This document shows, piece by piece, positions 1-64,000 of a stretch of DNA of 64,000 nt. Under the pieces are notes generated by a model. It did no database searches. It saw only the letters and a list, made by a program, of their open reading frames with translations, and was not told the origin of the DNA. Position numbers and translations under genes: made by a program. Positions within the stretch are counted from its first letter, which is position 1, and every line of letters begins with the position of its first letter. The DNA lies in the NCBI RefSeq assembly GCF_019649055.1, contig NW_026570301.1:310001-374000 (forward strand). The letters are read 5' to 3'. The DNA is from Paramacrobiotus metropolitanus (Eukaryota; Tardigrada; Eutardigrada; Parachela; Macrobiotidae).

Positions 1-718
1 AGCTCGTAGACTTTGGCCGTTGCATTTGGTGAATGACAATTGAAAACGCCCAGGTCGATTATCTGGTCGCGGACAGGTTGGACAAGATCAGCGCTGACCG
101 TATCTTCTTCATCGGGGCGCTCAAACAACGATACAAAGACTGCACGCTGCGGACTGATTTGGCTGACACGTTTGATGGTTTCGGCTGTTACAGTACGGGG
201 TTCGAAGGTGCAGCCGATGTAAACGTACGTGTTCAACATCTCGGATCTCCGGGGATTTTCGTCCGTTATTTCACACAAATCGTATAAACCGGTTGTCAAA
301 GCGCAGATTTTTTTCTTTAGCGCAAGTTTCACATAGCGATTGCATTCCTCCACAGTCAGCAAATCTGTTCGAAACGGATAGGACTCCACGGCTGAAGAAG
401 CAACGTTGCTGGGTCCAGACAGGTTGTGCCAGTTGCATCCCGAGTTCGAAGAAACCAGCCCTCCTGCAGATGTTTTGCATCAGTGCGTGAAAACTAATCG
501 TTTACTTCAGTGAGCGAGATATACAGTACTTCATTACAAGTAAATGTGTAAAACAAAATTTTTGGAAAACAAAAACTTGCTGTAATTATGACATATATGC
601 GCAGAGTTTTTATTTGAGTAATACATATTAACGAAAATAGTATCAGCAAAAAGAATATCTCACCATGGTTTCTTTGGATAAGCAACAATATACAAAGCCC
701 GTAGCGCACTGCCTCCAT
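1..718 (-). CDS. Secreted LRR-like family protein, member 1 (3' end beyond window)
   Basis: Two exons on the minus strand. Exon 1 is 664-718 (55 bp), starting at an ATG and coding for an 18-residue hydrophobic signal peptide that begins MEAVRYGLC; the donor is GTGAGA. The intron is 464-663, with a CTGCAG acceptor. Exon 2 starts at 463 and runs off the left edge. It shows the family landmarks SYPFRTDLLTVEEC, a basic-Cys segment, ISPQRAV, and a D-x-x-QPVRDQIIDLGVF block. The LRR core and Cys cap lie outside the window. I chose the ATG at 718 because the 55-bp first exon and the phase-1 intron match four other copies here. Likely secreted; the ligand is unknown. Confidence 0.75.
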
Positions 719-819
719 GATTTGCTTTCGGATTAATTTACCAATATTAATTTAGTCGAGTAATTTTCAGCACTTATGGTAGAAGCGCCAACGATCATCG
801 CTGAGAAATATTCCATGCG

Positions 820-876
820 GGCTGATCCGTCGGTCAACCGCGCAAATTTGCCAAATCAGCGATATTTTGTGCCCGG
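820..876 (-). promoter_or_regulatory. Conserved upstream block of family member 1
   Basis: On the plus strand this reads GCTGATCCGT, a spacer, AAATTTGCC, then GCCCGG. Similar blocks lie about 95-190 bp upstream of the first ATG of the other minus-strand LRR-like genes, which suggests a shared promoter element copied with the genes. Function is inferred only from position and conservation. Confidence 0.4.
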
Positions 877-1328
877 AAGCGGCAGTCTGTGTCGTTTCTT
901 CTTAGTAGACACATCAGTGCTAGTTCCGGATTATTAATTATGCGGCATTATTTAACTGCTGTTAATTTGACGTCGAACCGGACTTTGTAAAAACATATTT
1001 ATTCAGCTTTCCACAGATAATTCTGTTTGCTGTAAACCAACCGCAGCTTTATTGTATCCGAAGTTTTCCAAAGCTTTAGTTGATCACATATTTTATTAAT
1101 ATTCAGTAGTTTTATTTCCGGTTGCGGAAACACTGAAATTTGCGTTGCTTATTAGCTTTTTACTTTTGCTCTTTTGCTCTTACGTCCTTAATTAGGTCGT
1201 TTTGGTTAGTAACATTGCAAAGCTACGGAGTCCAAAGCGACTGCAAGCAACTTGTAAGCACACTATCGCAAAATTTTCTTCCCACAAACAACCACGGGAG
1301 GAGACAAAATCGTAATTAAGCGCTTAGA
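877..1328. other. Intergenic, no gene seen
   Basis: AT-rich sequence between the upstream block of member 1 and the 3' end of member 2. A short CTTCCGGTT-type stretch near 1115 also occurs 3' of the other family genes (3205, 34255), so the flanks appear to have been duplicated with the genes. No coding potential or RNA gene is evident. Confidence 0.5.
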
Positions 1329-2554
1329 TCAACAGGCCACGTCACAGTCAGTTGTATTATACGAAAATTCACTGCCTGTCCAAACATTTTCCAAGGTGAT
1401 TTTTCTGGAACAGTCCACGCTGAAGACATCCGTACCATTCCCAGTTCGTTCAACTCCTTCTGACAAATAGTTTCCGACGATGAACACTTCACCCGGCACC
1501 TTTGCTTCAATTAGATATGGTTTCCGCTTCAAGAAATTGCGTAACCAGGCAAACGAGCAGTCACAGTGCAGAGTGTACAGTCGGTCAAGATAGTCTTCGG
1601 TGCCTATATGACTGTACATGGCAGCTTGGCTTGGATCATTTTCAGTTGCTAACACCATGCCGAAAAATCTCTCCAGTATCAGGCTGCGCAAAAGAGGCAA
1701 ATCCGTAAAAGTACCCGGCTCCAGCGTCTCAATCGTGGACATATAGAAGGCGATCATCCGTAATTGCGGCATTCGGCTAAAATGCTTCTTCTGAATCGTC
1801 ATATTGGCGCAGCCATTGAGAGCGAAACTGTAAAGATAGGGAAAAGTGCCGAGCTCGTACACTTTGGCGGTAGTATTCGGGTATCGACAATCGAGAATGC
1901 ACAGGTCAATTATTTGATTTTGAACGGGTTCAACTACATCAAAAGTAACTGGATCTTCTTCGTCTTTCCACTCATACAGGTTCAGGAGTACGGCACGCAG
2001 CGGGCTGATTTCCCGGACGTGCTTAGTGGTATTAGCGATCAGTGCACGAGGCTGGTATATACACAGTATTTGCACGTATGTGGCTCCCATTTGTTCTTTA
2101 CGAGGATGTTCGTTATCCACGACACACGTATCGAAGCTAAAAATCATCGAACACGTGGAATTCTCCTCCTGGAATTGCTGGTAGAGGTTGCACTCTTCCA
2201 CCGTAAGCAAATCTGCTCGAAAAGGATATGGCGTAGACTGCGTAGTTGGAGTAACTGCATCGTTTGATGTTGTTGAATTCTGTTTACTGCAGTCCGTGTG
2301 CACATCAGCCAGCCCACCTGGCAAGATTTTCATGAGATAAACCATTATTATATTTTTAAATTATTAATTCTGAAAAGACTTAGTGCATTAAGCATTTGAA
2401 GTGGAATAATCAAAAAATTATTCCAATGTTTTGATAAACGTTGCAACCCTGCAATCGTATGCTTTGGATTCATCGTAATATGCCAGCGAACTGCCTTACC
2501 GTACATGCTGCTGATTAAACAGAAAATCAGAAATCCGTATCTCAATTCTTCCAT
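1329..2554 (-). CDS. Secreted LRR-like family protein, member 2
   Basis: Two exons: 2500-2554 (signal peptide MEELRYGFLIFCLISSMYG, donor GTAAGG) and 1329-2317 (acceptor TTGCCAG), with a 182-bp intron in phase 1. Together they give 347 aa. Landmarks in order: FRADLLTVEEC near the mature N-terminus, ISPLRAV, a VEPVQNQIIDL block, an LRR-like segment (FSRMPQLRMIAFYMSTIETL, then GTFTDLPLLRSLILERF), LHCDCSFAWLRNFL, GEVFIVGNYLS, and a C-terminal VDCS...FSYNTTDCDVAC. The CDCSFAWLRN motif resembles the C-terminal cap of extracellular LRR proteins. Several N-x-S/T sequons fit an extracellular glycoprotein. Assignment to LRR proteins is from motif resemblance; ligand and role are unknown. Confidence 0.8.
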
Positions 2555-2652
2555 GTTGCAGGTTCGAGTCGATTTAACCGAGTAAACGCGTCGCATTATT
2601 GTAATACGTGTGCGATGGATGTATCCGCGATGAATGCTAACCAAAGATTCCT

Positions 2653-2698
2653 GCATGCTGAATCATCGTCCAACTTTACCGAATCCGTGTTTCTGCCT
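2653..2698 (-). promoter_or_regulatory. Conserved upstream block of family member 2
   Basis: Plus-strand GCATGCTGAATC followed by TTTACCGAATCCGTGTTT and TGCC, about 100-145 bp upstream of the first ATG. It matches the blocks at 820, 4771, 35777 and 37400. Shared position and sequence suggest a core promoter or start-site element. Confidence 0.45.
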
Positions 2699-3424
2699 GC
2701 AGCAGTAGTTACCACGCTATAGATTTCCGTATTACGAAGCATAATAATTACATTACGGTGCCAAATAACTGTATATAAAAATATGTATCTGTTTGCACAT
2801 GTATGGCCCCGAAAATGTTTTAACAAGAAAAGGCACGTGCAATTTGTTCATATGCGGCACGTGAGCTTTGGTATGCATATATATACACGGCTTCACCTGC
2901 TACTAACGATGTTATCTTGTAAACGAATTCTATAGTTTTATATAGTGCACATCAGTTCCACAATTGCTTGAAACTCCATGTGTTTATTCCGTTTGCTTTA
3001 ACGAAATCCACATGCTGCTCACTTTTCTATTACAGCGGCAGCAATCACCGGTAATAAATTAATATCTGCATCTGTGCTGATCCGGCAACCGGCCTCACAA
3101 ATTTGCCGAACAACCAATACTTCACCCGTAAGCGATTGCGACGGCCTATATCGTTGCTTTTTGGTAGACAAGTCTACTACCAGCGCTTAATTTTTACTAA
3201 AAATTTTACTTCCGGTTCCGGAGTTGTTGGAAACTAATAGCGCTAAGTGACTAACTAATTTTTAATTGTTCATTTCAAGTGTTCATTTAAGTAGTTTCCG
3301 ATCCTAAATGCAGCACTGAAAAGTAAACACGTCTAAAACGATTGCATATCATCCATTCCTAAATATTATTTTAAGCCATAATACTGACTTAAAATCAAAG
3401 CTAGAAGAGGAAATCCAAAATTAC
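2699..3424. other. Intergenic with an orphan copy of the conserved upstream block
   Basis: No gene is seen. At 3072-3128 there is a block (GTGCTGATCC ... AAATTTGCCGAA) like the promoter-proximal blocks of the LRR-like genes, but no signal-peptide exon follows it. It may be a leftover of a deleted family copy. The rest is AT-rich flank resembling the regions 3' of other members. Confidence 0.4.
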
Positions 3425-4641
3425 TCAAGCAAATTGACTATCACAGTAAGATGCATTATAAGAAAATTTATGACCGGTATAAACATTTTCTACTGTGATA
3501 TCTTTGGAACAATCCACACTGAGGATATCCGTATGATTCCTATGAAATTGCACGGCTTGTGATAAATAGTTTCCAATTATGAACACTTCGCCTTCATTCT
3601 TCTCTTCTATGAGGAAGGGTTTCTGCTCCAAGAAGTTGCGCAACCAGGCAAACGAGCAGCCGCAGTGTAGATTGTACAGATAGTCGAGATATTCGTCGGT
3701 GGCAAATTTACTGTAAGCGCTTTCGGGATTACCTATATTCCATAACGCCGTGATAAAATCTCTCTCCAGTATCAAGCTGCCTAAGTGTGGCATATCCGTA
3801 AAGGTGCCCGGTTCTAGCGCACTGATGGAGGTTATGTAGAAGGTAACCATCCTTAGTTGCGGCATCCGGCTGAAATCTTTCTTCCGTATCGTTAAGTTAG
3901 TGCAACTATTCATTTCAAAATCGTACAGATTGGGAAAATTACCCAGTTCGTACACTTGGGCGGTAGCATTCGGCGCTTGACAATCGAAAACACCCAGGTG
4001 TATCATTTGATTGCGAACGGGATCGACTACATCAGTCGTAAGTGGATCTTCGCTTTCAAGGTACTGGAACAGATTCAGCAACACGGCACGCTGTGGGCTG
4101 ATTTCCCGCACGCGCTTCGTGGTCTTGGCCACGAGTGCATGCCGCTTCCATACACAAGATACGTCCAAGTACGTGTTTAGCATCAGATCCTGGCGAGGAT
4201 GTTCGTCATCCACGACACAAAAGATGCTGCTAAAGACCATCATACACATGGATTTTTCCATCCCATATTGCCAATAGAGATTGCATTCCTCAACAGTCAG
4301 TAAGTCCGTTCGCAAAGGATATGTCGTGGCGGAAGAAGTCGCGTTGTCTGCTGTTGGATTTTGTTGGCCGCCATCTGCCAAGCTTGCTAAAAAAGGTTCC
4401 AGAAAAAATATAAAATCGCCTGGGTATGTATTATTAAATCACTGTTACAAGGTACAGCTGATGCCATAATTATTAAAGAGATTTATTAAATGAGAGGCAG
4501 GAGATTATTCGTCAATCATTTAGAAGATTAGGTATATTTTAATAATATCATTAAAAGCTTGAGAAATTTGTCATGAATTGCCTTACCCCCCATGTTACTC
4601 AGTAAGAACATAAGTAAAAATCCGTGTTGTAATCTCTCCAT
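3425..4641 (-). CDS. Secreted LRR-like family protein, member 3
   Basis: Exon 1 is 4587-4641 (55 bp, signal peptide starting MERLQHGFLLMFLLS, donor GTAAGG); exon 2 is 3425-4386 (acceptor TTTTTTAG). The intron is 200 bp, phase 1. The product is 338 aa. It keeps PLRTDLLTVEEC, ISPQRAVLLNLF, VDPVRNQMIHLGVFDC, DFSRMPQLRMVTF, GTFTDMPHLGSLILERDF, LHCGCSFAWLRNFL (Gly replaces Asp in the usual CDCS) and a C-terminal VDCS/FSYNASYCDSQ segment. The last Cys of the usual terminal pair is displaced (CDSQFA). Head-to-tail order and homologous flanks indicate tandem duplication with member 2. Confidence 0.8.
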
Positions 4642-4770
4642 TCTGAAGTTACGAATAGATTACAGTACACTAAGTATCTGTACTGTAATAATTATACCAG
4701 TACTAAATGTACAGCATACTGACGCTAAGATGTACGTGTTAACAATAACTGCTGACGAAGAAGTTCGTGC

Positions 4771-4830
4771 GTGCTGATTCATGAACCATCGATCACGGTA
4801 TCACTTTGCCGAATCCGTGATTTTGCCCGG
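4771..4830 (-). promoter_or_regulatory. Conserved upstream block of family member 3
   Basis: Plus-strand GTGCTGATTC, a spacer, CACTTTGCCGAATCCGTGA and TTTTGCCCGG, 130-190 bp upstream of the first ATG. This is the most complete version of the block shared by the minus-strand family genes. Confidence 0.45.
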
Positions 4831-5891
4831 GAGCTGTAATCAGCACAGCTGATTAATGGGTTTCTGTGTTAAAACGCACAGTCCTTAACGACTGTTGAAT
4901 GATTTTCGCTATTGAGTATCCTTCCGCTCAGACTGACCCGCAAAATGTGTTCTCGGGGAACCAGCACGGGATTCGTATAAACAGCACGTGAACACAAGCA
5001 TTTCGTACAAATTTCTCGCTGTCTTTGCTCTGCGAACAGGGAAGTGAAACGTTGTTGGTCACCTCTTGGATTGTGACGTATTCACTTAGATCATCGTTGA
5101 ACCGATGTGGTGGGGAGACCTGAAGAACCTATCTGAAGACATTTTTCCTGCTTTAATAGAATAAAACTTTTGCTCTAATTAAGGACCAAAAGCATTGCCG
5201 TGCATCAAAAGTCACGCTATAGACCGATTGTTTACAAATGTTGTATGCAAAGGCACGTTACTACGATGATTTGCTTTACTAAGGTTTTAGCGGTTTTAAC
5301 ATTTTAAAATGAATTTGGAAAGTCTGAAATTCATTTTTAAATTTGAGAAAATCGGCGGAACCTTGAGTCAGTGTAAAAACGTTTTGCTGTGTAGTTCCTG
5401 TTGCCGCAACGACTATCGTTAGACGAAAAAGTTTGCGTGCAACAATTTTGACTATCGCAAAAACTTTTCTAACCACAATATTACTCCTTGAAGCTAGAAT
5501 CTAACCGTTGTTGATTTTTGGAGCAGAGCAAAAACTGGACGAGTTCGACACGGGACGGGCGAATCTTGTGCTTCTAGCAAAATAGCAAACCTGCCGCTCG
5601 CACTGCGGCAAAACAGACAATGGATAACGAGCCGCAGTGTGCGGAGAAATAACCAACCAGTTACAGTGCCGCAAATTTGTTCTCACTGCGGCAAAATAGT
5701 ATGAGCTAATCTAAATTGATCGAAAACAATGGTCCTGACCTTTGATTGCAATTTAAATTTAATTCGGGTAGTATCAGTGCGAAAGGTCTTTTTGCTGCTT
5801 TTAGCGGATACATTCTCTAATTTCTCTTAGAAATGTTCCCTGGATGCTACGATTTCGTGCGCCGTGACTGACTGTGGTTCTTGCTTTTCAG
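4831..5891. other. Intergenic, no gene seen
   Basis: Mixed-composition DNA without a supported ORF. Between about 5590 and 5695 the phrase CACTGCGGCAAAA recurs in direct and inverted form, a minor local repeat. One isolated TGACCTTT lies near 5737, about what chance predicts. Confidence 0.5.
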
Positions 5892-6161
5892 TTAATCTGG
5901 AATTTCTTCGTATTCAGGTATTTGTTCGATTTCCTTGGCACAACTTCCACGCGACACATTTTTACCGAGTACATGTAGGCTAATTGATAGTATGTAGTAG
6001 AGAGGCACCGCTGGCACCAAAATTAATATGCTCACTAGCTGCATGAGCGGTCTTACAAGCAGAGTATTCAGCGTAACGCTAACCGGCCAAATTACGTAGC
6101 GCACCGGAAGAAAAAAACACACCATAAGCGCACCTAAGGAAAAGAAAATTACAGCCACCAT
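5892..6161 (-). CDS. Possible small two-segment membrane protein
   Basis: A single-exon 89-aa ORF from an ATG at 6161. It is strongly hydrophobic: residues about 3-22 and about 36-65 could form two membrane passes, separated by a short loop containing PVRYV. The tail is short and acidic (EIEQIPEYEEIPD), which suggests a cytosolic C-terminus. I recognise no family. Length and lack of introns make it uncertain, but the hydrophobic pattern followed by a polar tail is unlike a random frame. No promoter or partner gene is evident. Confidence 0.4.
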   Translation of the reverse strand: MVAVIFFSLGALMVCFFLPVRYVIWPVSVTLNTLLVRPLMQLVSILILVPAVPLYYILSISLHVLGKNVSRGSCAKEIEQIPEYEEIPD

Positions 6162-6746
6162 CGATTATTGATCATAAGGTAGTGTTCACAGTTTCTTGTA
6201 CAGAACATTTCTCTGTGTGTTTTGTTTATATCCCTGGCTTTTCTAGCAGAAAACCGAATGGGCGGGTTGTGTTTGCGTTATCACAGTAGCCGCTATTTTA
6301 ATTTAGAACTGCGTGTCAGTCAAAATATTATCAACCGTGATTTCATACTGAAAGCATTGGTGAGGTTTTCTTCTGGTATCATTTGTTAACAACGGTACTT
6401 CCGTACCGTAGATCATATTCATTTATTTAGAGTATAAAACATCATACTGATTCCCGCTACTTTAGGGTGCTAAAACACGTATAAGTCAAACATAAAACTA
6501 TCAGCTGCATTGCCTGCAGTCAGTTGAAATGGCCGACGCCTGCTTTACAAACAGAAAGAGCCCTAGTTAGCTGTTAGTTTAATTGGCAGTTGTCCTAAAA
6601 TTCTGCTGCTGACTGTTAGTAGCAAGAATTTTTGGGCAAGTGCTAATTAGACAGCCAACAGTCAGTCAGCAACGCTTTTAGTGTTACACTATTAGAAATG
6701 TTTCAGAGACACTGCTCCCCACTGCGTAGCCTCGCGAAACGAAAAC
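6162..6746. other. Intergenic, no gene seen
   Basis: No supported coding frame. The stretch CTGACTGTTAGTAGC near 6610 and GACAGCCAACAGTCAGTC near 6650 form a loose inverted repeat; nothing else stands out. Confidence 0.4.
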
Positions 6747-8221
6747 TTAGTGGTGTGGGGCGGAAGCAGAATGCTTCAGGCAGTGACGCACCATCTTGAC
6801 CGTCTGGCTGCTCCTAAACCGGCAATCGGCGCACACCAGATGAGCATTACGCGCCTGACGTTGATGGTCTTGGCTGAAAAAATGGGAGACCAGGTGCTGC
6901 TCGACGTCCGACAGGAAATGGCATGCGTTACAGCGGTACCGGTGCTGATCTGCCGAACCATGACAACTGATGATGATTTCCTTGAAAGTCGGTTTGAGGT
7001 CTTCTGTTGAGTTGTTTTTTGCTTCGTATTGGTGCGTGGGTTGTCCAGTCGAACCATTGTCGTCGCTAGTGTCCTCCGTTTTGATGACAGATTCGGAGTG
7101 GTAATCGGTTCTAACATCCGAATTAACTGGAAACGTTTCGACAGCAGCAGTATCTTCGTTTGGGGATGGTTTCCCGCGCAATGGTGGCCGAGTTCTCTGA
7201 GTGGTTTTCCCGTGCAGACGAGACACGTGATCCCTGGCCGCTCTCCTCTTCCAAGCGATCCGCAGCTCTAGGATACCTTTGCACTTTTAGATAAATGCAT
7301 GATAAATTGCTGGCTTAATATCGATTCGCGGTAAACAAATTCTTCGGGTTACTCGTAAGTCGTACTATTATAGTAAGGTTGATGTTTCATACCACGGTGC
7401 GTAGAGCCACACCGGTAAGCGTATGCATATTTAGCAAGGCGGGTTATTGATAGATAATTAACAAAAATATTCGAACAGTTTGGTGAATGGTATAGAGTAA
7501 CTGACGTTAAATTAGGAACCTTACGCTGAAGATGGCGCTGGCGGACGTCTTTACCAGCCAAATACAATTCATTGGACACTGTGCGAGCGCAATGATCGAC
7601 GCGGCGAGCAATCTTCAGAATGTTTACATTCTCGTTAAACAGTTGGATTATCAACTGCTGCTTTGCAAGGGTGACCCTCGAATCCCTTTTCCTGCCTCCT
7701 GTTGGAAATAATGAACCGAAGATTGTAGGGCATAAGGGCTTGTTTACAGCTGGAGAGAATTGAAAGCGTACCTCGCTGCGACAGTGTTTCACCGATCAGC
7801 ACCAGCTCCCTGTAGACTAGGTGGTCCGTGACCCCAGCGCGCGATGCGATCGTCTGCCCACTGATACCCTGCTGGAACATCGTGTAGATCATCTTTCGCT
7901 GTTGGTCGGTGGTTTTGCGTGGTACGTGTTGCCATTGCTGGCGTTCGTCTGGCCGGGAATCGGTGGGCATAGTTTTAGGTTCGGGAAATTCCGGGGATTG
8001 ACGATCGTCGCGGGCTGTTTCCGCAGCACTATGGTATACGATAGCTAGCAATAAAAAACATGATCATGAGTCGTGACCTAATGAAGGAAGGGAAGGACAT
8101 GTCGGCGACTGAGTTTAGTCAGCACTCAGCAATCCCAGTGTGCGTATATTATGCTACTGAATCTGCTTCTACCGTTTTGCGCGAGGCGTCTGGAGCGCCG
8201 CTGGGAACCTCTAACTTTCAT
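6747..8221 (-). CDS. Helix-turn-helix plus C2H2 zinc-finger protein, copy 1
   Basis: Four exons: 8173-8221 (ATG, MKVRGSQRRSRRLAQN), 7772-8044, 7525-7698 and 6747-7267, all joined in phase 1, giving 338 aa. Exon 2 holds a transposase/homeodomain-like HTH (QQRKMIYTMFQQGISGQTIA); exon 3 holds a second one (KQQLIIQLFNENVNILKIAR). The last exon has an acidic linker and two zinc fingers, CNAC...H...H and a canonical C-x2-C-x12-H-x3-H in CADCRFRSSQTVKMVRHCLKH region. HTH pairs of this kind are typical of Tc1-like transposase DNA-binding domains, but no catalytic domain is present, so a nuclear DNA-binding protein, perhaps domesticated, is likely. A paralogue with the same order lies at 38681-41552. 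The identity of target sites is unknown. Confidence 0.65.
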
Positions 8222-9580
8222 AATCTGGAACAGCTCGATCACAAATCCGGCAAAACCCCAGCGCCGACGTCTCGCGCTCTTTAACCTAAATGGTTGCGTC
8301 AAACAATAACTTCAGTAACCGTTAGGTAATAACTTCAAGTTGTCAGCAATGAGCGTTAGTGGGCAGTTAAGGGTTACGACTGAAAAGAAAACAATCAGAA
8401 AAAGTTTGAACCGTTGTGCACTATAAACAAGACACGGATGTGTATACAGGCCTGAGGACTCCCAAAGAAGTTGAAAGAACCACACACACACATAGAGATA
8501 CAGCATGCGGGTTCACGGGAAAATGAAAGCCCGATTAAAACAAACCTTTCGTTGTTCACGAATGCCGAGATAACAAATCGATGTAAATGATCCGCCTGAC
8601 AGAGTAATTGCAAGTGTGCAGCGCTTATGCTTATCGAGACAACACTTCAAGTCTCCAGAGGCCAGCCAAAAGAAAGTGGAGGGCAGAGCAACTCACAAGT
8701 GGATGTAGCACATACGCATGCACCTGCATAGTTTTTGCCGGCACTGCGAGGCATTTTAGGATGCCAAAATACGAGTATGTCAGCTTCTTTAAACAGAAGA
8801 AGAAGACAATGAATAAAAACCAGAACAATGAGATGAACCATACATCGCTCGTTATCCACTGGTTGCAAAAGCTACACTTGGAAGTCGCATCCGGGTGCAA
8901 TCGACACTCAGCCGGGTGCATAATGAAACTGCGCACGCTGCTGGCTGCCGTGTCCTTCGGCTCCACCCGACGTATCCGGGTTCATTGCACATATCCGTGC
9001 TAATGTTTGGCGAAGAGAGGATCGCTGGAATCACGGGGTAAACGATCTCGTTCAAAGAAGGCTCTAATACGTGATATGCGAAGTGGCAGTTTTCGCGAAG
9101 ATCTAGAGAAATTATCAGTAGCAAAAGGTGCTACTGTATGTATAAGGAAACAACCATATAGTGCATAAATGCGCAACCAATAAAATAGCTCGAGGCTCAT
9201 AATAAATAATTTCGTAATCGGAAAGCTCACATTCCAAAACCCAGCCAGACAAACCTAATTTGTTATTAAATGCTTTAATCGGGTAGAGCAAAATTTCAAT
9301 TACTTCACCACATTACTGCGGCCTTAAATTTACAATGCTGCCCATACTTGAGAAAAAAATGAGCTTATTACAAATTATTGACTGTTGCTCTTACCAAAGT
9401 GTTGAAAAGAGTGACTGCAAAATAACAACAGTTTTCCGGTCGTGGTATTGCTTGCGCTATCCATTCATTACGTTCCTAAATGACCGTTGATCCTGAGATT
9501 CTTTATACTTTCTGCAGGGATGTTGAGTTATTAAAATGAACCGCGACTGTGCTTGGCTAGGCATTTTGCCCAAAGCTTTA
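8222..9580. other. Intergenic, weak coding hints only
   Basis: No gene model holds. On the minus strand 8750-8960 a frame encodes HPDATSKCSFCNQW followed by a very hydrophobic run, and at 9004-9195 another frame starts MSLELFYWLRIYAL and ends with a stop. Stops and frame changes separate them and no convincing splice sites join them. They could be exons of a small membrane or secreted protein, or chance. Confidence 0.3.
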
Positions 9581-9584
9581 GTTT
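9581..9584. repeat. Target-site duplication, left copy (GTTT)
   Basis: GTTT (possibly GTTTT) abuts the left LTR; the same bases follow the right LTR at 34223. A 4-5 bp duplication is normal for Ty3-type integrases. Confidence 0.7.
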
Positions 9585-9932
9585 TCTAATGCTAGATCCA
9601 GAATGGGTCCAGAGACAGAGACAGAAACAGAATCTATCCTGTGGAAGCGAGCGATACGATATGGATCGCGAGCTATGCGGAAACACAAACGTCGCACCGT
9701 AAATCGCTGACTTTTAATAATATTGAAAGTCTGGAAAACCAAAAATCAACACTGATCGGCGCAGCTCGATCGTAAAGCGTAGAGCCAATTCAACAGTGTG
9801 CATCACTGTGCAGCACGTGCTATGCCGCGCCCACTAACACAACTCAAGCCAATCAGAAGCGAGACACAACACAGACACGTAATCCAGTGGCGTAGCGTTG
9901 CGGACGTGAACGCTAGTGAACCCCCGCTCACA
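9585..9932 (-). repeat. Long terminal repeat (3' LTR of the element)
   Basis: A 348-bp copy identical to 33875-34222. In sense orientation it begins TGTGAGCGGGGG and ends CATTAGA. No clear polypurine tract precedes it: the sense-strand bases just upstream are CCCCCCAGAGGCA. A TTATTAAAAG stretch lies mid-LTR, but no canonical AATAAA is seen on the sense strand. Confidence 0.92.
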
Positions 9933-11364
9933 TGCCTCTGGGGGGATGCCGAGCTCCTGTGAGGCTGGACACACTCCCGAATCCACGAAAACGACGGTCG
10001 CCGGTGTCTGTGCGTGCTCAAAAACATCAAATTCTCTTATTCCATTTTATCACATCAATTCCATAAAGGCACAATTCCATATAATACGATGTGAATAAAG
10101 AGATCCAATTATAAAAATACTATCATAAAACAGATCAACAGTTAAACAGATCAACGAAAGTATTAATCAAATGTTGACTAGGATCCTCCATTTCTGACTC
10201 ATAAAGGTCACAGGTCCTGTCCACCGTTTTCCGCACTTTGGCCCATTCCGCTCTGTTGAGCAATCCTGCGCATCCGTAATGCGAGTTCATCACAATCCGC
10301 TTGAGAATCAGGTGCGTATCAAGTACGACTTAGGAATACTGCTTCATCTTTGGAATAAGGTGCGTATCAATTGTACGACTTCAAATGAGATCTATAAAGG
10401 TCATGGAGGGACGTCAATGAAGACAAGCGTAGTTCGCTTCCTCCCTGGTAAAGGTCATCCTTTGTTGAAATGATCCGTTGAGATGTGCGATTCATTTTGG
10501 GTTAATAGTCCCAAAGGTCATGCGACTTGAATTCTGATACGGTGACTCTCTTGGGCGGTAATGGTCCCAAAGGTCATCCGACTTCTCTTCAAATTTCCGT
10601 TAAAGGTCATGGAGGGACTTAGCCAATTTTCTGCGGCTTTCAAGCACTTCTTTGCTTGCCTCCCTGGTAAAACTTGCAATTTGACCTTTCCGTCGCACAT
10701 CCAACTTCAACATGCCTCGAGCGGCCAGAGTGCCGGCAAAGTTTACCGTAGCATCTCTGATGGGGCCGGCTAGTTACCGCATTGAGTTTACCCCATGAAA
10801 TTTCCACATTTAGTCTTTTACTCTTGTTCGCCGCTTGTGGCCCAACTTCGGTACGAGTGATCCGGCTTGGTTACCGCTATTTCTCTCGTTGATTTATAAC
10901 ACTGAGTCGCTTGGAGAGATTGCCGGTATGGTTTACCGTAGCAACTCTGATGAGGCCGGCCGACTGCCGCATTAAGTTTACCTCATTAAAGTTCCACCTG
11001 TTGTCTTTCTCTTTCTCGCCGCTTGTGGCCCGCTTTCGTCTTCAAGAGATCCGGCTTGATTACCGTAGTTTCTCTTGCCAATTTATAACACTGAATCGCT
11101 TAAGGAGGAGAGCCGGCTAACTGCCGTAACTACTCCCTTGGGGCCGGCTTTATAGACCGAATCAATTTCAACCCCAATAGATATTCCACATGATTTCTTT
11201 AGGCAATTCTGTGCTATAAACGCTGCAAACAACAAATACACAAATACAGTTAATGTTAACATGTCACATGTCACGCCCTTTATACAACACCATTTTTCAT
11301 CTTTGTGACGTACCGACAAAATGCCGTAGACGTCCTTTTAATAGTGTGATCCTAACGATCAGCA
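9933..11364 (-). other. 3' non-coding region of the element with motif cluster
   Basis: No ORF is supported. Six AAGGTCA-core motifs lie between about 10204 and 10610, all on the plus strand (antisense to the element), two followed by CATGGAGGGAC. The segment 10722-11108 is a diverged tandem repeat described separately. The length and motif density suggest a structured or protein-bound 3' region, but this is inference. Confidence 0.6.
10722..11150. repeat. Diverged tandem repeat of about 190 bp in the element's 3' region
   Basis: Unit 1 runs from about 10722 to 10915 and unit 2 from about 10916 to 11108. Both contain GCCGG, GTTTACCGTAGCA, CTCTGATG, CCGCTTGTGGCCC, GATCCGGCTTG, TTTATAACACTGA and TCGCTT in the same order. 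A partial third start (GAGCCGGCTAACTGCCGTAA) follows at 11108. Function is unknown. Confidence 0.7.
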
Positions 11365-14103
11365 CTATTCCATTTCATTTGAATCGCCCTCACCATCTCT
11401 TGGCGGGCGCTTCTTAGCGCTTTCTGGTTGATTACGATCTGACGTGCGGTCAAGTGGTTCCATGGAGTCAACTTCCATGACCTTTGCCGGGTCAACTTCT
11501 CGTTGGCCACGACCTTTCCCTTGACGACTGCGCTTAACTGCCTCTAGCCGATGGCGCGCATCATTTTCTTCCAGTCGCAGTCTTCGGTTATCAGGGTCAT
11601 CTGCCAGACGGCGTTTTACTTCGGCGAGATTATCCCGTAGCTGTTGGTTTCGTATGCCGCGTCGTCCCATCTGGTTAGGAGCGCGTTCCGGGCGTCGGTC
11701 ACTTTTCTTCACCAGAAATTCGTCAATGTACGTTTCGACCCCGTCCGCTGGTTCAACGTAGTCACTTCCCAGGGAATCTTTGATCTTATTAATCCTTTCT
11801 TCAACTTGAGAGGCATGGCGCTGTGTCAAATTGCCCTTTTCCATTCGTGTCTTGCACTTCTTCAGCGCCTTCCGAGCAGTATGAGCTATGCTGACATGTT
11901 CCATCGGTTCTCCCAATTTAGCAACGTGAGATCGGAAAAGTGGTGGGATATCGTCTCTCATCGTATTTGATACCAACTGATTCTGTGTCTTATAATGTGC
12001 CAGTCGTGCAGCAAAGACCTTTTGCCCCATCCTTTTTGCGGCGTAGTCTTTAGGATCCACTTGTAATCCTATCGATGCTCTTGCTGCAAGCAACTTGAAG
12101 GCTGGGTTTACATATCGCAGTACAAACTGAGCCACATATTCTTGTCGTTCGGGATAGTCTCTATAATAGAACTGTGTCATCCCGACCGGGTCAGTTGTAT
12201 CCAATGGCACATCCAATAAACTCAGATCCACTAGACTGTGTAATCCGTTCCGTCTGATAGGGAGATAACAATCTCGTGCCGAATCGCGGTGGATGAATAA
12301 CCGGCGAAAAATTCCTTGTTCCACTCCCTCTTTTATTTCTTTCGCATAACCCGAGTCAAGTAAGAATTGGCTCAGCTGTCTCAGAATTGTGCCAATTTTG
12401 TTAGCTTCAACCGAATCCGATTCAATTCCAAAGTATCGACAAATTTCGACCGTTTGTTCATCAATATCAGTCGTATTATATTCCATATCAATACATTCAG
12501 GACGTCGGTTATTGAATCTGGAGTTCAGTCGCTGATCAGCTTGGCGACGATTATCCGGTTCACGTTGACCTTCTAGTTCACGTCGCTCTCCTGACTCAGG
12601 CTGCGACGGTTCAACACTCGGTGGTGTAGCCAGTTGAAGGTCACTATCAAGAATTACGTTACGTCGATGCGTCACTTTTTCTTGAGATGCGGTTTCCACA
12701 ACTGAGCTAGTTCCTTCCATCGCGTCGTCTTCTTGAACCGCGTTTACAATTGGAGTCACTACATGGACTGTTGACGCCATTCGCTGATACTTTGGAGGTG
12801 AATCTTCCCTTTCCGCACTTGATGACCTTTTGCTTGCGCCCGAGTCAAAGGTCGCATAAAATGCAGCCCTCTGTTGCCATCTTTTATCACGTGGGTCGGG
12901 TGTTCGATTCCGCGTTTGTTCGCGTCTTTTGTCCCATGACCTTTCAGGTGTTGACATTCTGACGTTGCGATTCCGGAAGGCAACTCCCATCGGCACCTGA
13001 TGCCCTTCCTTTTCAGGCTCTGTACGGAATGTCTCCGCACGCCGTTTCTCTTCACGTTCTCTTGTGGCTGCCAAGATCTTTGCCGTATCGATTTTCCTCT
13101 GAATACTCATTTCTGTTACTTCGTCTCCATGGCGCACCCATCCTCTTCCGCCACGGTAATCTCGGTCGCGGGAGCGTTCGCGTGACCTTTCGCTGTGGTA
13201 ATCACGTGTCCTTTCCCGAGAATGTTGACGTGACCTTTCACTCCGTCGTTCCGAAGTCCGTTCATGTTCGCGTGAATGTCCGCGTGACCTTTCTCTATGC
13301 GGAGGCGATCGAGGTCGAATAAAACCTTCGTCCCGTTTGAAACTTCTGAGTGCCTGGAGCACATCGCTTTCAGTTTGGCGAGATTTACGTAATTCGTTCA
13401 TACGTCTTTCGACTTCCTTCTTAATATACGGCGCTGGGGCAAATCCGTCTTGAAGTCGTTTTTTCTCCCGCAGTAGCGCTTTTAATACCTCGTCTGGCAT
13501 AGCGGCTGGGTCTTTCATTATCGTTTTAATTTGAATAATGAGGGACTGACGGGTAAGCTGCGCTTCCTCTTCGTTTAGGCTGGCTGTGGGTACGGCTGAA
13601 CTCGATGTGCTGGGCAGCGTCTCTCGTGCAGCCTGTTCACTTGCTCTCTTGTTTTCCGCATTAATTTTCGCGCGGATTTCATCTTCCATTTGCTGAACTC
13701 GCATCTTCTCTTGGTCTTCTTCGAACTTCTTCCGATACGCGTCTGTTTGTGGGCATTTCAACGGTTCCAAGGTGCCATCCCAACCAGGTTCGTTGTTCCG
13801 GATCGCTTCCCGGTAGCGATCCTCAAGTAGCATTCGCTCTTCCACTGGGATGCTGCCGTAATTCCTTGCGCTTATCAGGTTGCGGAAGACGTCCAGGTTC
13901 CCTCGTTTGGCTTCCGAGATCCCAACGAGTGAAACAATATGTGGGTCCTCCAGCTTGTGAATGCATGTATAGCACGGGAATTTCTTATCAACCATTTTGT
14001 TATTCCGTGAACAGTCCGGACACTTTGGATTATAGCCCGTAGACCGATCGATATCTGCCGTCGTTCCTGGACGTTTAGAAGTGGCTTGACCTTTTTGTGC
14101 CAT
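11365..14103 (-). CDS. Accessory ORF of the giant retroelement, 912 aa, Zn-ribbon-like and RS-rich
   Basis: Last ORF of the element, from an ATG at 14103. Residues about 27-50 carry a C-P-D-C ... C-Y-T-C pair that could bind zinc. Residues about 265-330 are rich in RERS, RSRE and SREH repeats, resembling an SR-type domain of RNA-binding proteins; many of these codons coincide with the AAAGGTCA motif. A probably folded region follows (about 590-790), containing FLLDSGYAKEIKEGVEQGIF, RRNGLHSLVDLSLLD and a helical RMGQKVFAARLAHY segment. The C-terminus is charged (DPAKVMEVDSMEPLD). There is no signal peptide or transmembrane segment, so it does not look like an envelope protein. I do not recognise the family; a nucleic-acid-binding or virion-like structural role is a guess. 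Confidence 0.7.
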   Translation of the reverse strand: MAQKGQATSKRPGTTADIDRSTGYNPKCPDCSRNNKMVDKKFPCYTCIHKLEDPHIVSLVGISEAKRGNLDVFRNLISARNYGSIPVEERMLLEDRYREAIRNNEPGWDGTLEPLKCPQTDAYRKKFEEDQEKMRVQQMEDEIRAKINAENKRASEQAARETLPSTSSSAVPTASLNEEEAQLTRQSLIIQIKTIMKDPAAMPDEVLKALLREKKRLQDGFAPAPYIKKEVERRMNELRKSRQTESDVLQALRSFKRDEGFIRPRSPPHRERSRGHSREHERTSERRSERSRQHSRERTRDYHSERSRERSRDRDYRGGRGWVRHGDEVTEMSIQRKIDTAKILAATREREEKRRAETFRTEPEKEGHQVPMGVAFRNRNVRMSTPERSWDKRREQTRNRTPDPRDKRWQQRAAFYATFDSGASKRSSSAEREDSPPKYQRMASTVHVVTPIVNAVQEDDAMEGTSSVVETASQEKVTHRRNVILDSDLQLATPPSVEPSQPESGERRELEGQREPDNRRQADQRLNSRFNNRRPECIDMEYNTTDIDEQTVEICRYFGIESDSVEANKIGTILRQLSQFLLDSGYAKEIKEGVEQGIFRRLFIHRDSARDCYLPIRRNGLHSLVDLSLLDVPLDTTDPVGMTQFYYRDYPERQEYVAQFVLRYVNPAFKLLAARASIGLQVDPKDYAAKRMGQKVFAARLAHYKTQNQLVSNTMRDDIPPLFRSHVAKLGEPMEHVSIAHTARKALKKCKTRMEKGNLTQRHASQVEERINKIKDSLGSDYVEPADGVETYIDEFLVKKSDRRPERAPNQMGRRGIRNQQLRDNLAEVKRRLADDPDNRRLRLEENDARHRLEAVKRSRQGKGRGQREVDPAKVMEVDSMEPLDRTSDRNQPESAKKRPPRDGEGDSNEME

Positions 14104-14443
14104 CTTTCCGCTTCAATCTGCAATTATAAAACAATCCGTCATAGTAACCTTTTCCACGTCAATCTTTTCCATTCCTATCCATATCAAGGCTTTTCTATCA
14201 TTTTTACGCCTATTCCGCTGCTGAGCTGAGACTTTCCTAGCTCCTGCTGCCTTTTATATCACTGTAACGTGGTGACCTTTCTCACGTTATCAGCACTCTT
14301 TGACTACTGTGACCTTTTTTATTAGTCCTAGTACTGCTTTCAAGTGACCTTTCGTAACACTTTTCTCTTTCGTTTTAAACTATTTTATGCTTTTTCTGTA
14401 ATATGCAGGGTTCATTACTCGCTGCATATTACACTCGTCCCGT
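14104..14443. other. Spacer between accessory ORFs with three motif copies
   Basis: A 340-bp non-coding gap upstream (in sense) of the 912-aa ORF. It holds three TGACCTTT copies on the plus strand near 14273, 14310 and 14348. It may contain a promoter or splice acceptor for the last ORF; nothing decisive is visible. Confidence 0.4.
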
Positions 14444-14782
14444 TTACTCGGATTCCTTCGCCGGTGGTTTATACGGCTTGAAGTCAATTCGACCATCTGG
14501 ATTAATATGAAGCACTTCGTCTGCGGTCAAGGCTTCGACGGCATTCTTAATCCACTCTTTATCGCTTTCAATATTCAACTCTCCCAATTCATAATTGACG
14601 GCCATGAAGTTCGAAAGGTCATTCCATGACGCTCCATTGGTACCACCGATGGCGTCCAAAGCCACGTTTGTAATGGCTATCTTCCAGGCCTCCAGTTCCA
14701 TTTTCAATCTGGGCGTTCGTTCCTGACCCTGTTTCGGAAGGTAGTAAACAACTTTGTTGTCCTTATTGTATTTACATCCCAA
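14444..14782 (-). CDS. Accessory reading frame, 112 aa, -1 to the preceding frame
   Basis: No ATG near the start; the frame is open from about 14817, where it overlaps the end of the 87-aa frame in the -1 register. The protein reads like genuine coding sequence (KVVYYLPKQGQERTPRL, ASWNDLSNFMAVNYELGEL, EWIKNAVEALTADEVLHI) and may be a small folded alpha/beta domain. It is probably the C-terminal end of the protein starting at 18416, reached by frameshifting, or separated by an indel. No family recognised. Confidence 0.45.
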   Translation of the reverse strand: MGCKYNKDNKVVYYLPKQGQERTPRLKMELEAWKIAITNVALDAIGGTNGASWNDLSNFMAVNYELGELNIESDKEWIKNAVEALTADEVLHINPDGRIDFKPYKPPAKESE

Positions 14783-14805
14783 CTTCCCTTCCTTGTATGC
14801 TCGCT

Positions 14806-15069
14806 TCAGGGCTCGTTCATCATGTTAAGTGACGACCTTCCGTTCGAGTTTATTGCGACTAGTCTTTTCAGATCCGTACCAAGCATTTCTTTTTCTCGAA
14901 TGACCTGGAGCGCGGCCTGGACTTCGTTCCATGTACGATTATTCACGTCCAATGCTGGTCCTAACGTATAATCCGTAGCCTCCTTTCTTGGCGTACCGCT
15001 ACTCATCTGGGAGGATGCTGAGTTCGTTGGGTCAGTTGTCGCTGTTTCGTCAATCCTCAGCTTTGCCAA
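14806..15069 (-). CDS. Accessory reading frame, 87 aa, reached by -1 shift from the 1119-aa ORF
   Basis: It lacks an ATG and overlaps the end of the upstream 1119-aa ORF in the -1 frame. The -1 frame is open back to a run of nine A residues (sense) at 15110-15118, a classic slippery stretch. Downstream of that run the -1 frame looks like real protein (LAKLRIDETATTDP, TWNEVQAALQVIREKEMLG), while the 0 frame becomes HHQDHWQS and stops. So the 1119-aa ORF probably continues into this frame. Confidence 0.5.
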   Translation of the reverse strand: MAKLRIDETATTDPTNSASSQMSSGTPRKEATDYTLGPALDVNNRTWNEVQAALQVIREKEMLGTDLKRLVAINSNGRSSLNMMNEP

Positions 15070-18000
15070 TGATCCTGATGATGACCCCGCCGATTTAGGT
15101 TCTGCTGTCTTTTTTTTTGCTCTTGCGGCAAAGTCTCATGACCTCCCACTTCACCTGCTGACTTCGATCGCTCTTTCTCAAAGACTTCCTTTAGTGGTAT
15201 GAACAATGATTTCTGAAACACCTGTCGCCCAGAGGCCGCTTCTGCTTCTGCAGCTGCTTTGTCCATCGGGAGCATGACCTTTTCGTTCTCCCGTTTATCT
15301 GAAGTCCCATGACCTTTCGGTTGAATTTCCGCGGTAGATCCAGATATTTCTTGACCTTTCAACTGTTCGTCTTTTTCTGTCGCAGGTCCAGAAGGAGCCG
15401 TTATCGTAGTATCGTCGTCACTTCCCGATTCCGAGTCCATTGGTCCTTTTGTCCTCGACACTTTCGGGGCTTGTGATTTCAGCCTCGCCGCTTCTTCTTC
15501 AGCCGCTTTCTGCGCAATCTGATTCAATATCGGAGTTGACGGATCTCCACTCAATGGGACTGTGACCTTTTCCATATCCTGACTGTCAGACATATGAGAG
15601 TGGATCTGTCTTTCCGGTGGTATCAAACCAACTCTCGTGTATCGGATTGGATGTCCTTTATTTGCGTTTGTTGTGGAAAGGACGTTCTGTTTAATCAACT
15701 TTGGCAGTACGCGTTCGGTTGCCGTATGAATCTCCTTTATCATTCCGTTCCCATCGTTCCAAACTGCGTTAATATATTGGCTGATCCGATGGCTTGTTGA
15801 CCCTAACGGGCTTGTCATTCCTGCGATTGCCCTTTCTACTCGCATTGGGACCGCTTCATTCGGAGTAGTCAGCGCTTTATCCGAACTGGCAGGTCTGAAC
15901 AGCTTGGCGTTATACGACAAGTTTGGGTGCTTCTGGATAAGTTTCCCTGCGCTCCGTGCGAATTCCAATACAACGTCGAACTTTCGTTTAGTGAAGCTAC
16001 GACGCTGTTTCTTCAAATAAGTCTTCAGGCCCGCTTTGAATTTCGATGTCACCGATGCTGTTCTTATTCGTGTGGAATTTTTCTCCGCTCCGTTATACGC
16101 GTTGATGATTTCATCGACCGTGGTCAAATTATCGTTGTCTGGACCATCGAATTCTTCGTCCGAAGTGAAGTCCAACTCGCTCTCTCCATCCGGTTCCGTA
16201 TAATTGACCATTGCCAGTGCATCGACTTTCATGGCTGTCTTGCCCTTTCCTTTGGTTTTAACGGGTTCGCTCTTTGCTTTTTTCCCTTTATCCAAGGCCT
16301 CCGCTAGGCTTCTTGGTTCTGTGGTCCTTGACCGGGTTGTCTTCGAATCCGCATGTGACCTCGCACTGACCGTCGAAGTGCTTGGGAGGCTCACTTCCGA
16401 TGCTTCTGATTCACGGGACGTCTCCCGCTTCGCCTTTTCACGAATTTGTTTATCCTTGCGCTCTTTTGGCGTGGATGCCGAAATAACAATGGGGACGACT
16501 TGTTTCACTGCTATGACCTTTCCTTTAGGTTTTGGCGAGTCAGGTTCAGTGACCTTTGATTTTGATGTAGCCGATTGGATAACTTTCTTTGAAGTCGTAG
16601 GTGTCGATGACCTTTCTTCAACTTCGCCGACTGATTCGTCCAGTATTTCGACATCATGAGACGGCGGTTTTTCCTTCTTCGTGCTCTCCGTCTTCTTTTT
16701 CTGGGTTGCTGTGTCCTCGCTTTCATCACCACTCTTTTTCTTTTTCTCTTCCGCTTCCCTTCGTTTCTTTAGGAAATCGCCTTTCTTAGGCTTCTCACGG
16801 TTCATGGCTTCTTCCAATTTAAGCGCTTTTCTCGGTTTGACTTCCTTTGAGGGCTTTTTATGCCTAGCAATTATTTCTTGATCTTCCTCGGCTGATGCGT
16901 CTGCCGAATCTGCGTCGTCTTCTTCATCTTCCGACTCATCTTGCTTCGATGATCGTCTGGCGCCTCCAGTTTCTTCGACTTCTACGACTGGGGCCTCTTC
17001 CATTTCTCCGGCTCCGCCTTCTTGTGCCGGGGGCTGAATTTCCAAGTGTGGTGTTTCTCTCCTCTGTCCCGGTGAGGCGACCTCCCACAAAGGGTTTTTC
17101 TTTGCGTCATAAAAAACCGTTTTATACGATCCATCTTCCATCCGTCTTGTAAGCCGGAAATGCGCTTCATCTATCTCCGCCCGATGCCTCATCATACTGA
17201 TCAGTGTACTTGCTTGGACTACAGGGTCTGTCCGGTCGCTTTCAGGTATCAAGTCCCATAACTGCTCAATGGATTCCTGATTCGCATTTCGGGCGCTTTC
17301 TTCTGATACATCCCATGGAGCGTATGGGATCGGGTCTCCTGTTATTGGGTCGACTATCACTGCAGTTATAGTTTCCACTACTTCTCCATTACCAGCGAAA
17401 AGTCTGAGGGTGACCTTTCTGCTTGTCGCCTCTGTATATCTCAAGGTCGACTCATAATCATCCAACGATCGTTTCTTTGGGTCTGGATCTGCCGTCGACT
17501 TTGAGCGGGTCCTCTCTTTGGTTAACAATTTGCCGTCCACGGTGTATGTATATGTCAAGTGGTCGTCATTTGTACCCACTTTGATACGGATCCATGCATC
17601 TTCTTCGTTCGCAACTTTAGATACCACGTGCTTCATCATCTGAATAAGAACTCTTGGGTTATGGCGTTCTTCCGGGGGAACAAACTGTAGCGCCTCGTTG
17701 ACTACCGTTTTTGATTCTTCCCCAATGGCATCCTTAACTGACCTATCCGCGAACGGATTATACGAGTCGATCTCTTTATTCTTTTTCTTATCGACTATAC
17801 GCGCCGTGACCTTATATTCTTTATGGTCTGTCCCAGTGTATTTGGCCGTAAAACTTCTACACTTCGGGAATCGAATCTGACCTTCTGTTCCAACCGGCGT
17901 GGGTGGCGCACTCTTTCTACCCACTAGGACTGGGCCTTGTGGCTTAGCCGGCGGTGCTTTAGTCGTCGTGACCTTTTTGGTACGCTGCTCCTTTTTGTCA

Positions 18001-18416
18001 GTTTCTTTTGGGCTTATCGTCGGTGACCTTACTCTTTTTCCACTCTTCGTGGTACCGCTAGATGGTTCTGTAACCGAACTAGTACGTCCACGTACTGATC
18101 CTGCAGTCGAGCTGGCCCGTGACCTTTCTGCTCGTTCAGTTAATACGGCATCGATCTTCTTCTTTGTTGCCACAAGGTCTTCGTCCGTCATTTCGTCGAC
18201 CGAGGCGTCTTTTTCAGCTGTGGATTTGGATGGGCCCGCGACGCTGGTAGTCGGCATCTGTCTTGTTTCCGGGAACACTTTGAGATACCTAAGGATCTTT
18301 TCAACAGTCACCGGCCACTGTCTACCTTTTATCGTCGGATGATACTGCCACATCGATGCAACTTGTATTGCGTATTCTTTACGTTTTGCTTCAACCTGTT
18401 TCGTTTTATCTTTCAT
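15057..18416 (-). CDS. Large accessory ORF of the giant retroelement, 1119 aa
   Basis: Starts at an ATG 51 bp after the stop of the 293-aa ORF. Residues 1-60 look folded (YAIQVASMWQYHPTIKGRQW, VEKILRYLKVFPETR). Two related modules follow at about 175-300 and about 325-455, each with a bipartite layout of a short beta-like stretch, an R/DPVVQ or HNPRVLIQMMKHVV helix and a HLTYTYTVDGKLL-type strand pair. The middle (about 480-780) is a long disordered region dense in Lys, Glu and Ser. A basic segment (KFKAGLKTYLKKQRRSFTKR) and a conserved-looking RHRISQYINAVW-type segment lie near 850-930. No transmembrane segment, protease or polymerase motif is seen. The position is that of env in other elements, but the content is not env-like. 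Function unknown. Confidence 0.7.
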   Translation of the reverse strand: MKDKTKQVEAKRKEYAIQVASMWQYHPTIKGRQWPVTVEKILRYLKVFPETRQMPTTSVAGPSKSTAEKDASVDEMTDEDLVATKKKIDAVLTERAERSRASSTAGSVRGRTSSVTEPSSGTTKSGKRVRSPTISPKETDKKEQRTKKVTTTKAPPAKPQGPVLVGRKSAPPTPVGTEGQIRFPKCRSFTAKYTGTDHKEYKVTARIVDKKKNKEIDSYNPFADRSVKDAIGEESKTVVNEALQFVPPEERHNPRVLIQMMKHVVSKVANEEDAWIRIKVGTNDDHLTYTYTVDGKLLTKERTRSKSTADPDPKKRSLDDYESTLRYTEATSRKVTLRLFAGNGEVVETITAVIVDPITGDPIPYAPWDVSEESARNANQESIEQLWDLIPESDRTDPVVQASTLISMMRHRAEIDEAHFRLTRRMEDGSYKTVFYDAKKNPLWEVASPGQRRETPHLEIQPPAQEGGAGEMEEAPVVEVEETGGARRSSKQDESEDEEDDADSADASAEEDQEIIARHKKPSKEVKPRKALKLEEAMNREKPKKGDFLKKRREAEEKKKKSGDESEDTATQKKKTESTKKEKPPSHDVEILDESVGEVEERSSTPTTSKKVIQSATSKSKVTEPDSPKPKGKVIAVKQVVPIVISASTPKERKDKQIREKAKRETSRESEASEVSLPSTSTVSARSHADSKTTRSRTTEPRSLAEALDKGKKAKSEPVKTKGKGKTAMKVDALAMVNYTEPDGESELDFTSDEEFDGPDNDNLTTVDEIINAYNGAEKNSTRIRTASVTSKFKAGLKTYLKKQRRSFTKRKFDVVLEFARSAGKLIQKHPNLSYNAKLFRPASSDKALTTPNEAVPMRVERAIAGMTSPLGSTSHRISQYINAVWNDGNGMIKEIHTATERVLPKLIKQNVLSTTNANKGHPIRYTRVGLIPPERQIHSHMSDSQDMEKVTVPLSGDPSTPILNQIAQKAAEEEAARLKSQAPKVSRTKGPMDSESGSDDDTTITAPSGPATEKDEQLKGQEISGSTAEIQPKGHGTSDKRENEKVMLPMDKAAAEAEAASGRQVFQKSLFIPLKEVFEKERSKSAGEVGGHETLPQEQKKRQQNLNRRGHHQDHWQS

Positions 18417-18467
18417 GGCGATGTGACATGGTTTGATGACAGCTTCCAGACTGATTAACTTTCCGTA

Positions 18468-19349
18468 TCATGCGTGTTCATCTTCAACTCTCATGTGGAT
18501 TCTGTAAAGGTCACGGCATTTCCGATTGAAGTCGCGAATGGCTTCTAAATCGGTTTCCGTCAGTTTTTCCTTTTTATCCACTATTAAATTCAAGTTCGGG
18601 TCATCGTCTCTCAAATCCAAAGGAAGCTTCGGTGCGTATTCATGTATTGACGGTTCGCCTGGGGGCGTAAGCCTTAATCCATCTGGTCCAGTCTGATCCA
18701 AGTTGGGACCCAGTGATGGTAGAATGCCTCTCGGTCGCCTTCCTCCTCTGTGTGGCGAATTACGATGAGGACGCTGCGCTCCCAGTTGCTGCGGTGTTCT
18801 CATGCGAGGCGTTCCTATGTCCGACAATGACAAGCCTCCCGTCTCCGGAAAAGGCGGTAATATCGGAGATGACCTTTGTGACTGTACTGGGGTCACTAGC
18901 ATTCCGCTGAATCCCCCATGTCTCGTAAATCGACTCGGTGTAGTCTGTTGTGGTGGCGGCATCAGCATTCTCGCTGGTCCCATTATCGCCTGCGATGGTC
19001 CCGCCGGTGGGGTATACGATCCCGGGTACGGTTGATAAGGGGCGCCCGTTGCTTGTCCCGAATACTGGGTTCCAGCAGGTGAGCCGTGGTGCACCCAGTT
19101 AACCGTGTCCTGGTAATTCGTCTGCTGTCCCGGATCGTGGTACATGTAATATCCCGTGCCGCTGTAGTAACCTCCTTGAACTGTCCCCGGTTCATTCTGA
19201 GCCGTTCCCACTGACGACATCGATCCTTCACCATATGAGGTGTCGTAGCCGTATTCACCTTCCATTCTTATAGGTGTCGATGCTTTTAATGGGTTTCCAA
19301 TACTTTCCGAATCAGAATTATCCGAGTTTTGCCGTTCCAGTCTTTCCAT
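18468..19349 (-). CDS. Accessory ORF of the giant retroelement, 293 aa, low-complexity
   Basis: ATG at 19349. Residues about 30-230 are rich in Gly, Tyr, Pro, Gln and Ser (YGYDTSYGEGSMSS, GGYYSGTGYYMYHDPGQQ, PPAGPSQAIMGP), typical of disordered, self-associating domains. An RPHRNSPHRGGRRPRG basic patch follows. The C-terminal 60 residues look helical (KLTETDLEAIRDFNRKCRDL). It lies between the integrase C-terminal ORF and the 1119-aa ORF with short spacers on both sides. No recognised family; it may be a structural or RNA-associated protein. Confidence 0.6.
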   Translation of the reverse strand: MERLERQNSDNSDSESIGNPLKASTPIRMEGEYGYDTSYGEGSMSSVGTAQNEPGTVQGGYYSGTGYYMYHDPGQQTNYQDTVNWVHHGSPAGTQYSGQATGAPYQPYPGSYTPPAGPSQAIMGPARMLMPPPQQTTPSRFTRHGGFSGMLVTPVQSQRSSPILPPFPETGGLSLSDIGTPRMRTPQQLGAQRPHRNSPHRGGRRPRGILPSLGPNLDQTGPDGLRLTPPGEPSIHEYAPKLPLDLRDDDPNLNLIVDKKEKLTETDLEAIRDFNRKCRDLYRIHMRVEDEHA

Positions 19350-19476
19350 TAACTGTGCTTACCTTCTATAAAAATGAAACAATAAAGGCTAACTTTTTGC
19401 ACAGTGGTAACCTTTTTTTTTGCCTTCCCAACTCCTATTTTTAATCTAATGTGACCCCTTATTTATGTCTATGTGG

Positions 19477-20427
19477 TTATTTGTTCTCGCGTCCTTTAGT
19501 TATCCGATCAAGGAGTTCTTTCTCGGCTGCATCCTCAGGTTCGCCTTTCTGTGTTAGCAGTTCCGTAGGAGTTGGTTTCTTCTTCTTCTGCTTGACCTTT
19601 CGCTCCTTGATTGCTTTCGCTATATCACGGCCCAATTGTTCAGCTTTTGATTTGACCGCCTCTATTTCCTCTTCTCTCTTTCTTATGAGGTCATCCTCAT
19701 TGCCGGTAGCAGTGCGTGGTTCGAAAAAATTCGAATCGCGCTCTGATATCTCAGCGCCAGTTTGCCGTTTCGAAAGGTCACCCTTATCTCCGGTAGCAGT
19801 GCGTGGTTCGAAAAAGGATTGTTGCAAAACCTTTTCGGAAGTACGCTCTGGTACTTTGGAACCTAATTCGGTCTCTTTTTCCAGTGACCTTTCTGCCAAA
19901 TTTCCAGCTTCTGCGTTCAGCTTAATTGTAACTGCCGTCTCGAAGTCCTTATCTTCTTTCTTTTTTCTTCTTCTTTTCTTTGTAGATTTGTCTCTACTTT
20001 TCTTCCCGTTTGTCTGAGCTTCTTCCATTTCAGATAACAGAGGTGGTTCGAAAAAAGGTTCTTTTTGAGGAGTATGCTCTGTGCCCTTATCCACTTTTTC
20101 CATTTCAGGTAGCAGAGGTGGTTCGAAAAATTGATTGGTACCATTTTTCGAAGCATGCTCGGCTTCTTCCGTCTCTTTTTCGTTCAACGTTCGTTGCGAA
20201 TCTTTCTCGTCGGGTAATGGCGGATGCCATGGCTTCAAGCGATCAATGGAAACTACTTTTAGGTCTGCTTCTTTCTTCGGGTTCTGCTCAATGACCTCGG
20301 CTTCGTTTGGTCGCGGGAAACTGAGAATCTTCCAAACTTTATCGTACTTCGATTTAAAGTCCGATTGGTTTTCTTTCTTCCCTTGTTTCGTATCCTTTGG
20401 TAATCGTATCAATACAAAATCTACCAC
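19477..20427 (-). CDS. Integrase C-terminal domain with acidic/basic extension
   Basis: The first 60 residues match the GPY/F-type C-terminal domain of Ty3 integrases: DFVLIRLPKDTKQG, a KYDKVWKILSF core and the hallmark SIDRLKPWHPP. This frame is offset by -1 from the integrase ORF and is open back to about 20475, where an A4 run lies. Beyond the domain comes a unique extension with four FFEP repeats (FFEPPLLPEMEK, FFEPPLLSEMEE, FFEPRTATGDKG, FFEPRTATGNED), a KKRRRKKK patch and a helical C-terminus. The same FEPRSAT peptide occurs in the protease ORF. The break could be programmed frameshifting or an indel. Confidence 0.75.
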   Translation of the reverse strand: MVDFVLIRLPKDTKQGKKENQSDFKSKYDKVWKILSFPRPNEAEVIEQNPKKEADLKVVSIDRLKPWHPPLPDEKDSQRTLNEKETEEAEHASKNGTNQFFEPPLLPEMEKVDKGTEHTPQKEPFFEPPLLSEMEEAQTNGKKSRDKSTKKRRRKKKEDKDFETAVTIKLNAEAGNLAERSLEKETELGSKVPERTSEKVLQQSFFEPRTATGDKGDLSKRQTGAEISERDSNFFEPRTATGNEDDLIRKREEEIEAVKSKAEQLGRDIAKAIKERKVKQKKKKPTPTELLTQKGEPEDAAEKELLDRITKGRENK

Positions 20428-21674
20428 TTTGAAGTTCGGTTCCGATTTCTTCTTATTGTAAATTTCCGCGTTTTCTCATAAGCGTCTTTGATGTTACATC
20501 TCGCCACTTCTTCGGCAAAGGTCAAGTTCTTTTTCATGGTCTCAACCCATTCGTCTGGAGTGCCATAATCATCCGGTATATTCGTTTTTGTGACCACATC
20601 CTCCGGCATTGTCATTTCTCTGCCGTGTAGCATATAGTATGCTGAATATCCTGTTGTGGCGTGCACGACTCTGTTCATCGCCGAAATAACATATGGAAGG
20701 TACTTATTGAACTTTCTTTCGTTTCCCGCTTTCAGGTATTGCGCCAAGCCATCAGCAATCGTCTGCATCTGTCTTTCAACTTGGCCTTGACCTTCTGGAT
20801 GATATGCCGTTCCGAATGTGTGTTTAATCTTAAACACATTGGTGACCTTTGCCAATACTTCAGCTGTAAAGTGTCGTCCGCGATCCGTATGTAGGATGTG
20901 CGGTGCTCCGTGTACCAATATCACGTGCTTTACGAACACTTTAGCGAATTCTTTAGCCGTTGCTGTTTTCATCGGTACCGCGATCACGTATTTCGTCAAC
21001 TGATCGATGAACACCGCTATATACTTATATCCCCGTTTCTTGGTCGGTAACAAAGGTCCTTTCAAGTCAGCGTATACTCGGAAGAACGGATGTCCGACCT
21101 TTATCTCCTGCAGTTTTCCCGGCGGGCATTTTCTGGGTGTTTTGCGGAACTGGCAACCTTGGCACGCAAGTATGTAGTTCTTCACATCTGTACTCATTCT
21201 ATCCCAGTAATATCGTAGTCGGATTGCAGATAATGTCTTTTCGAATCCCAGATGTCCTGCCGCTTTCTCGTCGTGTAATGCGTGGATTATCGCTCTTCGC
21301 ATTGACAACGGTACGACATATGACCTTTCAAGTTTCCCATTCTTATCCTTTACTCGGTACAATATACCGTTCCATAACTGGTAGTGCACTTCGAATTTCG
21401 ATCTTGTTTCCGCGTCTGGTAGATGTTCAGATTCATCTATAATCATTGCCAGATGAGGATCTTTCAATTGTTTGTTTCGCAGCTGCAGATTGGAGTCATC
21501 TTCTTCGTCTTCGTCACCTTGCAGGTTAACGATGCGCACTGTTGCTGTACTGAGTTCGTTCCAATCTCTGATGACCTTGCATCGTGGTAGCGGTTTGTAC
21601 CTCTTTTTCGTCTGTTTTGGGAATCTCAGCAACTTAATCGGACACTCGTTTAACGCTTGTGTAACTTTGTCCAT
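20421..21674 (-). CDS. Ty3-type integrase, catalytic part
   Basis: 417 aa starting at an ATG (21674). The zinc-binding region has HDEKAAGHLGFEKTL followed by CQGCQFRK. The RNase-H-fold core shows D203 in YADLKGPL, D264 in HTDRGRHF and E300 in GQVERQ, with 60 residues between the two Asp and exactly 35 between D264 and E300. The enzyme processes and joins the cDNA ends into the genome. It is in the same reading frame as RT-RNase H upstream, separated by one UGA and one UAG codon, which points to an original pol polyprotein. The frame ends just inside the C-terminal domain, which continues in the -1 frame. Confidence 0.92.
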   Translation of the reverse strand: MDKVTQALNECPIKLLRFPKQTKKRYKPLPRCKVIRDWNELSTATVRIVNLQGDEDEEDDSNLQLRNKQLKDPHLAMIIDESEHLPDAETRSKFEVHYQLWNGILYRVKDKNGKLERSYVVPLSMRRAIIHALHDEKAAGHLGFEKTLSAIRLRYYWDRMSTDVKNYILACQGCQFRKTPRKCPPGKLQEIKVGHPFFRVYADLKGPLLPTKKRGYKYIAVFIDQLTKYVIAVPMKTATAKEFAKVFVKHVILVHGAPHILHTDRGRHFTAEVLAKVTNVFKIKHTFGTAYHPEGQGQVERQMQTIADGLAQYLKAGNERKFNKYLPYVISAMNRVVHATTGYSAYYMLHGREMTMPEDVVTKTNIPDDYGTPDEWVETMKKNLTFAEEVARCNIKDAYEKTRKFTIRRNRNRTSKW

Positions 21675-21692
21675 TTCCCAAAGGTCATCTCC

Positions 21693-22007
21693 CTATTCCG
21701 CTCCTTTATCAAGTCCAGTGACCTTTCCGTTATGAACTTCGGCTTCTACTTCAAGTCCGGTGACCTTTAAGTAACTAACGGTGGGCAACCAACTTTTTAC
21801 GCGGTTCACATTCGCTTCGTTTTCAGCCGACTCATTCGCCGTAGCTGAAGTGACCTTTAATCGCTTCTCTCTCTGTTCCACCATCTGCAGGAACAGCTGT
21901 CCAATTTCAATTGCTGGTTCCTTCGTGTCAAATTCCTTCTTATAATCCTCGAAGTTTGGAATCTCATCAAATTCCTCTTCTTGACACGTCGGACCTTCAA
22001 CTGGCGC
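21693..22007 (-). CDS. Pol linker segment between RNase H and integrase
   Basis: This 104-codon stretch is in frame with RT-RNase H (ending in UGA at 22008-22010) and with integrase (after UAG at 21693-21695). It begins APVEGP, the sequence that normally follows the ADALSR end of Ty3 RNase H, and contains FDEIPNFEDYKKEFD and IGQLFLQMVEQREKR. It has no ATG near its start. It is therefore best read as part of pol, bounded by two in-frame stops. Confidence 0.6.
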   Translation of the reverse strand, partial: APVEGPTCQEEEFDEIPNFEDYKKEFDTKEPAIEIGQLFLQMVEQREKRLKVTSATANESAENEANVNRVKSWLPTVSYLKVTGLEVEAEVHNGKVTGLDKGAE

Positions 22008-23567
22008 TCATGATAACGCGTCCGCGTTGTCACAGTACTTTCCAGGTTTATATTCAATTTTGAACTGATGACCTTGTAATGCCATCGCCCATCTTGTCAA
22101 ACGCGGGTTCATTCCAACTTTATTCGTTTGTGACCTCAAAAGGTTGGTCAGTGCCTGATGATCCGTCCTTACGGTGAATTCTGCGTAATCAATGTACGGC
22201 TTGAATTTCCTGACAGCGAACACGACTGCCAGACATTCCCATTCCGTTACGCCGTAATTTTTCTCGGCTCCATGCAGGACGCGGCTCGCATATGCGATTG
22301 GATGTCCATCTTGTGACAGTACGGCTCCAATTCCTTCCTTGCTCGCGTCGCATTCAATGACGGTCGGTTTTGCTGGGTCAAACTTTGCCAGTACTGGACC
22401 TTCACACAACAACTTTTTCAAGCTATTGAACTCTTCCTCAAGTACTGCTGTCCAGTCCTTTTTCACGTGTTTATCTTGTCTCAGCAACTCATACAAGTGG
22501 CAAGTCTTCTGTGCGTATCCCATTATGAACTTGCGATAATAATTCGCCATTCCAAGGAATGACCTTAACTGCCTTTCTGTTTGAGGCCGTTTAAATTCTG
22601 AGACCGCGGTGACCTTTTCCGGATCCATACGAATTCCGTCTTCGCTGAGTATATGACCCAGAAATCCCATTTGTCTCATTCCAAATTCGCACTTGGTTGG
22701 TTTAATCGTGAATCCCGGTTCAACCAGACTCATTAAAACATTTCGCAGATTCTGCATGAAGATCGCCCAAGTTTTTCCGGCGAAGATTACGTCGTCAATG
22801 TACCCGAAAACGCAACCCTTTCTTTTCGCTTTCGAAAGTACTTTATCCATACACAATTGGAATGTTGCTGGTCCGTTGCATACGCCGAATGGCATTCTTT
22901 TAAATCGGTACATTCCATCTTGCGTTACAAAGGTCGTCTTGTTGATTGACGCTGGATCCATTGGGATCTGCCAAAATCCACTTTGTAAGTCCATTTTTCC
23001 GTAATATTTGTTGCCTGCACACGCGTCAAGCAATTCATCTGGGTTCGGTAGCGGATAATTGTTCTTTCTTGTTAACTTGTTGAGCATGATATAGTTGACA
23101 CAAAATCTTGTCCCCATCGTTCCGTCGCCATTTTTCTTTACTGCCAGCACGACTGGAAAACTCCACTCGGCATCTGACGGTTCGATCACATCTTGTGCCA
23201 ACATCTCCTCGATATGCTTCGTTATAAACTCACGGCCTGTCCAACTCGTTCTGGCCGGGTTACACTTAACTGCTTTCGCATCTCCCGTATCAATTACGTG
23301 AGTGACCCCTTTCACATCTCCATACGGTTTCTTTGATGTGGGTAGGACCTTCCAGAATTCCCAGAGCGCGTTATACACGTCGTTTTTCTGCTCTTGGGTA
23401 AGGTCAGGTCCCAATTTCAAGTTTTCGATTATCTTTTTCAGTTCAGCTTTCGTTGTATCGTCCACCTCAGGGTCTTCGAGTACGTTTTTTACTGTCCCTG
23501 CGTTGACCTTTACATTCTCCATATGTTCATACGGCTCCACATAGCCGAGTAGCTGATTTTTCTTCAC
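22008..23567 (-). CDS. Reverse transcriptase and RNase H of the Ty3-type element
   Basis: 519 aa. The RT palm shows the MPFGVCNGPATFQ motif and the catalytic Y256-I-D-D259 box; the usual upstream LDACAGNKYYGKMDLQSGF (motif A, Asp in MDL) is intact. RNase H shows ECDASKEGIGAVLSQDG, the EWECLAVVFAV Glu and TDHQAL. The domain ends NADALS, followed by UGA where most relatives have Arg. The frame overlaps the upstream 290-aa ORF by a few bases in the -1 register; the first AUG is at residue 16 (HMENVK), so either frameshifting or reinitiation would be needed. It copies the element RNA into DNA in the particle. Confidence 0.95.
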   Translation of the reverse strand: MKKNQLLGYVEPYEHMENVKVNAGTVKNVLEDPEVDDTTKAELKKIIENLKLGPDLTQEQKNDVYNALWEFWKVLPTSKKPYGDVKGVTHVIDTGDAKAVKCNPARTSWTGREFITKHIEEMLAQDVIEPSDAEWSFPVVLAVKKNGDGTMGTRFCVNYIMLNKLTRKNNYPLPNPDELLDACAGNKYYGKMDLQSGFWQIPMDPASINKTTFVTQDGMYRFKRMPFGVCNGPATFQLCMDKVLSKAKRKGCVFGYIDDVIFAGKTWAIFMQNLRNVLMSLVEPGFTIKPTKCEFGMRQMGFLGHILSEDGIRMDPEKVTAVSEFKRPQTERQLRSFLGMANYYRKFIMGYAQKTCHLYELLRQDKHVKKDWTAVLEEEFNSLKKLLCEGPVLAKFDPAKPTVIECDASKEGIGAVLSQDGHPIAYASRVLHGAEKNYGVTEWECLAVVFAVRKFKPYIDYAEFTVRTDHQALTNLLRSQTNKVGMNPRLTRWAMALQGHQFKIEYKPGKYCDNADALS

Positions 23568-24436
23568 GATCGGTATTTGCTACTATGATTCGCAATGACG
23601 ATTTCGAAGTATTTTCCTCTATGGTCCGTCACTCCTGCCAACGGTTGAACTTCAGTTTCCATTTGTGGGACCGGTGTAAACATCAACTTGTTTTGGGCCG
23701 GTGCATATTTTCCCATCTTGACCTTTACACGTGTGCAGTTTGACGGTTTCAATTTGATTCTCTGGTCACTGTAGACTTTAATCACATCTTTCGACATTCT
23801 GGCTTTTTCCACTTTCAACCTTCTGACTTTAATATCCTTTTCTTTTTCCTCATCTACTTCGTCATCTTCATCCAAGTCCATTAAATCTTCTTGTTCTGAA
23901 AGGTCACTTACACCTGAATCTTCCGAAGTTGTTGAGTTATCACTTGAACTCGTCCACTCTGAATCCGAGTTACTGCTCTCATATTCTTGTGCAGTAGTTT
24001 GACCTTTGTTAGCTTTTTCAAGTGGGCGTTCGTCAACTCCTTCGTCTTCTGATGAAAGGTCACTTTCGTTTTCTCGCGAATCGCTAAGTTTTTTCACTTT
24101 TGAATTTTTGAGCAGGGGTTTGTCCCCTTCTTTTGCCTTTCGCCCATTTCGTCCGGCGACTCTCGGGTGACTCCTTGCTACTCGAATTCTCGTTGGTGAC
24201 CTTTCTGACTGATCGGAGTTTGACCTTTCTTCGTTCGATTTTGACTTTTCTAATTCATTTATTTCTTCCAGACTCGACAGTGGCTTTTCGGTCGACTCGA
24301 CCGGCGGACATTCCTCACCGTAATCGGGTGACCTTTCCCCGTTTTTTGCCTCCGTTACTGGGTTTTGCTGTTCATTCGATATTCGTTCAACTTCTTCTTT
24401 AAACTTCTTCCACATTTCACCTCTGTCCGTTAACAT
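23564..24436 (-). CDS. Acidic 290-aa ORF between protease and RT
   Basis: ATG at 24436. Mostly disordered and rich in Ser, Glu and Asp, with several ERSP/ERSN peptides encoded by the AAAGGTCA motif (GERSPDYG, SERSPTRI). The C-terminal 70 residues look folded (KVYSDQRIKLKPSNCTRVKV, LMFTPVPQMETEVQPLAGV), resembling the segment between protease and RT in Ty3 pol proteins. It lies in the -1 frame to the protease ORF, beyond one UGA, and its end overlaps the RT frame. It is probably the N-terminal part of pol. Confidence 0.65.
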   Translation of the reverse strand: MLTDRGEMWKKFKEEVERISNEQQNPVTEAKNGERSPDYGEECPPVESTEKPLSSLEEINELEKSKSNEERSNSDQSERSPTRIRVARSHPRVAGRNGRKAKEGDKPLLKNSKVKKLSDSRENESDLSSEDEGVDERPLEKANKGQTTAQEYESSNSDSEWTSSSDNSTTSEDSGVSDLSEQEDLMDLDEDDEVDEEKEKDIKVRRLKVEKARMSKDVIKVYSDQRIKLKPSNCTRVKVKMGKYAPAQNKLMFTPVPQMETEVQPLAGVTDHRGKYFEIVIANHSSKYRS

Positions 24437-24495
24437 CTGTGCAATGTCGAATGCCGACTCTGAACTTTCTTTCGTTTCGTTCGATCATCCTTCAA

Positions 24496-27400
24496 CTATC
24501 TCAACTGTTCCTCCTTCTCTGTTTCTTTTGCTGTCCCCTTATCAACTTCATCCTGTTGAACTGTTTCGTAACCTTTAGGTCGTTTAGGACCAACAAAGAT
24601 GCAGTTTGCCATCAGTTCTTCCGTGACCCATTCATCATTTGGAATCGTTTCATACATGCACCATGTATCACCGCCTCGTTCGGGGTAGTCCACTCCATCT
24701 GGATCTGGTGCAAAGGTCACCTTTTTCTTTTGCATTAATCCCGGTAACCTTCTTTTCCGGGTAACCTGTAGTTCTCGCATCTCTTTCACATCAAATCTGG
24801 GGATTTCCTCTTCAAATTCATTCCAATATTTTTGGAATACTTCTTCGTTCCCCTCCTTTAACGCGTTGTAATATACTTCAAGTGATTCGTAGACAGGGGT
24901 ACCAAGTCTTGCCGGGAAGATGATCGTTCTCCCTTCACCTTTATACATGTGGTTCACACGGAAGTCAAAGAAGAGGTCAACTCTCGCTTCTTCCCACATT
25001 TCTCCTTCCTCGTTCATCTCTTCTATCTCTCTTTCGAATCTCCTTTCGGTTGCTACCGGATCAAGAGGATCCTGGATTCCTTTCTCGACACGTTGTAACC
25101 AATGGTTTAGCCATCTTCCTCTCCCGATAATGAAGCTCTTCACGCATGACAACCAAGTCCGGTATCTGTTACAGTGATACCGCTCAATGTGTGGCTTCCA
25201 CATTTCGTTTGTCCGCATGATACTTTTTACTTCCTTTTGAACGTGACCTTTAGGATCTGCTATTGCGGCACTACATTTCGGCCATTGTGAAAGGTCATCT
25301 TGGGAGGCATTTTCGCGACATTCAGCACATTCCCATTGTGGTTGTATTCTGCACGGGTCTTCAAAGTAGCCGTGATGACAACTACTAGCTCGTTCATCTG
25401 GGGTTAGTGTCCTTTCACTCGCTCGGGGTTTAACTTCTTCCTGTGCTTTAGTATCTTCCTCACATTCAATTTGGGTCACGCTTTTATCCTCAGAGGATAT
25501 TTCGATAACCTCTGGTTCTTTTTGTGTTCGGTGGCCTCTCAACTGTTCGAGCGCCTTGTTACGGATTTCACTTGTAAACATCTGTTCCTCTTCGGCTATT
25601 CGTTTCAAGACTCGTAACCTTTCACTCTTTTTATCCTTCCATACTTTGGCCGTCTTTACTCCCAGTGCCTCTGGTACTGGGATAGGCTTTGCCCACTCCA
25701 TGCCTGGCACAAGCGATTGTTTCGCCGCAGCTGCCGCTTCTTTCTGTGTGGCAGCTATCTCTTCAAGTGTTGGTGACCTTTGATTTTCGGTAGCAGATCG
25801 TGGTTCGAAAAGGTTCGAAGTGCGCTCTGGTTCCAAGTTCTCAGTCATTGGTGACCTTTCGCCTTCCCGTCCCAGTGCCTCTGGTACTGGGATAACTTTT
25901 TCAACATTTCCATTTTCTGTGGCTCCTTGTTCACAGTCATCTGCGATCATACTTCTCCCGTCCGGGAGAAATATGATCGCCTCATCCATGTCTGGCGCGA
26001 GCGATTCCCTTTTCCTTTCGTTGACTTTTTTGACATTTACGCTTTCGCTTTTCTTCTCCGGTGCCTCTGGTACCGGGATTATCCGTTGGCTGATCTCGTT
26101 CTGCTGCACTCTCGTCATTCCCGGTGCCTCTGATACTGGGATGACCTTTTCTCTTCCCTTTTGTGTCAGCATTGTCCGGTTTAACGTGTTTTCAATCTCC
26201 TGTTGAATCATTTGCAACTGTTGAAATGGTGACAATTCTTTTGGAGCCATCTTTTTCTTTTTGTTTCCCGGTGCCTCTGGTACTGGGATTAGCGTTTTAT
26301 TAACCGTTTGAGCATTTCCCGTCTGTTTTACAAGTTCGGTGACCTTTCCGACTTGAATTTTGGCGACTGGTTTGGGGTCATCTTTTTTTTCTTCTTCCCC
26401 TTCATTATCCATCAGTATAAATTTCTTTTCTAAGAAGTCAAATCCCAGTAACACCTGTGCGTCGTCGCACTTCGGTCGGACGTAGAATGAATGTTCGCTA
26501 GTCTTTTTCCTTAAGGTCACTGGTGCTACGCAGTAGTGTGTCACCATGAATCCTGACGTTCCGCTAATTCCGTTTATTTTCACCAGTCTATCAGGTGGCA
26601 ATGGGAGCATGTGGAGTCCATTCTTTTCGCAAAACGGTTTGCTGATCAGCGACGTCTCAGCGCCGGTGTCCAACATTGCGTTGACCTTTATGTCTCCCAC
26701 TTTCACTTCGTGAGTGTATGCTTCAATTCTCTTGGGCAATTTTCCATTTTGAATCTTCAAGGTATGAATCTTACATTTCACAGGGATGAGCGATACTGGT
26801 CCCGGATCCATATCGGGAAGCACTTGCCCTTTAGCTGGAGTGCTGTGACCTTTCAGTATTTCACTCAACTTGTCAATCCTGTGTGGCACGTCAGTTTGGA
26901 CATCGTAAAATTTTCGCGGCTTTTCTTTATTTGTTTGCTTTTCTACCGTCGTTTTGACACTGGTGACCTTTTCAGCATTCCGCACTTGCTCATTTGCTTT
27001 TGTGCTAGCTGTGTGACCTTTTGTCACTTCGTTTATCGCCTGATGAATCAGCTCCTCTTTACGGTTTTCATTTCGCTTATCTCGCAGCTTCTCAATGACT
27101 TCGCTTGTTATTTTGTCCGCTCGCTTAAGTTCGTCTTCTTCATTATCTTTCGTCTCATCTGATGACCTTTCATATGTAACCATATCGTATCCCTTTTCGG
27201 TCATCCACTGCATCACCTTTGCAGATACTTCATTGTTCGTTTTCGTTGGGTCAATTTGTGAAGACATTCCATCTGTTCGGGCTGGTGACCTGTCGTTAGC
27301 ATCCTTCTGTAGTGCTTGCGATAAGTCCCGTGACCTTTCAACTGTGCTACTCTGTTGCGTTTGCGCCATCTCATTTGACCGTCCTTTTTGTTCATTTTGC

Positions 27401-28584
27401 GCTAAGTCCTGTTGCCTTTCGTTGCGCTTCATGACAAATCCGCCACCTGTCAACTTTTGTATGGGGACTTTTTCTCCATAATTCAGCGGTTTGTCCTTTG
27501 GCGGTGCATTTCGTCGATAATTCGCGTCGGTGAATGCCTTCTTATATTCAGCAGGATCAAATGCTGGGACTGGGTTCGGTGACCTTTGCGCTGGTTTCCC
27601 GGTAACCAACTCTTCTAATCGCTTTCTTTCGCATTGCGTTCGCAACTGTTGCATGTCCCAGTAGTCCTCTTGTGACATTCTCGCTTCCTGCTTTGCTTTC
27701 GGCGTTACAGGTATCCACATCCCGTGATTGCCATTCGGTCTGTAAGCCACTTTTCGCCAGGTTTCCTTCCGTTGCAACGTTACTGCATCGACAAGTGAGT
27801 CATCGGAGTTCTGTTGTGCCAATTCGCTATTCTTTTGCTGCGCTGTTCGCAGTGTCAAGTCTGTTTCTTGACCTTTTAACACGGCGCTTTCACCGTGACC
27901 TTTAGCGTTTGCACTTGCTCCTTGACCTTTCACTTGAACTTTTCCAACAGAAGGTGACCTTTCATCTCTACTAATAACGGTGATATTCTGCTTAATCCAT
28001 TCTTGCCTTGCCAGCTTCTCTTCTTCGTCTTCTGAACAATTCCAAAACTTTGGCTTTGGCTCCCCGTAACAATCGCAACTTGGCTCATTCGCCTTATCGT
28101 TTTCTGCCAAAAATTTTCGGAATTTCGCATGCTGCTCGTTTCCTTCTTGCGCAGTGTCGTTCTGCGGTTTCTGCTGATTCAGCAGCGCCTGTTTAATCTT
28201 TGCGTTCCGTTGTGCGCGTCGTTGCGCTAACACTTCTTCGCTGCAGTACGGTGACCTTTCGTTTAGCTGCACTTTTTGCAGTGTCGCGCTACCGTCACGA
28301 CAATTTCCACTCGCAGTACCATTCTGCGGTGACCCTTGGTCCCGTTGCGCGTTTCCACTCGCAGTACCATTCTGCGGTGACCTTTTATCCACTTGGACGT
28401 TTCCACTCGCAGTACCATTCTGCGGTGACCTTTGATTCTGTAACGGTATCCTTATAACCGTTCTATTTCCTTTTTGCGATGACGGCATCCATATAGCCGT
28501 TTCTCTTTGCTGTGGCGGCATCCATCTAGCCGTTTCCTTTTGCGCTGACGGCATCCATATAGCCGTTGCAGTGGTCACATTCAC
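24496..28584 (-). CDS. Retropepsin-containing polyprotein, 1362 aa
   Basis: The frame is open upstream through the gag end and is entered by a -1 shift at 28686-28692. The N-terminus has an 11-residue repeat (TAIWMPSSQK type, 33-bp DNA period at 28481-28566) and a 16-residue repeat (RSPQNGTASGN, 48-bp period at about 28304-28445). The middle is disordered. An aspartic protease lies near residue 639 (LDTGAETSLISKPF, with LLGFDFLE later as the second conserved block). Then come five IPVPEA-type repeats (about residues 760-975) and FEPRSAT. The C-terminal third has a HHGYF...C-A-E-C Cys/His cluster and a folded region (NRYRTWLSCVKSFIIGRGRW). The protease would mature Gag and Pol. The long extensions are unusual for Ty3 elements. 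Confidence 0.88.
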   Translation of the reverse strand: MNVTTATAIWMPSAQKETARWMPPQQRETAIWMPSSQKGNRTVIRIPLQNQRSPQNGTASGNVQVDKRSPQNGTASGNAQRDQGSPQNGTASGNCRDGSATLQKVQLNERSPYCSEEVLAQRRAQRNAKIKQALLNQQKPQNDTAQEGNEQHAKFRKFLAENDKANEPSCDCYGEPKPKFWNCSEDEEEKLARQEWIKQNITVISRDERSPSVGKVQVKGQGASANAKGHGESAVLKGQETDLTLRTAQQKNSELAQQNSDDSLVDAVTLQRKETWRKVAYRPNGNHGMWIPVTPKAKQEARMSQEDYWDMQQLRTQCERKRLEELVTGKPAQRSPNPVPAFDPAEYKKAFTDANYRRNAPPKDKPLNYGEKVPIQKLTGGGFVMKRNERQQDLAQNEQKGRSNEMAQTQQSSTVERSRDLSQALQKDANDRSPARTDGMSSQIDPTKTNNEVSAKVMQWMTEKGYDMVTYERSSDETKDNEEDELKRADKITSEVIEKLRDKRNENRKEELIHQAINEVTKGHTASTKANEQVRNAEKVTSVKTTVEKQTNKEKPRKFYDVQTDVPHRIDKLSEILKGHSTPAKGQVLPDMDPGPVSLIPVKCKIHTLKIQNGKLPKRIEAYTHEVKVGDIKVNAMLDTGAETSLISKPFCEKNGLHMLPLPPDRLVKINGISGTSGFMVTHYCVAPVTLRKKTSEHSFYVRPKCDDAQVLLGFDFLEKKFILMDNEGEEEKKDDPKPVAKIQVGKVTELVKQTGNAQTVNKTLIPVPEAPGNKKKKMAPKELSPFQQLQMIQQEIENTLNRTMLTQKGREKVIPVSEAPGMTRVQQNEISQRIIPVPEAPEKKSESVNVKKVNERKRESLAPDMDEAIIFLPDGRSMIADDCEQGATENGNVEKVIPVPEALGREGERSPMTENLEPERTSNLFEPRSATENQRSPTLEEIAATQKEAAAAAKQSLVPGMEWAKPIPVPEALGVKTAKVWKDKKSERLRVLKRIAEEEQMFTSEIRNKALEQLRGHRTQKEPEVIEISSEDKSVTQIECEEDTKAQEEVKPRASERTLTPDERASSCHHGYFEDPCRIQPQWECAECRENASQDDLSQWPKCSAAIADPKGHVQKEVKSIMRTNEMWKPHIERYHCNRYRTWLSCVKSFIIGRGRWLNHWLQRVEKGIQDPLDPVATERRFEREIEEMNEEGEMWEEARVDLFFDFRVNHMYKGEGRTIIFPARLGTPVYESLEVYYNALKEGNEEVFQKYWNEFEEEIPRFDVKEMRELQVTRKRRLPGLMQKKKVTFAPDPDGVDYPERGGDTWCMYETIPNDEWVTEELMANCIFVGPKRPKGYETVQQDEVDKGTAKETEKEEQLR

Positions 28585-28649
28585 TGCAGTACCATTCTGC
28601 AGTGGTGACCTTTCCGTTCCCTCTTTATCCGGTGGTTTAGGGTCGGGTC

Positions 28650-28692
28650 GATCAGTAGGCTCACCGGTGCCTACTGATCTTGCCCGTTTCCC
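28650..28692 (-). promoter_or_regulatory. -1 ribosomal frameshift signal at the gag-pro junction
   Basis: In the sense strand, GGGAAAC (28686-28692) sits in the gag frame as G-GGA-AAC, the X-XXY-YYZ register. A 6-nt spacer follows, then GATCAGTAGGC, an 8-nt loop and GCCTACTGATC: a perfect 11-bp stem (28650-28679). The gag stop codon UAG (28671-28673) is inside the stem. The -1 frame runs open from here into the protease ORF. Heptamer, spacing and stem agree with known retroviral frameshift sites. Confidence 0.9.
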
Positions 28693-31600
28693 TGAACCGG
28701 CGCCCCTCCTTGTTGTACGCCTTGCACATTTCCTTGCACATTTCCTTGCACTTGCTCGTTTACTGGGCCCCCTCCGTTATTCTGGCCACCACCCTGTTGG
28801 TAGTTTCCGCCTCCATTTCCGCCGCCTCTATAATTTCCGCGGCCATAGCCTCTGTTCCTTCCTCTGAAGCCGCCGCGGCCGTAGCCACCACGGCCGAAGC
28901 CGCCGTTCTGGCCACCGCCATTTCCATTTCCATAGTTCCCGTTACCTTGCTGATTCTGAAAGTTCGCTTTCACCTGGTACCATTGCGTGATCAGGTCGTA
29001 TCCATTTGCGACCGCTTGGCGCCAACCGCCAAGCCCGCGTAATCGTTGCCACTCGTTAAAGGCAAACAGGTTCGGGTTCTGTTCTGGTGGTGTATTGGCG
29101 AATTTGCACCCCTGTGTCTGATGGTTGCCATACATACAGTACTGGCACATCTGCACATTGTTCGCCACCCATCCGTCTATCATCTGGAACTTGAACTCTG
29201 TTCGTGACCCTTGATTCTGCTGAAAGTTATTTTGATTTTCTCTGTTTGGCTGGAAGTTGCCTTGACCTTGACCTTGACCTTGATTCTGGAAGTTTCCTTG
29301 ACCTCTGTTCCAATTTCCATTTCCGTATCCGTTTCCGCCAAAATTTCCTTGTTGCGGTGCCCCTATGTTCGGGGGAGGCATATTCTGAGGTACAAGTGGG
29401 GCTATGTTCTGGGGGGCCGCATTCTGGGCTATTGGCCTCACTTGGGCCGCTGCCTGTATTGCAGCCACCATCGCATAAGTCATCGGTTGTCCTGACTGGC
29501 TGTCGATAAAGGTCACTCTTTCGGTGACCTCTCTGACTGGAGTTTCCACACGGTATTCCACTGGCAGTTGGACTGGTGCAGCCGCCATCCTCTGTTGCGG
29601 TACATTTTCAACTTGGCCTTGCCGGATGGTCACGTATTCCTGATTACGTTGACCTTTCGGCGCCTTGTACTTTTCTTCGCCCGTTGCCCAGTGTCGGAAG
29701 AAGTCCTTCGCGTCAGTTGGCGTTCTGCACTTTTGTGTACGCAAAGCCTTGTAGAGTTCATTGTCCACTCTGCATCCTTCGATTAAGAAGCCCACTGCCT
29801 GTTTTTCCGTAATGATCCGTTTTGCTTTGAACCGCATCATTGCCTGATAGTACTGATCAAGTGATTCTTTCCCGAGTTCAAATTTTCTTGCGTAGGCCTC
29901 TCGTAAGCCTAAGACTTCTTCATCTCGGTCACCGTATTCATCTTTGAATTTCTCCATCCACTCCGTTACCGAATATTCAATTCCGTCTTTTGATGCGATA
30001 TCCTTTTCTCCTTCAAACCAGGTTTTAGCGGGACCTTTCAGTGCGCTGGCTATCTCGATCATGATTTGATCGTCGGTGAGCTGGTAGGTTTTCTGCGTTT
30101 CTTTTACCAATCTTGTCCAGCCATTCACGGTGTCGCGACTGCCGTCAAAGGTCACGAGTGTGTTTTTTCGAGCCATCGAGTTAAGCGCTTTTGTCAATTG
30201 CACCGCTGTATTTTCTGCTCTCTGGTCATCCTCCTCTTCGCTACTTTCATCATCGTTTTGATTTCGTTTCGCCTTTCCATAACGGGATTTCCTTGGACGC
30301 TTCTGCCGGCTGGAGGGTCTGTCCCGTCGTCCTTCGTCAATGAACACATTTGTTTCAATGTGCGGAGGAAATTGTGAAGGGTCACCTCGACTCATATGCG
30401 GGTAACTTTCCGAAGGTGGCTCTTTGTCTTCTTTGTCCTTTTCACCTTCCCGTTCCGTTTTCACGCTTCCTTTACCGGTACCAGTTCGTAATGGCATTTC
30501 AAAGTGAAAGCTTTTGCCTGTGCCCGTTTCGTGCGCCTTGCTGTAACCGGGCGGCGGTGATTCCACTGTTGTTGCCCTGACTCCATATTGTAACAGCTGT
30601 TCATCTTTATGTTTGTTCGACATGTTGAGCGCCTTATTTTCGTCTTCGTGGCGTCGGACTTTCAACTGGAATTCCTCTTTTTCCATTTTCAAATTCTGAT
30701 TCTCTTCGTTGACCTTTAGCATGTGCTGATGGAGTTGGAAGGTCTTCTCCTGGATGACCTTTTCAGTGTCATTCTCCACCCTTTTAATGTGTTCCGCCAA
30801 CTGGGTCACATCTCTTTCCAGTTTAGTGTATTCATCTGCTGCTACTCTTAGCTGGATTTTTGTTTGGGTGACCTCGTCCTCTCTCGTCATTGCCGTTTGG
30901 GTCATATCAATCAACTCCGTGTTGAGTCTGATGATGTCCTGTGTCTTCTGGTGTACCGTCTGTTGCCATTCTTTATCTTTCAGTTCAAGTGCCGTAACCT
31001 TTACGTCCAAGAGGTGTGCTTCATGCTCCCACCTCATGCCCTGTTCGGCAATTGTCTTAGCGGTTCCTTTCAACTCGTTGATCTCTTCGGTGACCTTTCT
31101 GTTATCCTCTTTCAACACCGTGTTCTCTTCTTGCTGTTCCTTTGCCACCCTGGCGGCTTCATTGGCCCTTCTCTGGTGATCATATGATTCCTTCTGGAGG
31201 ATCCCGATATTCTCATCACGCAGCTTCAGGTCATTCCTGAGCTTAAACACTTCGGTAGTGTTTGTCAGTAGTCGCTGGGTAGCCTCGGCGAGTTTAGTCG
31301 CATAGTCATCTCTCTTGGCTTCTGCTTCAGTGACCTTTTGTTTCAGGGAGTCGCATTCGTCCTTCAATTCTGCCAAGTGCCGTGACCTTTCCGCTGTTTC
31401 CTCGGACATACTCTCGTTAAGGTCACTGACTGCAAGATGACCTTCCATTTCTCTGTCATCTACCATTTTCAGGTACTCCTCAGCGAGTTCTTTTTGGCGC
31501 TCGTATTTGATCTTCCATTCGTCCGCCGTGTTCTCCAAATAAGCCTGTTGTTGCTCCAATTCATAAATACGAGCATTGAGGGATCCCATCTGGTTTTGGT

Positions 31601-31724
31601 ATTCCTGTCTCTTTTTCATCACCTGACCTTCCTTCACTTCGAGTTCTTCTTCCAATTCCTTTACACGTCTTTTCAGAGTTGACGTCGGACTGTTCGGTGA
31701 TGGCGGTCGTACGTTGATGACCTT
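28671..31724 (-). CDS. Gag polyprotein of the giant element
   Basis: The frame opens at 31724, right after a UGA that separates it from an in-frame 130-aa upstream ORF; no AUG is at the very start (the first is in EGQVMKKRQ). About residues 1-330 (counted from 31655) form a long coiled coil. About 505-680 resembles the retrotransposon Gag capsid: FDGSRDTVNGWTRLVKE, PAKTWFEGE, WMEKFKDEYGD, SLDQYYQAMMRFKAKRI. A CCHC knuckle (C837-x2-C-x4-H-x4-C850) follows a Gln/Asn-rich stretch. The C-terminus is an RGG/GY/QN-rich tail (FGRGGYGRGGFRGRNRGYGR), like condensate-forming RNA-binding proteins. It would assemble the particle and bind element RNA. Near 994-1018 aa it is about twice the usual Ty3 Gag length. 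Confidence 0.9.
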   Translation of the reverse strand, partial: KVINVRPPSPNSPTSTLKRRVKELEEELEVKEGQVMKKRQEYQNQMGSLNARIYELEQQQAYLENTADEWKIKYERQKELAEEYLKMVDDREMEGHLAVSDLNESMSEETAERSRHLAELKDECDSLKQKVTEAEAKRDDYATKLAEATQRLLTNTTEVFKLRNDLKLRDENIGILQKESYDHQRRANEAARVAKEQQEENTVLKEDNRKVTEEINELKGTAKTIAEQGMRWEHEAHLLDVKVTALELKDKEWQQTVHQKTQDIIRLNTELIDMTQTAMTREDEVTQTKIQLRVAADEYTKLERDVTQLAEHIKRVENDTEKVIQEKTFQLHQHMLKVNEENQNLKMEKEEFQLKVRRHEDENKALNMSNKHKDEQLLQYGVRATTVESPPPGYSKAHETGTGKSFHFEMPLRTGTGKGSVKTEREGEKDKEDKEPPSESYPHMSRGDPSQFPPHIETNVFIDEGRRDRPSSRQKRPRKSRYGKAKRNQNDDESSEEEDDQRAENTAVQLTKALNSMARKNTLVTFDGSRDTVNGWTRLVKETQKTYQLTDDQIMIEIASALKGPAKTWFEGEKDIASKDGIEYSVTEWMEKFKDEYGDRDEEVLGLREAYARKFELGKESLDQYYQAMMRFKAKRIITEKQAVGFLIEGCRVDNELYKALRTQKCRTPTDAKDFFRHWATGEEKYKAPKGQRNQEYVTIRQGQVENVPQQRMAAAPVQLPVEYRVETPVREVTERVTFIDSQSGQPMTYAMVAAIQAAAQVRPIAQNAAPQNIAPLVPQNMPPPNIGAPQQGNFGGNGYGNGNWNRGQGNFQNQGQGQGQGNFQPNRENQNNFQQNQGSRTEFKFQMIDGWVANNVQMCQYCMYGNHQTQGCKFANTPPEQNPNLFAFNEWQRLRGLGGWRQAVANGYDLITQWYQVKANFQNQQGNGNYGNGNGGGQNGGFGRGGYGRGGFRGRNRGYGRGNYRGGGNGGGNYQQGGGQNNGGGPVNEQVQGNVQGNVQGVQQGGAPVQGNGQDQ

Positions 31725-32117
31725 TCAAGTTTGTGTTCGTTCGATAAGGTGTTCCGGTATGTCCTTGAAAGGTGTCATTCCTTCAGCACGGTCAGCTAGT
31801 CTCATCGCAGATTGGAAGGACATATTCATCGTCGTTTCATCATCCGTGAAATACGATTCATTCGATTCATCTGAAACCATCGGAGTTGCAAAAAGGTCAT
31901 CGTCTGCCGCTTTATCGTTCAGCGAAAGGTCATCCAGACCCAGTTGAGCGAGTTCCTCTTCGGTGACCTTTGTCTTATCAACTTCCATTTGAGTCAGGTT
32001 CACGTTTTTATCCTGCTCATTCATTCCGCTAGTGGTAGCATCCGACTGTGATGCCCCAACTAGGTCCGCTCCTCTTTCTGTGGCTTTTTCCTCCCCAGTG
32101 ACCTTTGTCTGGTTCAT
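31725..32117 (-). CDS. N-terminal Gag-frame ORF, 130 aa
   Basis: ATG at 32117. Acidic (EEELAQLGLDDLSLND, DDLFATPMVSDESNESYFTDD) with several KVT and DLS peptides encoded by the motif in both orientations. It ends HLIERTQT and UGA at 31725-31727, and the next codons in the same frame lead straight into Gag. So it is either a separate leader protein or the N-terminus of Gag reached by UGA readthrough. No known domain. Confidence 0.55.
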   Translation of the reverse strand: MNQTKVTGEEKATERGADLVGASQSDATTSGMNEQDKNVNLTQMEVDKTKVTEEELAQLGLDDLSLNDKAADDDLFATPMVSDESNESYFTDDETTMNMSFQSAMRLADRAEGMTPFKDIPEHLIERTQT

Positions 32118-32175
32118 CGGTTGACTTCCCGCCGCAGATGCGGGAGTATCCTTTCCGTCACCGCTGGAGCTCTCT

Positions 32176-32394
32176 TCATTCTGTATAGCTCCGAGCGCCG
32201 CTTGGTATTATGCTGTCACTGCCTTTGCTGTCCTTTCTTGCAAAGGTCACAGCCGCTCGGGTCTGTCTATCATGTCCGACTGGACGCGCGAGCGACTTGC
32301 ATTCCTTCTTATAAGGATCAACTGTGCCTTGTTGTGATCCTCGGGAGCTCCTGCTTCCCTGACTGCTGGTGGATGTCAGTTCCTCTTTGTCCAT
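32176..32394 (-). CDS. Short first ORF of the element, 72 aa
   Basis: ATG at 32394 (MDKEELTSTSSQGSRSSRG). Ser/Arg/Lys-rich and disordered. It ends at 32176 and overlaps, in another frame, the open upstream part of the 130-aa ORF; a +1 shift would join them. It could be a regulatory upstream ORF or the true N-terminus of Gag. Confidence 0.35.
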   Translation of the reverse strand: MDKEELTSTSSQGSRSSRGSQQGTVDPYKKECKSLARPVGHDRQTRAAVTFARKDSKGSDSIIPSGARSYTE

Positions 32395-32469
32395 GTTGAT
32401 CGGATAACTTGGACGCTCCTGCCAATTGTTCTCACACAAACGTTATTGTATGGTTTATTCAATTATCCT

Positions 32470-32988
32470 AAAGGTCACTTTATACTTCCGAAATTTTTCT
32501 AAGTCCTTGTTAAAGGTCACTTTTCGGTTGAAAAATTTCGATTAAGTCCCGTGTAAAGGTCACTTTTTCGTTAAAAAGTTCGAGAGATTTGCCCTAAAGG
32601 TCACTTTTTGGACAAAACTTTCGAAACCGCTTTTACAGTTCAGAATTCGTTAGCGAATGAAATCCTACAGCTGCTGATATCGCTGTACTACTAATCAACT
32701 CAATTTCGACTTCGTTAAAGGTCACTGTTGGTTGCTTTCAGATCATAAAGGTCACTTAAATCAGTTTATCTCCTCAATTCCGACTTTTTAGTAAAGGTCA
32801 CTTTTCGAAGTAAAAGATCACGTTCTAATCTTAAAGGTCACTTTCAAGCTCAGTTCAACTCAAAAGGTCACTTTCTAACTCAATTTCTGTTAAAAGGTCA
32901 CTTTCCAGCTCAATTTCAAGTTAAGGGTCGCTTTCCAGCTCAATTCGATCAAAGGTCACTTTTCCTTTGTCTGAACTCAAAAAGTCAC
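32470..32988 (+). repeat. Array of AAAGGTCA motifs with regular spacing
   Basis: Eleven exact AAAGGTCA copies start at 32470, 32512, 32555, 32596, 32717, 32747, 32793, 32833, 32863, 32893 and 32951, plus variants near 32923 and 32981. Nearly all are followed by CTTT. The first four are 41-43 bp apart; those from 32833 on lie in a degenerate 30-bp tandem unit (AAAGGTCACTTTC, then a CTCAATTT-type tail). Spacings near three and four helical turns would put the sites on one DNA face. All are on the plus strand, antisense to the element. Confidence 0.85.
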
Positions 32989-33605
32989 TTTCCGTCTCAC
33001 TTATCTCATCTCAAATCAAATTTCCCATTACCGCTCAAGTTCAGCGGAAAATCCCCATTCGGGTTGTTTACTTCGATCCTATTGGTCAGCTAACTCGAAT
33101 TATTCAGTTCAAATTTCAACCAATCACAGCTCAGATAACCGACCAATCACGTTGCTCCTCTAAAAATCTATATCTGCCTGACGTCACGGTCAACGGCCAG
33201 ACATGCACGCCGTGTGCAAAACTCCGCCTACTTTTACGCTCAGCTCAGTACGGGCCAATAGAATTTGCCAAATTTACCAACTAGCTAATCCCGTAATTAA
33301 TAACGGTTTTTCTACCTGTTAACCGTCCGTCCGTTCTACGTCCGTCCGTTCCACGGGGAGAATGATCCAGATGATCCAATTCTTCTTCCAACTCCGCTCC
33401 CGCGTCGCCGCTGTTCCGTAGCGTGCCTCGCGCTATTAGTCGGTTACTGTGCCGGCTGTGCCGTAGCAACAGTAATAGTGCTCTACTGCCAATTTGGAGG
33501 AGTCTGATCTGGCAAATCCGTCCGCCCCTTTCGGCGCTTCGTCGCTTGTGACCCACGGCTTAGGATTCGCTGAATCCTTGCCGAGTAGCAGTGACACCAG
33601 TGTAG

Positions 33606-33699
33606 GTCTTCGCTGAAGACTCTACACCGAGGAACACTGCCGCCTGAACTCTTGAACTCTTGCTCAGTCCTTGCAACAGTACAGGTCTTCGCTGAAGAC
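33606..33699. repeat. Two identical hairpin-forming repeats in the leader
   Basis: GTCTTCGCTGAAGAC occurs at 33606-33620 and 33685-33699, 79 bp apart, each within a longer similar stretch (CTCTACACCGA or CTCTGCACCGA follows). Each can fold into a 6-bp stem with a 3-nt loop. Their position between the primer binding site and Gag fits dimerisation or packaging stem-loops; this is inference. Confidence 0.5.
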
Positions 33700-33863
33700 T
33701 CTGCACCGAAAACAAGGCTGGAAATCCGATGGGAAACTTGCACCGCCTGTGGTGTTGCGCTTTGCTGTTGGACAGACCTGTGCCTTACTGGTCGGGTTTC
33801 ACATCAAATAACAGGCCAACTTTGCCTGACACAAATCAATTCGAATCAGAGAACCGCTGTCGG

Positions 33864-33874
33864 CTCTGCTACCA
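33864..33874 (-). other. Primer binding site (initiator tRNA-Met type)
   Basis: Sense TGGTAGCAGAG directly follows the LTR end. It is complementary to the CTCTGCTACCA 3' end known for animal initiator tRNA-Met. The match stops after 11 bases (next bases CCGAC). Confidence 0.75.
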
Positions 33875-34222
33875 TCTAATGCTAGATCCAGAATGGGTCC
33901 AGAGACAGAGACAGAAACAGAATCTATCCTGTGGAAGCGAGCGATACGATATGGATCGCGAGCTATGCGGAAACACAAACGTCGCACCGTAAATCGCTGA
34001 CTTTTAATAATATTGAAAGTCTGGAAAACCAAAAATCAACACTGATCGGCGCAGCTCGATCGTAAAGCGTAGAGCCAATTCAACAGTGTGCATCACTGTG
34101 CAGCACGTGCTATGCCGCGCCCACTAACACAACTCAAGCCAATCAGAAGCGAGACACAACACAGACACGTAATCCAGTGGCGTAGCGTTGCGGACGTGAA
34201 CGCTAGTGAACCCCCGCTCACA
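33875..34222 (-). repeat. Long terminal repeat (5' LTR of the element)
   Basis: Identical by eye over 348 bp to 9585-9932. It should carry the promoter and start site of the element RNA, but I see no canonical TATA box in sense orientation. Identity of both LTRs indicates a very recent insertion. Confidence 0.92.
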
Positions 34223-34226
34223 GTTT
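34223..34226. repeat. Target-site duplication, right copy (GTTT)
   Basis: Matches GTTT at 9581-9584 next to the other LTR. The insertion point lies about 250 bp downstream of the 3' end of LRR-like member 4. Confidence 0.7.
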
Positions 34227-34475
34227 TTTAATTGTTTTTAAGCAATTTTACTTCAGGTTTCGGAGTTACTGGAATCTCTGTTGCTTGTTTCACTTTTATT
34301 TCAATATTTTCTTTCAAGTGTGTAATTAAGCTACATTTTTAACATTGCACACGTAAGAAGTCAAACAACTGTAAAGCGTGCGCATATTGTTAAGTTAATT
34401 TTGTAATTGACGTCAGCTCCTTGATCTCCGAAACAAAGCCCGAAATTAATCGAATGCACGAATCAGCATGTCACA

Positions 34476-35695
34476 TTACATTGGGTTACATTGGGTTACA
34501 TTGTACGAAAACTCGCTCCCTATCAAAATGTTTTCCAGAGTGATATTTCGGGAACAGTCTACACTGAAGACATCCGTGGTATTTCTGTTTCTTTCGACAC
34601 CTGCGGATAAGTAGTTCCCGATGATGAACACTTCTCCTGGTTCTTTTTCCCCGATTATAAACGGTTTTTGCTCTAAAAAGTTGCGCAGCCAAGCAAACGA
34701 GCAGTCGCAGTGCAGATTATACAGATAGTTGAGTTTGTCGTCGGTGGCGAAATAACTGTAGGCGCTTTCAGGATGCCCTTTAGTCTCCAGTGCGATGGTG
34801 AAATCTCTCTCCAGTGTTAAGCTGCGCAAATGGATCAAATCCGTGAACGTGCCCGGCTCCAGCGCGCTGATTGATGTTATATAGAAGGCAATCATTCGCA
34901 GCTGCGGCATCCGGCTGAAGTGCTTCTTCTGGATGGTCATATTGGTACAACCATTAAGCGTGAAACTGTACACATTAGGCAATAATCCCAGTTCGTGCAC
35001 TTTGGCGGTAGTATTCGGCGTTTGACAATCAAAAACGCCCAGGTGTATGGTCTGATCCCGCACGGGATCGACTATATCAACGGTAACCGGGTCTTCTTCT
35101 GCCTTCCATTCGTACAAATTCAATAGTACGGCACGCTGCGGGCTGATTTGCCGTACTAGCTTGGTGGTTTTGGCTAGAAACGCGTGCGGCTTGTACACAC
35201 AAGATATATCCACGTACGTGACTCCCATCTCGTACTGGCGAGGGTTTTCATCGTTAACGTCGCACAAATTGTGAATCCATACCGCCATAATCATGCATAC
35301 GGATTTCTTATCTATGTGCTTTATATAGAGATTGCATTCCTCTACTGTAAGTAAATCCGTCCGGAAAGGATATGTCGCAGGCGGAGAAATTTCATCGTTT
35401 GAGGCTGTGGAATTCTTCTCACTGCAACCCGAATCGCTTTCAGCCTGCACACCTAGAAAAAAAACCTTTCATAAAAGTAAAAAAAATTGTAATTATGCAA
35501 ATGCAGTACGTAGTGATAGCACATGATGCATTTTATCACATTGAGGACGTTTTAAGATGAATGTTTTGCGAATTTCCGGGTGTGTCTGGGAATGTGGCAC
35601 ATCTTGCAGACCTACGCTAATTCAGAGTCGCGTGACTTACCGTAGGTGTTGCAGACGAAACACAAAATTATTATTCCGTAACTCAGTTTTTCCAT
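34476..35695 (-). CDS. Secreted LRR-like family protein, member 4
   Basis: Exon 1 is 35641-35695 (55 bp, signal peptide MEKLSYGIIILCFVCNTYG, donor GTAAGT); exon 2 is 34476-35452 (acceptor TTTTTCTAG), with a 188-bp phase-1 intron. The protein is 343 aa with all family landmarks: YPFRTDLLTVEECNLY, ISPQRAVLLNLY, VDPVRDQTIHLGVFDC, HFSRMPQLRMIAFYITS, GTFTDLIHLRSLTLERDF, LHCDCSFAWLRNFL and a C-terminal FSYNVTQCNPM. The terminal Cys pair is reduced to one Cys before the end. A duplicated TTACATTGGG lies at its stop codon. The giant retroelement lies just 3' of it. The sequence is closest to members 2 and 3, so the element separates what was probably one cluster. Confidence 0.8.
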
Positions 35696-35776
35696 ATTGG
35701 AAAAAATCTAATCGTGTAATACTGTATAGCAAAGCACGGCAGCATCAGCACTGACAATTGTTGGTGAAAAGTTTGC

Positions 35777-35825
35777 GCATGCTGATGCGTCCATTACCGT
35801 ATAAATTTTCCGAACCTGCAATTAT
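35777..35825 (-). promoter_or_regulatory. Conserved upstream block of family member 4
   Basis: Plus-strand GCATGCTGATGCGTCC, spacer, AAATTTTCCGAACCTGCA, 80-130 bp upstream of the first ATG. Same layout as the blocks at 820, 2653 and 4771. Confidence 0.4.
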
Positions 35826-36156
35826 ACCCTGCAGCATCACATGCAGCATGTGGGATTGATTAATGAGCTATTGAAAACTGATGACAGTGCACAAATTTCC
35901 GCCTGGTGCGAATGCAGTATATCCAGCTGATCAACCAACAGTTCTGCTTGACCAATCTTTTAATACAAAACCGAACAAAGTAATGGAGCAACTTACACAG
36001 CAATCCTGTAACGAATTGGCCGTACCGGTATTTCTGGGTCTTGAGGAAAATGTACCCTGAAGTTCTCTCAACCACAAATTTTACCGTATGTATTTTTCGT
36101 AGTGCAAAGCAGCATATCACAGCACCATAAGATGATAATATTTATTATTATTAAAG

Positions 36157-37254
36157 TCAGCAGGTCATATTATCGCAAATCGCATTGTACGAGAACTCAG
36201 CGCCTGCCGAAATATTTTCAAGAGTGAGATTTTTTGAACAGTCCACGCTATAACTCTCCGTATAGTTTTCGCCTTTGTTAACAGCCGGTGACATATGGTT
36301 CCCAATTACAAACACTTCTCCCTCGTCTTTCGCTTCAATCAGGTGCGGTTGTTTCTTGGAAAAACAGACGCAACCAGGCAAACGAGCAATCGTAATGCAA
36401 ACGGCGAATATACTCGAGGTCCAGATTTCTATCAAAGATACTGACGTAGTACCTCTCTTTGGTAGAATTCATTAACGCCCAGAAGAATTCCTTCTCCAGT
36501 GACAAACTGCGCAACTGGATAATATCCGTAAAGTCCCCGGTTCTAACATGGAAATAGTTGACCCGATAAACTCGATCATGCGTAATTGGGGCATCCTGCT
36601 AAAGTCCCTTTTCCGCACGGTAAGATTGTAGCAACTGCGAGTGTTGAAATGGAATAGGTTGGGTGAGATTCCGAGTTCGTATACCTTGGCAGTAATATTT
36701 TTCGAATGACATTGAAATATATCTGCAAGTGTACGGTTTGATCCCAAAGCGGTTCGATGATATCTACGCTAAGCATATCTTCCCGGTTTTCTCCGCCTGG
36801 GAAGAGCAGCAAAACCGCGCGGAAAGGACTAATTTCCCGGACAAGTTCTGCAATTTCTTTTGCTGTTGATTGATTGTTGCAGCGATACGATATGTCAGTG
36901 AAGGTTTTCTTATCTGGCCCGAAGGGCGGGTTACGAAAGCACGAGGCAACGGTGGGAGTATCCAGGCATATCTTGCGTTCCCGTACGACTGTCCGGAAGA
37001 AACCACATTCGTCGTCCGTAAGAAGGTCTGTGCGAAACGGATACGTCACGTTTGAGGAAAAAACTTTTTCTGGTGCGGTTTGATTTTGGGCGTCGCTGCA
37101 GATTGTATCCACATCAGTGGCATCACCTAGAACTTAGAGAATAAAAGCCTGTCTCAGATTAGCAGTAACACGCATTTCGTGTTTAGAATGCGTTACCATT
37201 CATGATGTGGAAATAACAAAACGTTAATAATCCGAAAGTCAGGGAATTCTTCAT
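36157..37254 (-). pseudogene. LRR-like family member 5, frameshifted
   Basis: The exon layout is preserved: 37197-37254 (signal peptide MKNSLTFGLLTFCYFHIMN, donor GTAACG) and 36157-37126 (acceptor GTTCTAG), but the large exon is not a multiple of three with the first. Reading starts in one frame (YPFRTDLLTDDEC), moves to another near 36720 (VYELGISPNL, DFSRMPQLRMIEF), changes again near 36545 at GTLR, and again near 36358 before EAKDEGEVFVIGN. The end keeps the family terminus NAICDNMTC. At least three indels break it, so it is a decayed copy unless the assembly is faulty here. Confidence 0.75.
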
Positions 37255-37400
37255 GTTGCTGGCTCTACTCATCCTGCTCTTGTTATACATGCCTTTTTGA
37301 ATATATTTCAGTAAATAACGTATCACCAGCTAATTCGGCACTGTTAAAAGTGTTATGCATGCCACCACAGTAATCATCAATAATTAGAAGTGTTATACTT

Positions 37401-37735
37401 GCTGATCGGTGGATAACTTTTGCCGAACCAGCAATACCTATTTTCCTGAGGCTACAGGTAGACTATTACCATTTTTGATTGTGAGTCCATATCCTTATGG
37501 TTGGGGACTTGTAATTCCGGTTTGGAAATCGCTTCAAACTGAAGTTTTTTTATTCCGTTTTCTTGTAATTGTTGATCGGTGGATAACTTTTGCTGAACCA
37601 GCAATATTTTCCTGAGGCTACAGGTAGACTATTACCATCGTTGATTGGAAGTCCATATCCTTATGGTTAGTGACTTGTAATTCCGTTTTGGAAATTGCTT
37701 CAAACTGAAGTTTTTTATTCCGTTTTCTTGTAATA
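37401..37735. repeat. Two-copy 170-bp tandem duplication upstream of member 5
   Basis: Unit 1 is 37401-37570 and unit 2 is 37571-37735, about 95% alike by eye. Each begins with the TGATCGGTGGATAACTTTTGC form of the conserved family upstream block and ends GTTTTCTTGTAAT. The duplication doubles the presumed promoter block of the pseudogene. Confidence 0.8.
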
Positions 37736-38680
37736 AATTCCGCATGAATGCGCAGCTCATAAAATTTAATGAATGTTCTACTCTCACCTGTATCAGCAGT
37801 GAATGCTGTTTGCTATACCCTTTCCAAGCCGAAAATCTGTATTTTTCGCCCACCTCCACATTTGGAATCCGGCTTCCACTAAGGGCACTGAATGTGTTTA
37901 GTGTGAGTTTTATTGGTGCGCACGTGTAATGCGACCTCAAACATCATTTGTAGAAATTCAATGATAAATCGAAACACATAACAGTTGTTACATACTGATA
38001 TAACAATATGTTTTCCGAATCTGGTAAGTGCTCATGAAACACAAAGTGGCCACCTTTATTCTCTCACTTCTAATAAATAAACGCTGCCGGAAATAGTCAA
38101 ATCTTGAACTGCATCTGCATTAACTTAAGTTTTAGCTCCATTTTGGTCCTCTCATCCAACATGCAGCGTGCTAGCTGCGGTTTACTGTATTGTCTGTTGT
38201 TCTAAACAGATACTGAGCCCTTGCACAAAAGCTTTAAATCCTTATTATATGTTTACAGTAAGTCGTCAATATAATTAATGTTTATCCCGGATATCACACG
38301 ACGACCGGCAAGCAACTGTGCAACGGCAACCAAAAGCGCGAACTTATAAAGCCAGATTTATCAGTTACAAATTTGTACCAAAATCTACAAACTTTAATGC
38401 TGAAATTACAGTTTCCGGTTGCCTGACAATGATAATTCCCGTTAGGTTATTGTGGGCTAAAAAAGAAAAATAAATTCAGATAAAACATGAGTATCAGCTT
38501 CGTTACCGCTGCCAGCAGAGGTGACAGTTAAACTGCTTCAAACAACATAATAAATGAAACAACTAACAGGAACATTTGTGATAACAACCAGTCAGATATG
38601 CTCAGCACAGCAAAACGATAGAAAGCCATCGATTTGTGGCCACATTATTGCTTTATGTATCAACCCGGAACTACGGCCAG
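37736..38680. other. Intergenic, no gene seen
   Basis: AT-rich DNA with no supported ORF, RNA gene or repeat. It separates the upstream duplication of LRR-like member 5 from the second HTH/zinc-finger gene. Confidence 0.4.
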
Positions 38681-41552
38681 TTAATGATGTGCAGCGGAAG
38701 CAGTCGCGTGCTTCAGGCAGTGACGGACCATCTTGACCGTCTGGCTGCTCCTAAACCGGCAATCGGCGCACACCAGCTGAGCGTTGCGAGCAAGACATTG
38801 ATGTCCTGGGCTGAAAAGATGGGTGACCAGCTGCTGTTCGACATCCGCCGCGAACTGACAGGCGTCGCAGCGATACTTGTGCCGTTCTGTTAAACCATGG
38901 CAACCGATGGTGATCTTTTTGAGTGTCGATTCTGAGGGCTCGGTCGAGTGCTTATCTGCTTCGCAGTATTTCGGCACTTCTGTCTGTAGTTGAAAATGAA
39001 CTATTTTCGAGTCGGTTTCATAATCGTATAAAAGAAACTGGATTTAGAAGAAATCTCGTCAGATCCCGCTATTTTGTTCGTTTAAAATATTCGTTTCAGA
39101 TGAATTTACTTATATTCTGTACGTAAAACATTCAGTATTTCCATCCTAAATGCTAATAACTTTAAGCGCACGAAATTCTGTTTGATTTTGAGATGATTCA
39201 ATCTGACACTGAAATTTTAAAAGCTGATTTGAAATTTCGAATCTCACCTCTGTCGAATCATCGGCGACACTAATGTCCTCTATTTCCGTAACGGGTTTCA
39301 AATGGTCATGAGGCTGAATCTCAGGGTCAATTGGAAGCGCCTCGGCAGAAGCATCCTCATCTACGACCGGGGATCGGTACCTGCGTGGTGTTGGGCGAGT
39401 TTCTGCCATGGTGCCCGTGTGCTGGCGTGATTGACGATGCCTGGCCGCTCGCTTCGCACCGCTGGCTTTCCACGCAATCCGTAGTTCTAAAACACAATGG
39501 CAACGCACTATTGGGAAATTCTTTCAAGAAGACAATATAGTTTATTACCATGTTCGTGGCCCTTGCGGCAGGATCGCTTATGGGCAAAGCGTTCGTATCA
39601 AAATCGTTACGACTCATCACAGTCAAAGTAGTCCAACTACACATTTGTTGTGAGGTGAGTGAAAAAAATTCCTGTTCTTTGGAAGCAAAAACACTTATTA
39701 CTGAATTTAACGTGAAAAAATTATTTTTTTAGCAATGGTTTCGGGATTCGAAAAAATTCGCTGATTTTTAATACGGATCAGATTTGGCTTAAAAAAATGA
39801 CTACATGGCCAATAGGAGTTGCACATAGCCTCTGTTCACTGGAAATTAGCACTTGGGATATATTCACTATGATGCGGCAGTGCCGCATCGGCTAAACTTA
39901 CGGGCAGTATAAACACTGCAAATGCCGATATTTGCTACTTCGACGTTGTTCTCATTCCGGACGGTTTCACAATATGGATTCGCGTAACGGACACCGCATT
40001 CTCCGTGTTGTTCCACACGACAAAATTTTTCAAAAAGTGACAATCATGAAAGTTGGTGTCGTTTTACAAGCTTCTGAACGATATTACTAAACATTATCAA
40101 GTACGCTTATGGGAGCAACGAAGAAAATAACCCAGCTCTGGTGTGGGGTACGAGAATCCGTATCACGAAAGGTCCGCAGTTCGGTAAACGTCGAAAAACA
40201 CAAACTCTGGTATAAATTTTGGACCGCAACAGCAGTAGGCATAGCCTAAGTATCCACAAACGCTTCCCAAGAGGAACAGCCATACTTCCTACGCGTAAAA
40301 TCTGGGTTCGAACAAAGAAGCGTCGGCTTGCACAATTCGCTCACAACAAAGCTCTACATTTTTAGTCGTACGTTGTAGCTGGTTATAAAACTGAATTAGG
40401 GTTCTCACTCTGAATATGGCGTTGCAAAGACTGAAATAGTGTCCATTAATGGACACAGTGTCCATCATTGAAAATAGTTTGTCCATCATTGCTGCCAAAG
40501 GTGTCCATTTTTGTAAAATTCAAATAAATTGTAAAATTTAAATGGGGGTCTATTAATTTTAAATTAAATTTCTCGGTAATTGGGTTTTCTTTGTTCTTGC
40601 TGTTTGATCAGTTGAAATAATTTGTTTGGTGCATATCTAAGCTCATACTCTCCATACTCGTAGTACAGATACTGTCAGATCACCTTGTCGCTGTTTGCTA
40701 ACTTGCCGGTCAAGGCGTATTTCGGCAGCCATCGGTCGGTCGGTCTGTCTTCTAAAGTACTAACACATACAGAGTACAGTCTGAGTACTTACCTATTTCT
40801 TCTTGCAAATCGCAACTGGTTAGAGTGAAGGTAAGAAGAAAAAAGCGCTGGGAATTGCGGTTATACCGCGGAACTGCGGTTATTATATATGTGCGGTTGC
40901 GGGTAGAAAGATGGATACAGTACTTTAGACACCGTCCGAGAGTGCAGGTCGACGCGACGAGCAATCTTGTCCAGGTCCATGTTCTCGTCAAACAGCTGGA
41001 TGATCAGCTCTTCCTGTGCATGTGAAACTCTAGAACTGCTTCGGCTGCCACCTAATACAGAGGAATAATGCATCAGGGTTCCGTGGTTCCTGTTTTCTGC
41101 TAATTGTTAGGTTTGCGAGAATGATAAGAGTACCTCGCTGCGATAGTGTTTTACCGAGCAGCACCAGCTCCCTCTGTAGATCATATTGTGAGACCCCAGC
41201 GCCTGTGGCGATGGCCTTCCCCCTGAAACCCTGCTGGAAAAGGTCGCAGATCATCTGGCGCTGATGGTGCGTGATCTTACGCGGAACGCGTTGACGCTCA
41301 GCTGGACGCGGGTCGGTCATGTTTCCTTTTGGTACGGGAAATTCCGGAGACCCACGATCGTCAATCGCTCTTTCCGCTGCATCTGGGTTCCCGATAGCTG
41401 CAAATAACATAACGAAGTCATTAAATCGTTGCGATTAATCGCATGGGGTAAACATTCTCAAATTTGTTAGCAGCTATGGTTTAAGAGCCAATTATGGTCC
41501 TACCCTTTTGTGCCAGGCGACTGGAGCGCCGTCGCGAAATTCCCGATTCCAT
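38681..41552 (-). CDS. Helix-turn-helix plus C2H2 zinc-finger protein, copy 2
   Basis: Five exons proposed: 41504-41552 (ATG, MESGISRRRSSRLAQK), 41134-41397, an exon starting at 41050, 39248-39486 and 38681-38983. Exon 2 has the first HTH (HHQRQMICDLFQQGFRGKAI), exon 3 the second (EELIIQLFDENMDLDKIARR), and the last exon two zinc fingers (CDACQFAADVEQQLVTH..., then CADCRFRSSQTVKMV). The 3' end of exon 3 is unresolved: no strong donor gives the phase-1 join needed by exon 4. The copy also has an intron (38984-39247, phase 0) absent from copy 1. It may be a working paralogue with an extra exon I missed, or partly decayed. Between 39487 and 40868 nothing else is evident. Confidence 0.5.
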
Positions 41553-41670
41553 AATTTTACACTGCTTGTCTGTCAGCTCTATCAAAGTTCAAGCCAGATA
41601 CAGGTACAATTGTTTTACGTCAGAATACATCAGTAGTTTTGTCGAATCGGTTACATGTAGTAAACGTTTG

Positions 41671-41715
41671 AAATAATCATCAAAATATAGCGCTGCTATA
41701 TTTTGATGATTATTT
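41671..41715. repeat. Perfect 21-bp inverted repeat with 3-nt loop
   Basis: AAATAATCATCAAAATATAGC, written in two parts AAATAATCATC and AAAATATAGC, is followed by GCT and its exact reverse complement. It lies about 120 bp upstream of the HTH/zinc-finger copy 2 start. It could be a cruciform, a hairpin RNA or a terminal remnant of a foldback element. Confidence 0.7.
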
Positions 41716-43003
41716 ATTATTAATTGACAGGCTAGAGTTACGACTGGGGAGAAATTCTAAATGAAACTGAATGTGTAGACAGGGCGCCTGCGCTATGCTA
41801 TTCTACGAGAAAACGAAAAAAACCTTAACAAAGGCGCACTCTCGAGAAAGCAGATTGGGGCAGCGTTGCTGCACCGGTCTCTATCTTATGCTTGCTGAGC
41901 CGCTGACCCAGCCGGCTCACGAGAAAGAACGCTAAAGAAAGAAAACTGACAGCAGTCAAAAAGCTGTCAAACAAATGACAGAAGCCACAAATAAAAGCCG
42001 GATCAGTGTCCAAAGCGCTATTCGCTGACTGCAAAACCTGTGGTACGAAGTAGCGGTTTACTAAGTAGAGCATCCGGTAAAGTAAATTCTCATGAACATT
42101 TCACGCAACTGCTAACGCTGCTGAGCTTCATCCTACATCCGCCATGTTCGGGTGTTTTGTACAGTTACGATAGTTTACCTATTTTAATTTGTGCTTAAAA
42201 AGTTTCTAAAAATGTGTTGACATTAATAGTAACCGTCTTGGCATCAAAGAAGACTTTAGGAAGATATCAGCCGCTGTAGAATAATAGCACAACCGCCACA
42301 ACGGGTTGAAATGTGTTAAAAGTTTTGTATCGCCATTGTGAACTTATAACAATAATGTTTATAAAAAAGGTAATATACCATATTTAACGGAAACTCGCTT
42401 ACCGGCACGCTGTAAAATTGTAAAAAATGAAGTTTCAGCAATCTGCATCTTAGCTCAAGCTTAAACATAACGGCGTACAGACGCCCTCTTTAATGGCCGT
42501 ATTGTTAAACTGCACGACCCGTCCCGGCGATATTACAAGGAAGCGTTGTAACTTGTAACACGATACGGTATTTCCTTTCTCCTTGGTATACAAATATGGG
42601 TTTTGTAATTCGGTGCTACTAGCAGTACCGCATTATAGCAAAAACTGAATCAGGAGGAAATCGCCTGACATGGTCCTAACAAAGCAGACACGTTTGTGAC
42701 ATGACAATACCGTACCTATAGACTGTAGCTATAGGTTTACAAATGACAGTCAAATAATTCAGGTAACATTAGCTTACCCAGTACCATCATTTATTACCGG
42801 AATCACGATCAGAATTCTCATCGTACTCAGACGACTCATAGTAGCTGTGGGGCAGCTCGTGCAAACAAGTTTGCACTTTGCACAATCTGCAGAGAACAAA
42901 CGTAAAACTACAATTTTCTTAGTATACTTGACTTCACTAAGTCTTATACAGAAAACGCAGCTGAATATTAATAAGTTTTTTAAATTGGCAAGGTCTGATC
43001 TAA
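41716..43003. other. Intergenic, no gene seen
   Basis: No supported ORF. The flank between the divergent HTH/zinc-finger copy 2 and LRR-like member 6 shows no RNA gene or clear repeat. Confidence 0.4.
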
Positions 43004-44256
43004 ATGAATAGAATAAACCAGAAGGTTCTCATCTACACTTTTATAAGCTTCGTCACAAATGCGTTTTGTGAGAACAATCTCGGTATGTAAAGATTGCAAA
43101 GGAAGCAATTTCATTTTCTTGCAGAGAAGTGCAAATTCTATTAAAAACTCTAAGCATATAGCCATAATTCGGATGTACTCTGCCCCAAATATTCGCTCTA
43201 CAGATAGTTTGTTTAATTTATTGATTTGCTACAGGCCGGACTGCCGATTTGGAAGCCGACTGCAGTGTGCGCAACCAATCGGTAACGAGCATTCCGTTTT
43301 CGTTACAAACTGTTCCATCTTTCCGCAACGACACATTAACAATGGACGAATGTATTGCGTACCATGCTCGGCAAGCCGATGCCCTCATGTGTGCTATCGT
43401 CTGGGAGCTGGAGATGTGCGCGTTGATCGGTGATGTCCGCCGGCAGTATACGCCGATGCTGAATACGTACATCCAGCCGGGATGCAAGTTTCAAGAGCGT
43501 ATGGCGGTGGAAACCACCACCCGGGCAATAAGCTTGATTAGTCCGGATCGTGCGGTGGCGCTGGCATTGTGGGACTGGAACGGCCCCGACGATCCGGTTA
43601 CATCGGAAGTTGTCGAACCGGTGCGCCAGCAAATCATTGCGTTGGACGTTCATCAGTGTTATACATACAACGGCACCAGCAACGTTACCAGCAAGATTCA
43701 CAGCCTCGGGCTGCTTCCCAATCTACACAGTTTAGAAATTGTTCTATGCTTTAATATGACCGTTAAAAGAGACCATTTTAGCCGCATGCCGCGCGTGCGG
43801 ATGATCACGTTTACTATGTCCACGATGGTGGCATTGGAAGCCGGAACATTTACCGATTTGCCATTCCTGTGGAGTTTAGTGTTGGAGAAAGATTTTGTCT
43901 CTCAACTCCAACATCCATTTCCGAAGCCTAAAGAGGGGGCGAGTGACAACGATGTCGCGTTTTATCGGTGGAAGAAATCTGAAGAAGACTGCGAACGGGA
44001 TTATTTGCAACGTCTGCATTGTGACTGCTCATTCGCGTGGCTGCGCAATCTGTTTCGAAAGAAGCCATATCTCATATTCGAGAAGAACGCAGGAGAAGTT
44101 TTCGCTATTGGCAATTATCTATCACCGGTTGTTTCGAGACAGAAAGACTCTGCGGACGTTCTAAGTGTTGATTGTTCACAAAATCTGACCGTGGATAATT
44201 ATTTTATGGGCCACGAGTTTTCCTACAACACTGTCTGCAGTAACCGGGCCTGTTGA
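43004..44256 (+). CDS. Secreted LRR-like family protein, member 6
   Basis: Exon 1 is 43004-43067 (64 bp, MNRINQKVLIYTFISFVTNA, donor GTGAGA); exon 2 is 43235-44256 (acceptor GCTACAG); the 167-bp intron is phase 1. The protein is 361 aa. It has SFRNDTLTMDECIAYH, ISPDRAVALALWDW, VEPVRQQIIALDVHQC, HFSRMPRVRMITFTMST, GTFTDLPFLWSLVLEKDF, a longer insert (PKPKEGASDNDVAFYRWKK), LHCDCSFAWLRNLF and the terminal NTVCSNRAC. The insert before the Cys cap is unique among the copies here. The start was chosen because the exon length matches members 7 and 8 exactly. Confidence 0.8.
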
Positions 44257-45013
44257 GTAACAGTTTTCTCTGTAGGTGTTCAACGGAAACGAAAAACATT
44301 TGATGTTACGTTTGCTGGATTCGATCACATTTGCCATTTGCGTATTTTCCGACCATCAAGTGACAAAACACGATCGTTTTAACACGTGACTCACAATTGT
44401 TGACTCACAAATTATTTTCTTGTTTAGTTTGTTAGCTGCGTTACTGAATTCCATAGTCTATGTGTTATTATGTCATTTGTATGATGTCATCGGGAATGCC
44501 TTCACGCCCGTAGGAGTGTTCTTCCCATGAGTTTTGATTGCATAACCTGTTGTTTATGTTTTGCTATCTTTTTTGAAGCCTTTGATGTTTGGTATTTGCC
44601 GCCAATATAAGCGCGACTGCATCGCGAGTTTTAGGAACTGCTTTTTAGTTGAGAGTTTTGAGTCGAGAGAGTAACCAATAAAGTCCATCGCAGTACCCGC
44701 TGCAAGAGTCCCCCTTGTAACATATGCGTTTATTTATCATAACGAATGCTACCGCTTAATAAACTGCGACAGAAAGCTGAACAGCTTTTGTCCGGATGCA
44801 ATATCCGAAAATAACATTTCTTCGTAACCGCAGACGCGGAGCATTGTATTGGTATTAGAGATGTTTTAAATGTACTGTATGTGCATGTTGAAGCATAAGC
44901 ATAAACTCATGAATGCATGTATTGGTGTATATTTAATAAAAGCCGGAGTTAAATAAATGCAGTAATAAATGGGCGTTACAATTCTCGAAGCGTTACAATT
45001 GGCGGTGCTGGGT
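44257..45013. other. Intergenic / 3' UTR of member 6
   Basis: No gene. AATAAAGTCC at about 44697 and AATAAAAGCC at about 44936 are possible polyadenylation signals for member 6 on the plus strand. Confidence 0.35.
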
Positions 45014-46420
45014 TTATCGTTTACGCGTACTGTTTGTGGCTGACTGTGACTCGGGTGTCACCGGCGAACTGCACGGGTTCAGCAGCCGACGAAAGAAGTC
45101 TTTCAATCCAATTCGATATTCTTCTCCAATTAGAAAAAATATCACCTACAGATAGGGAAACGGGAGAACACATAATTTCACCAACTTGCTAGAAACAATA
45201 CTGCGTTCTTAACACTCGCACAATTGCGTTATTACGATGTGTGTTTCTGGGCAAATCGGCTGGTTCTGCGTAAACCTACTTGGGAACCGCGCTTTGTGCG
45301 GTTCCCAAGTAGGCGGTTTGTGCGGTGCGCTTTGTCATTGACCATGAAAATTCGTGTACTAATTTATCTTTAATTTCCAAACCATCGTTTTGCAAAATAC
45401 GTCAGGTTTGGATACGATGCAAACCGGAAGTGGGCGATAATCGCTGCGTCACGTGCAGTAAATTAAAAAATTTTCTAAAAATTTTGTACCGGTAATGGAA
45501 ATTGTGCGAGTGCTAATTAACGGCAAAGGTTAATTTACCGGTGTCCCCAGATAGCCGGAATAATACAGCGCCCGCAACCATATCTGCAGATATGGATTTC
45601 TAACAAGAAGATGATAATGAAAGCTCGTAACCACAATTATCGGTAAGTTGCAGGCCAAATACCACAACGACGACGCAAACAGCATTCTTCCTAGTAAAAC
45701 TCTCCGTTGTAATTTTAAAAGGATTGTCCGGTCTGCGGGGTCGCGGTTGCGATGTTTCGATAGTTTGACTCGGAGTTGCGACAATAAAATCACCAAATAG
45801 CAGCAGTTCGTCCCGGTTAGCGGCAAATATACGCCCAGTATTCCGCCGGCATTAAAGATTCGCCGGTTGAAATATGTTGCAGGGCGAACCACGCAGATAT
45901 TCCACGGGTGAACCAGTGCCGTCTCCCAGCCACTGTTCAGCACCATCGGCAGCGTGCACGCCAGCAGAATAATCCATCCTATCAGAGTTGCCACAATGGT
46001 GGCGCTGCGTTTGTTGAATTTTGCGTAGTGATGCGGGAAAACAATCGCAATTAGTCGGTTAATGGATAGCATAAACGCCGCCCACCGTTCGCTGTCGGCG
46101 CAGATGAGGTAGACGACTTAAAAATTACGACAGCTGGTCAACGATTGCGTAATCGAAGGGAAATAGACAGGCAGCGTTAGAGCCGGATTAATGATGGTTG
46201 TTATCAGCAGACTGACGATGAGTATCAGGAGAATTTGGGCTTGGGATTCCGATGGCGTCCGACGCCGGTACAGGATGGCGATAATGAGAAGAATTATCAA
46301 TAAGGACGTGAGAAACTCAATGAAGGTTGTCACGATGAACCAAGCAGTGAGTGTAGCGGTGCCGGCTTCCACTGATTTATTGAAATATACGAGCACTGTT
46401 TGGTTAAACGAAATGTTCAT
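45014..46420 (-). pseudogene. 7TM receptor gene with one nonsense codon
   Basis: Exon 1 is 45539-46420 and exon 2 is 45014-45145 (donor GTAAAT, acceptor TCTGTAG, 393-bp intron). It aligns throughout with the intact receptor at 62035-63186: N-terminal NQT sequon, TM1 (FIEFLTSLLIILLIIAILY), TM2, TM3 ending LSINRLIAIVFPHHY, TM4-TM6 and a split TM7 resuming as VIFFLIGEEYR in exon 2. A TAA at 46118-46120 interrupts the start of TM3 where the paralogue has Tyr. No other break is visible. So it is a very young pseudogene, a polymorphic null, or a sequencing error. The ligand is unknown; the Asn in place of the usual DRY Asp/Glu sets it apart from typical class A receptors. Confidence 0.7.
45275..45313. 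repeat. Perfect 16-bp hairpin in the receptor intron
   Basis: CCTACTTGGGAACCGC, a 7-nt GCTTTGT loop, and GCGGTTCCCAAGTAGG. It lies in the intron of the receptor pseudogene. No known RNA family is recognised. Confidence 0.7.
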
Positions 46421-48490
46421 CGTGTCAGATAAATACCGGCAATATCAGACACCAATAAATTATTCAGGAATGTCCCCAGCCGCAGTCAATTGTGTAAATT
46501 CAGCAGATAGACAGCATATGAATTCTTCAAGACGGACCTAGAGTAGGTGAAGCAGAAGTTGTGCGAGGTAATGGAAATAAACAAATCCAGGCACGACTAG
46601 CACGAAACCCGTGCGACCGAGGTCGATTTTTATGGGTTACCTTATAGATAAAGCTGTCTTTGCCAAGTAAAATAGCTTTCTCCAAATGCATTTGGCAGTG
46701 AATGCTCAAATGTTCTGTGAATGCCACACATGGCTGCCTTTCAGAAAGCAAGTTTGACTCGGCCGTTAAAGTGACAACGGTTTAGACGATTCATTGATCT
46801 GCATATTTTACATAATTACCATCCCGAGAGGTAGTGCACTACATAAAGAACAGACACAATCAGTTAATGCTACCAGCGTCGAGGCGCAGCCGCGCATTCT
46901 GGAGCACTGTCAATTGGTCGTAAATAACGATTTTACTGCACACCAGGCCACTGATAGCGGCTTATTATTTTGAGCAATGCAAAACGGGACTGGTATGATC
47001 GAAGAAACTTGACAGTGCATGTTCTGTTTCTTCTGTTTCTCGGCGCTCCCAATACGGGGGCGGAAGATTATGTAGTCGTGCGGCAGATAAAATGGGTAAG
47101 GAAGGATAATTGCGCAACGAGAGATTACATCATGGTAACTTGCTGATAATTTGCTTTTCTTGCTGATAAAGAATAATGTGCTTACGAAAATGTTTTTTTG
47201 CTGATTATTTGCTTACAAGTGAAGAATGTAGTAACCCAGAAAATACATCTGGAAAAGGTTTTCATCATTGCAGGCGATCTTATTGAAGTGTTTTTACGGC
47301 AAACAATGTATTCATCTAAGTTTTGTTTTTCTAGAAAGGTACAACTAAAGTATTCATATCATAAAAGGCAGTGCTTCTAAACGGTGAATCGTGTTGTCAG
47401 AATTCAAGTGGAAGCAGTTTGATTTATTGTTTCCGCAAGGTTTAAAATTCTAGACACGCAGTCAAAAGTTTACATTATGTGTACGTGGACTGTGTCTTGA
47501 ATTCTTTGTATTAACTCCCTGGTCGAAAATCGATTACGTTCAGTGTGAGTGGCAAGGGGAGCACCTGGAAACCGTCTACGCTGTGCATGACCATCCAGAG
47601 TTCCGCGATGACGGCCAACATGCAGGCCATCAACATCATTAGTCCGGACCACCTTGTGGGAATGTAGGTATTCTCTTCACCTCTAGCATCCACTTCCGGA
47701 ACCGAAAATCCGGCAGGACAAAATGGTATCGCGATCTATCAGTCAAAGAAATCCGATCAAATTATGAGTGGGATTAATTTCGGCACCCGAACTGATCACC
47801 CGAACTGCGCAATTGGGATTTACCACAAATGTTATTTCTGATCGCCGAAAAGAGCGAAGGTGCATTGTCTGGGCCTCAGGCATTGGAAATAACACCATTA
47901 TCACGCAATGCGGGGTTATCAGATAAGCACACTCTAGAGATGTTAATATGGACTATTCACGGGACTTTAGTCCGAATAATTAACGGGCCGCTCGTAAGAA
48001 TTCCTGCAACATCGTTTGCTACCCAACGATGTAACGAGCGTATTGATAATGGTAGCTTTCACTGCAAAAACGCGAAGGTTTCGCCACAGCTCATTCTGCC
48101 TGCACAAAAGTTTTTTAATCAACGGGAACGCAGTTGTAACAGGAGTCAGGAAAAACGCGCAGACAATGCTACTGAAGAAAAATCTATTAAAAAATTCAAG
48201 TGTGTGCTTGTTTTTGCAAAATCCTGCTGATGCCCTGCATACGTAATTAGAATAAGGTTTACGATGATAACAAGCCAAAAAAACATTTGTTTCAATGAAA
48301 CTACAATTGACACAAAAGAATATCCACGAATCACGAAAAAAATAATCGAAAAAATGTCCAAGTGACAGAATGCATGAACGGTTTGAAAATGGCAATAAAA
48401 AGGTTTTCTAATTGACAAGGCTACCGGCTACGTATGAACTTCGTAATAAATGCTTGAATGACGAATTTCACAACAGTGTCATTTTGGCTT
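46421..48490. other. Intergenic with a small relic of the LRR-like family
   Basis: Two kilobases without an intact gene. On the plus strand near 47590-47665 a frame reads ANMQAINIISPDHLVG, clearly like the RAISLISPDRAV block of member 6, and the DNA ATTAGTCCGGA is shared. The frame stops soon after and nothing else of the gene is visible nearby. It looks like a remnant of a lost family copy. Confidence 0.4.
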
Positions 48491-50210
48491 TTACGCAGTT
48501 TGGTGATTCGGGGATGCTTTACGACGGCCACAATACTGCATATGGCAGCAATGACATATCCACACCAATGGATCCAGTACGAGCTGCAGACTGAACAGTA
48601 TCCGACCAATATTCCATACCGGCAGAGGAACCGTTATGGCGAAGAATGCGGAAAGAAAATAACAGATATCCAACGGCGCCCAGCAGAGAATCATGGAGAT
48701 CGTAACCCAACTGAGAATCAGGAAGGGCTTAATCACAATGGGATGGCTGCGAACATTGTGCGCACTGGCCGCGACTGTCTGTTTGCTAGTCGATGCCATC
48801 GGGATGTCCCTGCTGGCCACCCCAGGGCGTTGTTGGACGGTCGTCCTGGTTCGTCGGCTGCGCAGTCGCTCCACAAACACGCAAATATAAATACCCACTA
48901 TAAGACATAAAGGTAAGACGCGATTGATGATGTTATCCGCGCGCGTCCAGTGATAGATGGCCTTCAGGTTGTCCTCACATACACCTGCAACTGTAAACCT
49001 GCTTTGACATTCGTTTCTTTGGTCTTTGGGTACTTGCACGTAAGCGGTCATGCAGTTTAAAAAAATAGTGATGGAGACGCTAAATGTATTCGGCCCGGCC
49101 TAGAGCGAAATGTTGTTACATTTTATGTGCCGAAAAATTGGCGAGAAAACTTTTTTTACGCAGCGGTTTAATTTGCCAGTTATTAGGCTGTGATACGTAC
49201 GTTACATTGCGACGGCTGTGATAGGTACTCATGGAAAGATAAGATTCTGGGTTTTTTCAGTGTTTGAATCTCAGCTACAGAGTATACCGTAATGTGCCCA
49301 CGCTTGCGCATTGCTTTTGCACCGGGCATGCTGCGGTATCACTAGAACACGGGAAATACTGGGCTAGTGAAACTTGAAAAATTTTCCGCTACGCTAGCTA
49401 AACAGATGCCGTCCTGGTGAAGGCTTGACGGTTGCATTCGCAGGGTTTGATGCTGGCAAAAAAATTAAAAACTGAAATTTAATTAAAACCCGGTTAAATA
49501 GAGCAAAACTTTGGCTCAAGTCATTGTTGTGTGGCAACTATGTCAGTTATTTTTATAGTTTAAGGTTTCTCTTGCGGTTTTCCACTAAAACTATTAAAAA
49601 GACCCTTATAAAAAGTTTAAAACAGACGTTGTGAAAAATGAATTCTTTTCCTATACACACCGTAATGCGCCGTGATTGGCCGGTAACGGTGCGGGATGGT
49701 GGTGATAAATCCCGGTAGGCAGATCACATGCACAAGAACAATCGTGCCACAGCAGATCAGCAGCGCCATTTTACGGGTATGGTGGTCACGGTAATAGAAC
49801 GGTGTGATGACGGCGAACAGCCGATTGGCCGCCATCTGCAGATGGGCCCATGTCGGGACCACACTAATCACCAGTTGGCAGTAGCGGTGGAGCAGACACA
49901 CCGACACGCCATACATGCCCATATTAATGGCGTACAGTTCTGTGTACAGCAGCCAAGCCTGGAAACCGATCATGTACACACAGTTGAATACGAAAAGCGC
50001 TAAAATATACACGGTGAAATTAGTAATCAGTGATGGTTGGATGGCGTGGAAGATGAGGACGGCTACGTTGAGGACAAGGGCGGTTGTTGTGATGGCGATG
50101 CGGGCGGCAAGGTAGGGTGTCCAGTGTTCGCTCCATGACAGTGTTGCATTGGGCAACGGTGTTGTGATATTGCAAAGTGAAGAGGGATAAGAGTGGTTAA
50201 TCGAGCACAT
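48491..50210 (-). CDS. 7TM receptor, divergent rhodopsin-like
   Basis: Exon 1 is 49661-50210 (ATG at 50210; donor GTGTGT) and exon 2 is 48491-49032 (acceptor GTGCAAG), with a 628-bp phase-1 intron; 363 aa. The N-terminus has NHS, NIT and NAT sequons. TM1 is about residues 36-58, TM2 about 66-90, TM3 ends AANRLFAVITPFYY (DRY replaced by NRL), and TM4 includes MALLICCGTIVLVHVIC. Extracellular loop 2, split by the intron, contains NECQSRF and VCEDN. TM5 is VLPLCLIVGIYICVFV, TM6 has WVTISMILCWAPLDICYFL, and TM7 ends LDPLVWICHC, where DPLVW takes the place of NPxxY. Ligand unknown; likely a lineage-specific sensory or peptide receptor. Confidence 0.75.
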
Positions 50211-52992
50211 TTGCTAATACTATCGAGCATGTACTGCTCCGCTTGTAACGCACGGCAACAAGAGGATTTTCACATAAATGCAAACCAGGAGCAAAATCGA
50301 TTGCAGAGTCACGAACATTCGCTTATTAGGTCTGATGCGCCGAGCTAAAGAACAGGAGTAATTAGTAAATGCGAAAATAGCTTCACTTACGAAAGACGCT
50401 TGATCAACGCGGGATGAAGGAAATGCCACAATACTAAGAGAGACACCGGTCTTTCGCAAGAAGCACAAGCAATCCAAAAACGCTATCGTAGTGCGAAAAG
50501 CGAACATACCGTAGATTCAACATATAGGAAGGAAGTTCACGGAATAACATGAATCCTTTTATTGCGAAAGCCGTTACGAACTTACGCTTTGGAAACTGTT
50601 GTACAGAAAAATGATGCTGAAGTTTGCGACTTATGCGGAAATTAAATACGGAAATCTTCCGAAATTTGAAAAGGGGTTTAATTATTCTAATAACTCATTA
50701 CTCAGTGAATTACTGTGAATGTTCTGGTTGACAATCTTTACTATCTAGCCGTGGAACATTGTTCAGTCTAATTCCCAGAAACAGCATTAGATCACGCTCC
50801 TATTTAAATTAAACATTTTTAGGCAAAATCATATGTGTCCTTCCCAGAAACTGCTTGGTAATAGTAGCCGGTATATTAATGGAAATGATGATTAATTTAA
50901 ATATCCCGTTACATTTAATTACTGATGACAGAGCAGCTGTTGGCTCTGTTTGTCCCGTCGGTAGACTCATCTACGTACTACACGCTCTTGATGGCGAAGC
51001 AATCTTGCCTGGCTCCAGTTTTTATTCCAGGGAAAACCCGGATAACCAGGTGTACCGGTAATTTGCGTTGTTCAGACGCGGTAATACGTACCGTGGATAC
51101 AGTACAGTTTCTTCCTTGACTTCGGGTAGACGCTGCAAATCCGCCTGTTCTTTAACTAATAACGAGACCAGCTTCCGATTTAATTACTTTCAAGCTACGG
51201 CTTAACTGATGTTATTCGTTGTCTCTGCACTGCGACAGTTTCTCTTTCCGCTTGTTGACTCGGCATTGCAATCTTTCGCCTTTTTCATATGATTGTAATT
51301 TGCACAGGTGTTTCTTTTTATGCAACCGGCAGAATCTTCATACAACGTCAAGTGCGAGTCATTGATCAAAATAATGACTGGATGTTTTCTCTTATAAAAA
51401 AAGCGAAGCAAAAGAATATTTTTTAACACAGCATAGGCATTTACCACCACAACAAGAAAGAATTTCGTATCTAGATGTTTCCGTGCGTAATTTGACGATG
51501 TTGAGCAAGAATAACAAGAAATAATGGACTAAGACAGCAACTTATTTGTGCGCGAGAATAAATTTCTAAACAAATTTATTCGTTGCAGCCTGCAGCCACA
51601 TTCATACGGTTGTTATTTCCGGTTTGACTGTAACGATGCATTTTCTACAGGTACACACTTCATGTCGCTTCATGTGAATGATCATGAACTAACCGCTTAT
51701 ACCATGAAAATTCGTCTTTATCTGAATTACCTTAACCTGAAGAAATCTTTTTCTCCAGAATAGACCAGAATCGTTTGTTATTTCTCATACTAGCTGTTAT
51801 TATTCGTATTTATTTCGCGATGGAAGCTGTCGCTAAACTTTAAAATACAATTTTAATCGATGATTAATTGTTTCAATACTTCATAAAAAATTGGCTTATG
51901 TAAAATGTAAATAAGCTAGCAGAATAGAAGATATTTAGTACTCGATTTGGATCCGCATAAACAAGTGTGATACGTTTGTTCGTATCGCATTCGTACCACA
52001 GAAACGCAAAAGCAAGCACACGTCTTGACCGATAACTTTTAACAAATCGTCATAAAAAGCGTATGTCGATCGTTGATTATCATTTATGGAAAGTTGTCGA
52101 TTTATCATTTATGAAAGGTAACACAGGCAAGATAAACCAAAAATATGCCCCAGCAGGGCACAATATAAAGTGCGCAAATCCGGAAACCCATCGGCGGAAC
52201 GATGACGAGGTAGATCCCGCACTTCTGTGCACTGTGTTAATCGACCAGTCGAGTACTGTACTGTACTAAACATTCGGCTCTGCCAAGACACACAATACCG
52301 GTATCTATAATGCAGCGTGGCGTATCAAGCCAAAACTGAGTGACATACCCACCCTCCTGACGAGAGACCTCGCCTCCTTAGTCTCGATTAAAGATTATTT
52401 ACAACTAGTGTAAGGTTGGCGGTCGCGGCTGCGCAAAATTACCGTTGAATAACTGCGCGTGTCTCCGGCGACCTCTGATTGTCCGATGAATCAATGCCCC
52501 GTTAGAACGCTAGTTCTGAACTTTTGGGCGCATTATTCCAAAAATAGTCCATAAATCTTTATCAATCACTGTAGCTATAGCATAGAGAACATACCAAAGT
52601 CTTGGAGAGATTAAAGCAATCTTTTACTACAAAACTGGATTATGAACATTGGCCATCTGTGATTTACGACTCTGTTTACTTGTTGGTTGTTCTGTAGTGC
52701 CGTTATCTGTGCCATGAGAGCGTCTCGGTAAAGTGCGATTCGTTCGTTCAATCCCTAAATACCAGCTGGGCGAGCATTGTCCGAACTGCTGACTGGGTGT
52801 CGTATATTTGTCGTGGCAAATAAACGTAAAACCGGCTTATTGAAGTAAAATGCGCCTACAAATTTTTCTGCTACGGCATTTAGCGATAATACCCCATATA
52901 GCGGTGTAAGTTGTATAACGAACCGCACTAGGTGAACGATTTCAGCGCAAATCTCACCATTGACCTTTTTTAACAATCGCGATTTTTCTGTA
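50211..52992. other. Intergenic, no gene seen
   Basis: No convincing ORF. Just before LRR-like member 7, GAGCATTGTCCGAACTGCTGAC (given here as GAGCATTGTCCG plus AACTGCTGAC) near 52772 recurs almost exactly upstream of member 8 near 57197, marking a shared upstream region. A TATAAC box lies at 52914-52919, about 78 bp before the start codon of member 7. Confidence 0.45.
52914..52919 (+). promoter_or_regulatory. Putative TATA box of LRR-like member 7
   Basis: TATAAC followed by GAACCGCACTAGGTGAACGA; member 8 has TATAAAG followed by AAGCGCAGTTGGTGAACGA at the same distance from its ATG. The conserved spacing supports a core promoter. Confidence 0.45.
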
Positions 52993-54497
52993 ATGGCTTC
53001 GCGATGGATTAGCGTAGCCCTGTGCGGCTGTCTGTACTTTGTTGTTACAGCGTTTGGTAAGTCTGGTTGTTTTGCAGATATCTAGATTTTTCGCTACTAC
53101 CTGTTATTGAATTAAGTACAGTGCTAGTGAATTCTTTATAATATAAAATACTGGAAAACAGTACAGAAAATATAAAATATTTTAGAACCATCCGTTGGAG
53201 TCAAACAAGCAAAAAATATTAAAAAAGACACAAATTTAAACATTTTATTATATAAATACATTATATATTGCTATATTATTATTTAAGAAATAATTAATTG
53301 TAAAAACCGTTACAAAAATAAAACAGTGTTTAAAACGCAATTGGCACAAATTATTATTGCCGAACGTCGACGTACGTATGCACGTTGATGCACGTTGTTC
53401 ACAAAGAAAATGTGTGCACGTTGTACAGATATTTTTCGTGAAAGTGAGATTGCATTGAGATTGCACAAATTACATAAATTAGAGTGATTGCCGTAAAACG
53501 ATCGCATTAAAACTATTGTTATTCACTTATTCTAGACCTGGAAATGGACTGCAACTCGTACAACACATCCCAACCAGTCAACGTTACCCCGTTGACGGAT
53601 GCAGTTCCATTCCGTCGCGATCGACTCAGGCTCGAAGAATGTATCGTTTATGCTAATAAAGGGTCGTCAATCTGCATGATAGTACCAGGCATCGAAGCCT
53701 GGATGATGATCGGCACCGATCCGCACGAGAATAATCCCACGCGAAGAAACTACCTCGCCGCGGAATGCCGCTTTCAAAAGCGTCCAGTGGTCGCCGAGAC
53801 CACCAGGACCATCCGTCTCAACAATCCCACGGTAGCCGTAACACTGTCGCTCACGGACGGAACAGGGAACAACAATTCGTTGACCTTTGATGTGATTGAT
53901 CCGGTTAGGAATCAAACAATTGACTTGGGGGTGGAGTCATGTGTGACCACTGACGTAAACCGGCGAATCTACGACGTGGGCGTGTTACCGAATTTGTTCG
54001 TTCTGACGGTTTCGTGGTGTCGGAACTTGACGGTGATGAAGGAGGATTTTAGTCGTATGCCGCGCATTCGGATGATACTGTTCACGATGTCAACAATTAC
54101 GTCTTTGGAAGCTGGGACATTCATGGATCTGCCGGATCTGCACAGTCTCATCTTGGAGCGGAATCTGTTCATGATGGTGCCGGAAATGCTCACCAACATT
54201 ACCAACCACCGCCAGGAGCAGAAGCTCTCCAGTATTGGCGATACCAGGGATTTTGTGCGCCGTCTACACTGCGATTGCTCATTGGGTTGGCTGCGAAACC
54301 TGCAGAAGAAAAAGCCCTATCTGATTGGTAACCGTGATGAAGGGGAAGTGATTACCGTTGGTGACTATAAATCTCCCGAGGTGTGGAAGAGCAGAGACGC
54401 TCTCAGTGTGGACTGCTCCAGAGAGGTGGATGCAGATAATATTTTCAATGGAAAGGGGTTTTCTTACAATACAACGTGTTATACATTGGTGTGCTAA
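52993..54497 (+). CDS. Secreted LRR-like family protein, member 7
   Basis: Exon 1 is 52993-53056 (MASRWISVALCGCLYFVVTA, donor GTAAGT); exon 2 is 53536-54497 (acceptor TTCTAG); intron 479 bp, phase 1; 341 aa. The mature protein starts near DLEMDCNSYN. It has PFRRDRLRLEECIVYA, VAETTRTIRLNNPTVAVTLSL, IDPVRNQTIDLGVESC, GVLPNLFVLTVSWCRNLTV, DFSRMPRIRMILFTMST, GTFMDLPDLHSLILERN, LHCDCSLGWLRNL and the terminal NTTCYTLVC. It is very close to member 8 (57381), with the same exon lengths and related flanks, so the two are a recent duplicate pair. The ORF in the large exon alone would miss the signal peptide. Confidence 0.85.
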
Positions 54498-55505
54498 CAG
54501 CGGTAATGGAAATGACTCAGTTCATGGAGCCAACTTTTTGTATACAAGGAGTCCACTAAAACGCGCTGTAGTTTGGAATTGGGCGTAACCAGTGAATTTG
54601 TATTTATCGTTGTGTTGGTGCGTTAGAAATTACGGGACAAGCTTGAACACACAGTTAGAGACAAAGAGATTCCCGACGAAATTAACGATATGGACTGGTG
54701 TGGTCGGTCTCTTGATTAGCAGCTCATCTAGCTTCCGGTTAACTGCGGAAGGCTATGACTCAATAAGTGATGATTATTGTTCATACATTATTCATACATT
54801 GTTCATACAGATATGACTTTACGCTAAAGTACGTTCATTTTCCGGTCTTTTTTTCGGCATTATTCTTTTCTGCTATATCACCACCATTGCTCACATAATC
54901 AGATCATGCGCTTTTTAACGTAAGACCGTCGCAAATCGTTGCCTTTATTTTCGCTGATAACCACAGAACACAGAAGAAACGCTTAAACCACAAAGTGGAA
55001 GTGGTTATTATCAAGTACTGTCAAATTGATCTCATTCTTTTCCAGTCACAGCCCGAGAACTGGTTTCTGCCATGGCACCATCCAGAACGCGAATTCTCAG
55101 CTAAAGACGACGTTTATCTGAAAATGTTAGCCTTTTCTCGTGCGTTTTCGAAGCTCACGGCGAATTTCAAGTTATATGTAACTCAAAAAAGCGGTAAACG
55201 TATAAAACTTAAATACATCGTAAGTGATCCTGGTTGATTATTTTGATGTAAAATGATAATCCGGCCTTGTCTGGTGTCTATGTAGACACATATCAAGCCG
55301 CATTCGCTAGCAAGGCAATTTCTTTTAGAATAGACGGAATCGTTTACGATTATTTTGCTTATTGTGGTTCTTAATTCTCTTGCAGTGGATGCTGCCGATA
55401 AGTTCTAGCCATGTAATTTATGACGTAGCTTTACCGTAGGTCATAAAAATTGTTTCGCTATATAAACTTGAAAATACCTTTCCATTTCCTATTCCGAAAT
55501 GGAAA
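54498..55505. other. Intergenic, no gene seen
   Basis: No supported gene. The segment around 55320-55420 loosely resembles 51750-51850 (AGAATAGAC...GAATCGTTT), suggesting duplicated flanks around members 7 and 8. Confidence 0.35.
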
Positions 55506-55959
55506 TACCGTAATTATCGAATTTGCAGCTCTCCCCATAATTAGGCCCCCCTCCGTAATAAGCCCCCCTCCCTTAACCAGTTCGAAAAATAGCGCCTCCC
55601 CCCGAATTTACCGCCCAGGGGGCGTTATTAAATGTCAAGCGCCACAAAATGATAGATATACCGCAGATTACTTCATAATGATAGTTATAATAAACGGTCA
55701 ACAGTCACAAAAATAATGTGGTGCGATGCTTCAGAATGCTGCTCGTAGGGTAATGAAATTGCAAATACCGGCATCTACTGCTCAATATCAATAGAACAGG
55801 ATTCGCAGTTATTCGAAGAATAACGGCCCCCTCCACAAAAATTGTGTTTGAAAAATAGTACCACCCCCAAAATAACGGCCCCTCCCCGAAATAAGCCCCC
55901 ATCCTCCAGGACGTTTGAAATATTTGCACCCCAGGGGTGCAAATTCGATAATTACGGTA
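55506..55959. mobile_element. Short inverted-repeat element with C-rich core (MITE-like)
   Basis: Ends are TACCGTAATTATCGAATTT at the left and its reverse complement at the right, about 22 bp in each arm. The interior holds at least four GCCCCC(C)TCC-type tracts separated by AATAA or CGAAAAATAG, arranged as an imperfect internal repeat. It has no coding capacity. The complementary strand has several runs of five or six G and could form G-quadruplexes. No clear target duplication is seen. Confidence 0.65.
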
Positions 55960-57303
55960 CCTATTCAGTTCTAGATTCAGTCCCGCTTAAAACATGGCGA
56001 TACGAGAATTATAAATGTACATTCATGAAAATCGGTAATATTGTTGAAATCTTTATCTTTATCATGATAGACATTAGACAGATACGTAATGTCATTCGGA
56101 AGATGACATTACAAGTCCAAGAACACCAAGTCCTCTTCAGCACACCGAAACCACTTCCGAAAGTTTTAAAATATAAAACCAACAAACAGTTTACGGCAGG
56201 AGCACGTACATTTAGTGCTCACAAATCGCAATTCGAACAAAAAAGCGGTTGTTTGTGCAGCTAGTCTTGAAATTGTTGAGTGATAAACACTTTTCTTAAT
56301 CATACACTGTAGAATACACGATAGATCTGTTTACAGCTGCATATTGTATGCTTTGCTTTGAAACTTTTGCAATTACAAAAAAAAAATGAGTGCAGCCGAA
56401 TGATGTACTGGAGAAAGAAGCATTAACGGCGCCTGTTTTCGGTATGCAGCCTAAAAACCAAAAAATATATATTAAGGAGTGATATGTGTATAATTCAGTA
56501 CCGACTTGCATTTGATAGACATTTGTTGTTTACAGTAATTGCCCTAACTACATAATAGGCACCCAAGCGAGTTAAACACAAAGTAATAAATCAAATCCTA
56601 TGTCACTTATCGCGGCATAAGTTTGCAAACTTTCATTAAAACACAGTCTGAACGGATCGTGGCGCTGTTAATAATCTGTAATCATGGCGATCGTAGATGA
56701 ATCAGTCCCCTGTGGAACTGGTAGGTGGTTCCGGGTTGTTTGTATCGTTCGGAGGACAATGAATGCTTCTACTGAACTTTGCAAGCTAACAAAGTCATGC
56801 ATACTTTCTAGTAGGGAAAGCAAAATGCGCACCGACGGTAATCTTGAAGATTAGGTAAACAAATCTGCCCAAAATCAGAGCGCTCCGTATCTTTTTCCAA
56901 AAACGTCTATTAAAAAAATGTCCTGGCAGAAATGGCGAAAATAAGATCAGTCGAAGCATGTTTAATTTCTTGTCTAATTAGTTAAACTCTGTTTCTGAAT
57001 GCCAATGCAAAATATCAGACTCTGAAAATGCTTCTAGTTTAGAAGTAATTTTTCGACAGCCACTTTAAATTACCAACACTGACCGCAAAAATGCTCTTCT
57101 GTAATAATACTTGTCAGTTAATCTATCACAGCGATGTGAGCCGTGAGCGCTTTTCAGTTACGCGTGGCGTTCACTTAACCTGTGCTAGCTTAAGGAGCAA
57201 TGTCCGAACTGCTGACTGCCTCTCCTGCCTGCAGTTTACAATCAGCGGCAAACGTTTCCGAAAAAACACGGCATTCAGCTGCATATAAAAGTGTAGATTA
57301 CTG
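55960..57303. other. Intergenic, no gene seen
   Basis: No supported ORF or RNA gene. The last 110 bp resemble the region upstream of member 7 and are probably the promoter of member 8. Confidence 0.4.
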
Positions 57304-57310
57304 TATAAAG
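57304..57310 (+). promoter_or_regulatory. Putative TATA box of LRR-like member 8
   Basis: TATAAAG, 77 bp upstream of the ATG, in the same setting as the box of member 7. Confidence 0.5.
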
Positions 57311-57380
57311 AAGCGCAGTTGGTGAACGAGTTTGACGAGAATACCAGTGGTGAATTTTTTGCCAATAAAATTTCTTACAA

Positions 57381-58587
57381 ATGGCTTTTAAATGGACTGC
57401 CGTTGTCCTTACGGGATTCTTATGCTGTACCGTGAAAGCGTTTGGTAAGGTTATTTCTTCTTTGTGATATCTGCTGTATTCTAGGATCTGTTGTTGCTTA
57501 TTGTTTATTTAGCGCAGTTGTTTATTGCGGCGCTTTCGTTCCTGTTGCCAGTATAAGTCAATTACTAATCAGTCGCGCGTTGTGCAGAGTCCATAGTCGA
57601 TTGCTTACCCAAATTATGTTGCCAGATCTGGAAACGGACTGTAACTCGTACAACACATCCCAGCCAGCCAGCACCATCCCGTTAAACGATCCCGTTGAAT
57701 TCCGTCGCGATCGGCTGCGTCTGGAGGAATGTATCATCTATGCTAAGAAGGAGTCGACGATATGCGCGATGGTCCCGGGCATCGATTCCTGCATGGCGAT
57801 CGGCTTCAATCCGCGCCGGTACAATCCCATACGGCAGAACTACCTTGCAGCGGAATGCCGGTTTCAGAATAGCTCAGTGGTCGCCGAGACCACCAAGACC
57901 ATCCGTCTGACCAGCCCCAAGCGGGCCGTAACCTTATCGCTGATGGACGGAATAGACAGCAATAATTCCCTGATGTACGATGTGATTGATCCGATTCGTA
58001 ATCAGACAATTGATTTATGGATGGAAAGTTGTATAGCGACGGACCTCACCCGGCGAATCTACAACGTCGGCGTGTTACCGAATTTATTCGTCCTTGGTAT
58101 TTCGTGGTGTCGTAACATGACCGTGTTGAAAGAGGATTTCAGTCGCATGCCCCGCATACGAATGATAATTTTCACGATGTCCACCATGTTATCCCTGGAG
58201 CCGGGAACATTCACGGACCTGCCGCATCTGCACAGTTTAATTCTGGAGCGGGATCTATTCATGTTGGTGCCAGAAATGCTGCCCAACAACAGAGGCCATA
58301 CTCCGAATGAAAAGCTCATCAGGATGCTCGATACGCGTGATTATGTGTGGCGTTTACACTGTGGTTGCGCGTTGGCTTGGCTGCGGAATTCGTTGAGGAA
58401 CAGGCCCTATCTGATCAAAGACCGTGAAGAAGGCGAAGGGCTAACCATAGGGGACTATAAGTCTCCGCAGGTCTGGAAAAACATGGACGCGCTTAGTGTC
58501 GACTGCTCCCAAGAGGTTGACGCTGGAAATATCTTCAACAGAAACGGTTTTTCTTACAATACATCCTGTTATAACTTGGTGTGCTAA
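57381..58587 (+). CDS. Secreted LRR-like family protein, member 8
   Basis: Exon 1 is 57381-57444 (MAFKWTAVVLTGFLCCTVKA, donor GTAAGG); exon 2 is 57626-58587 (acceptor TTGCCAG); intron 181 bp, phase 1; 341 aa. The longer open frame starting at 57442 reads through the intron and is not the likely protein. Landmarks: EFRRDRLRLEECIIYA, VAETTKTIRLTSPKRAVTLSL, IDPIRNQTIDLWMESC, DFSRMPRIRMIIFTMST, GTFTDLPHLHSLILERDLF, LHCGCALAWLRNSL and NTSCYNLVC. The cap motif is altered (CGCALAW for CDCSFAW). Sister of member 7. Confidence 0.85.
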
Positions 58588-59416
58588 CTGGGTCACGGGA
58601 AGTGGCCCGGTACTGCCGGTACATACAACAAATTTCTTTTATCTGGCACATCCACTGAGATTTTTGCTCCCCTCAGAAGCCTGTTCGATATGTTGTATGT
58701 TCACCGCAAAATTACAAGTATATAATGGCCAAAATAGCGTGAGTGCAAAAAAAGTTGGTACTTAGGTATTGTGAATTTTTATTGACAAAAACTGTCGGGC
58801 ACCGGAACGCATTATGTATTATTCGATCTTCTTGAAACTTTCCTTGGCGCACAAGTAACTACAGTGTAAGAAACGCAGCTCTACCGCTACTGCAGATGTA
58901 TCTGCAGGCTGTAATTCAACAAGAGTGACTGGCACTTATTTATATCGAACTCGGTCAAAGTAGTTTATGAAGCCTCAACCCCCACCTTGTGATTTCTATG
59001 TCTCCTGCCGAAGAAGTTATCGGTAAATTGTTTACTACGTAAATTATTTAATAAATCTACAATGATCATAAACCCGTGGAGCGGCAATTCATTTATTTCG
59101 CCTATGGCGTGGTTAGTACACGGCAAATTTGTTCTTGCATGTGTTTTGACTTATACCCTGGTAAATTTGGAGGCACCATGAAGGAGAGGATGCTGTAGGA
59201 TAATGTGGATACATCTTTAATTACTGTTGTATCCCCACCCACCGTGTCTGTGCAGTATCTTTTTTGTCTGTGCAGTATCTCCACTAGGAAACCAAAGGGA
59301 TACTCGAAAGGTCAACGGTTACTGCAAGGTTCCGTTAATACACATTCGGATACTGCATTTACTGATATTCCTCAAAGCTGTATTCGGCCGGATACTTAGA
59401 GGATACTGCGTGAGGG
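58588..59416. other. Intergenic, no gene seen
   Basis: 3' flank of member 8 and AT-rich DNA. Around 59220-59410 GGATACT and TGTGCAGTATCT recur several times, a minor local repeat next to the inverted-repeat element. Confidence 0.35.
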
Positions 59417-59737
59417 ATACTTCGATAAACCTCTTACTCCGGCACCCCTTTAACTTTTGTACTAGTATATTCCAGCAGCCAGCTAGCTGAAAATGCAGCA
59501 TTAATTTTAACATCGGCATAGCATAGTTGAAAATTCAGCGTAGCATCTGTACCGACTGTACGTACAGATGGTACGCCGACCAATAGAAAAATTCGAAAAG
59601 CAATTGAATCGAGTGCAGATGATAAACGTGCAGTCGCCAAGGAGGGCGGTTGCTCATGCTGCATTTTCAACTAGCCGGCTGCCGGAAGGTAGTACAGAAG
59701 TCTAAAGGGTGCCGGAATAAGAGGCTTATCGAAGTAT
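59417..59737. mobile_element. Foldback/MITE-like element with about 85-bp inverted repeats
   Basis: The left arm starts ATACTTCGATAAACCTCTTA and the right arm ends with the matching reverse complement (one difference in this stretch). The similarity continues inward through CCGGCACCC and CAGC...GAAAATGCAGCA for about 85 bp. The core contains the palindrome CTGTACGTACAG. There is no ORF, so it must depend on a transposase elsewhere. The boundaries may be flanked by TA. Confidence 0.7.
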
Positions 59738-60735
59738 TAATATTGTAGGACATTCGGCGGCGATACAGATGCAAACATCACTTTGTATTTGCACATATTG
59801 CGAATATTGTTAATCTGGTCATTCTTTTCAGTTAGCGTATCCCACAGTATGCTTATAGTATCTTTCCTGTATCCCCCATGTATCTCATTAAATTTTTTTA
59901 CAGTTGTAAGGTTTCTTTGGTTTTCTTTTGTTATTTTAATGGGACAAATGTGCGTTACGTAAAGGAGACTCCAGAGATACAATGGGATACGGCAATAAAC
60001 CCAAAGAAGCCAGAAAAATTGTGAACATACATTAAGCCAGATACATTAGGGAAACGTAGAAGGTACCGTGAGATACGACGGGATAACTAGGGTACAAGTA
60101 AAGAAAATCATGTCTCGAAAAAGTTTCGTTCATGTCTAATTTATTTCTTTTTGTGTTTTATTGTGTTTTATCTAGGTTGTTTATACAGACAGTGGTTTAC
60201 CGCGTGCACGCTAATGCAACTTTGCGGCAGCGATGATCTCCCGAAATTGTACGAATACTATTCCTTAAAGCTGTTGTGGTATTCCTGCTTAACAAATTTG
60301 CTTTTTGATATACCAAGTTCAATTTTTAGACCACTAACCAGGGCACATTTCGTGGCTTTCAAATCAGAAACGTAATATTTTTGTCGACGAGTATGCCATG
60401 GGTTTGCCATTAGATCGAAAATTAAAATTTACGCCGCTTTTCTGTGTGCGGAACTTCATTAAATTAAACGTTGCATCTAAAGCAACGAGTTTGGCGCTAA
60501 CTAAAACCAATTTTATCATCTACAGAATTTGCATTTACGTAATTTGCTTTAATAATAAAATCAATAATCAACACTTCTGTTGCTTTTCAAGGCACGAATT
60601 TGCAGAGGTTTTACTAGTGAAATACTACTTCGTTGTAACATAAATCACTGCCTCACAGAGCAGGATTTCCGGCTTATTCGCTTTTTATCACTGCAAATAA
60701 AACCAGTACGATACCAATGGTAAAAGGAAGGCAAA
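59738..60735. other. Intergenic, no gene seen
   Basis: AT-rich, with no supported coding frame, RNA gene or repeat. Confidence 0.4.
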
Positions 60736-61308
60736 ATGTTTACCGGTTGTTACAGTCTATGTAGTCGGGGCCGGAAGTCTAGACATAGCAGCTTAAATGC
60801 CACGCTTAAACGAGCTTTCGCCTCAGCCACCATTGAGACTGAACTCGAGCCTTTGGGATTATCGCGAACCAACGGCCTACGCCCTGACGGCGTCACCTTA
60901 GTACCGTGGGAGCGAGGCAAAATGTTAACATGGGATGTGACATGCGTGTGTACGATGGCTCTCTCCCATATCGCTGGAACATCCACGCAAGCCGGCGCAG
61001 CAGCGGCTCAAGCCGAACGGAAAAAAGCCGAGAAGTACCAGGAAATCACTCACGATTACTTGTTCCGAGCGGTCGGCGTAGAGACAGTGGGGCCACTCGG
61101 ACCGGAAGCCTCCCGGCTGATTAGCGAAGTGGGCAAGATGATTTGGCAGGAAACAGGCGAGAAACGTGCAACGGAGTTTTTGCGCCAGAGGTTCAGCATC
61201 GAAATTCAACGTGGAAACGCGGCATCCATCCTGGGAACGGCACCGGCCTCGGCTAATTTAGATCAAATGTTCTCTGTAATCCGGCCGCATGTTTCTGCTG
61301 TTTGTTAA
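60736..61308 (+). pseudogene. 5'-truncated retroelement-type fragment with nuclease-like domain
   Basis: A 190-aa frame with LNATLKRAF, EPLGLSRTNGLRPDGVTLVP, WERGKMLTWDVTC, an Ala-rich helix (GAAAAQAERKKAEKYQEI), VGVETVGPLGPEA and FSIEIQRGNAASILGT. Proteins with this RPDG...W-DVT...QRGNA arrangement are frequent near reverse transcriptases in animal genomes; the RPDG and WDVT Asp residues resemble a PD-(D/E)XK nuclease core. That assignment is from memory of the pattern. No RT is seen upstream and nothing shows a promoter or first exon, so it is most likely a truncated remnant. AATAAAATAAC follows at about 61363. Confidence 0.55.
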
Positions 61309-62034
61309 TATTAGGATGTGATGTTTCTGTTGTGAATTGTAAGCTTATCTTTGTATTCGATCAATAAAATAACTAGTTGTTACAGTGTACATTCGAAATT
61401 AAATTAACCATACAATACTCAAAAATTAAAGCGTTTGGCACCAATTTAATCTCACTTCTTCCTACAAAGGTCCTGTTAGAACTCTGAAAACATCAACAAC
61501 CCCTATCCGTAATTTAAGGCTAATAAGACTGGAATCTGTGTTCGAATATCAATGCGAAATTCGTAGTTCAAATATAGAAATACGTGGCATTGGTAAGACC
61601 ATTAAACTTTTGCTGGTAAACTTGGCTACGAGTATCATATTTTTTCGCTGCTGCAAATACCGGTTTTTTCATCATTGTGATGTAGGTCGTAAGCGCTCCT
61701 TGGTTTGTGGGTTGTGGGTTAAGCGCATAAGCTTTGAGAGCATTGTCGGACAAGACAGTATGTGTGTGCTGCAGTTTGTCATAGCACATGAACAAAAACC
61801 GGTATTTCAAGAGTAAATAAAACTGACTACCATTGTCCGAAAAAAGGCTTGAAATTCAACGGTGGACATAATAATTATTAACATAAAAGTAATGAACGGT
61901 TCATCGTTTTCGCGAAATATACAGGGCAAGACAAAAATACAGATAATTCGTTTTAAAGGCGTGTTGCGCAAATAACTGCTGTGTGTTGCGCAAATAACTG
62001 CTGTAATGTTCAACCGTATGATGGTGATATTAAT
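61309..62034. other. Intergenic, no gene seen
   Basis: No supported gene. GTGTTGCGCAAATAACTGCTG is repeated nearly twice in tandem at about 61960-62000. Confidence 0.35.
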
Positions 62035-63186
62035 TTATGTGCACTCGATGTGTTTCTGCTGCGCACTGTTTGTTGATTTGACTGAACTTTTGAACCGCGT
62101 ACCAATTGGTCGACTTCCACTATTATTTTGCCCCGGCTTGTATGTGGCTGACCACGGCTCGGGTGTCACCGACCCGTTGCCGCGGCACAGGAGACGGCGA
62201 AAGAAGCCTTTCAATCTCAACCGATAGTCTTTTCCAATAAGGAAAAAAATAACCTAGAAACAGGTAGATATGGCTTAAAAAATAGCCCGCTTTTAAGAAA
62301 AGAACGGTGTGTTCTTAAAGCATACCGGTGTTCCAAGATAGCCGGAATAATACATCGTCCGCATCCACAACTGCAGATGTGGGTTCTTCACGTACAGGTA
62401 ATAATAAAAGTGGGTAACAACAATCAGTGGTACGTGACAGACCAAATGCCACAACGATGACGCAAACAACATCTTGCCAATGAAAATTCGGCGCTGTATT
62501 TTCAGATCCATTGTGCGGTCAATGGTTGGTTTGGAGAACCTGAAGCGGAGCTGCGACAATAAGATCACCAAATAGCAAAAGTTCGTCCCCGCTATCGGTA
62601 AGTATATGCCTAGAATGCCGGTAACCCGAAAGATCTCAATGCTGACGGGCGTCACAGGACGGACCACGCAGATATTCAACGGTGGAGCCAGCGCCGTATC
62701 AAAGCCGCTAGCCACCGCGATCGGCAGCCCAATCGCCAGATGTGTGAGCCAACCAAGAAAGATCGTCGCAAAGGTCACGCCGCGTTTGTTGAACTTCGTA
62801 TAATGAGACGGGAAAACAACGGCAACAAGCCGGTTAATGGATAGCATAAATGCCGCCCACTGCTCGCTGCTGGGGCAAATGATGTAGGCGACGTAAAAAA
62901 AGCGACAGTTGGTTAACGATAGTGTCAAAGAGGGAAAATAGAGGGGCAGCGTTAAAGCCGGATTGATTACGGCTGTGATCAGCAGGCTGACGCTGAGCAT
63001 AAGGATGATTTGCACATGAGATTCCGATGGTTTCCCGTGCCGGTACAGAATGGCAATGATGAGGAGAATAATGAGTAAGGAGGTGAGAATCTCGACAAAT
63101 GTTGTCACAATGAACCAACCAGTTAACGACGTGGTGCCGGTTTGCACCGTTTTATTTGCTAACGTATAGTTCAGCGATACATTCAT
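62035..63186 (-). CDS. 7TM receptor, intact paralogue of the broken copy
   Basis: Exon 1 is 62326-63186 (ATG at 63186; donor GTATGC) and exon 2 is 62035-62253 (acceptor TTTCTAG), with a 72-bp phase-0 intron; 359 aa. The N-terminus carries NYT; TM1 is VEILTSLLIILLIIAILY, TM2 IILMLSVSLLITAVINPAL, TM3 ends AAFMLSINRLVAVVFPSHY (NRL for DRY), TM4 IFLGWLTHLAIGLPIAV, TM5 ILGIYLPIAGTNFCYLVIL, TM6 MLFASSLWHLVCHVPLIVV. TM7 is split by the intron: YYSGYLGTP in exon 1 and VIFFLIGKDYRLRLKGFF in exon 2. The cytosolic tail is about 50 residues. Ligand unknown. Confidence 0.8.
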
Positions 63187-64000
63187 CGTGCCAGGGAAAA
63201 TATCGGCAAATTAATCAGGGCAATGAAATTGATAAAATGCCAGCAGCATCACTGATTAGACCAGAAACCAAATATTAGGCCATTGTGAGGTGGTTAAGAG
63301 TGCAATCGATGAATACACACTATGCACGACAAGCAGCAATTTTCTTGTTTTAGACTTTTATTTTGCGAGGTGGCCCTTTCTGGATAAAGTAATCGTCCTC
63401 AAGAATAATATCTTCCCTTATGTCGCCATTCGTGGTGCCTGCACGTTGTCGCATATTCAATAATGGATTGCCGCACCTGTCTGTTTTTCGGTGCCAAGAA
63501 GGATAATAAAGTATTCAGGTCTCGAATTATCATGGGAATTATTACTTTCCGCTTACTGGCGTAGCTGTTTCGCACGTTATTTCATTATTTACAGTCCCTA
63601 GTGGGTCCAGCGACTCCAGCGGTAGTTTTATTTACGAAAATGCGTTCCCGAGGCAGTGCCTGCGATCCACGCCGACATGGTTTCCTTATCATTCCTAAAA
63701 TTGTATCCGTGAATAACGTACTGGACACGAAGGAACCATTGATGCCGACTTATTATGCAATACAGAATGTACATAAAACAGTACAATAATGAATAATTAA
63801 ACTAATGAATGATAATGGATAAGTTGTCTTCTCGGTTTCTCAGCGATCTGTCGCACACGTGGGCGCACATATGAGTAGCCGCATGACTGGCAAATGGGAG
63901 CAGCTTTAGTCTCACCTTTATTCTGAACGCCCAAAGGGCACGTGGCATTGGCCAGGAACTGGGTGTCTCTTGCATTACATCGCACAATCACTGTGCAAAG
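63187..64000. other. Intergenic, with a possible exon at the right edge
   Basis: No intact gene. On the minus strand from the window edge to about 63916 a frame reads RCNARDTQFLANATCPLGVQ and meets a good donor (AAAG then GTGAGA). It could be an internal exon of a Cys-containing extracellular protein that lies mostly outside the window; the evidence is weak. Confidence 0.3.

Follow-up and report, generated by a model that had tools for sequence, protein, structure and literature searches.

Short selected words scattered through coding sequence are known from bacteria, as DNA uptake sequences and Chi sites, and sites for a host factor within an LTR element are known from the gypsy insulator, which carries a cluster of Su(Hw) sites. 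VANDAL21 of Arabidopsis is a DNA transposon. In this family, one short motif is very dense and is rare in other elements, and its density has been reported to matter for the localization of VANC21; in the available extracts of that work, the 9-base motif is mainly non-coding, in one orientation and often in tandem repeats (PMC5735166). The Burro elements of planarians are described as giant gypsy-like LTR retrotransposons whose internal region can reach 25 kb (PMC6431247). At the level of the motif, the NR4A monomer site, or NBRE, has the sequence AAAGGTCA and is bound by one receptor molecule (PMC4777543).

The locus compared here with these systems lies in the genome of the tardigrade Paramacrobiotus metropolitanus. 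It is an LTR retrotransposon of 24.6 kb, which is coded on the minus strand and, LTRs included, spans positions 9585-34222 of the window, as the whole 64,000-nucleotide stretch that was analysed is called (Table 1). The target-site duplication GTTT flanks both outer LTR ends. This short duplication, the LTR pair and the order of the Pfam domains on the minus strand (protease, RT-RNase H, then integrase) are those of a Ty3/gypsy-type element; with the best relatives outside about 40% identical, the placement is one of similarity rather than of a tree. The Gag-like ORF had no Pfam match above the cut-off; coiled-coil and capsid-like stretches were recognized in it by eye. Motifs of the leader cluster are found partly within repeats of 30 and 41-43 bp.

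Neither of the two large accessory ORFs had a Pfam match. When about 8,000 candidates were scored for each, every listed relative was named as P. metropolitanus, both for the 1119-aa ORF (10/10) and for the 912-aa ORF (11/11). Behind the 1119-aa ORF, as far as about 14.4 kb, there is a stretch in other frames that is similar to the C-terminus of the ORF's relatives, and in this family one of ten members, P0136, matches a linker histone with an E value of 2.4e-4, just under the Pfam cut-off. In the 912-aa ORF, the CX2C-X12-CX2C cysteines were kept in 5/5 of those relatives, among the 11 listed, that reach this part; one of the five is 43% identical overall.

Table 1. Features of the element as annotated in the window; motif counts refer to the AAGGTCA core.
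Feature	Position	Strand	Motifs	Remarks
3' LTR	9585..9932	-	none	348 bp; exact repeat of 33875-34222
Internal region	9933..33874		113
Motif-free stretch adjoining 3' LTR	9933..10203		none	271 bp, from motif positions
3' untranslated cluster	10204..10609	+	6	antisense to transcript
Accessory ORF, 912 aa	11365..14103	-	9	N-terminal CX2C-X12-CX2C; ERS repeats
Accessory ORF, 1119 aa	15057..18416	-	13 (sense)
Integrase	20421..21674	-	5	PF17921 1e-20, PF00665 2e-12
Reverse transcriptase + RNase H	22008..23567	-	5	PF00078 6e-25, PF17917 3e-34
Retroviral-type aspartyl protease ORF	24496..28584	-	22	PF13975 2e-08
Gag-like ORF	28671..31655	-	14	one CCHC zinc knuckle (CX2CX4HX4C), by pattern
5' leader cluster	32243..32958	+	12	all antisense to transcript
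Motif-free stretch, 5' LTR to leader cluster	32959..33874		none	916 bp, from motif positions
5' LTR	33875..34222	-	none	348 bp; identical to 3' LTR

The Su(Hw) sites of gypsy are likewise host-factor sites in an LTR element, but form one local cluster, and the bacterial words are likewise scattered in coding sequence, but serve bacterial genomes. The likeness to Burro lies in the gypsy type, the giant internal region, the extra domains, the many copies and the invertebrate host; the accessory domains are different, and the available part of the Burro description makes no mention of a dispersed octamer (PMC6431247). As in VANDAL21, going by the extracts of its description, a single short motif is very dense within a transposon family. 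In contrast to VANDAL21, the tardigrade motif is spread through ORFs, in all three sense frames and in two antisense ones, is mostly non-tandem and belongs to an LTR retrotransposon; the VANC-type pattern of non-coding tandem repeats in one orientation was not found, as 84 of the 113 sites lie in ORFs and both orientations occur. An element-encoded reader is known for VANDAL21; in the tardigrade element it is no more than a candidate. The octamer is identical to the NBRE, but the latter is described as a response element in target genes of the host (PMC4777543), and the literature searched gave no case of an element with about 100 selected NBRE copies across its coding sequence.

AAGGTCA was found on the plus strand 35 times and on the minus strand 78 times in positions 9933-33874 (4.72 per kb), compared to 5 times in the 39,362 bp of the window outside the element. 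These numbers bear out an earlier note, which had counted about 80 TGACCTT and about 35 AAGGTCA in the element and about five copies in the remaining 39 kb. The full octamer was present in 31 + 65 = 96 exact copies, whereas 1.2 were expected from a first-order Markov model; with z ~88 it ranked highest of the 149 octamers with at least 6 occurrences, and the next-best octamer not overlapping it reached z ~11. The core was preceded by A in 96/113 sites and followed by a pyrimidine in 91/113, the latter not being a requirement of the published octamer. Gaps shorter than 20 bp were scarce (3 observed, 9.8 expected), as if each site needed room, and no 10-bp phasing of the sites was found.

As had also been noted before, the sites are spread over coding and non-coding parts, with 84 in ten ORFs of 130 aa or longer and 29 outside them; at least one of the 29, at 14615, lies within a frame-broken stretch that is still coding-like. 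Similar counts in codon-preserving shuffles, which the earlier note had held to speak against its reading, were not obtained. Permutation of synonymous codons (2,000 rounds, pooled over the ten ORFs) gave a mean of 9.1 sense sites (maximum 18) against 69 observed, and of 1.1 antisense sites (maximum 5) against 15 observed, while shuffling the codon order gave means of 2.7 (maximum 9) and 0.6 (maximum 5), respectively. Enrichment in the ORFs was near-equal on the two strands (25.2x sense, 25.0x antisense), and less equal when motif-free codons were taken as the null (36.8x and 29.3x). Sense sites were found in all three frames (24, 20 and 25) and antisense sites in two (5 and 10), the third being one that would give an in-frame stop. 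Non-coding sites were skewed to antisense (20 vs 9; 69.8x vs 21.6x), a skew that is inflated by the leader repeats.

The motif was also followed in other copies of the element, which carry it mostly in the same places; a lack of the motif there, the second outcome that the earlier note had named as adverse, was thus not seen either. Counted from LTR to LTR, the internal region in the window contained 113 sites and those of six other copies 113, 109, 103, 108, 101 and 99, or 4.35-5.73 per kb, compared to 0.16 per kb in the outer flanks, the comparison being that of the element family with its own outer flanks. At 30 LTR loci, two of which are the window's own, the inner side had 275 sites in 42.0 kb and the outside 7 in 43.6 kb, and the LTR zone had the motif at 0/30.

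Against eight copies, 81-97% of the sites were intact, whereas 41-53% of other 7-mers were; 59 of the 96 sites that could be aligned in five copies were intact in all five, compared to 16% of control 7-mers. Where the same amino acid was kept, the codon was identical in 1203/1250 motif cases, where the rate of the same codons in other places would predict 76%. Per-base conservation was 0.94-0.98 from -1 to +6 and 0.78-0.91 in the surroundings; the conserved unit covers the 8 bases of AAAGGTCA. Both orientations were conserved, with 57/61 sense and 116/135 antisense comparisons intact at non-coding sites and 374/452 and 88/101 at coding sites; for control 7-mers in this comparison by class (coding or non-coding, sense or antisense), the values were 0.50 and 0.44. 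In the leader (32118-33000), 64/79 site comparisons were intact, against 0.284 for control 7-mers, and in the 3' cluster 5/6, 5/6 and 4/6, against 17-21%; most of this cluster is preserved in a subfamily with about 71% DNA identity. Two short copies have an array of motifs where most of the accessory region would be, and this array is barely protected (16/22 intact vs 67% of controls).

The near-equal enrichment of the strands in the ORFs, together with conservation in both orientations, favours a reading on double-stranded DNA, and we infer that DNA rather than RNA is read. NR4A-like exons of the host were found on contig C45 at 296815, 297502 and 298350, with 86, 73 and 67% identity to human NR4A2; the 67% match covers the stretch behind the fingers. 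They point to an NR4A-type DNA-binding domain in the host, its orthology being suggested by similarity rather than by a tree. The proposal of the earlier note that the element may be covered with host nuclear-receptor sites is partly supported by this domain, by the identity of the octamer with the NBRE and by the A before the core, the sites themselves being predicted ones.

The reading that we prefer, with a probability of about 0.5, is that AAAGGTCA is a double-stranded DNA site whose reader would most likely be an NR4A-type orphan nuclear receptor of the host, or a protein of the same specificity, that opens or marks the element. Selection would have written, and would keep, about 100 such sites across the body of this giant Ty3-type retrotransposon, at the price of codon choice and probably also of amino-acid choice. 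Over the length of the integrated element, a sequence-specific DNA-binding protein would bind each of them separately as a monomer, and dense occupancy may maintain the 24-kb body in an open, transcribed state or mark it against silencing. That neither the LTRs nor about 1.2 kb beside them contain the motif argues against a classical LTR enhancer; a transcription factor would be expected just there, which is a counterpoint to the receptor. Also counted against the preferred reading are the short-copy array, the lack of phasing, the antisense lean, the unequal ratios with motif-free codons and the pyrimidine preference. Worded more broadly, the octamer would be a DNA address code that stands about 100 times on both strands, in most internal parts and in five reading frames, three of them sense and two antisense. 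Selection for it would take precedence over the choice of codons and probably of amino acids, and a nuclear-receptor-type or element-encoded protein would read it on the double strand to set the chromatin state of the element DNA or its identity; this we consider somewhat better than an even bet.

The reader may instead be an accessory DNA-binding protein with which the element marks its own DNA, either for VANC-like anti-silencing or for cDNA compaction or import. The two large ORFs without a Pfam match, whose listed relatives all belong to the same species, the conserved cysteines of the 912-aa ORF and the linker-histone match of P0136 are consistent with it, and the motif is present in the element and its subfamily and at background level in the flanks read, as predicted for a self-mark. 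However, the short copy C136 lacks most of the accessory region and still has 99 sites in 17.3 kb, so that such a protein would act in trans, and it would be by chance that the octamer exactly matches a known site of a host receptor; structure predictions were too poor to decide (mean pLDDT 47.7 and 36.0). We regard an element-encoded reader as rather unlikely.

A protein, Gag or another, could also bind AAAGGUCA in the genomic RNA, for example through packaging contacts along its 24 kb, which would agree with the 78/113 sense sites and with the zinc knuckle of the Gag-like ORF. The sense excess in ORFs is nevertheless at about the level of codon usage, antisense sites are equally conserved, and antisense is also the orientation of the leader and 3' clusters, all of which makes this RNA-level signal doubtful. 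For the element-encoded protein that the earlier note had offered as an alternative, packaging through single-stranded RNA is disfavoured likewise, as antisense sites are about equally enriched in ORFs and equally conserved. Pairing of antisense UTR octamers with sense octamers of the body, folding the long RNA, would fit the perfect complementarity of the two orientations and the clustering of antisense sites in the leader and 3' region; yet, in eight related copies pooled, changes at motif sites that keep G-U pairs were no commoner than pair-breaking ones (A>G or C>T 46, G>A or T>C 48, transversions 61), and we regard it as very improbable. Some motifs do lie inside short peptide repeats such as ERS or in leader DNA repeats, but the view that the word arose as a side effect of repeats in the proteins or of biased codon use (KVT, ERS and KGQ peptides) deserves hardly any credence: the sites occupy three sense and two antisense frames, 29 are outside ORFs, and an origin of this kind is contradicted by the shuffles, which stay far below the observed numbers, and by the much lower conservation of the same codons outside motifs.

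As an example of a word forced onto coding sequence within a mobile element, this one is unusually clean, since it covers nearly the whole length and is blind to frame and strand. Reading by a host receptor would connect a giant element, along its length, to a signalling pathway of the host, whereas an element protein as the reader would make it an animal counterpart of the plant anti-silencing systems. With a defined 8-bp site, the means by which very long retroelements remain expressed in a small animal genome become directly testable.

A total of 113 AAGGTCA cores were counted in the internal region of the element (9933-33874; 35 on the plus strand and 78 on the minus strand), 96 of them being the full octamer AAAGGTCA, and five were found in the other 39,362 bp of the window, in agreement with the earlier note, where about 80 TGACCTT and about 35 AAGGTCA had been counted by hand in the element and about five elsewhere. 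A first-order Markov model predicted 1.2 copies of AAAGGTCA in the element, and none of the octamers not overlapping it approached its enrichment there. As had also been claimed, coding and non-coding parts both carried the motif, with 84 sites in ORFs (69 sense and 15 antisense) and 29 outside them (20 antisense vs 9 sense), the latter lean being due to the antisense orientation of the leader and 3' clusters. When codons were permuted synonymously (2,000 rounds), the check proposed in that note, far fewer sites were obtained in the ORFs, with a mean of 9.1 and a maximum of 18 in sense, and a mean of 1.1 and a maximum of 5 in antisense.

The element is of Ty3 type by similarity and belongs to a large family, in which the scored matches numbered at least 83 for the RT (of 1,773 candidates) and at least 40 for the LTR (of 268); the host genome comprises 170 Mb in 533 contigs. 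The RT query matched one protein of the host, the tardigrade Paramacrobiotus metropolitanus, at 96%, covering 24% of the query. The gene for the 1119-aa accessory protein looks broken in the window copy, since its C-terminal portion appears to run on in other frames through 14104-15056. Relatives such as P0138 read through the equivalent stretch, and at least one 'non-coding' motif (14615) falls within it. Four accessory-protein relatives publicly named fray2-like kinase (P0124), RNA-binding protein 25-like (P0126), myosin-2 heavy chain-like (P0139) and caldesmon-like (P0131) look like misnamed retroelement proteins. The six ORFs around the element that match leucine-rich repeats may form a local gene cluster.

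Features of the element and its surroundings in window coordinates
Feature	Position	Remark
Element including LTRs	9585-34222	two LTRs, 348 bp each, identical to one another; GTTT on both outer sides
Minus-strand ORFs, in order		Gag-like (one zinc knuckle), protease, RT-RNase H, integrase, followed by ORFs lacking any Pfam match above cut-off, including those of 1119 and 912 aa
Accessory ORF, 1119 aa	15057-18416	minus strand
Accessory ORF, 912 aa	11365-14103	minus strand
Stretch equivalent to P0136 residues 1094-1151	begins near 15884
Leader cluster	32243-32958	antisense motifs
3' cluster	10204-10609	antisense motifs
3'-region module, two occurrences	10440-10760	octamer, GGAGGGAC, spacer, CTCCCT; also in loci L001, L005, L007; in many copies also a second octamer
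Sense sequence directly before 3' LTR	9933-9952	run of C, unlike the usual polypurine tract
ORFs matching leucine-rich repeats (six)	1329-2345, 3425-4381, 34476-35450, 43249-44256, 53544-54497, 57442-58587	only 1329-2345 exceeds the Pfam cut-off

The motif was present throughout all twenty pieces taken from eight further copies, with its sites largely intact, which answers the earlier call to examine other copies. From LTR to LTR, the pieces of the window and of six copies held 113, 113, 109, 103, 108, 101 and 99 sites, the two copies fetched in part being left out; outside the LTRs, the pieces of these six had four more, all on one contig (C59). At 30 LTR loci, including the window's own two, 275 sites were found in 42.0 kb on the inner side, seven in 43.6 kb on the outer side and none in the LTR zone.

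In the eight aligned copies, 81, 83, 83, 84, 85, 86, 87 and 97% of the window's sites were intact vs 41-53% of control 7-mers; as the copies are related, these and the following conservation counts are not independent trials. Third codon positions were 93-100% identical within the motif vs 74-81% outside, and of the 1250 motif cases that kept the amino acid, 1203 kept the codon as well (76% predicted from these codons at other positions), CAA being slightly reversed (37 of 42 vs 91% expected). Per-base conservation was 0.94-0.98 across AAAGGTCA and 0.78-0.91 in its surroundings. In 91 of the 113 sites the base after the core is a pyrimidine, although this class was no better kept than that of a nearby base (735/740 vs 725/738). 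There was also turnover, each of the eight copies having 6-16 aligned motif sites at which the window has none. Between members of a subfamily (L001, L005 and L007) whose 3' region shares about 71% DNA identity with the window's, 16/21, 20/23 and 19/23 sites were intact (controls 39-49%), and between the window's 3' region and these loci 5/6, 5/6 and 4/6 (controls 17-21%). A contrary result came from a motif array in two short copies, which was not clearly protected (16/22 intact vs 67% in controls). Most of the accessory region is missing from short copies L056-L058 (contigs C136 and C16), its place being taken by a motif-dense stretch, part of which resembles the accessory ORF 3' end.

Within the ORFs, enrichment over codon-order shuffles was 25.2-fold in sense and 25.0-fold in antisense; therefore, the sense excess there can be explained without any strand preference. 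The values were 36.8-fold and 29.3-fold when motif-free codons served as the null. The sense frames held 24, 20 and 25 sites and the antisense frames 5 and 10, with none in the antisense frame that creates a TGA stop. Antisense sites were conserved equally to sense sites, and no preference for wobble-compatible changes was seen at motif sites. Taken together, this pattern of strand, frame, conservation and wobble suggests that the octamer is read on the double strand, with a probability of roughly 70%.

As for the protein that would read it, the nuclear-receptor proposal of the earlier note was partly supported in that AAAGGTCA is the published NR4A monomer site (PMC4777543), and the host has three exon matches resembling NR4A2 on one contig (C45; identity 86, 73 and 67%); the nuclear-receptor zinc-finger model had 63 matches in the host genome, exon pieces counted in. 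An NR4A-type host protein is thus a candidate reader, at somewhat less than even odds. The reader may instead be encoded by the element itself; one of ten accessory family members (P0136) gave a weak linker-histone match at residues 1094-1151 (E 2.4e-4, slightly under the Pfam cut-off), and structure prediction of the accessory proteins yielded no reliable model.

A literature search found no comparable word running through an LTR element. The closest element type known to us is Burro (PMC6431247), and the closest logic is that of VANDAL21 with VANC21, whose motifs lie mostly outside coding sequence, are often arranged in tandem and share a single orientation (PMC5735166), whereas those of the present element lie also in ORFs and in both orientations. 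The absence of the motif from the LTRs and the adjoining 1.2 kb speaks against a simple promoter-enhancer function and points instead to one exercised by the element body. Judged from the sequence, there is about an even chance that dense binding along the body would keep it open or mark it.
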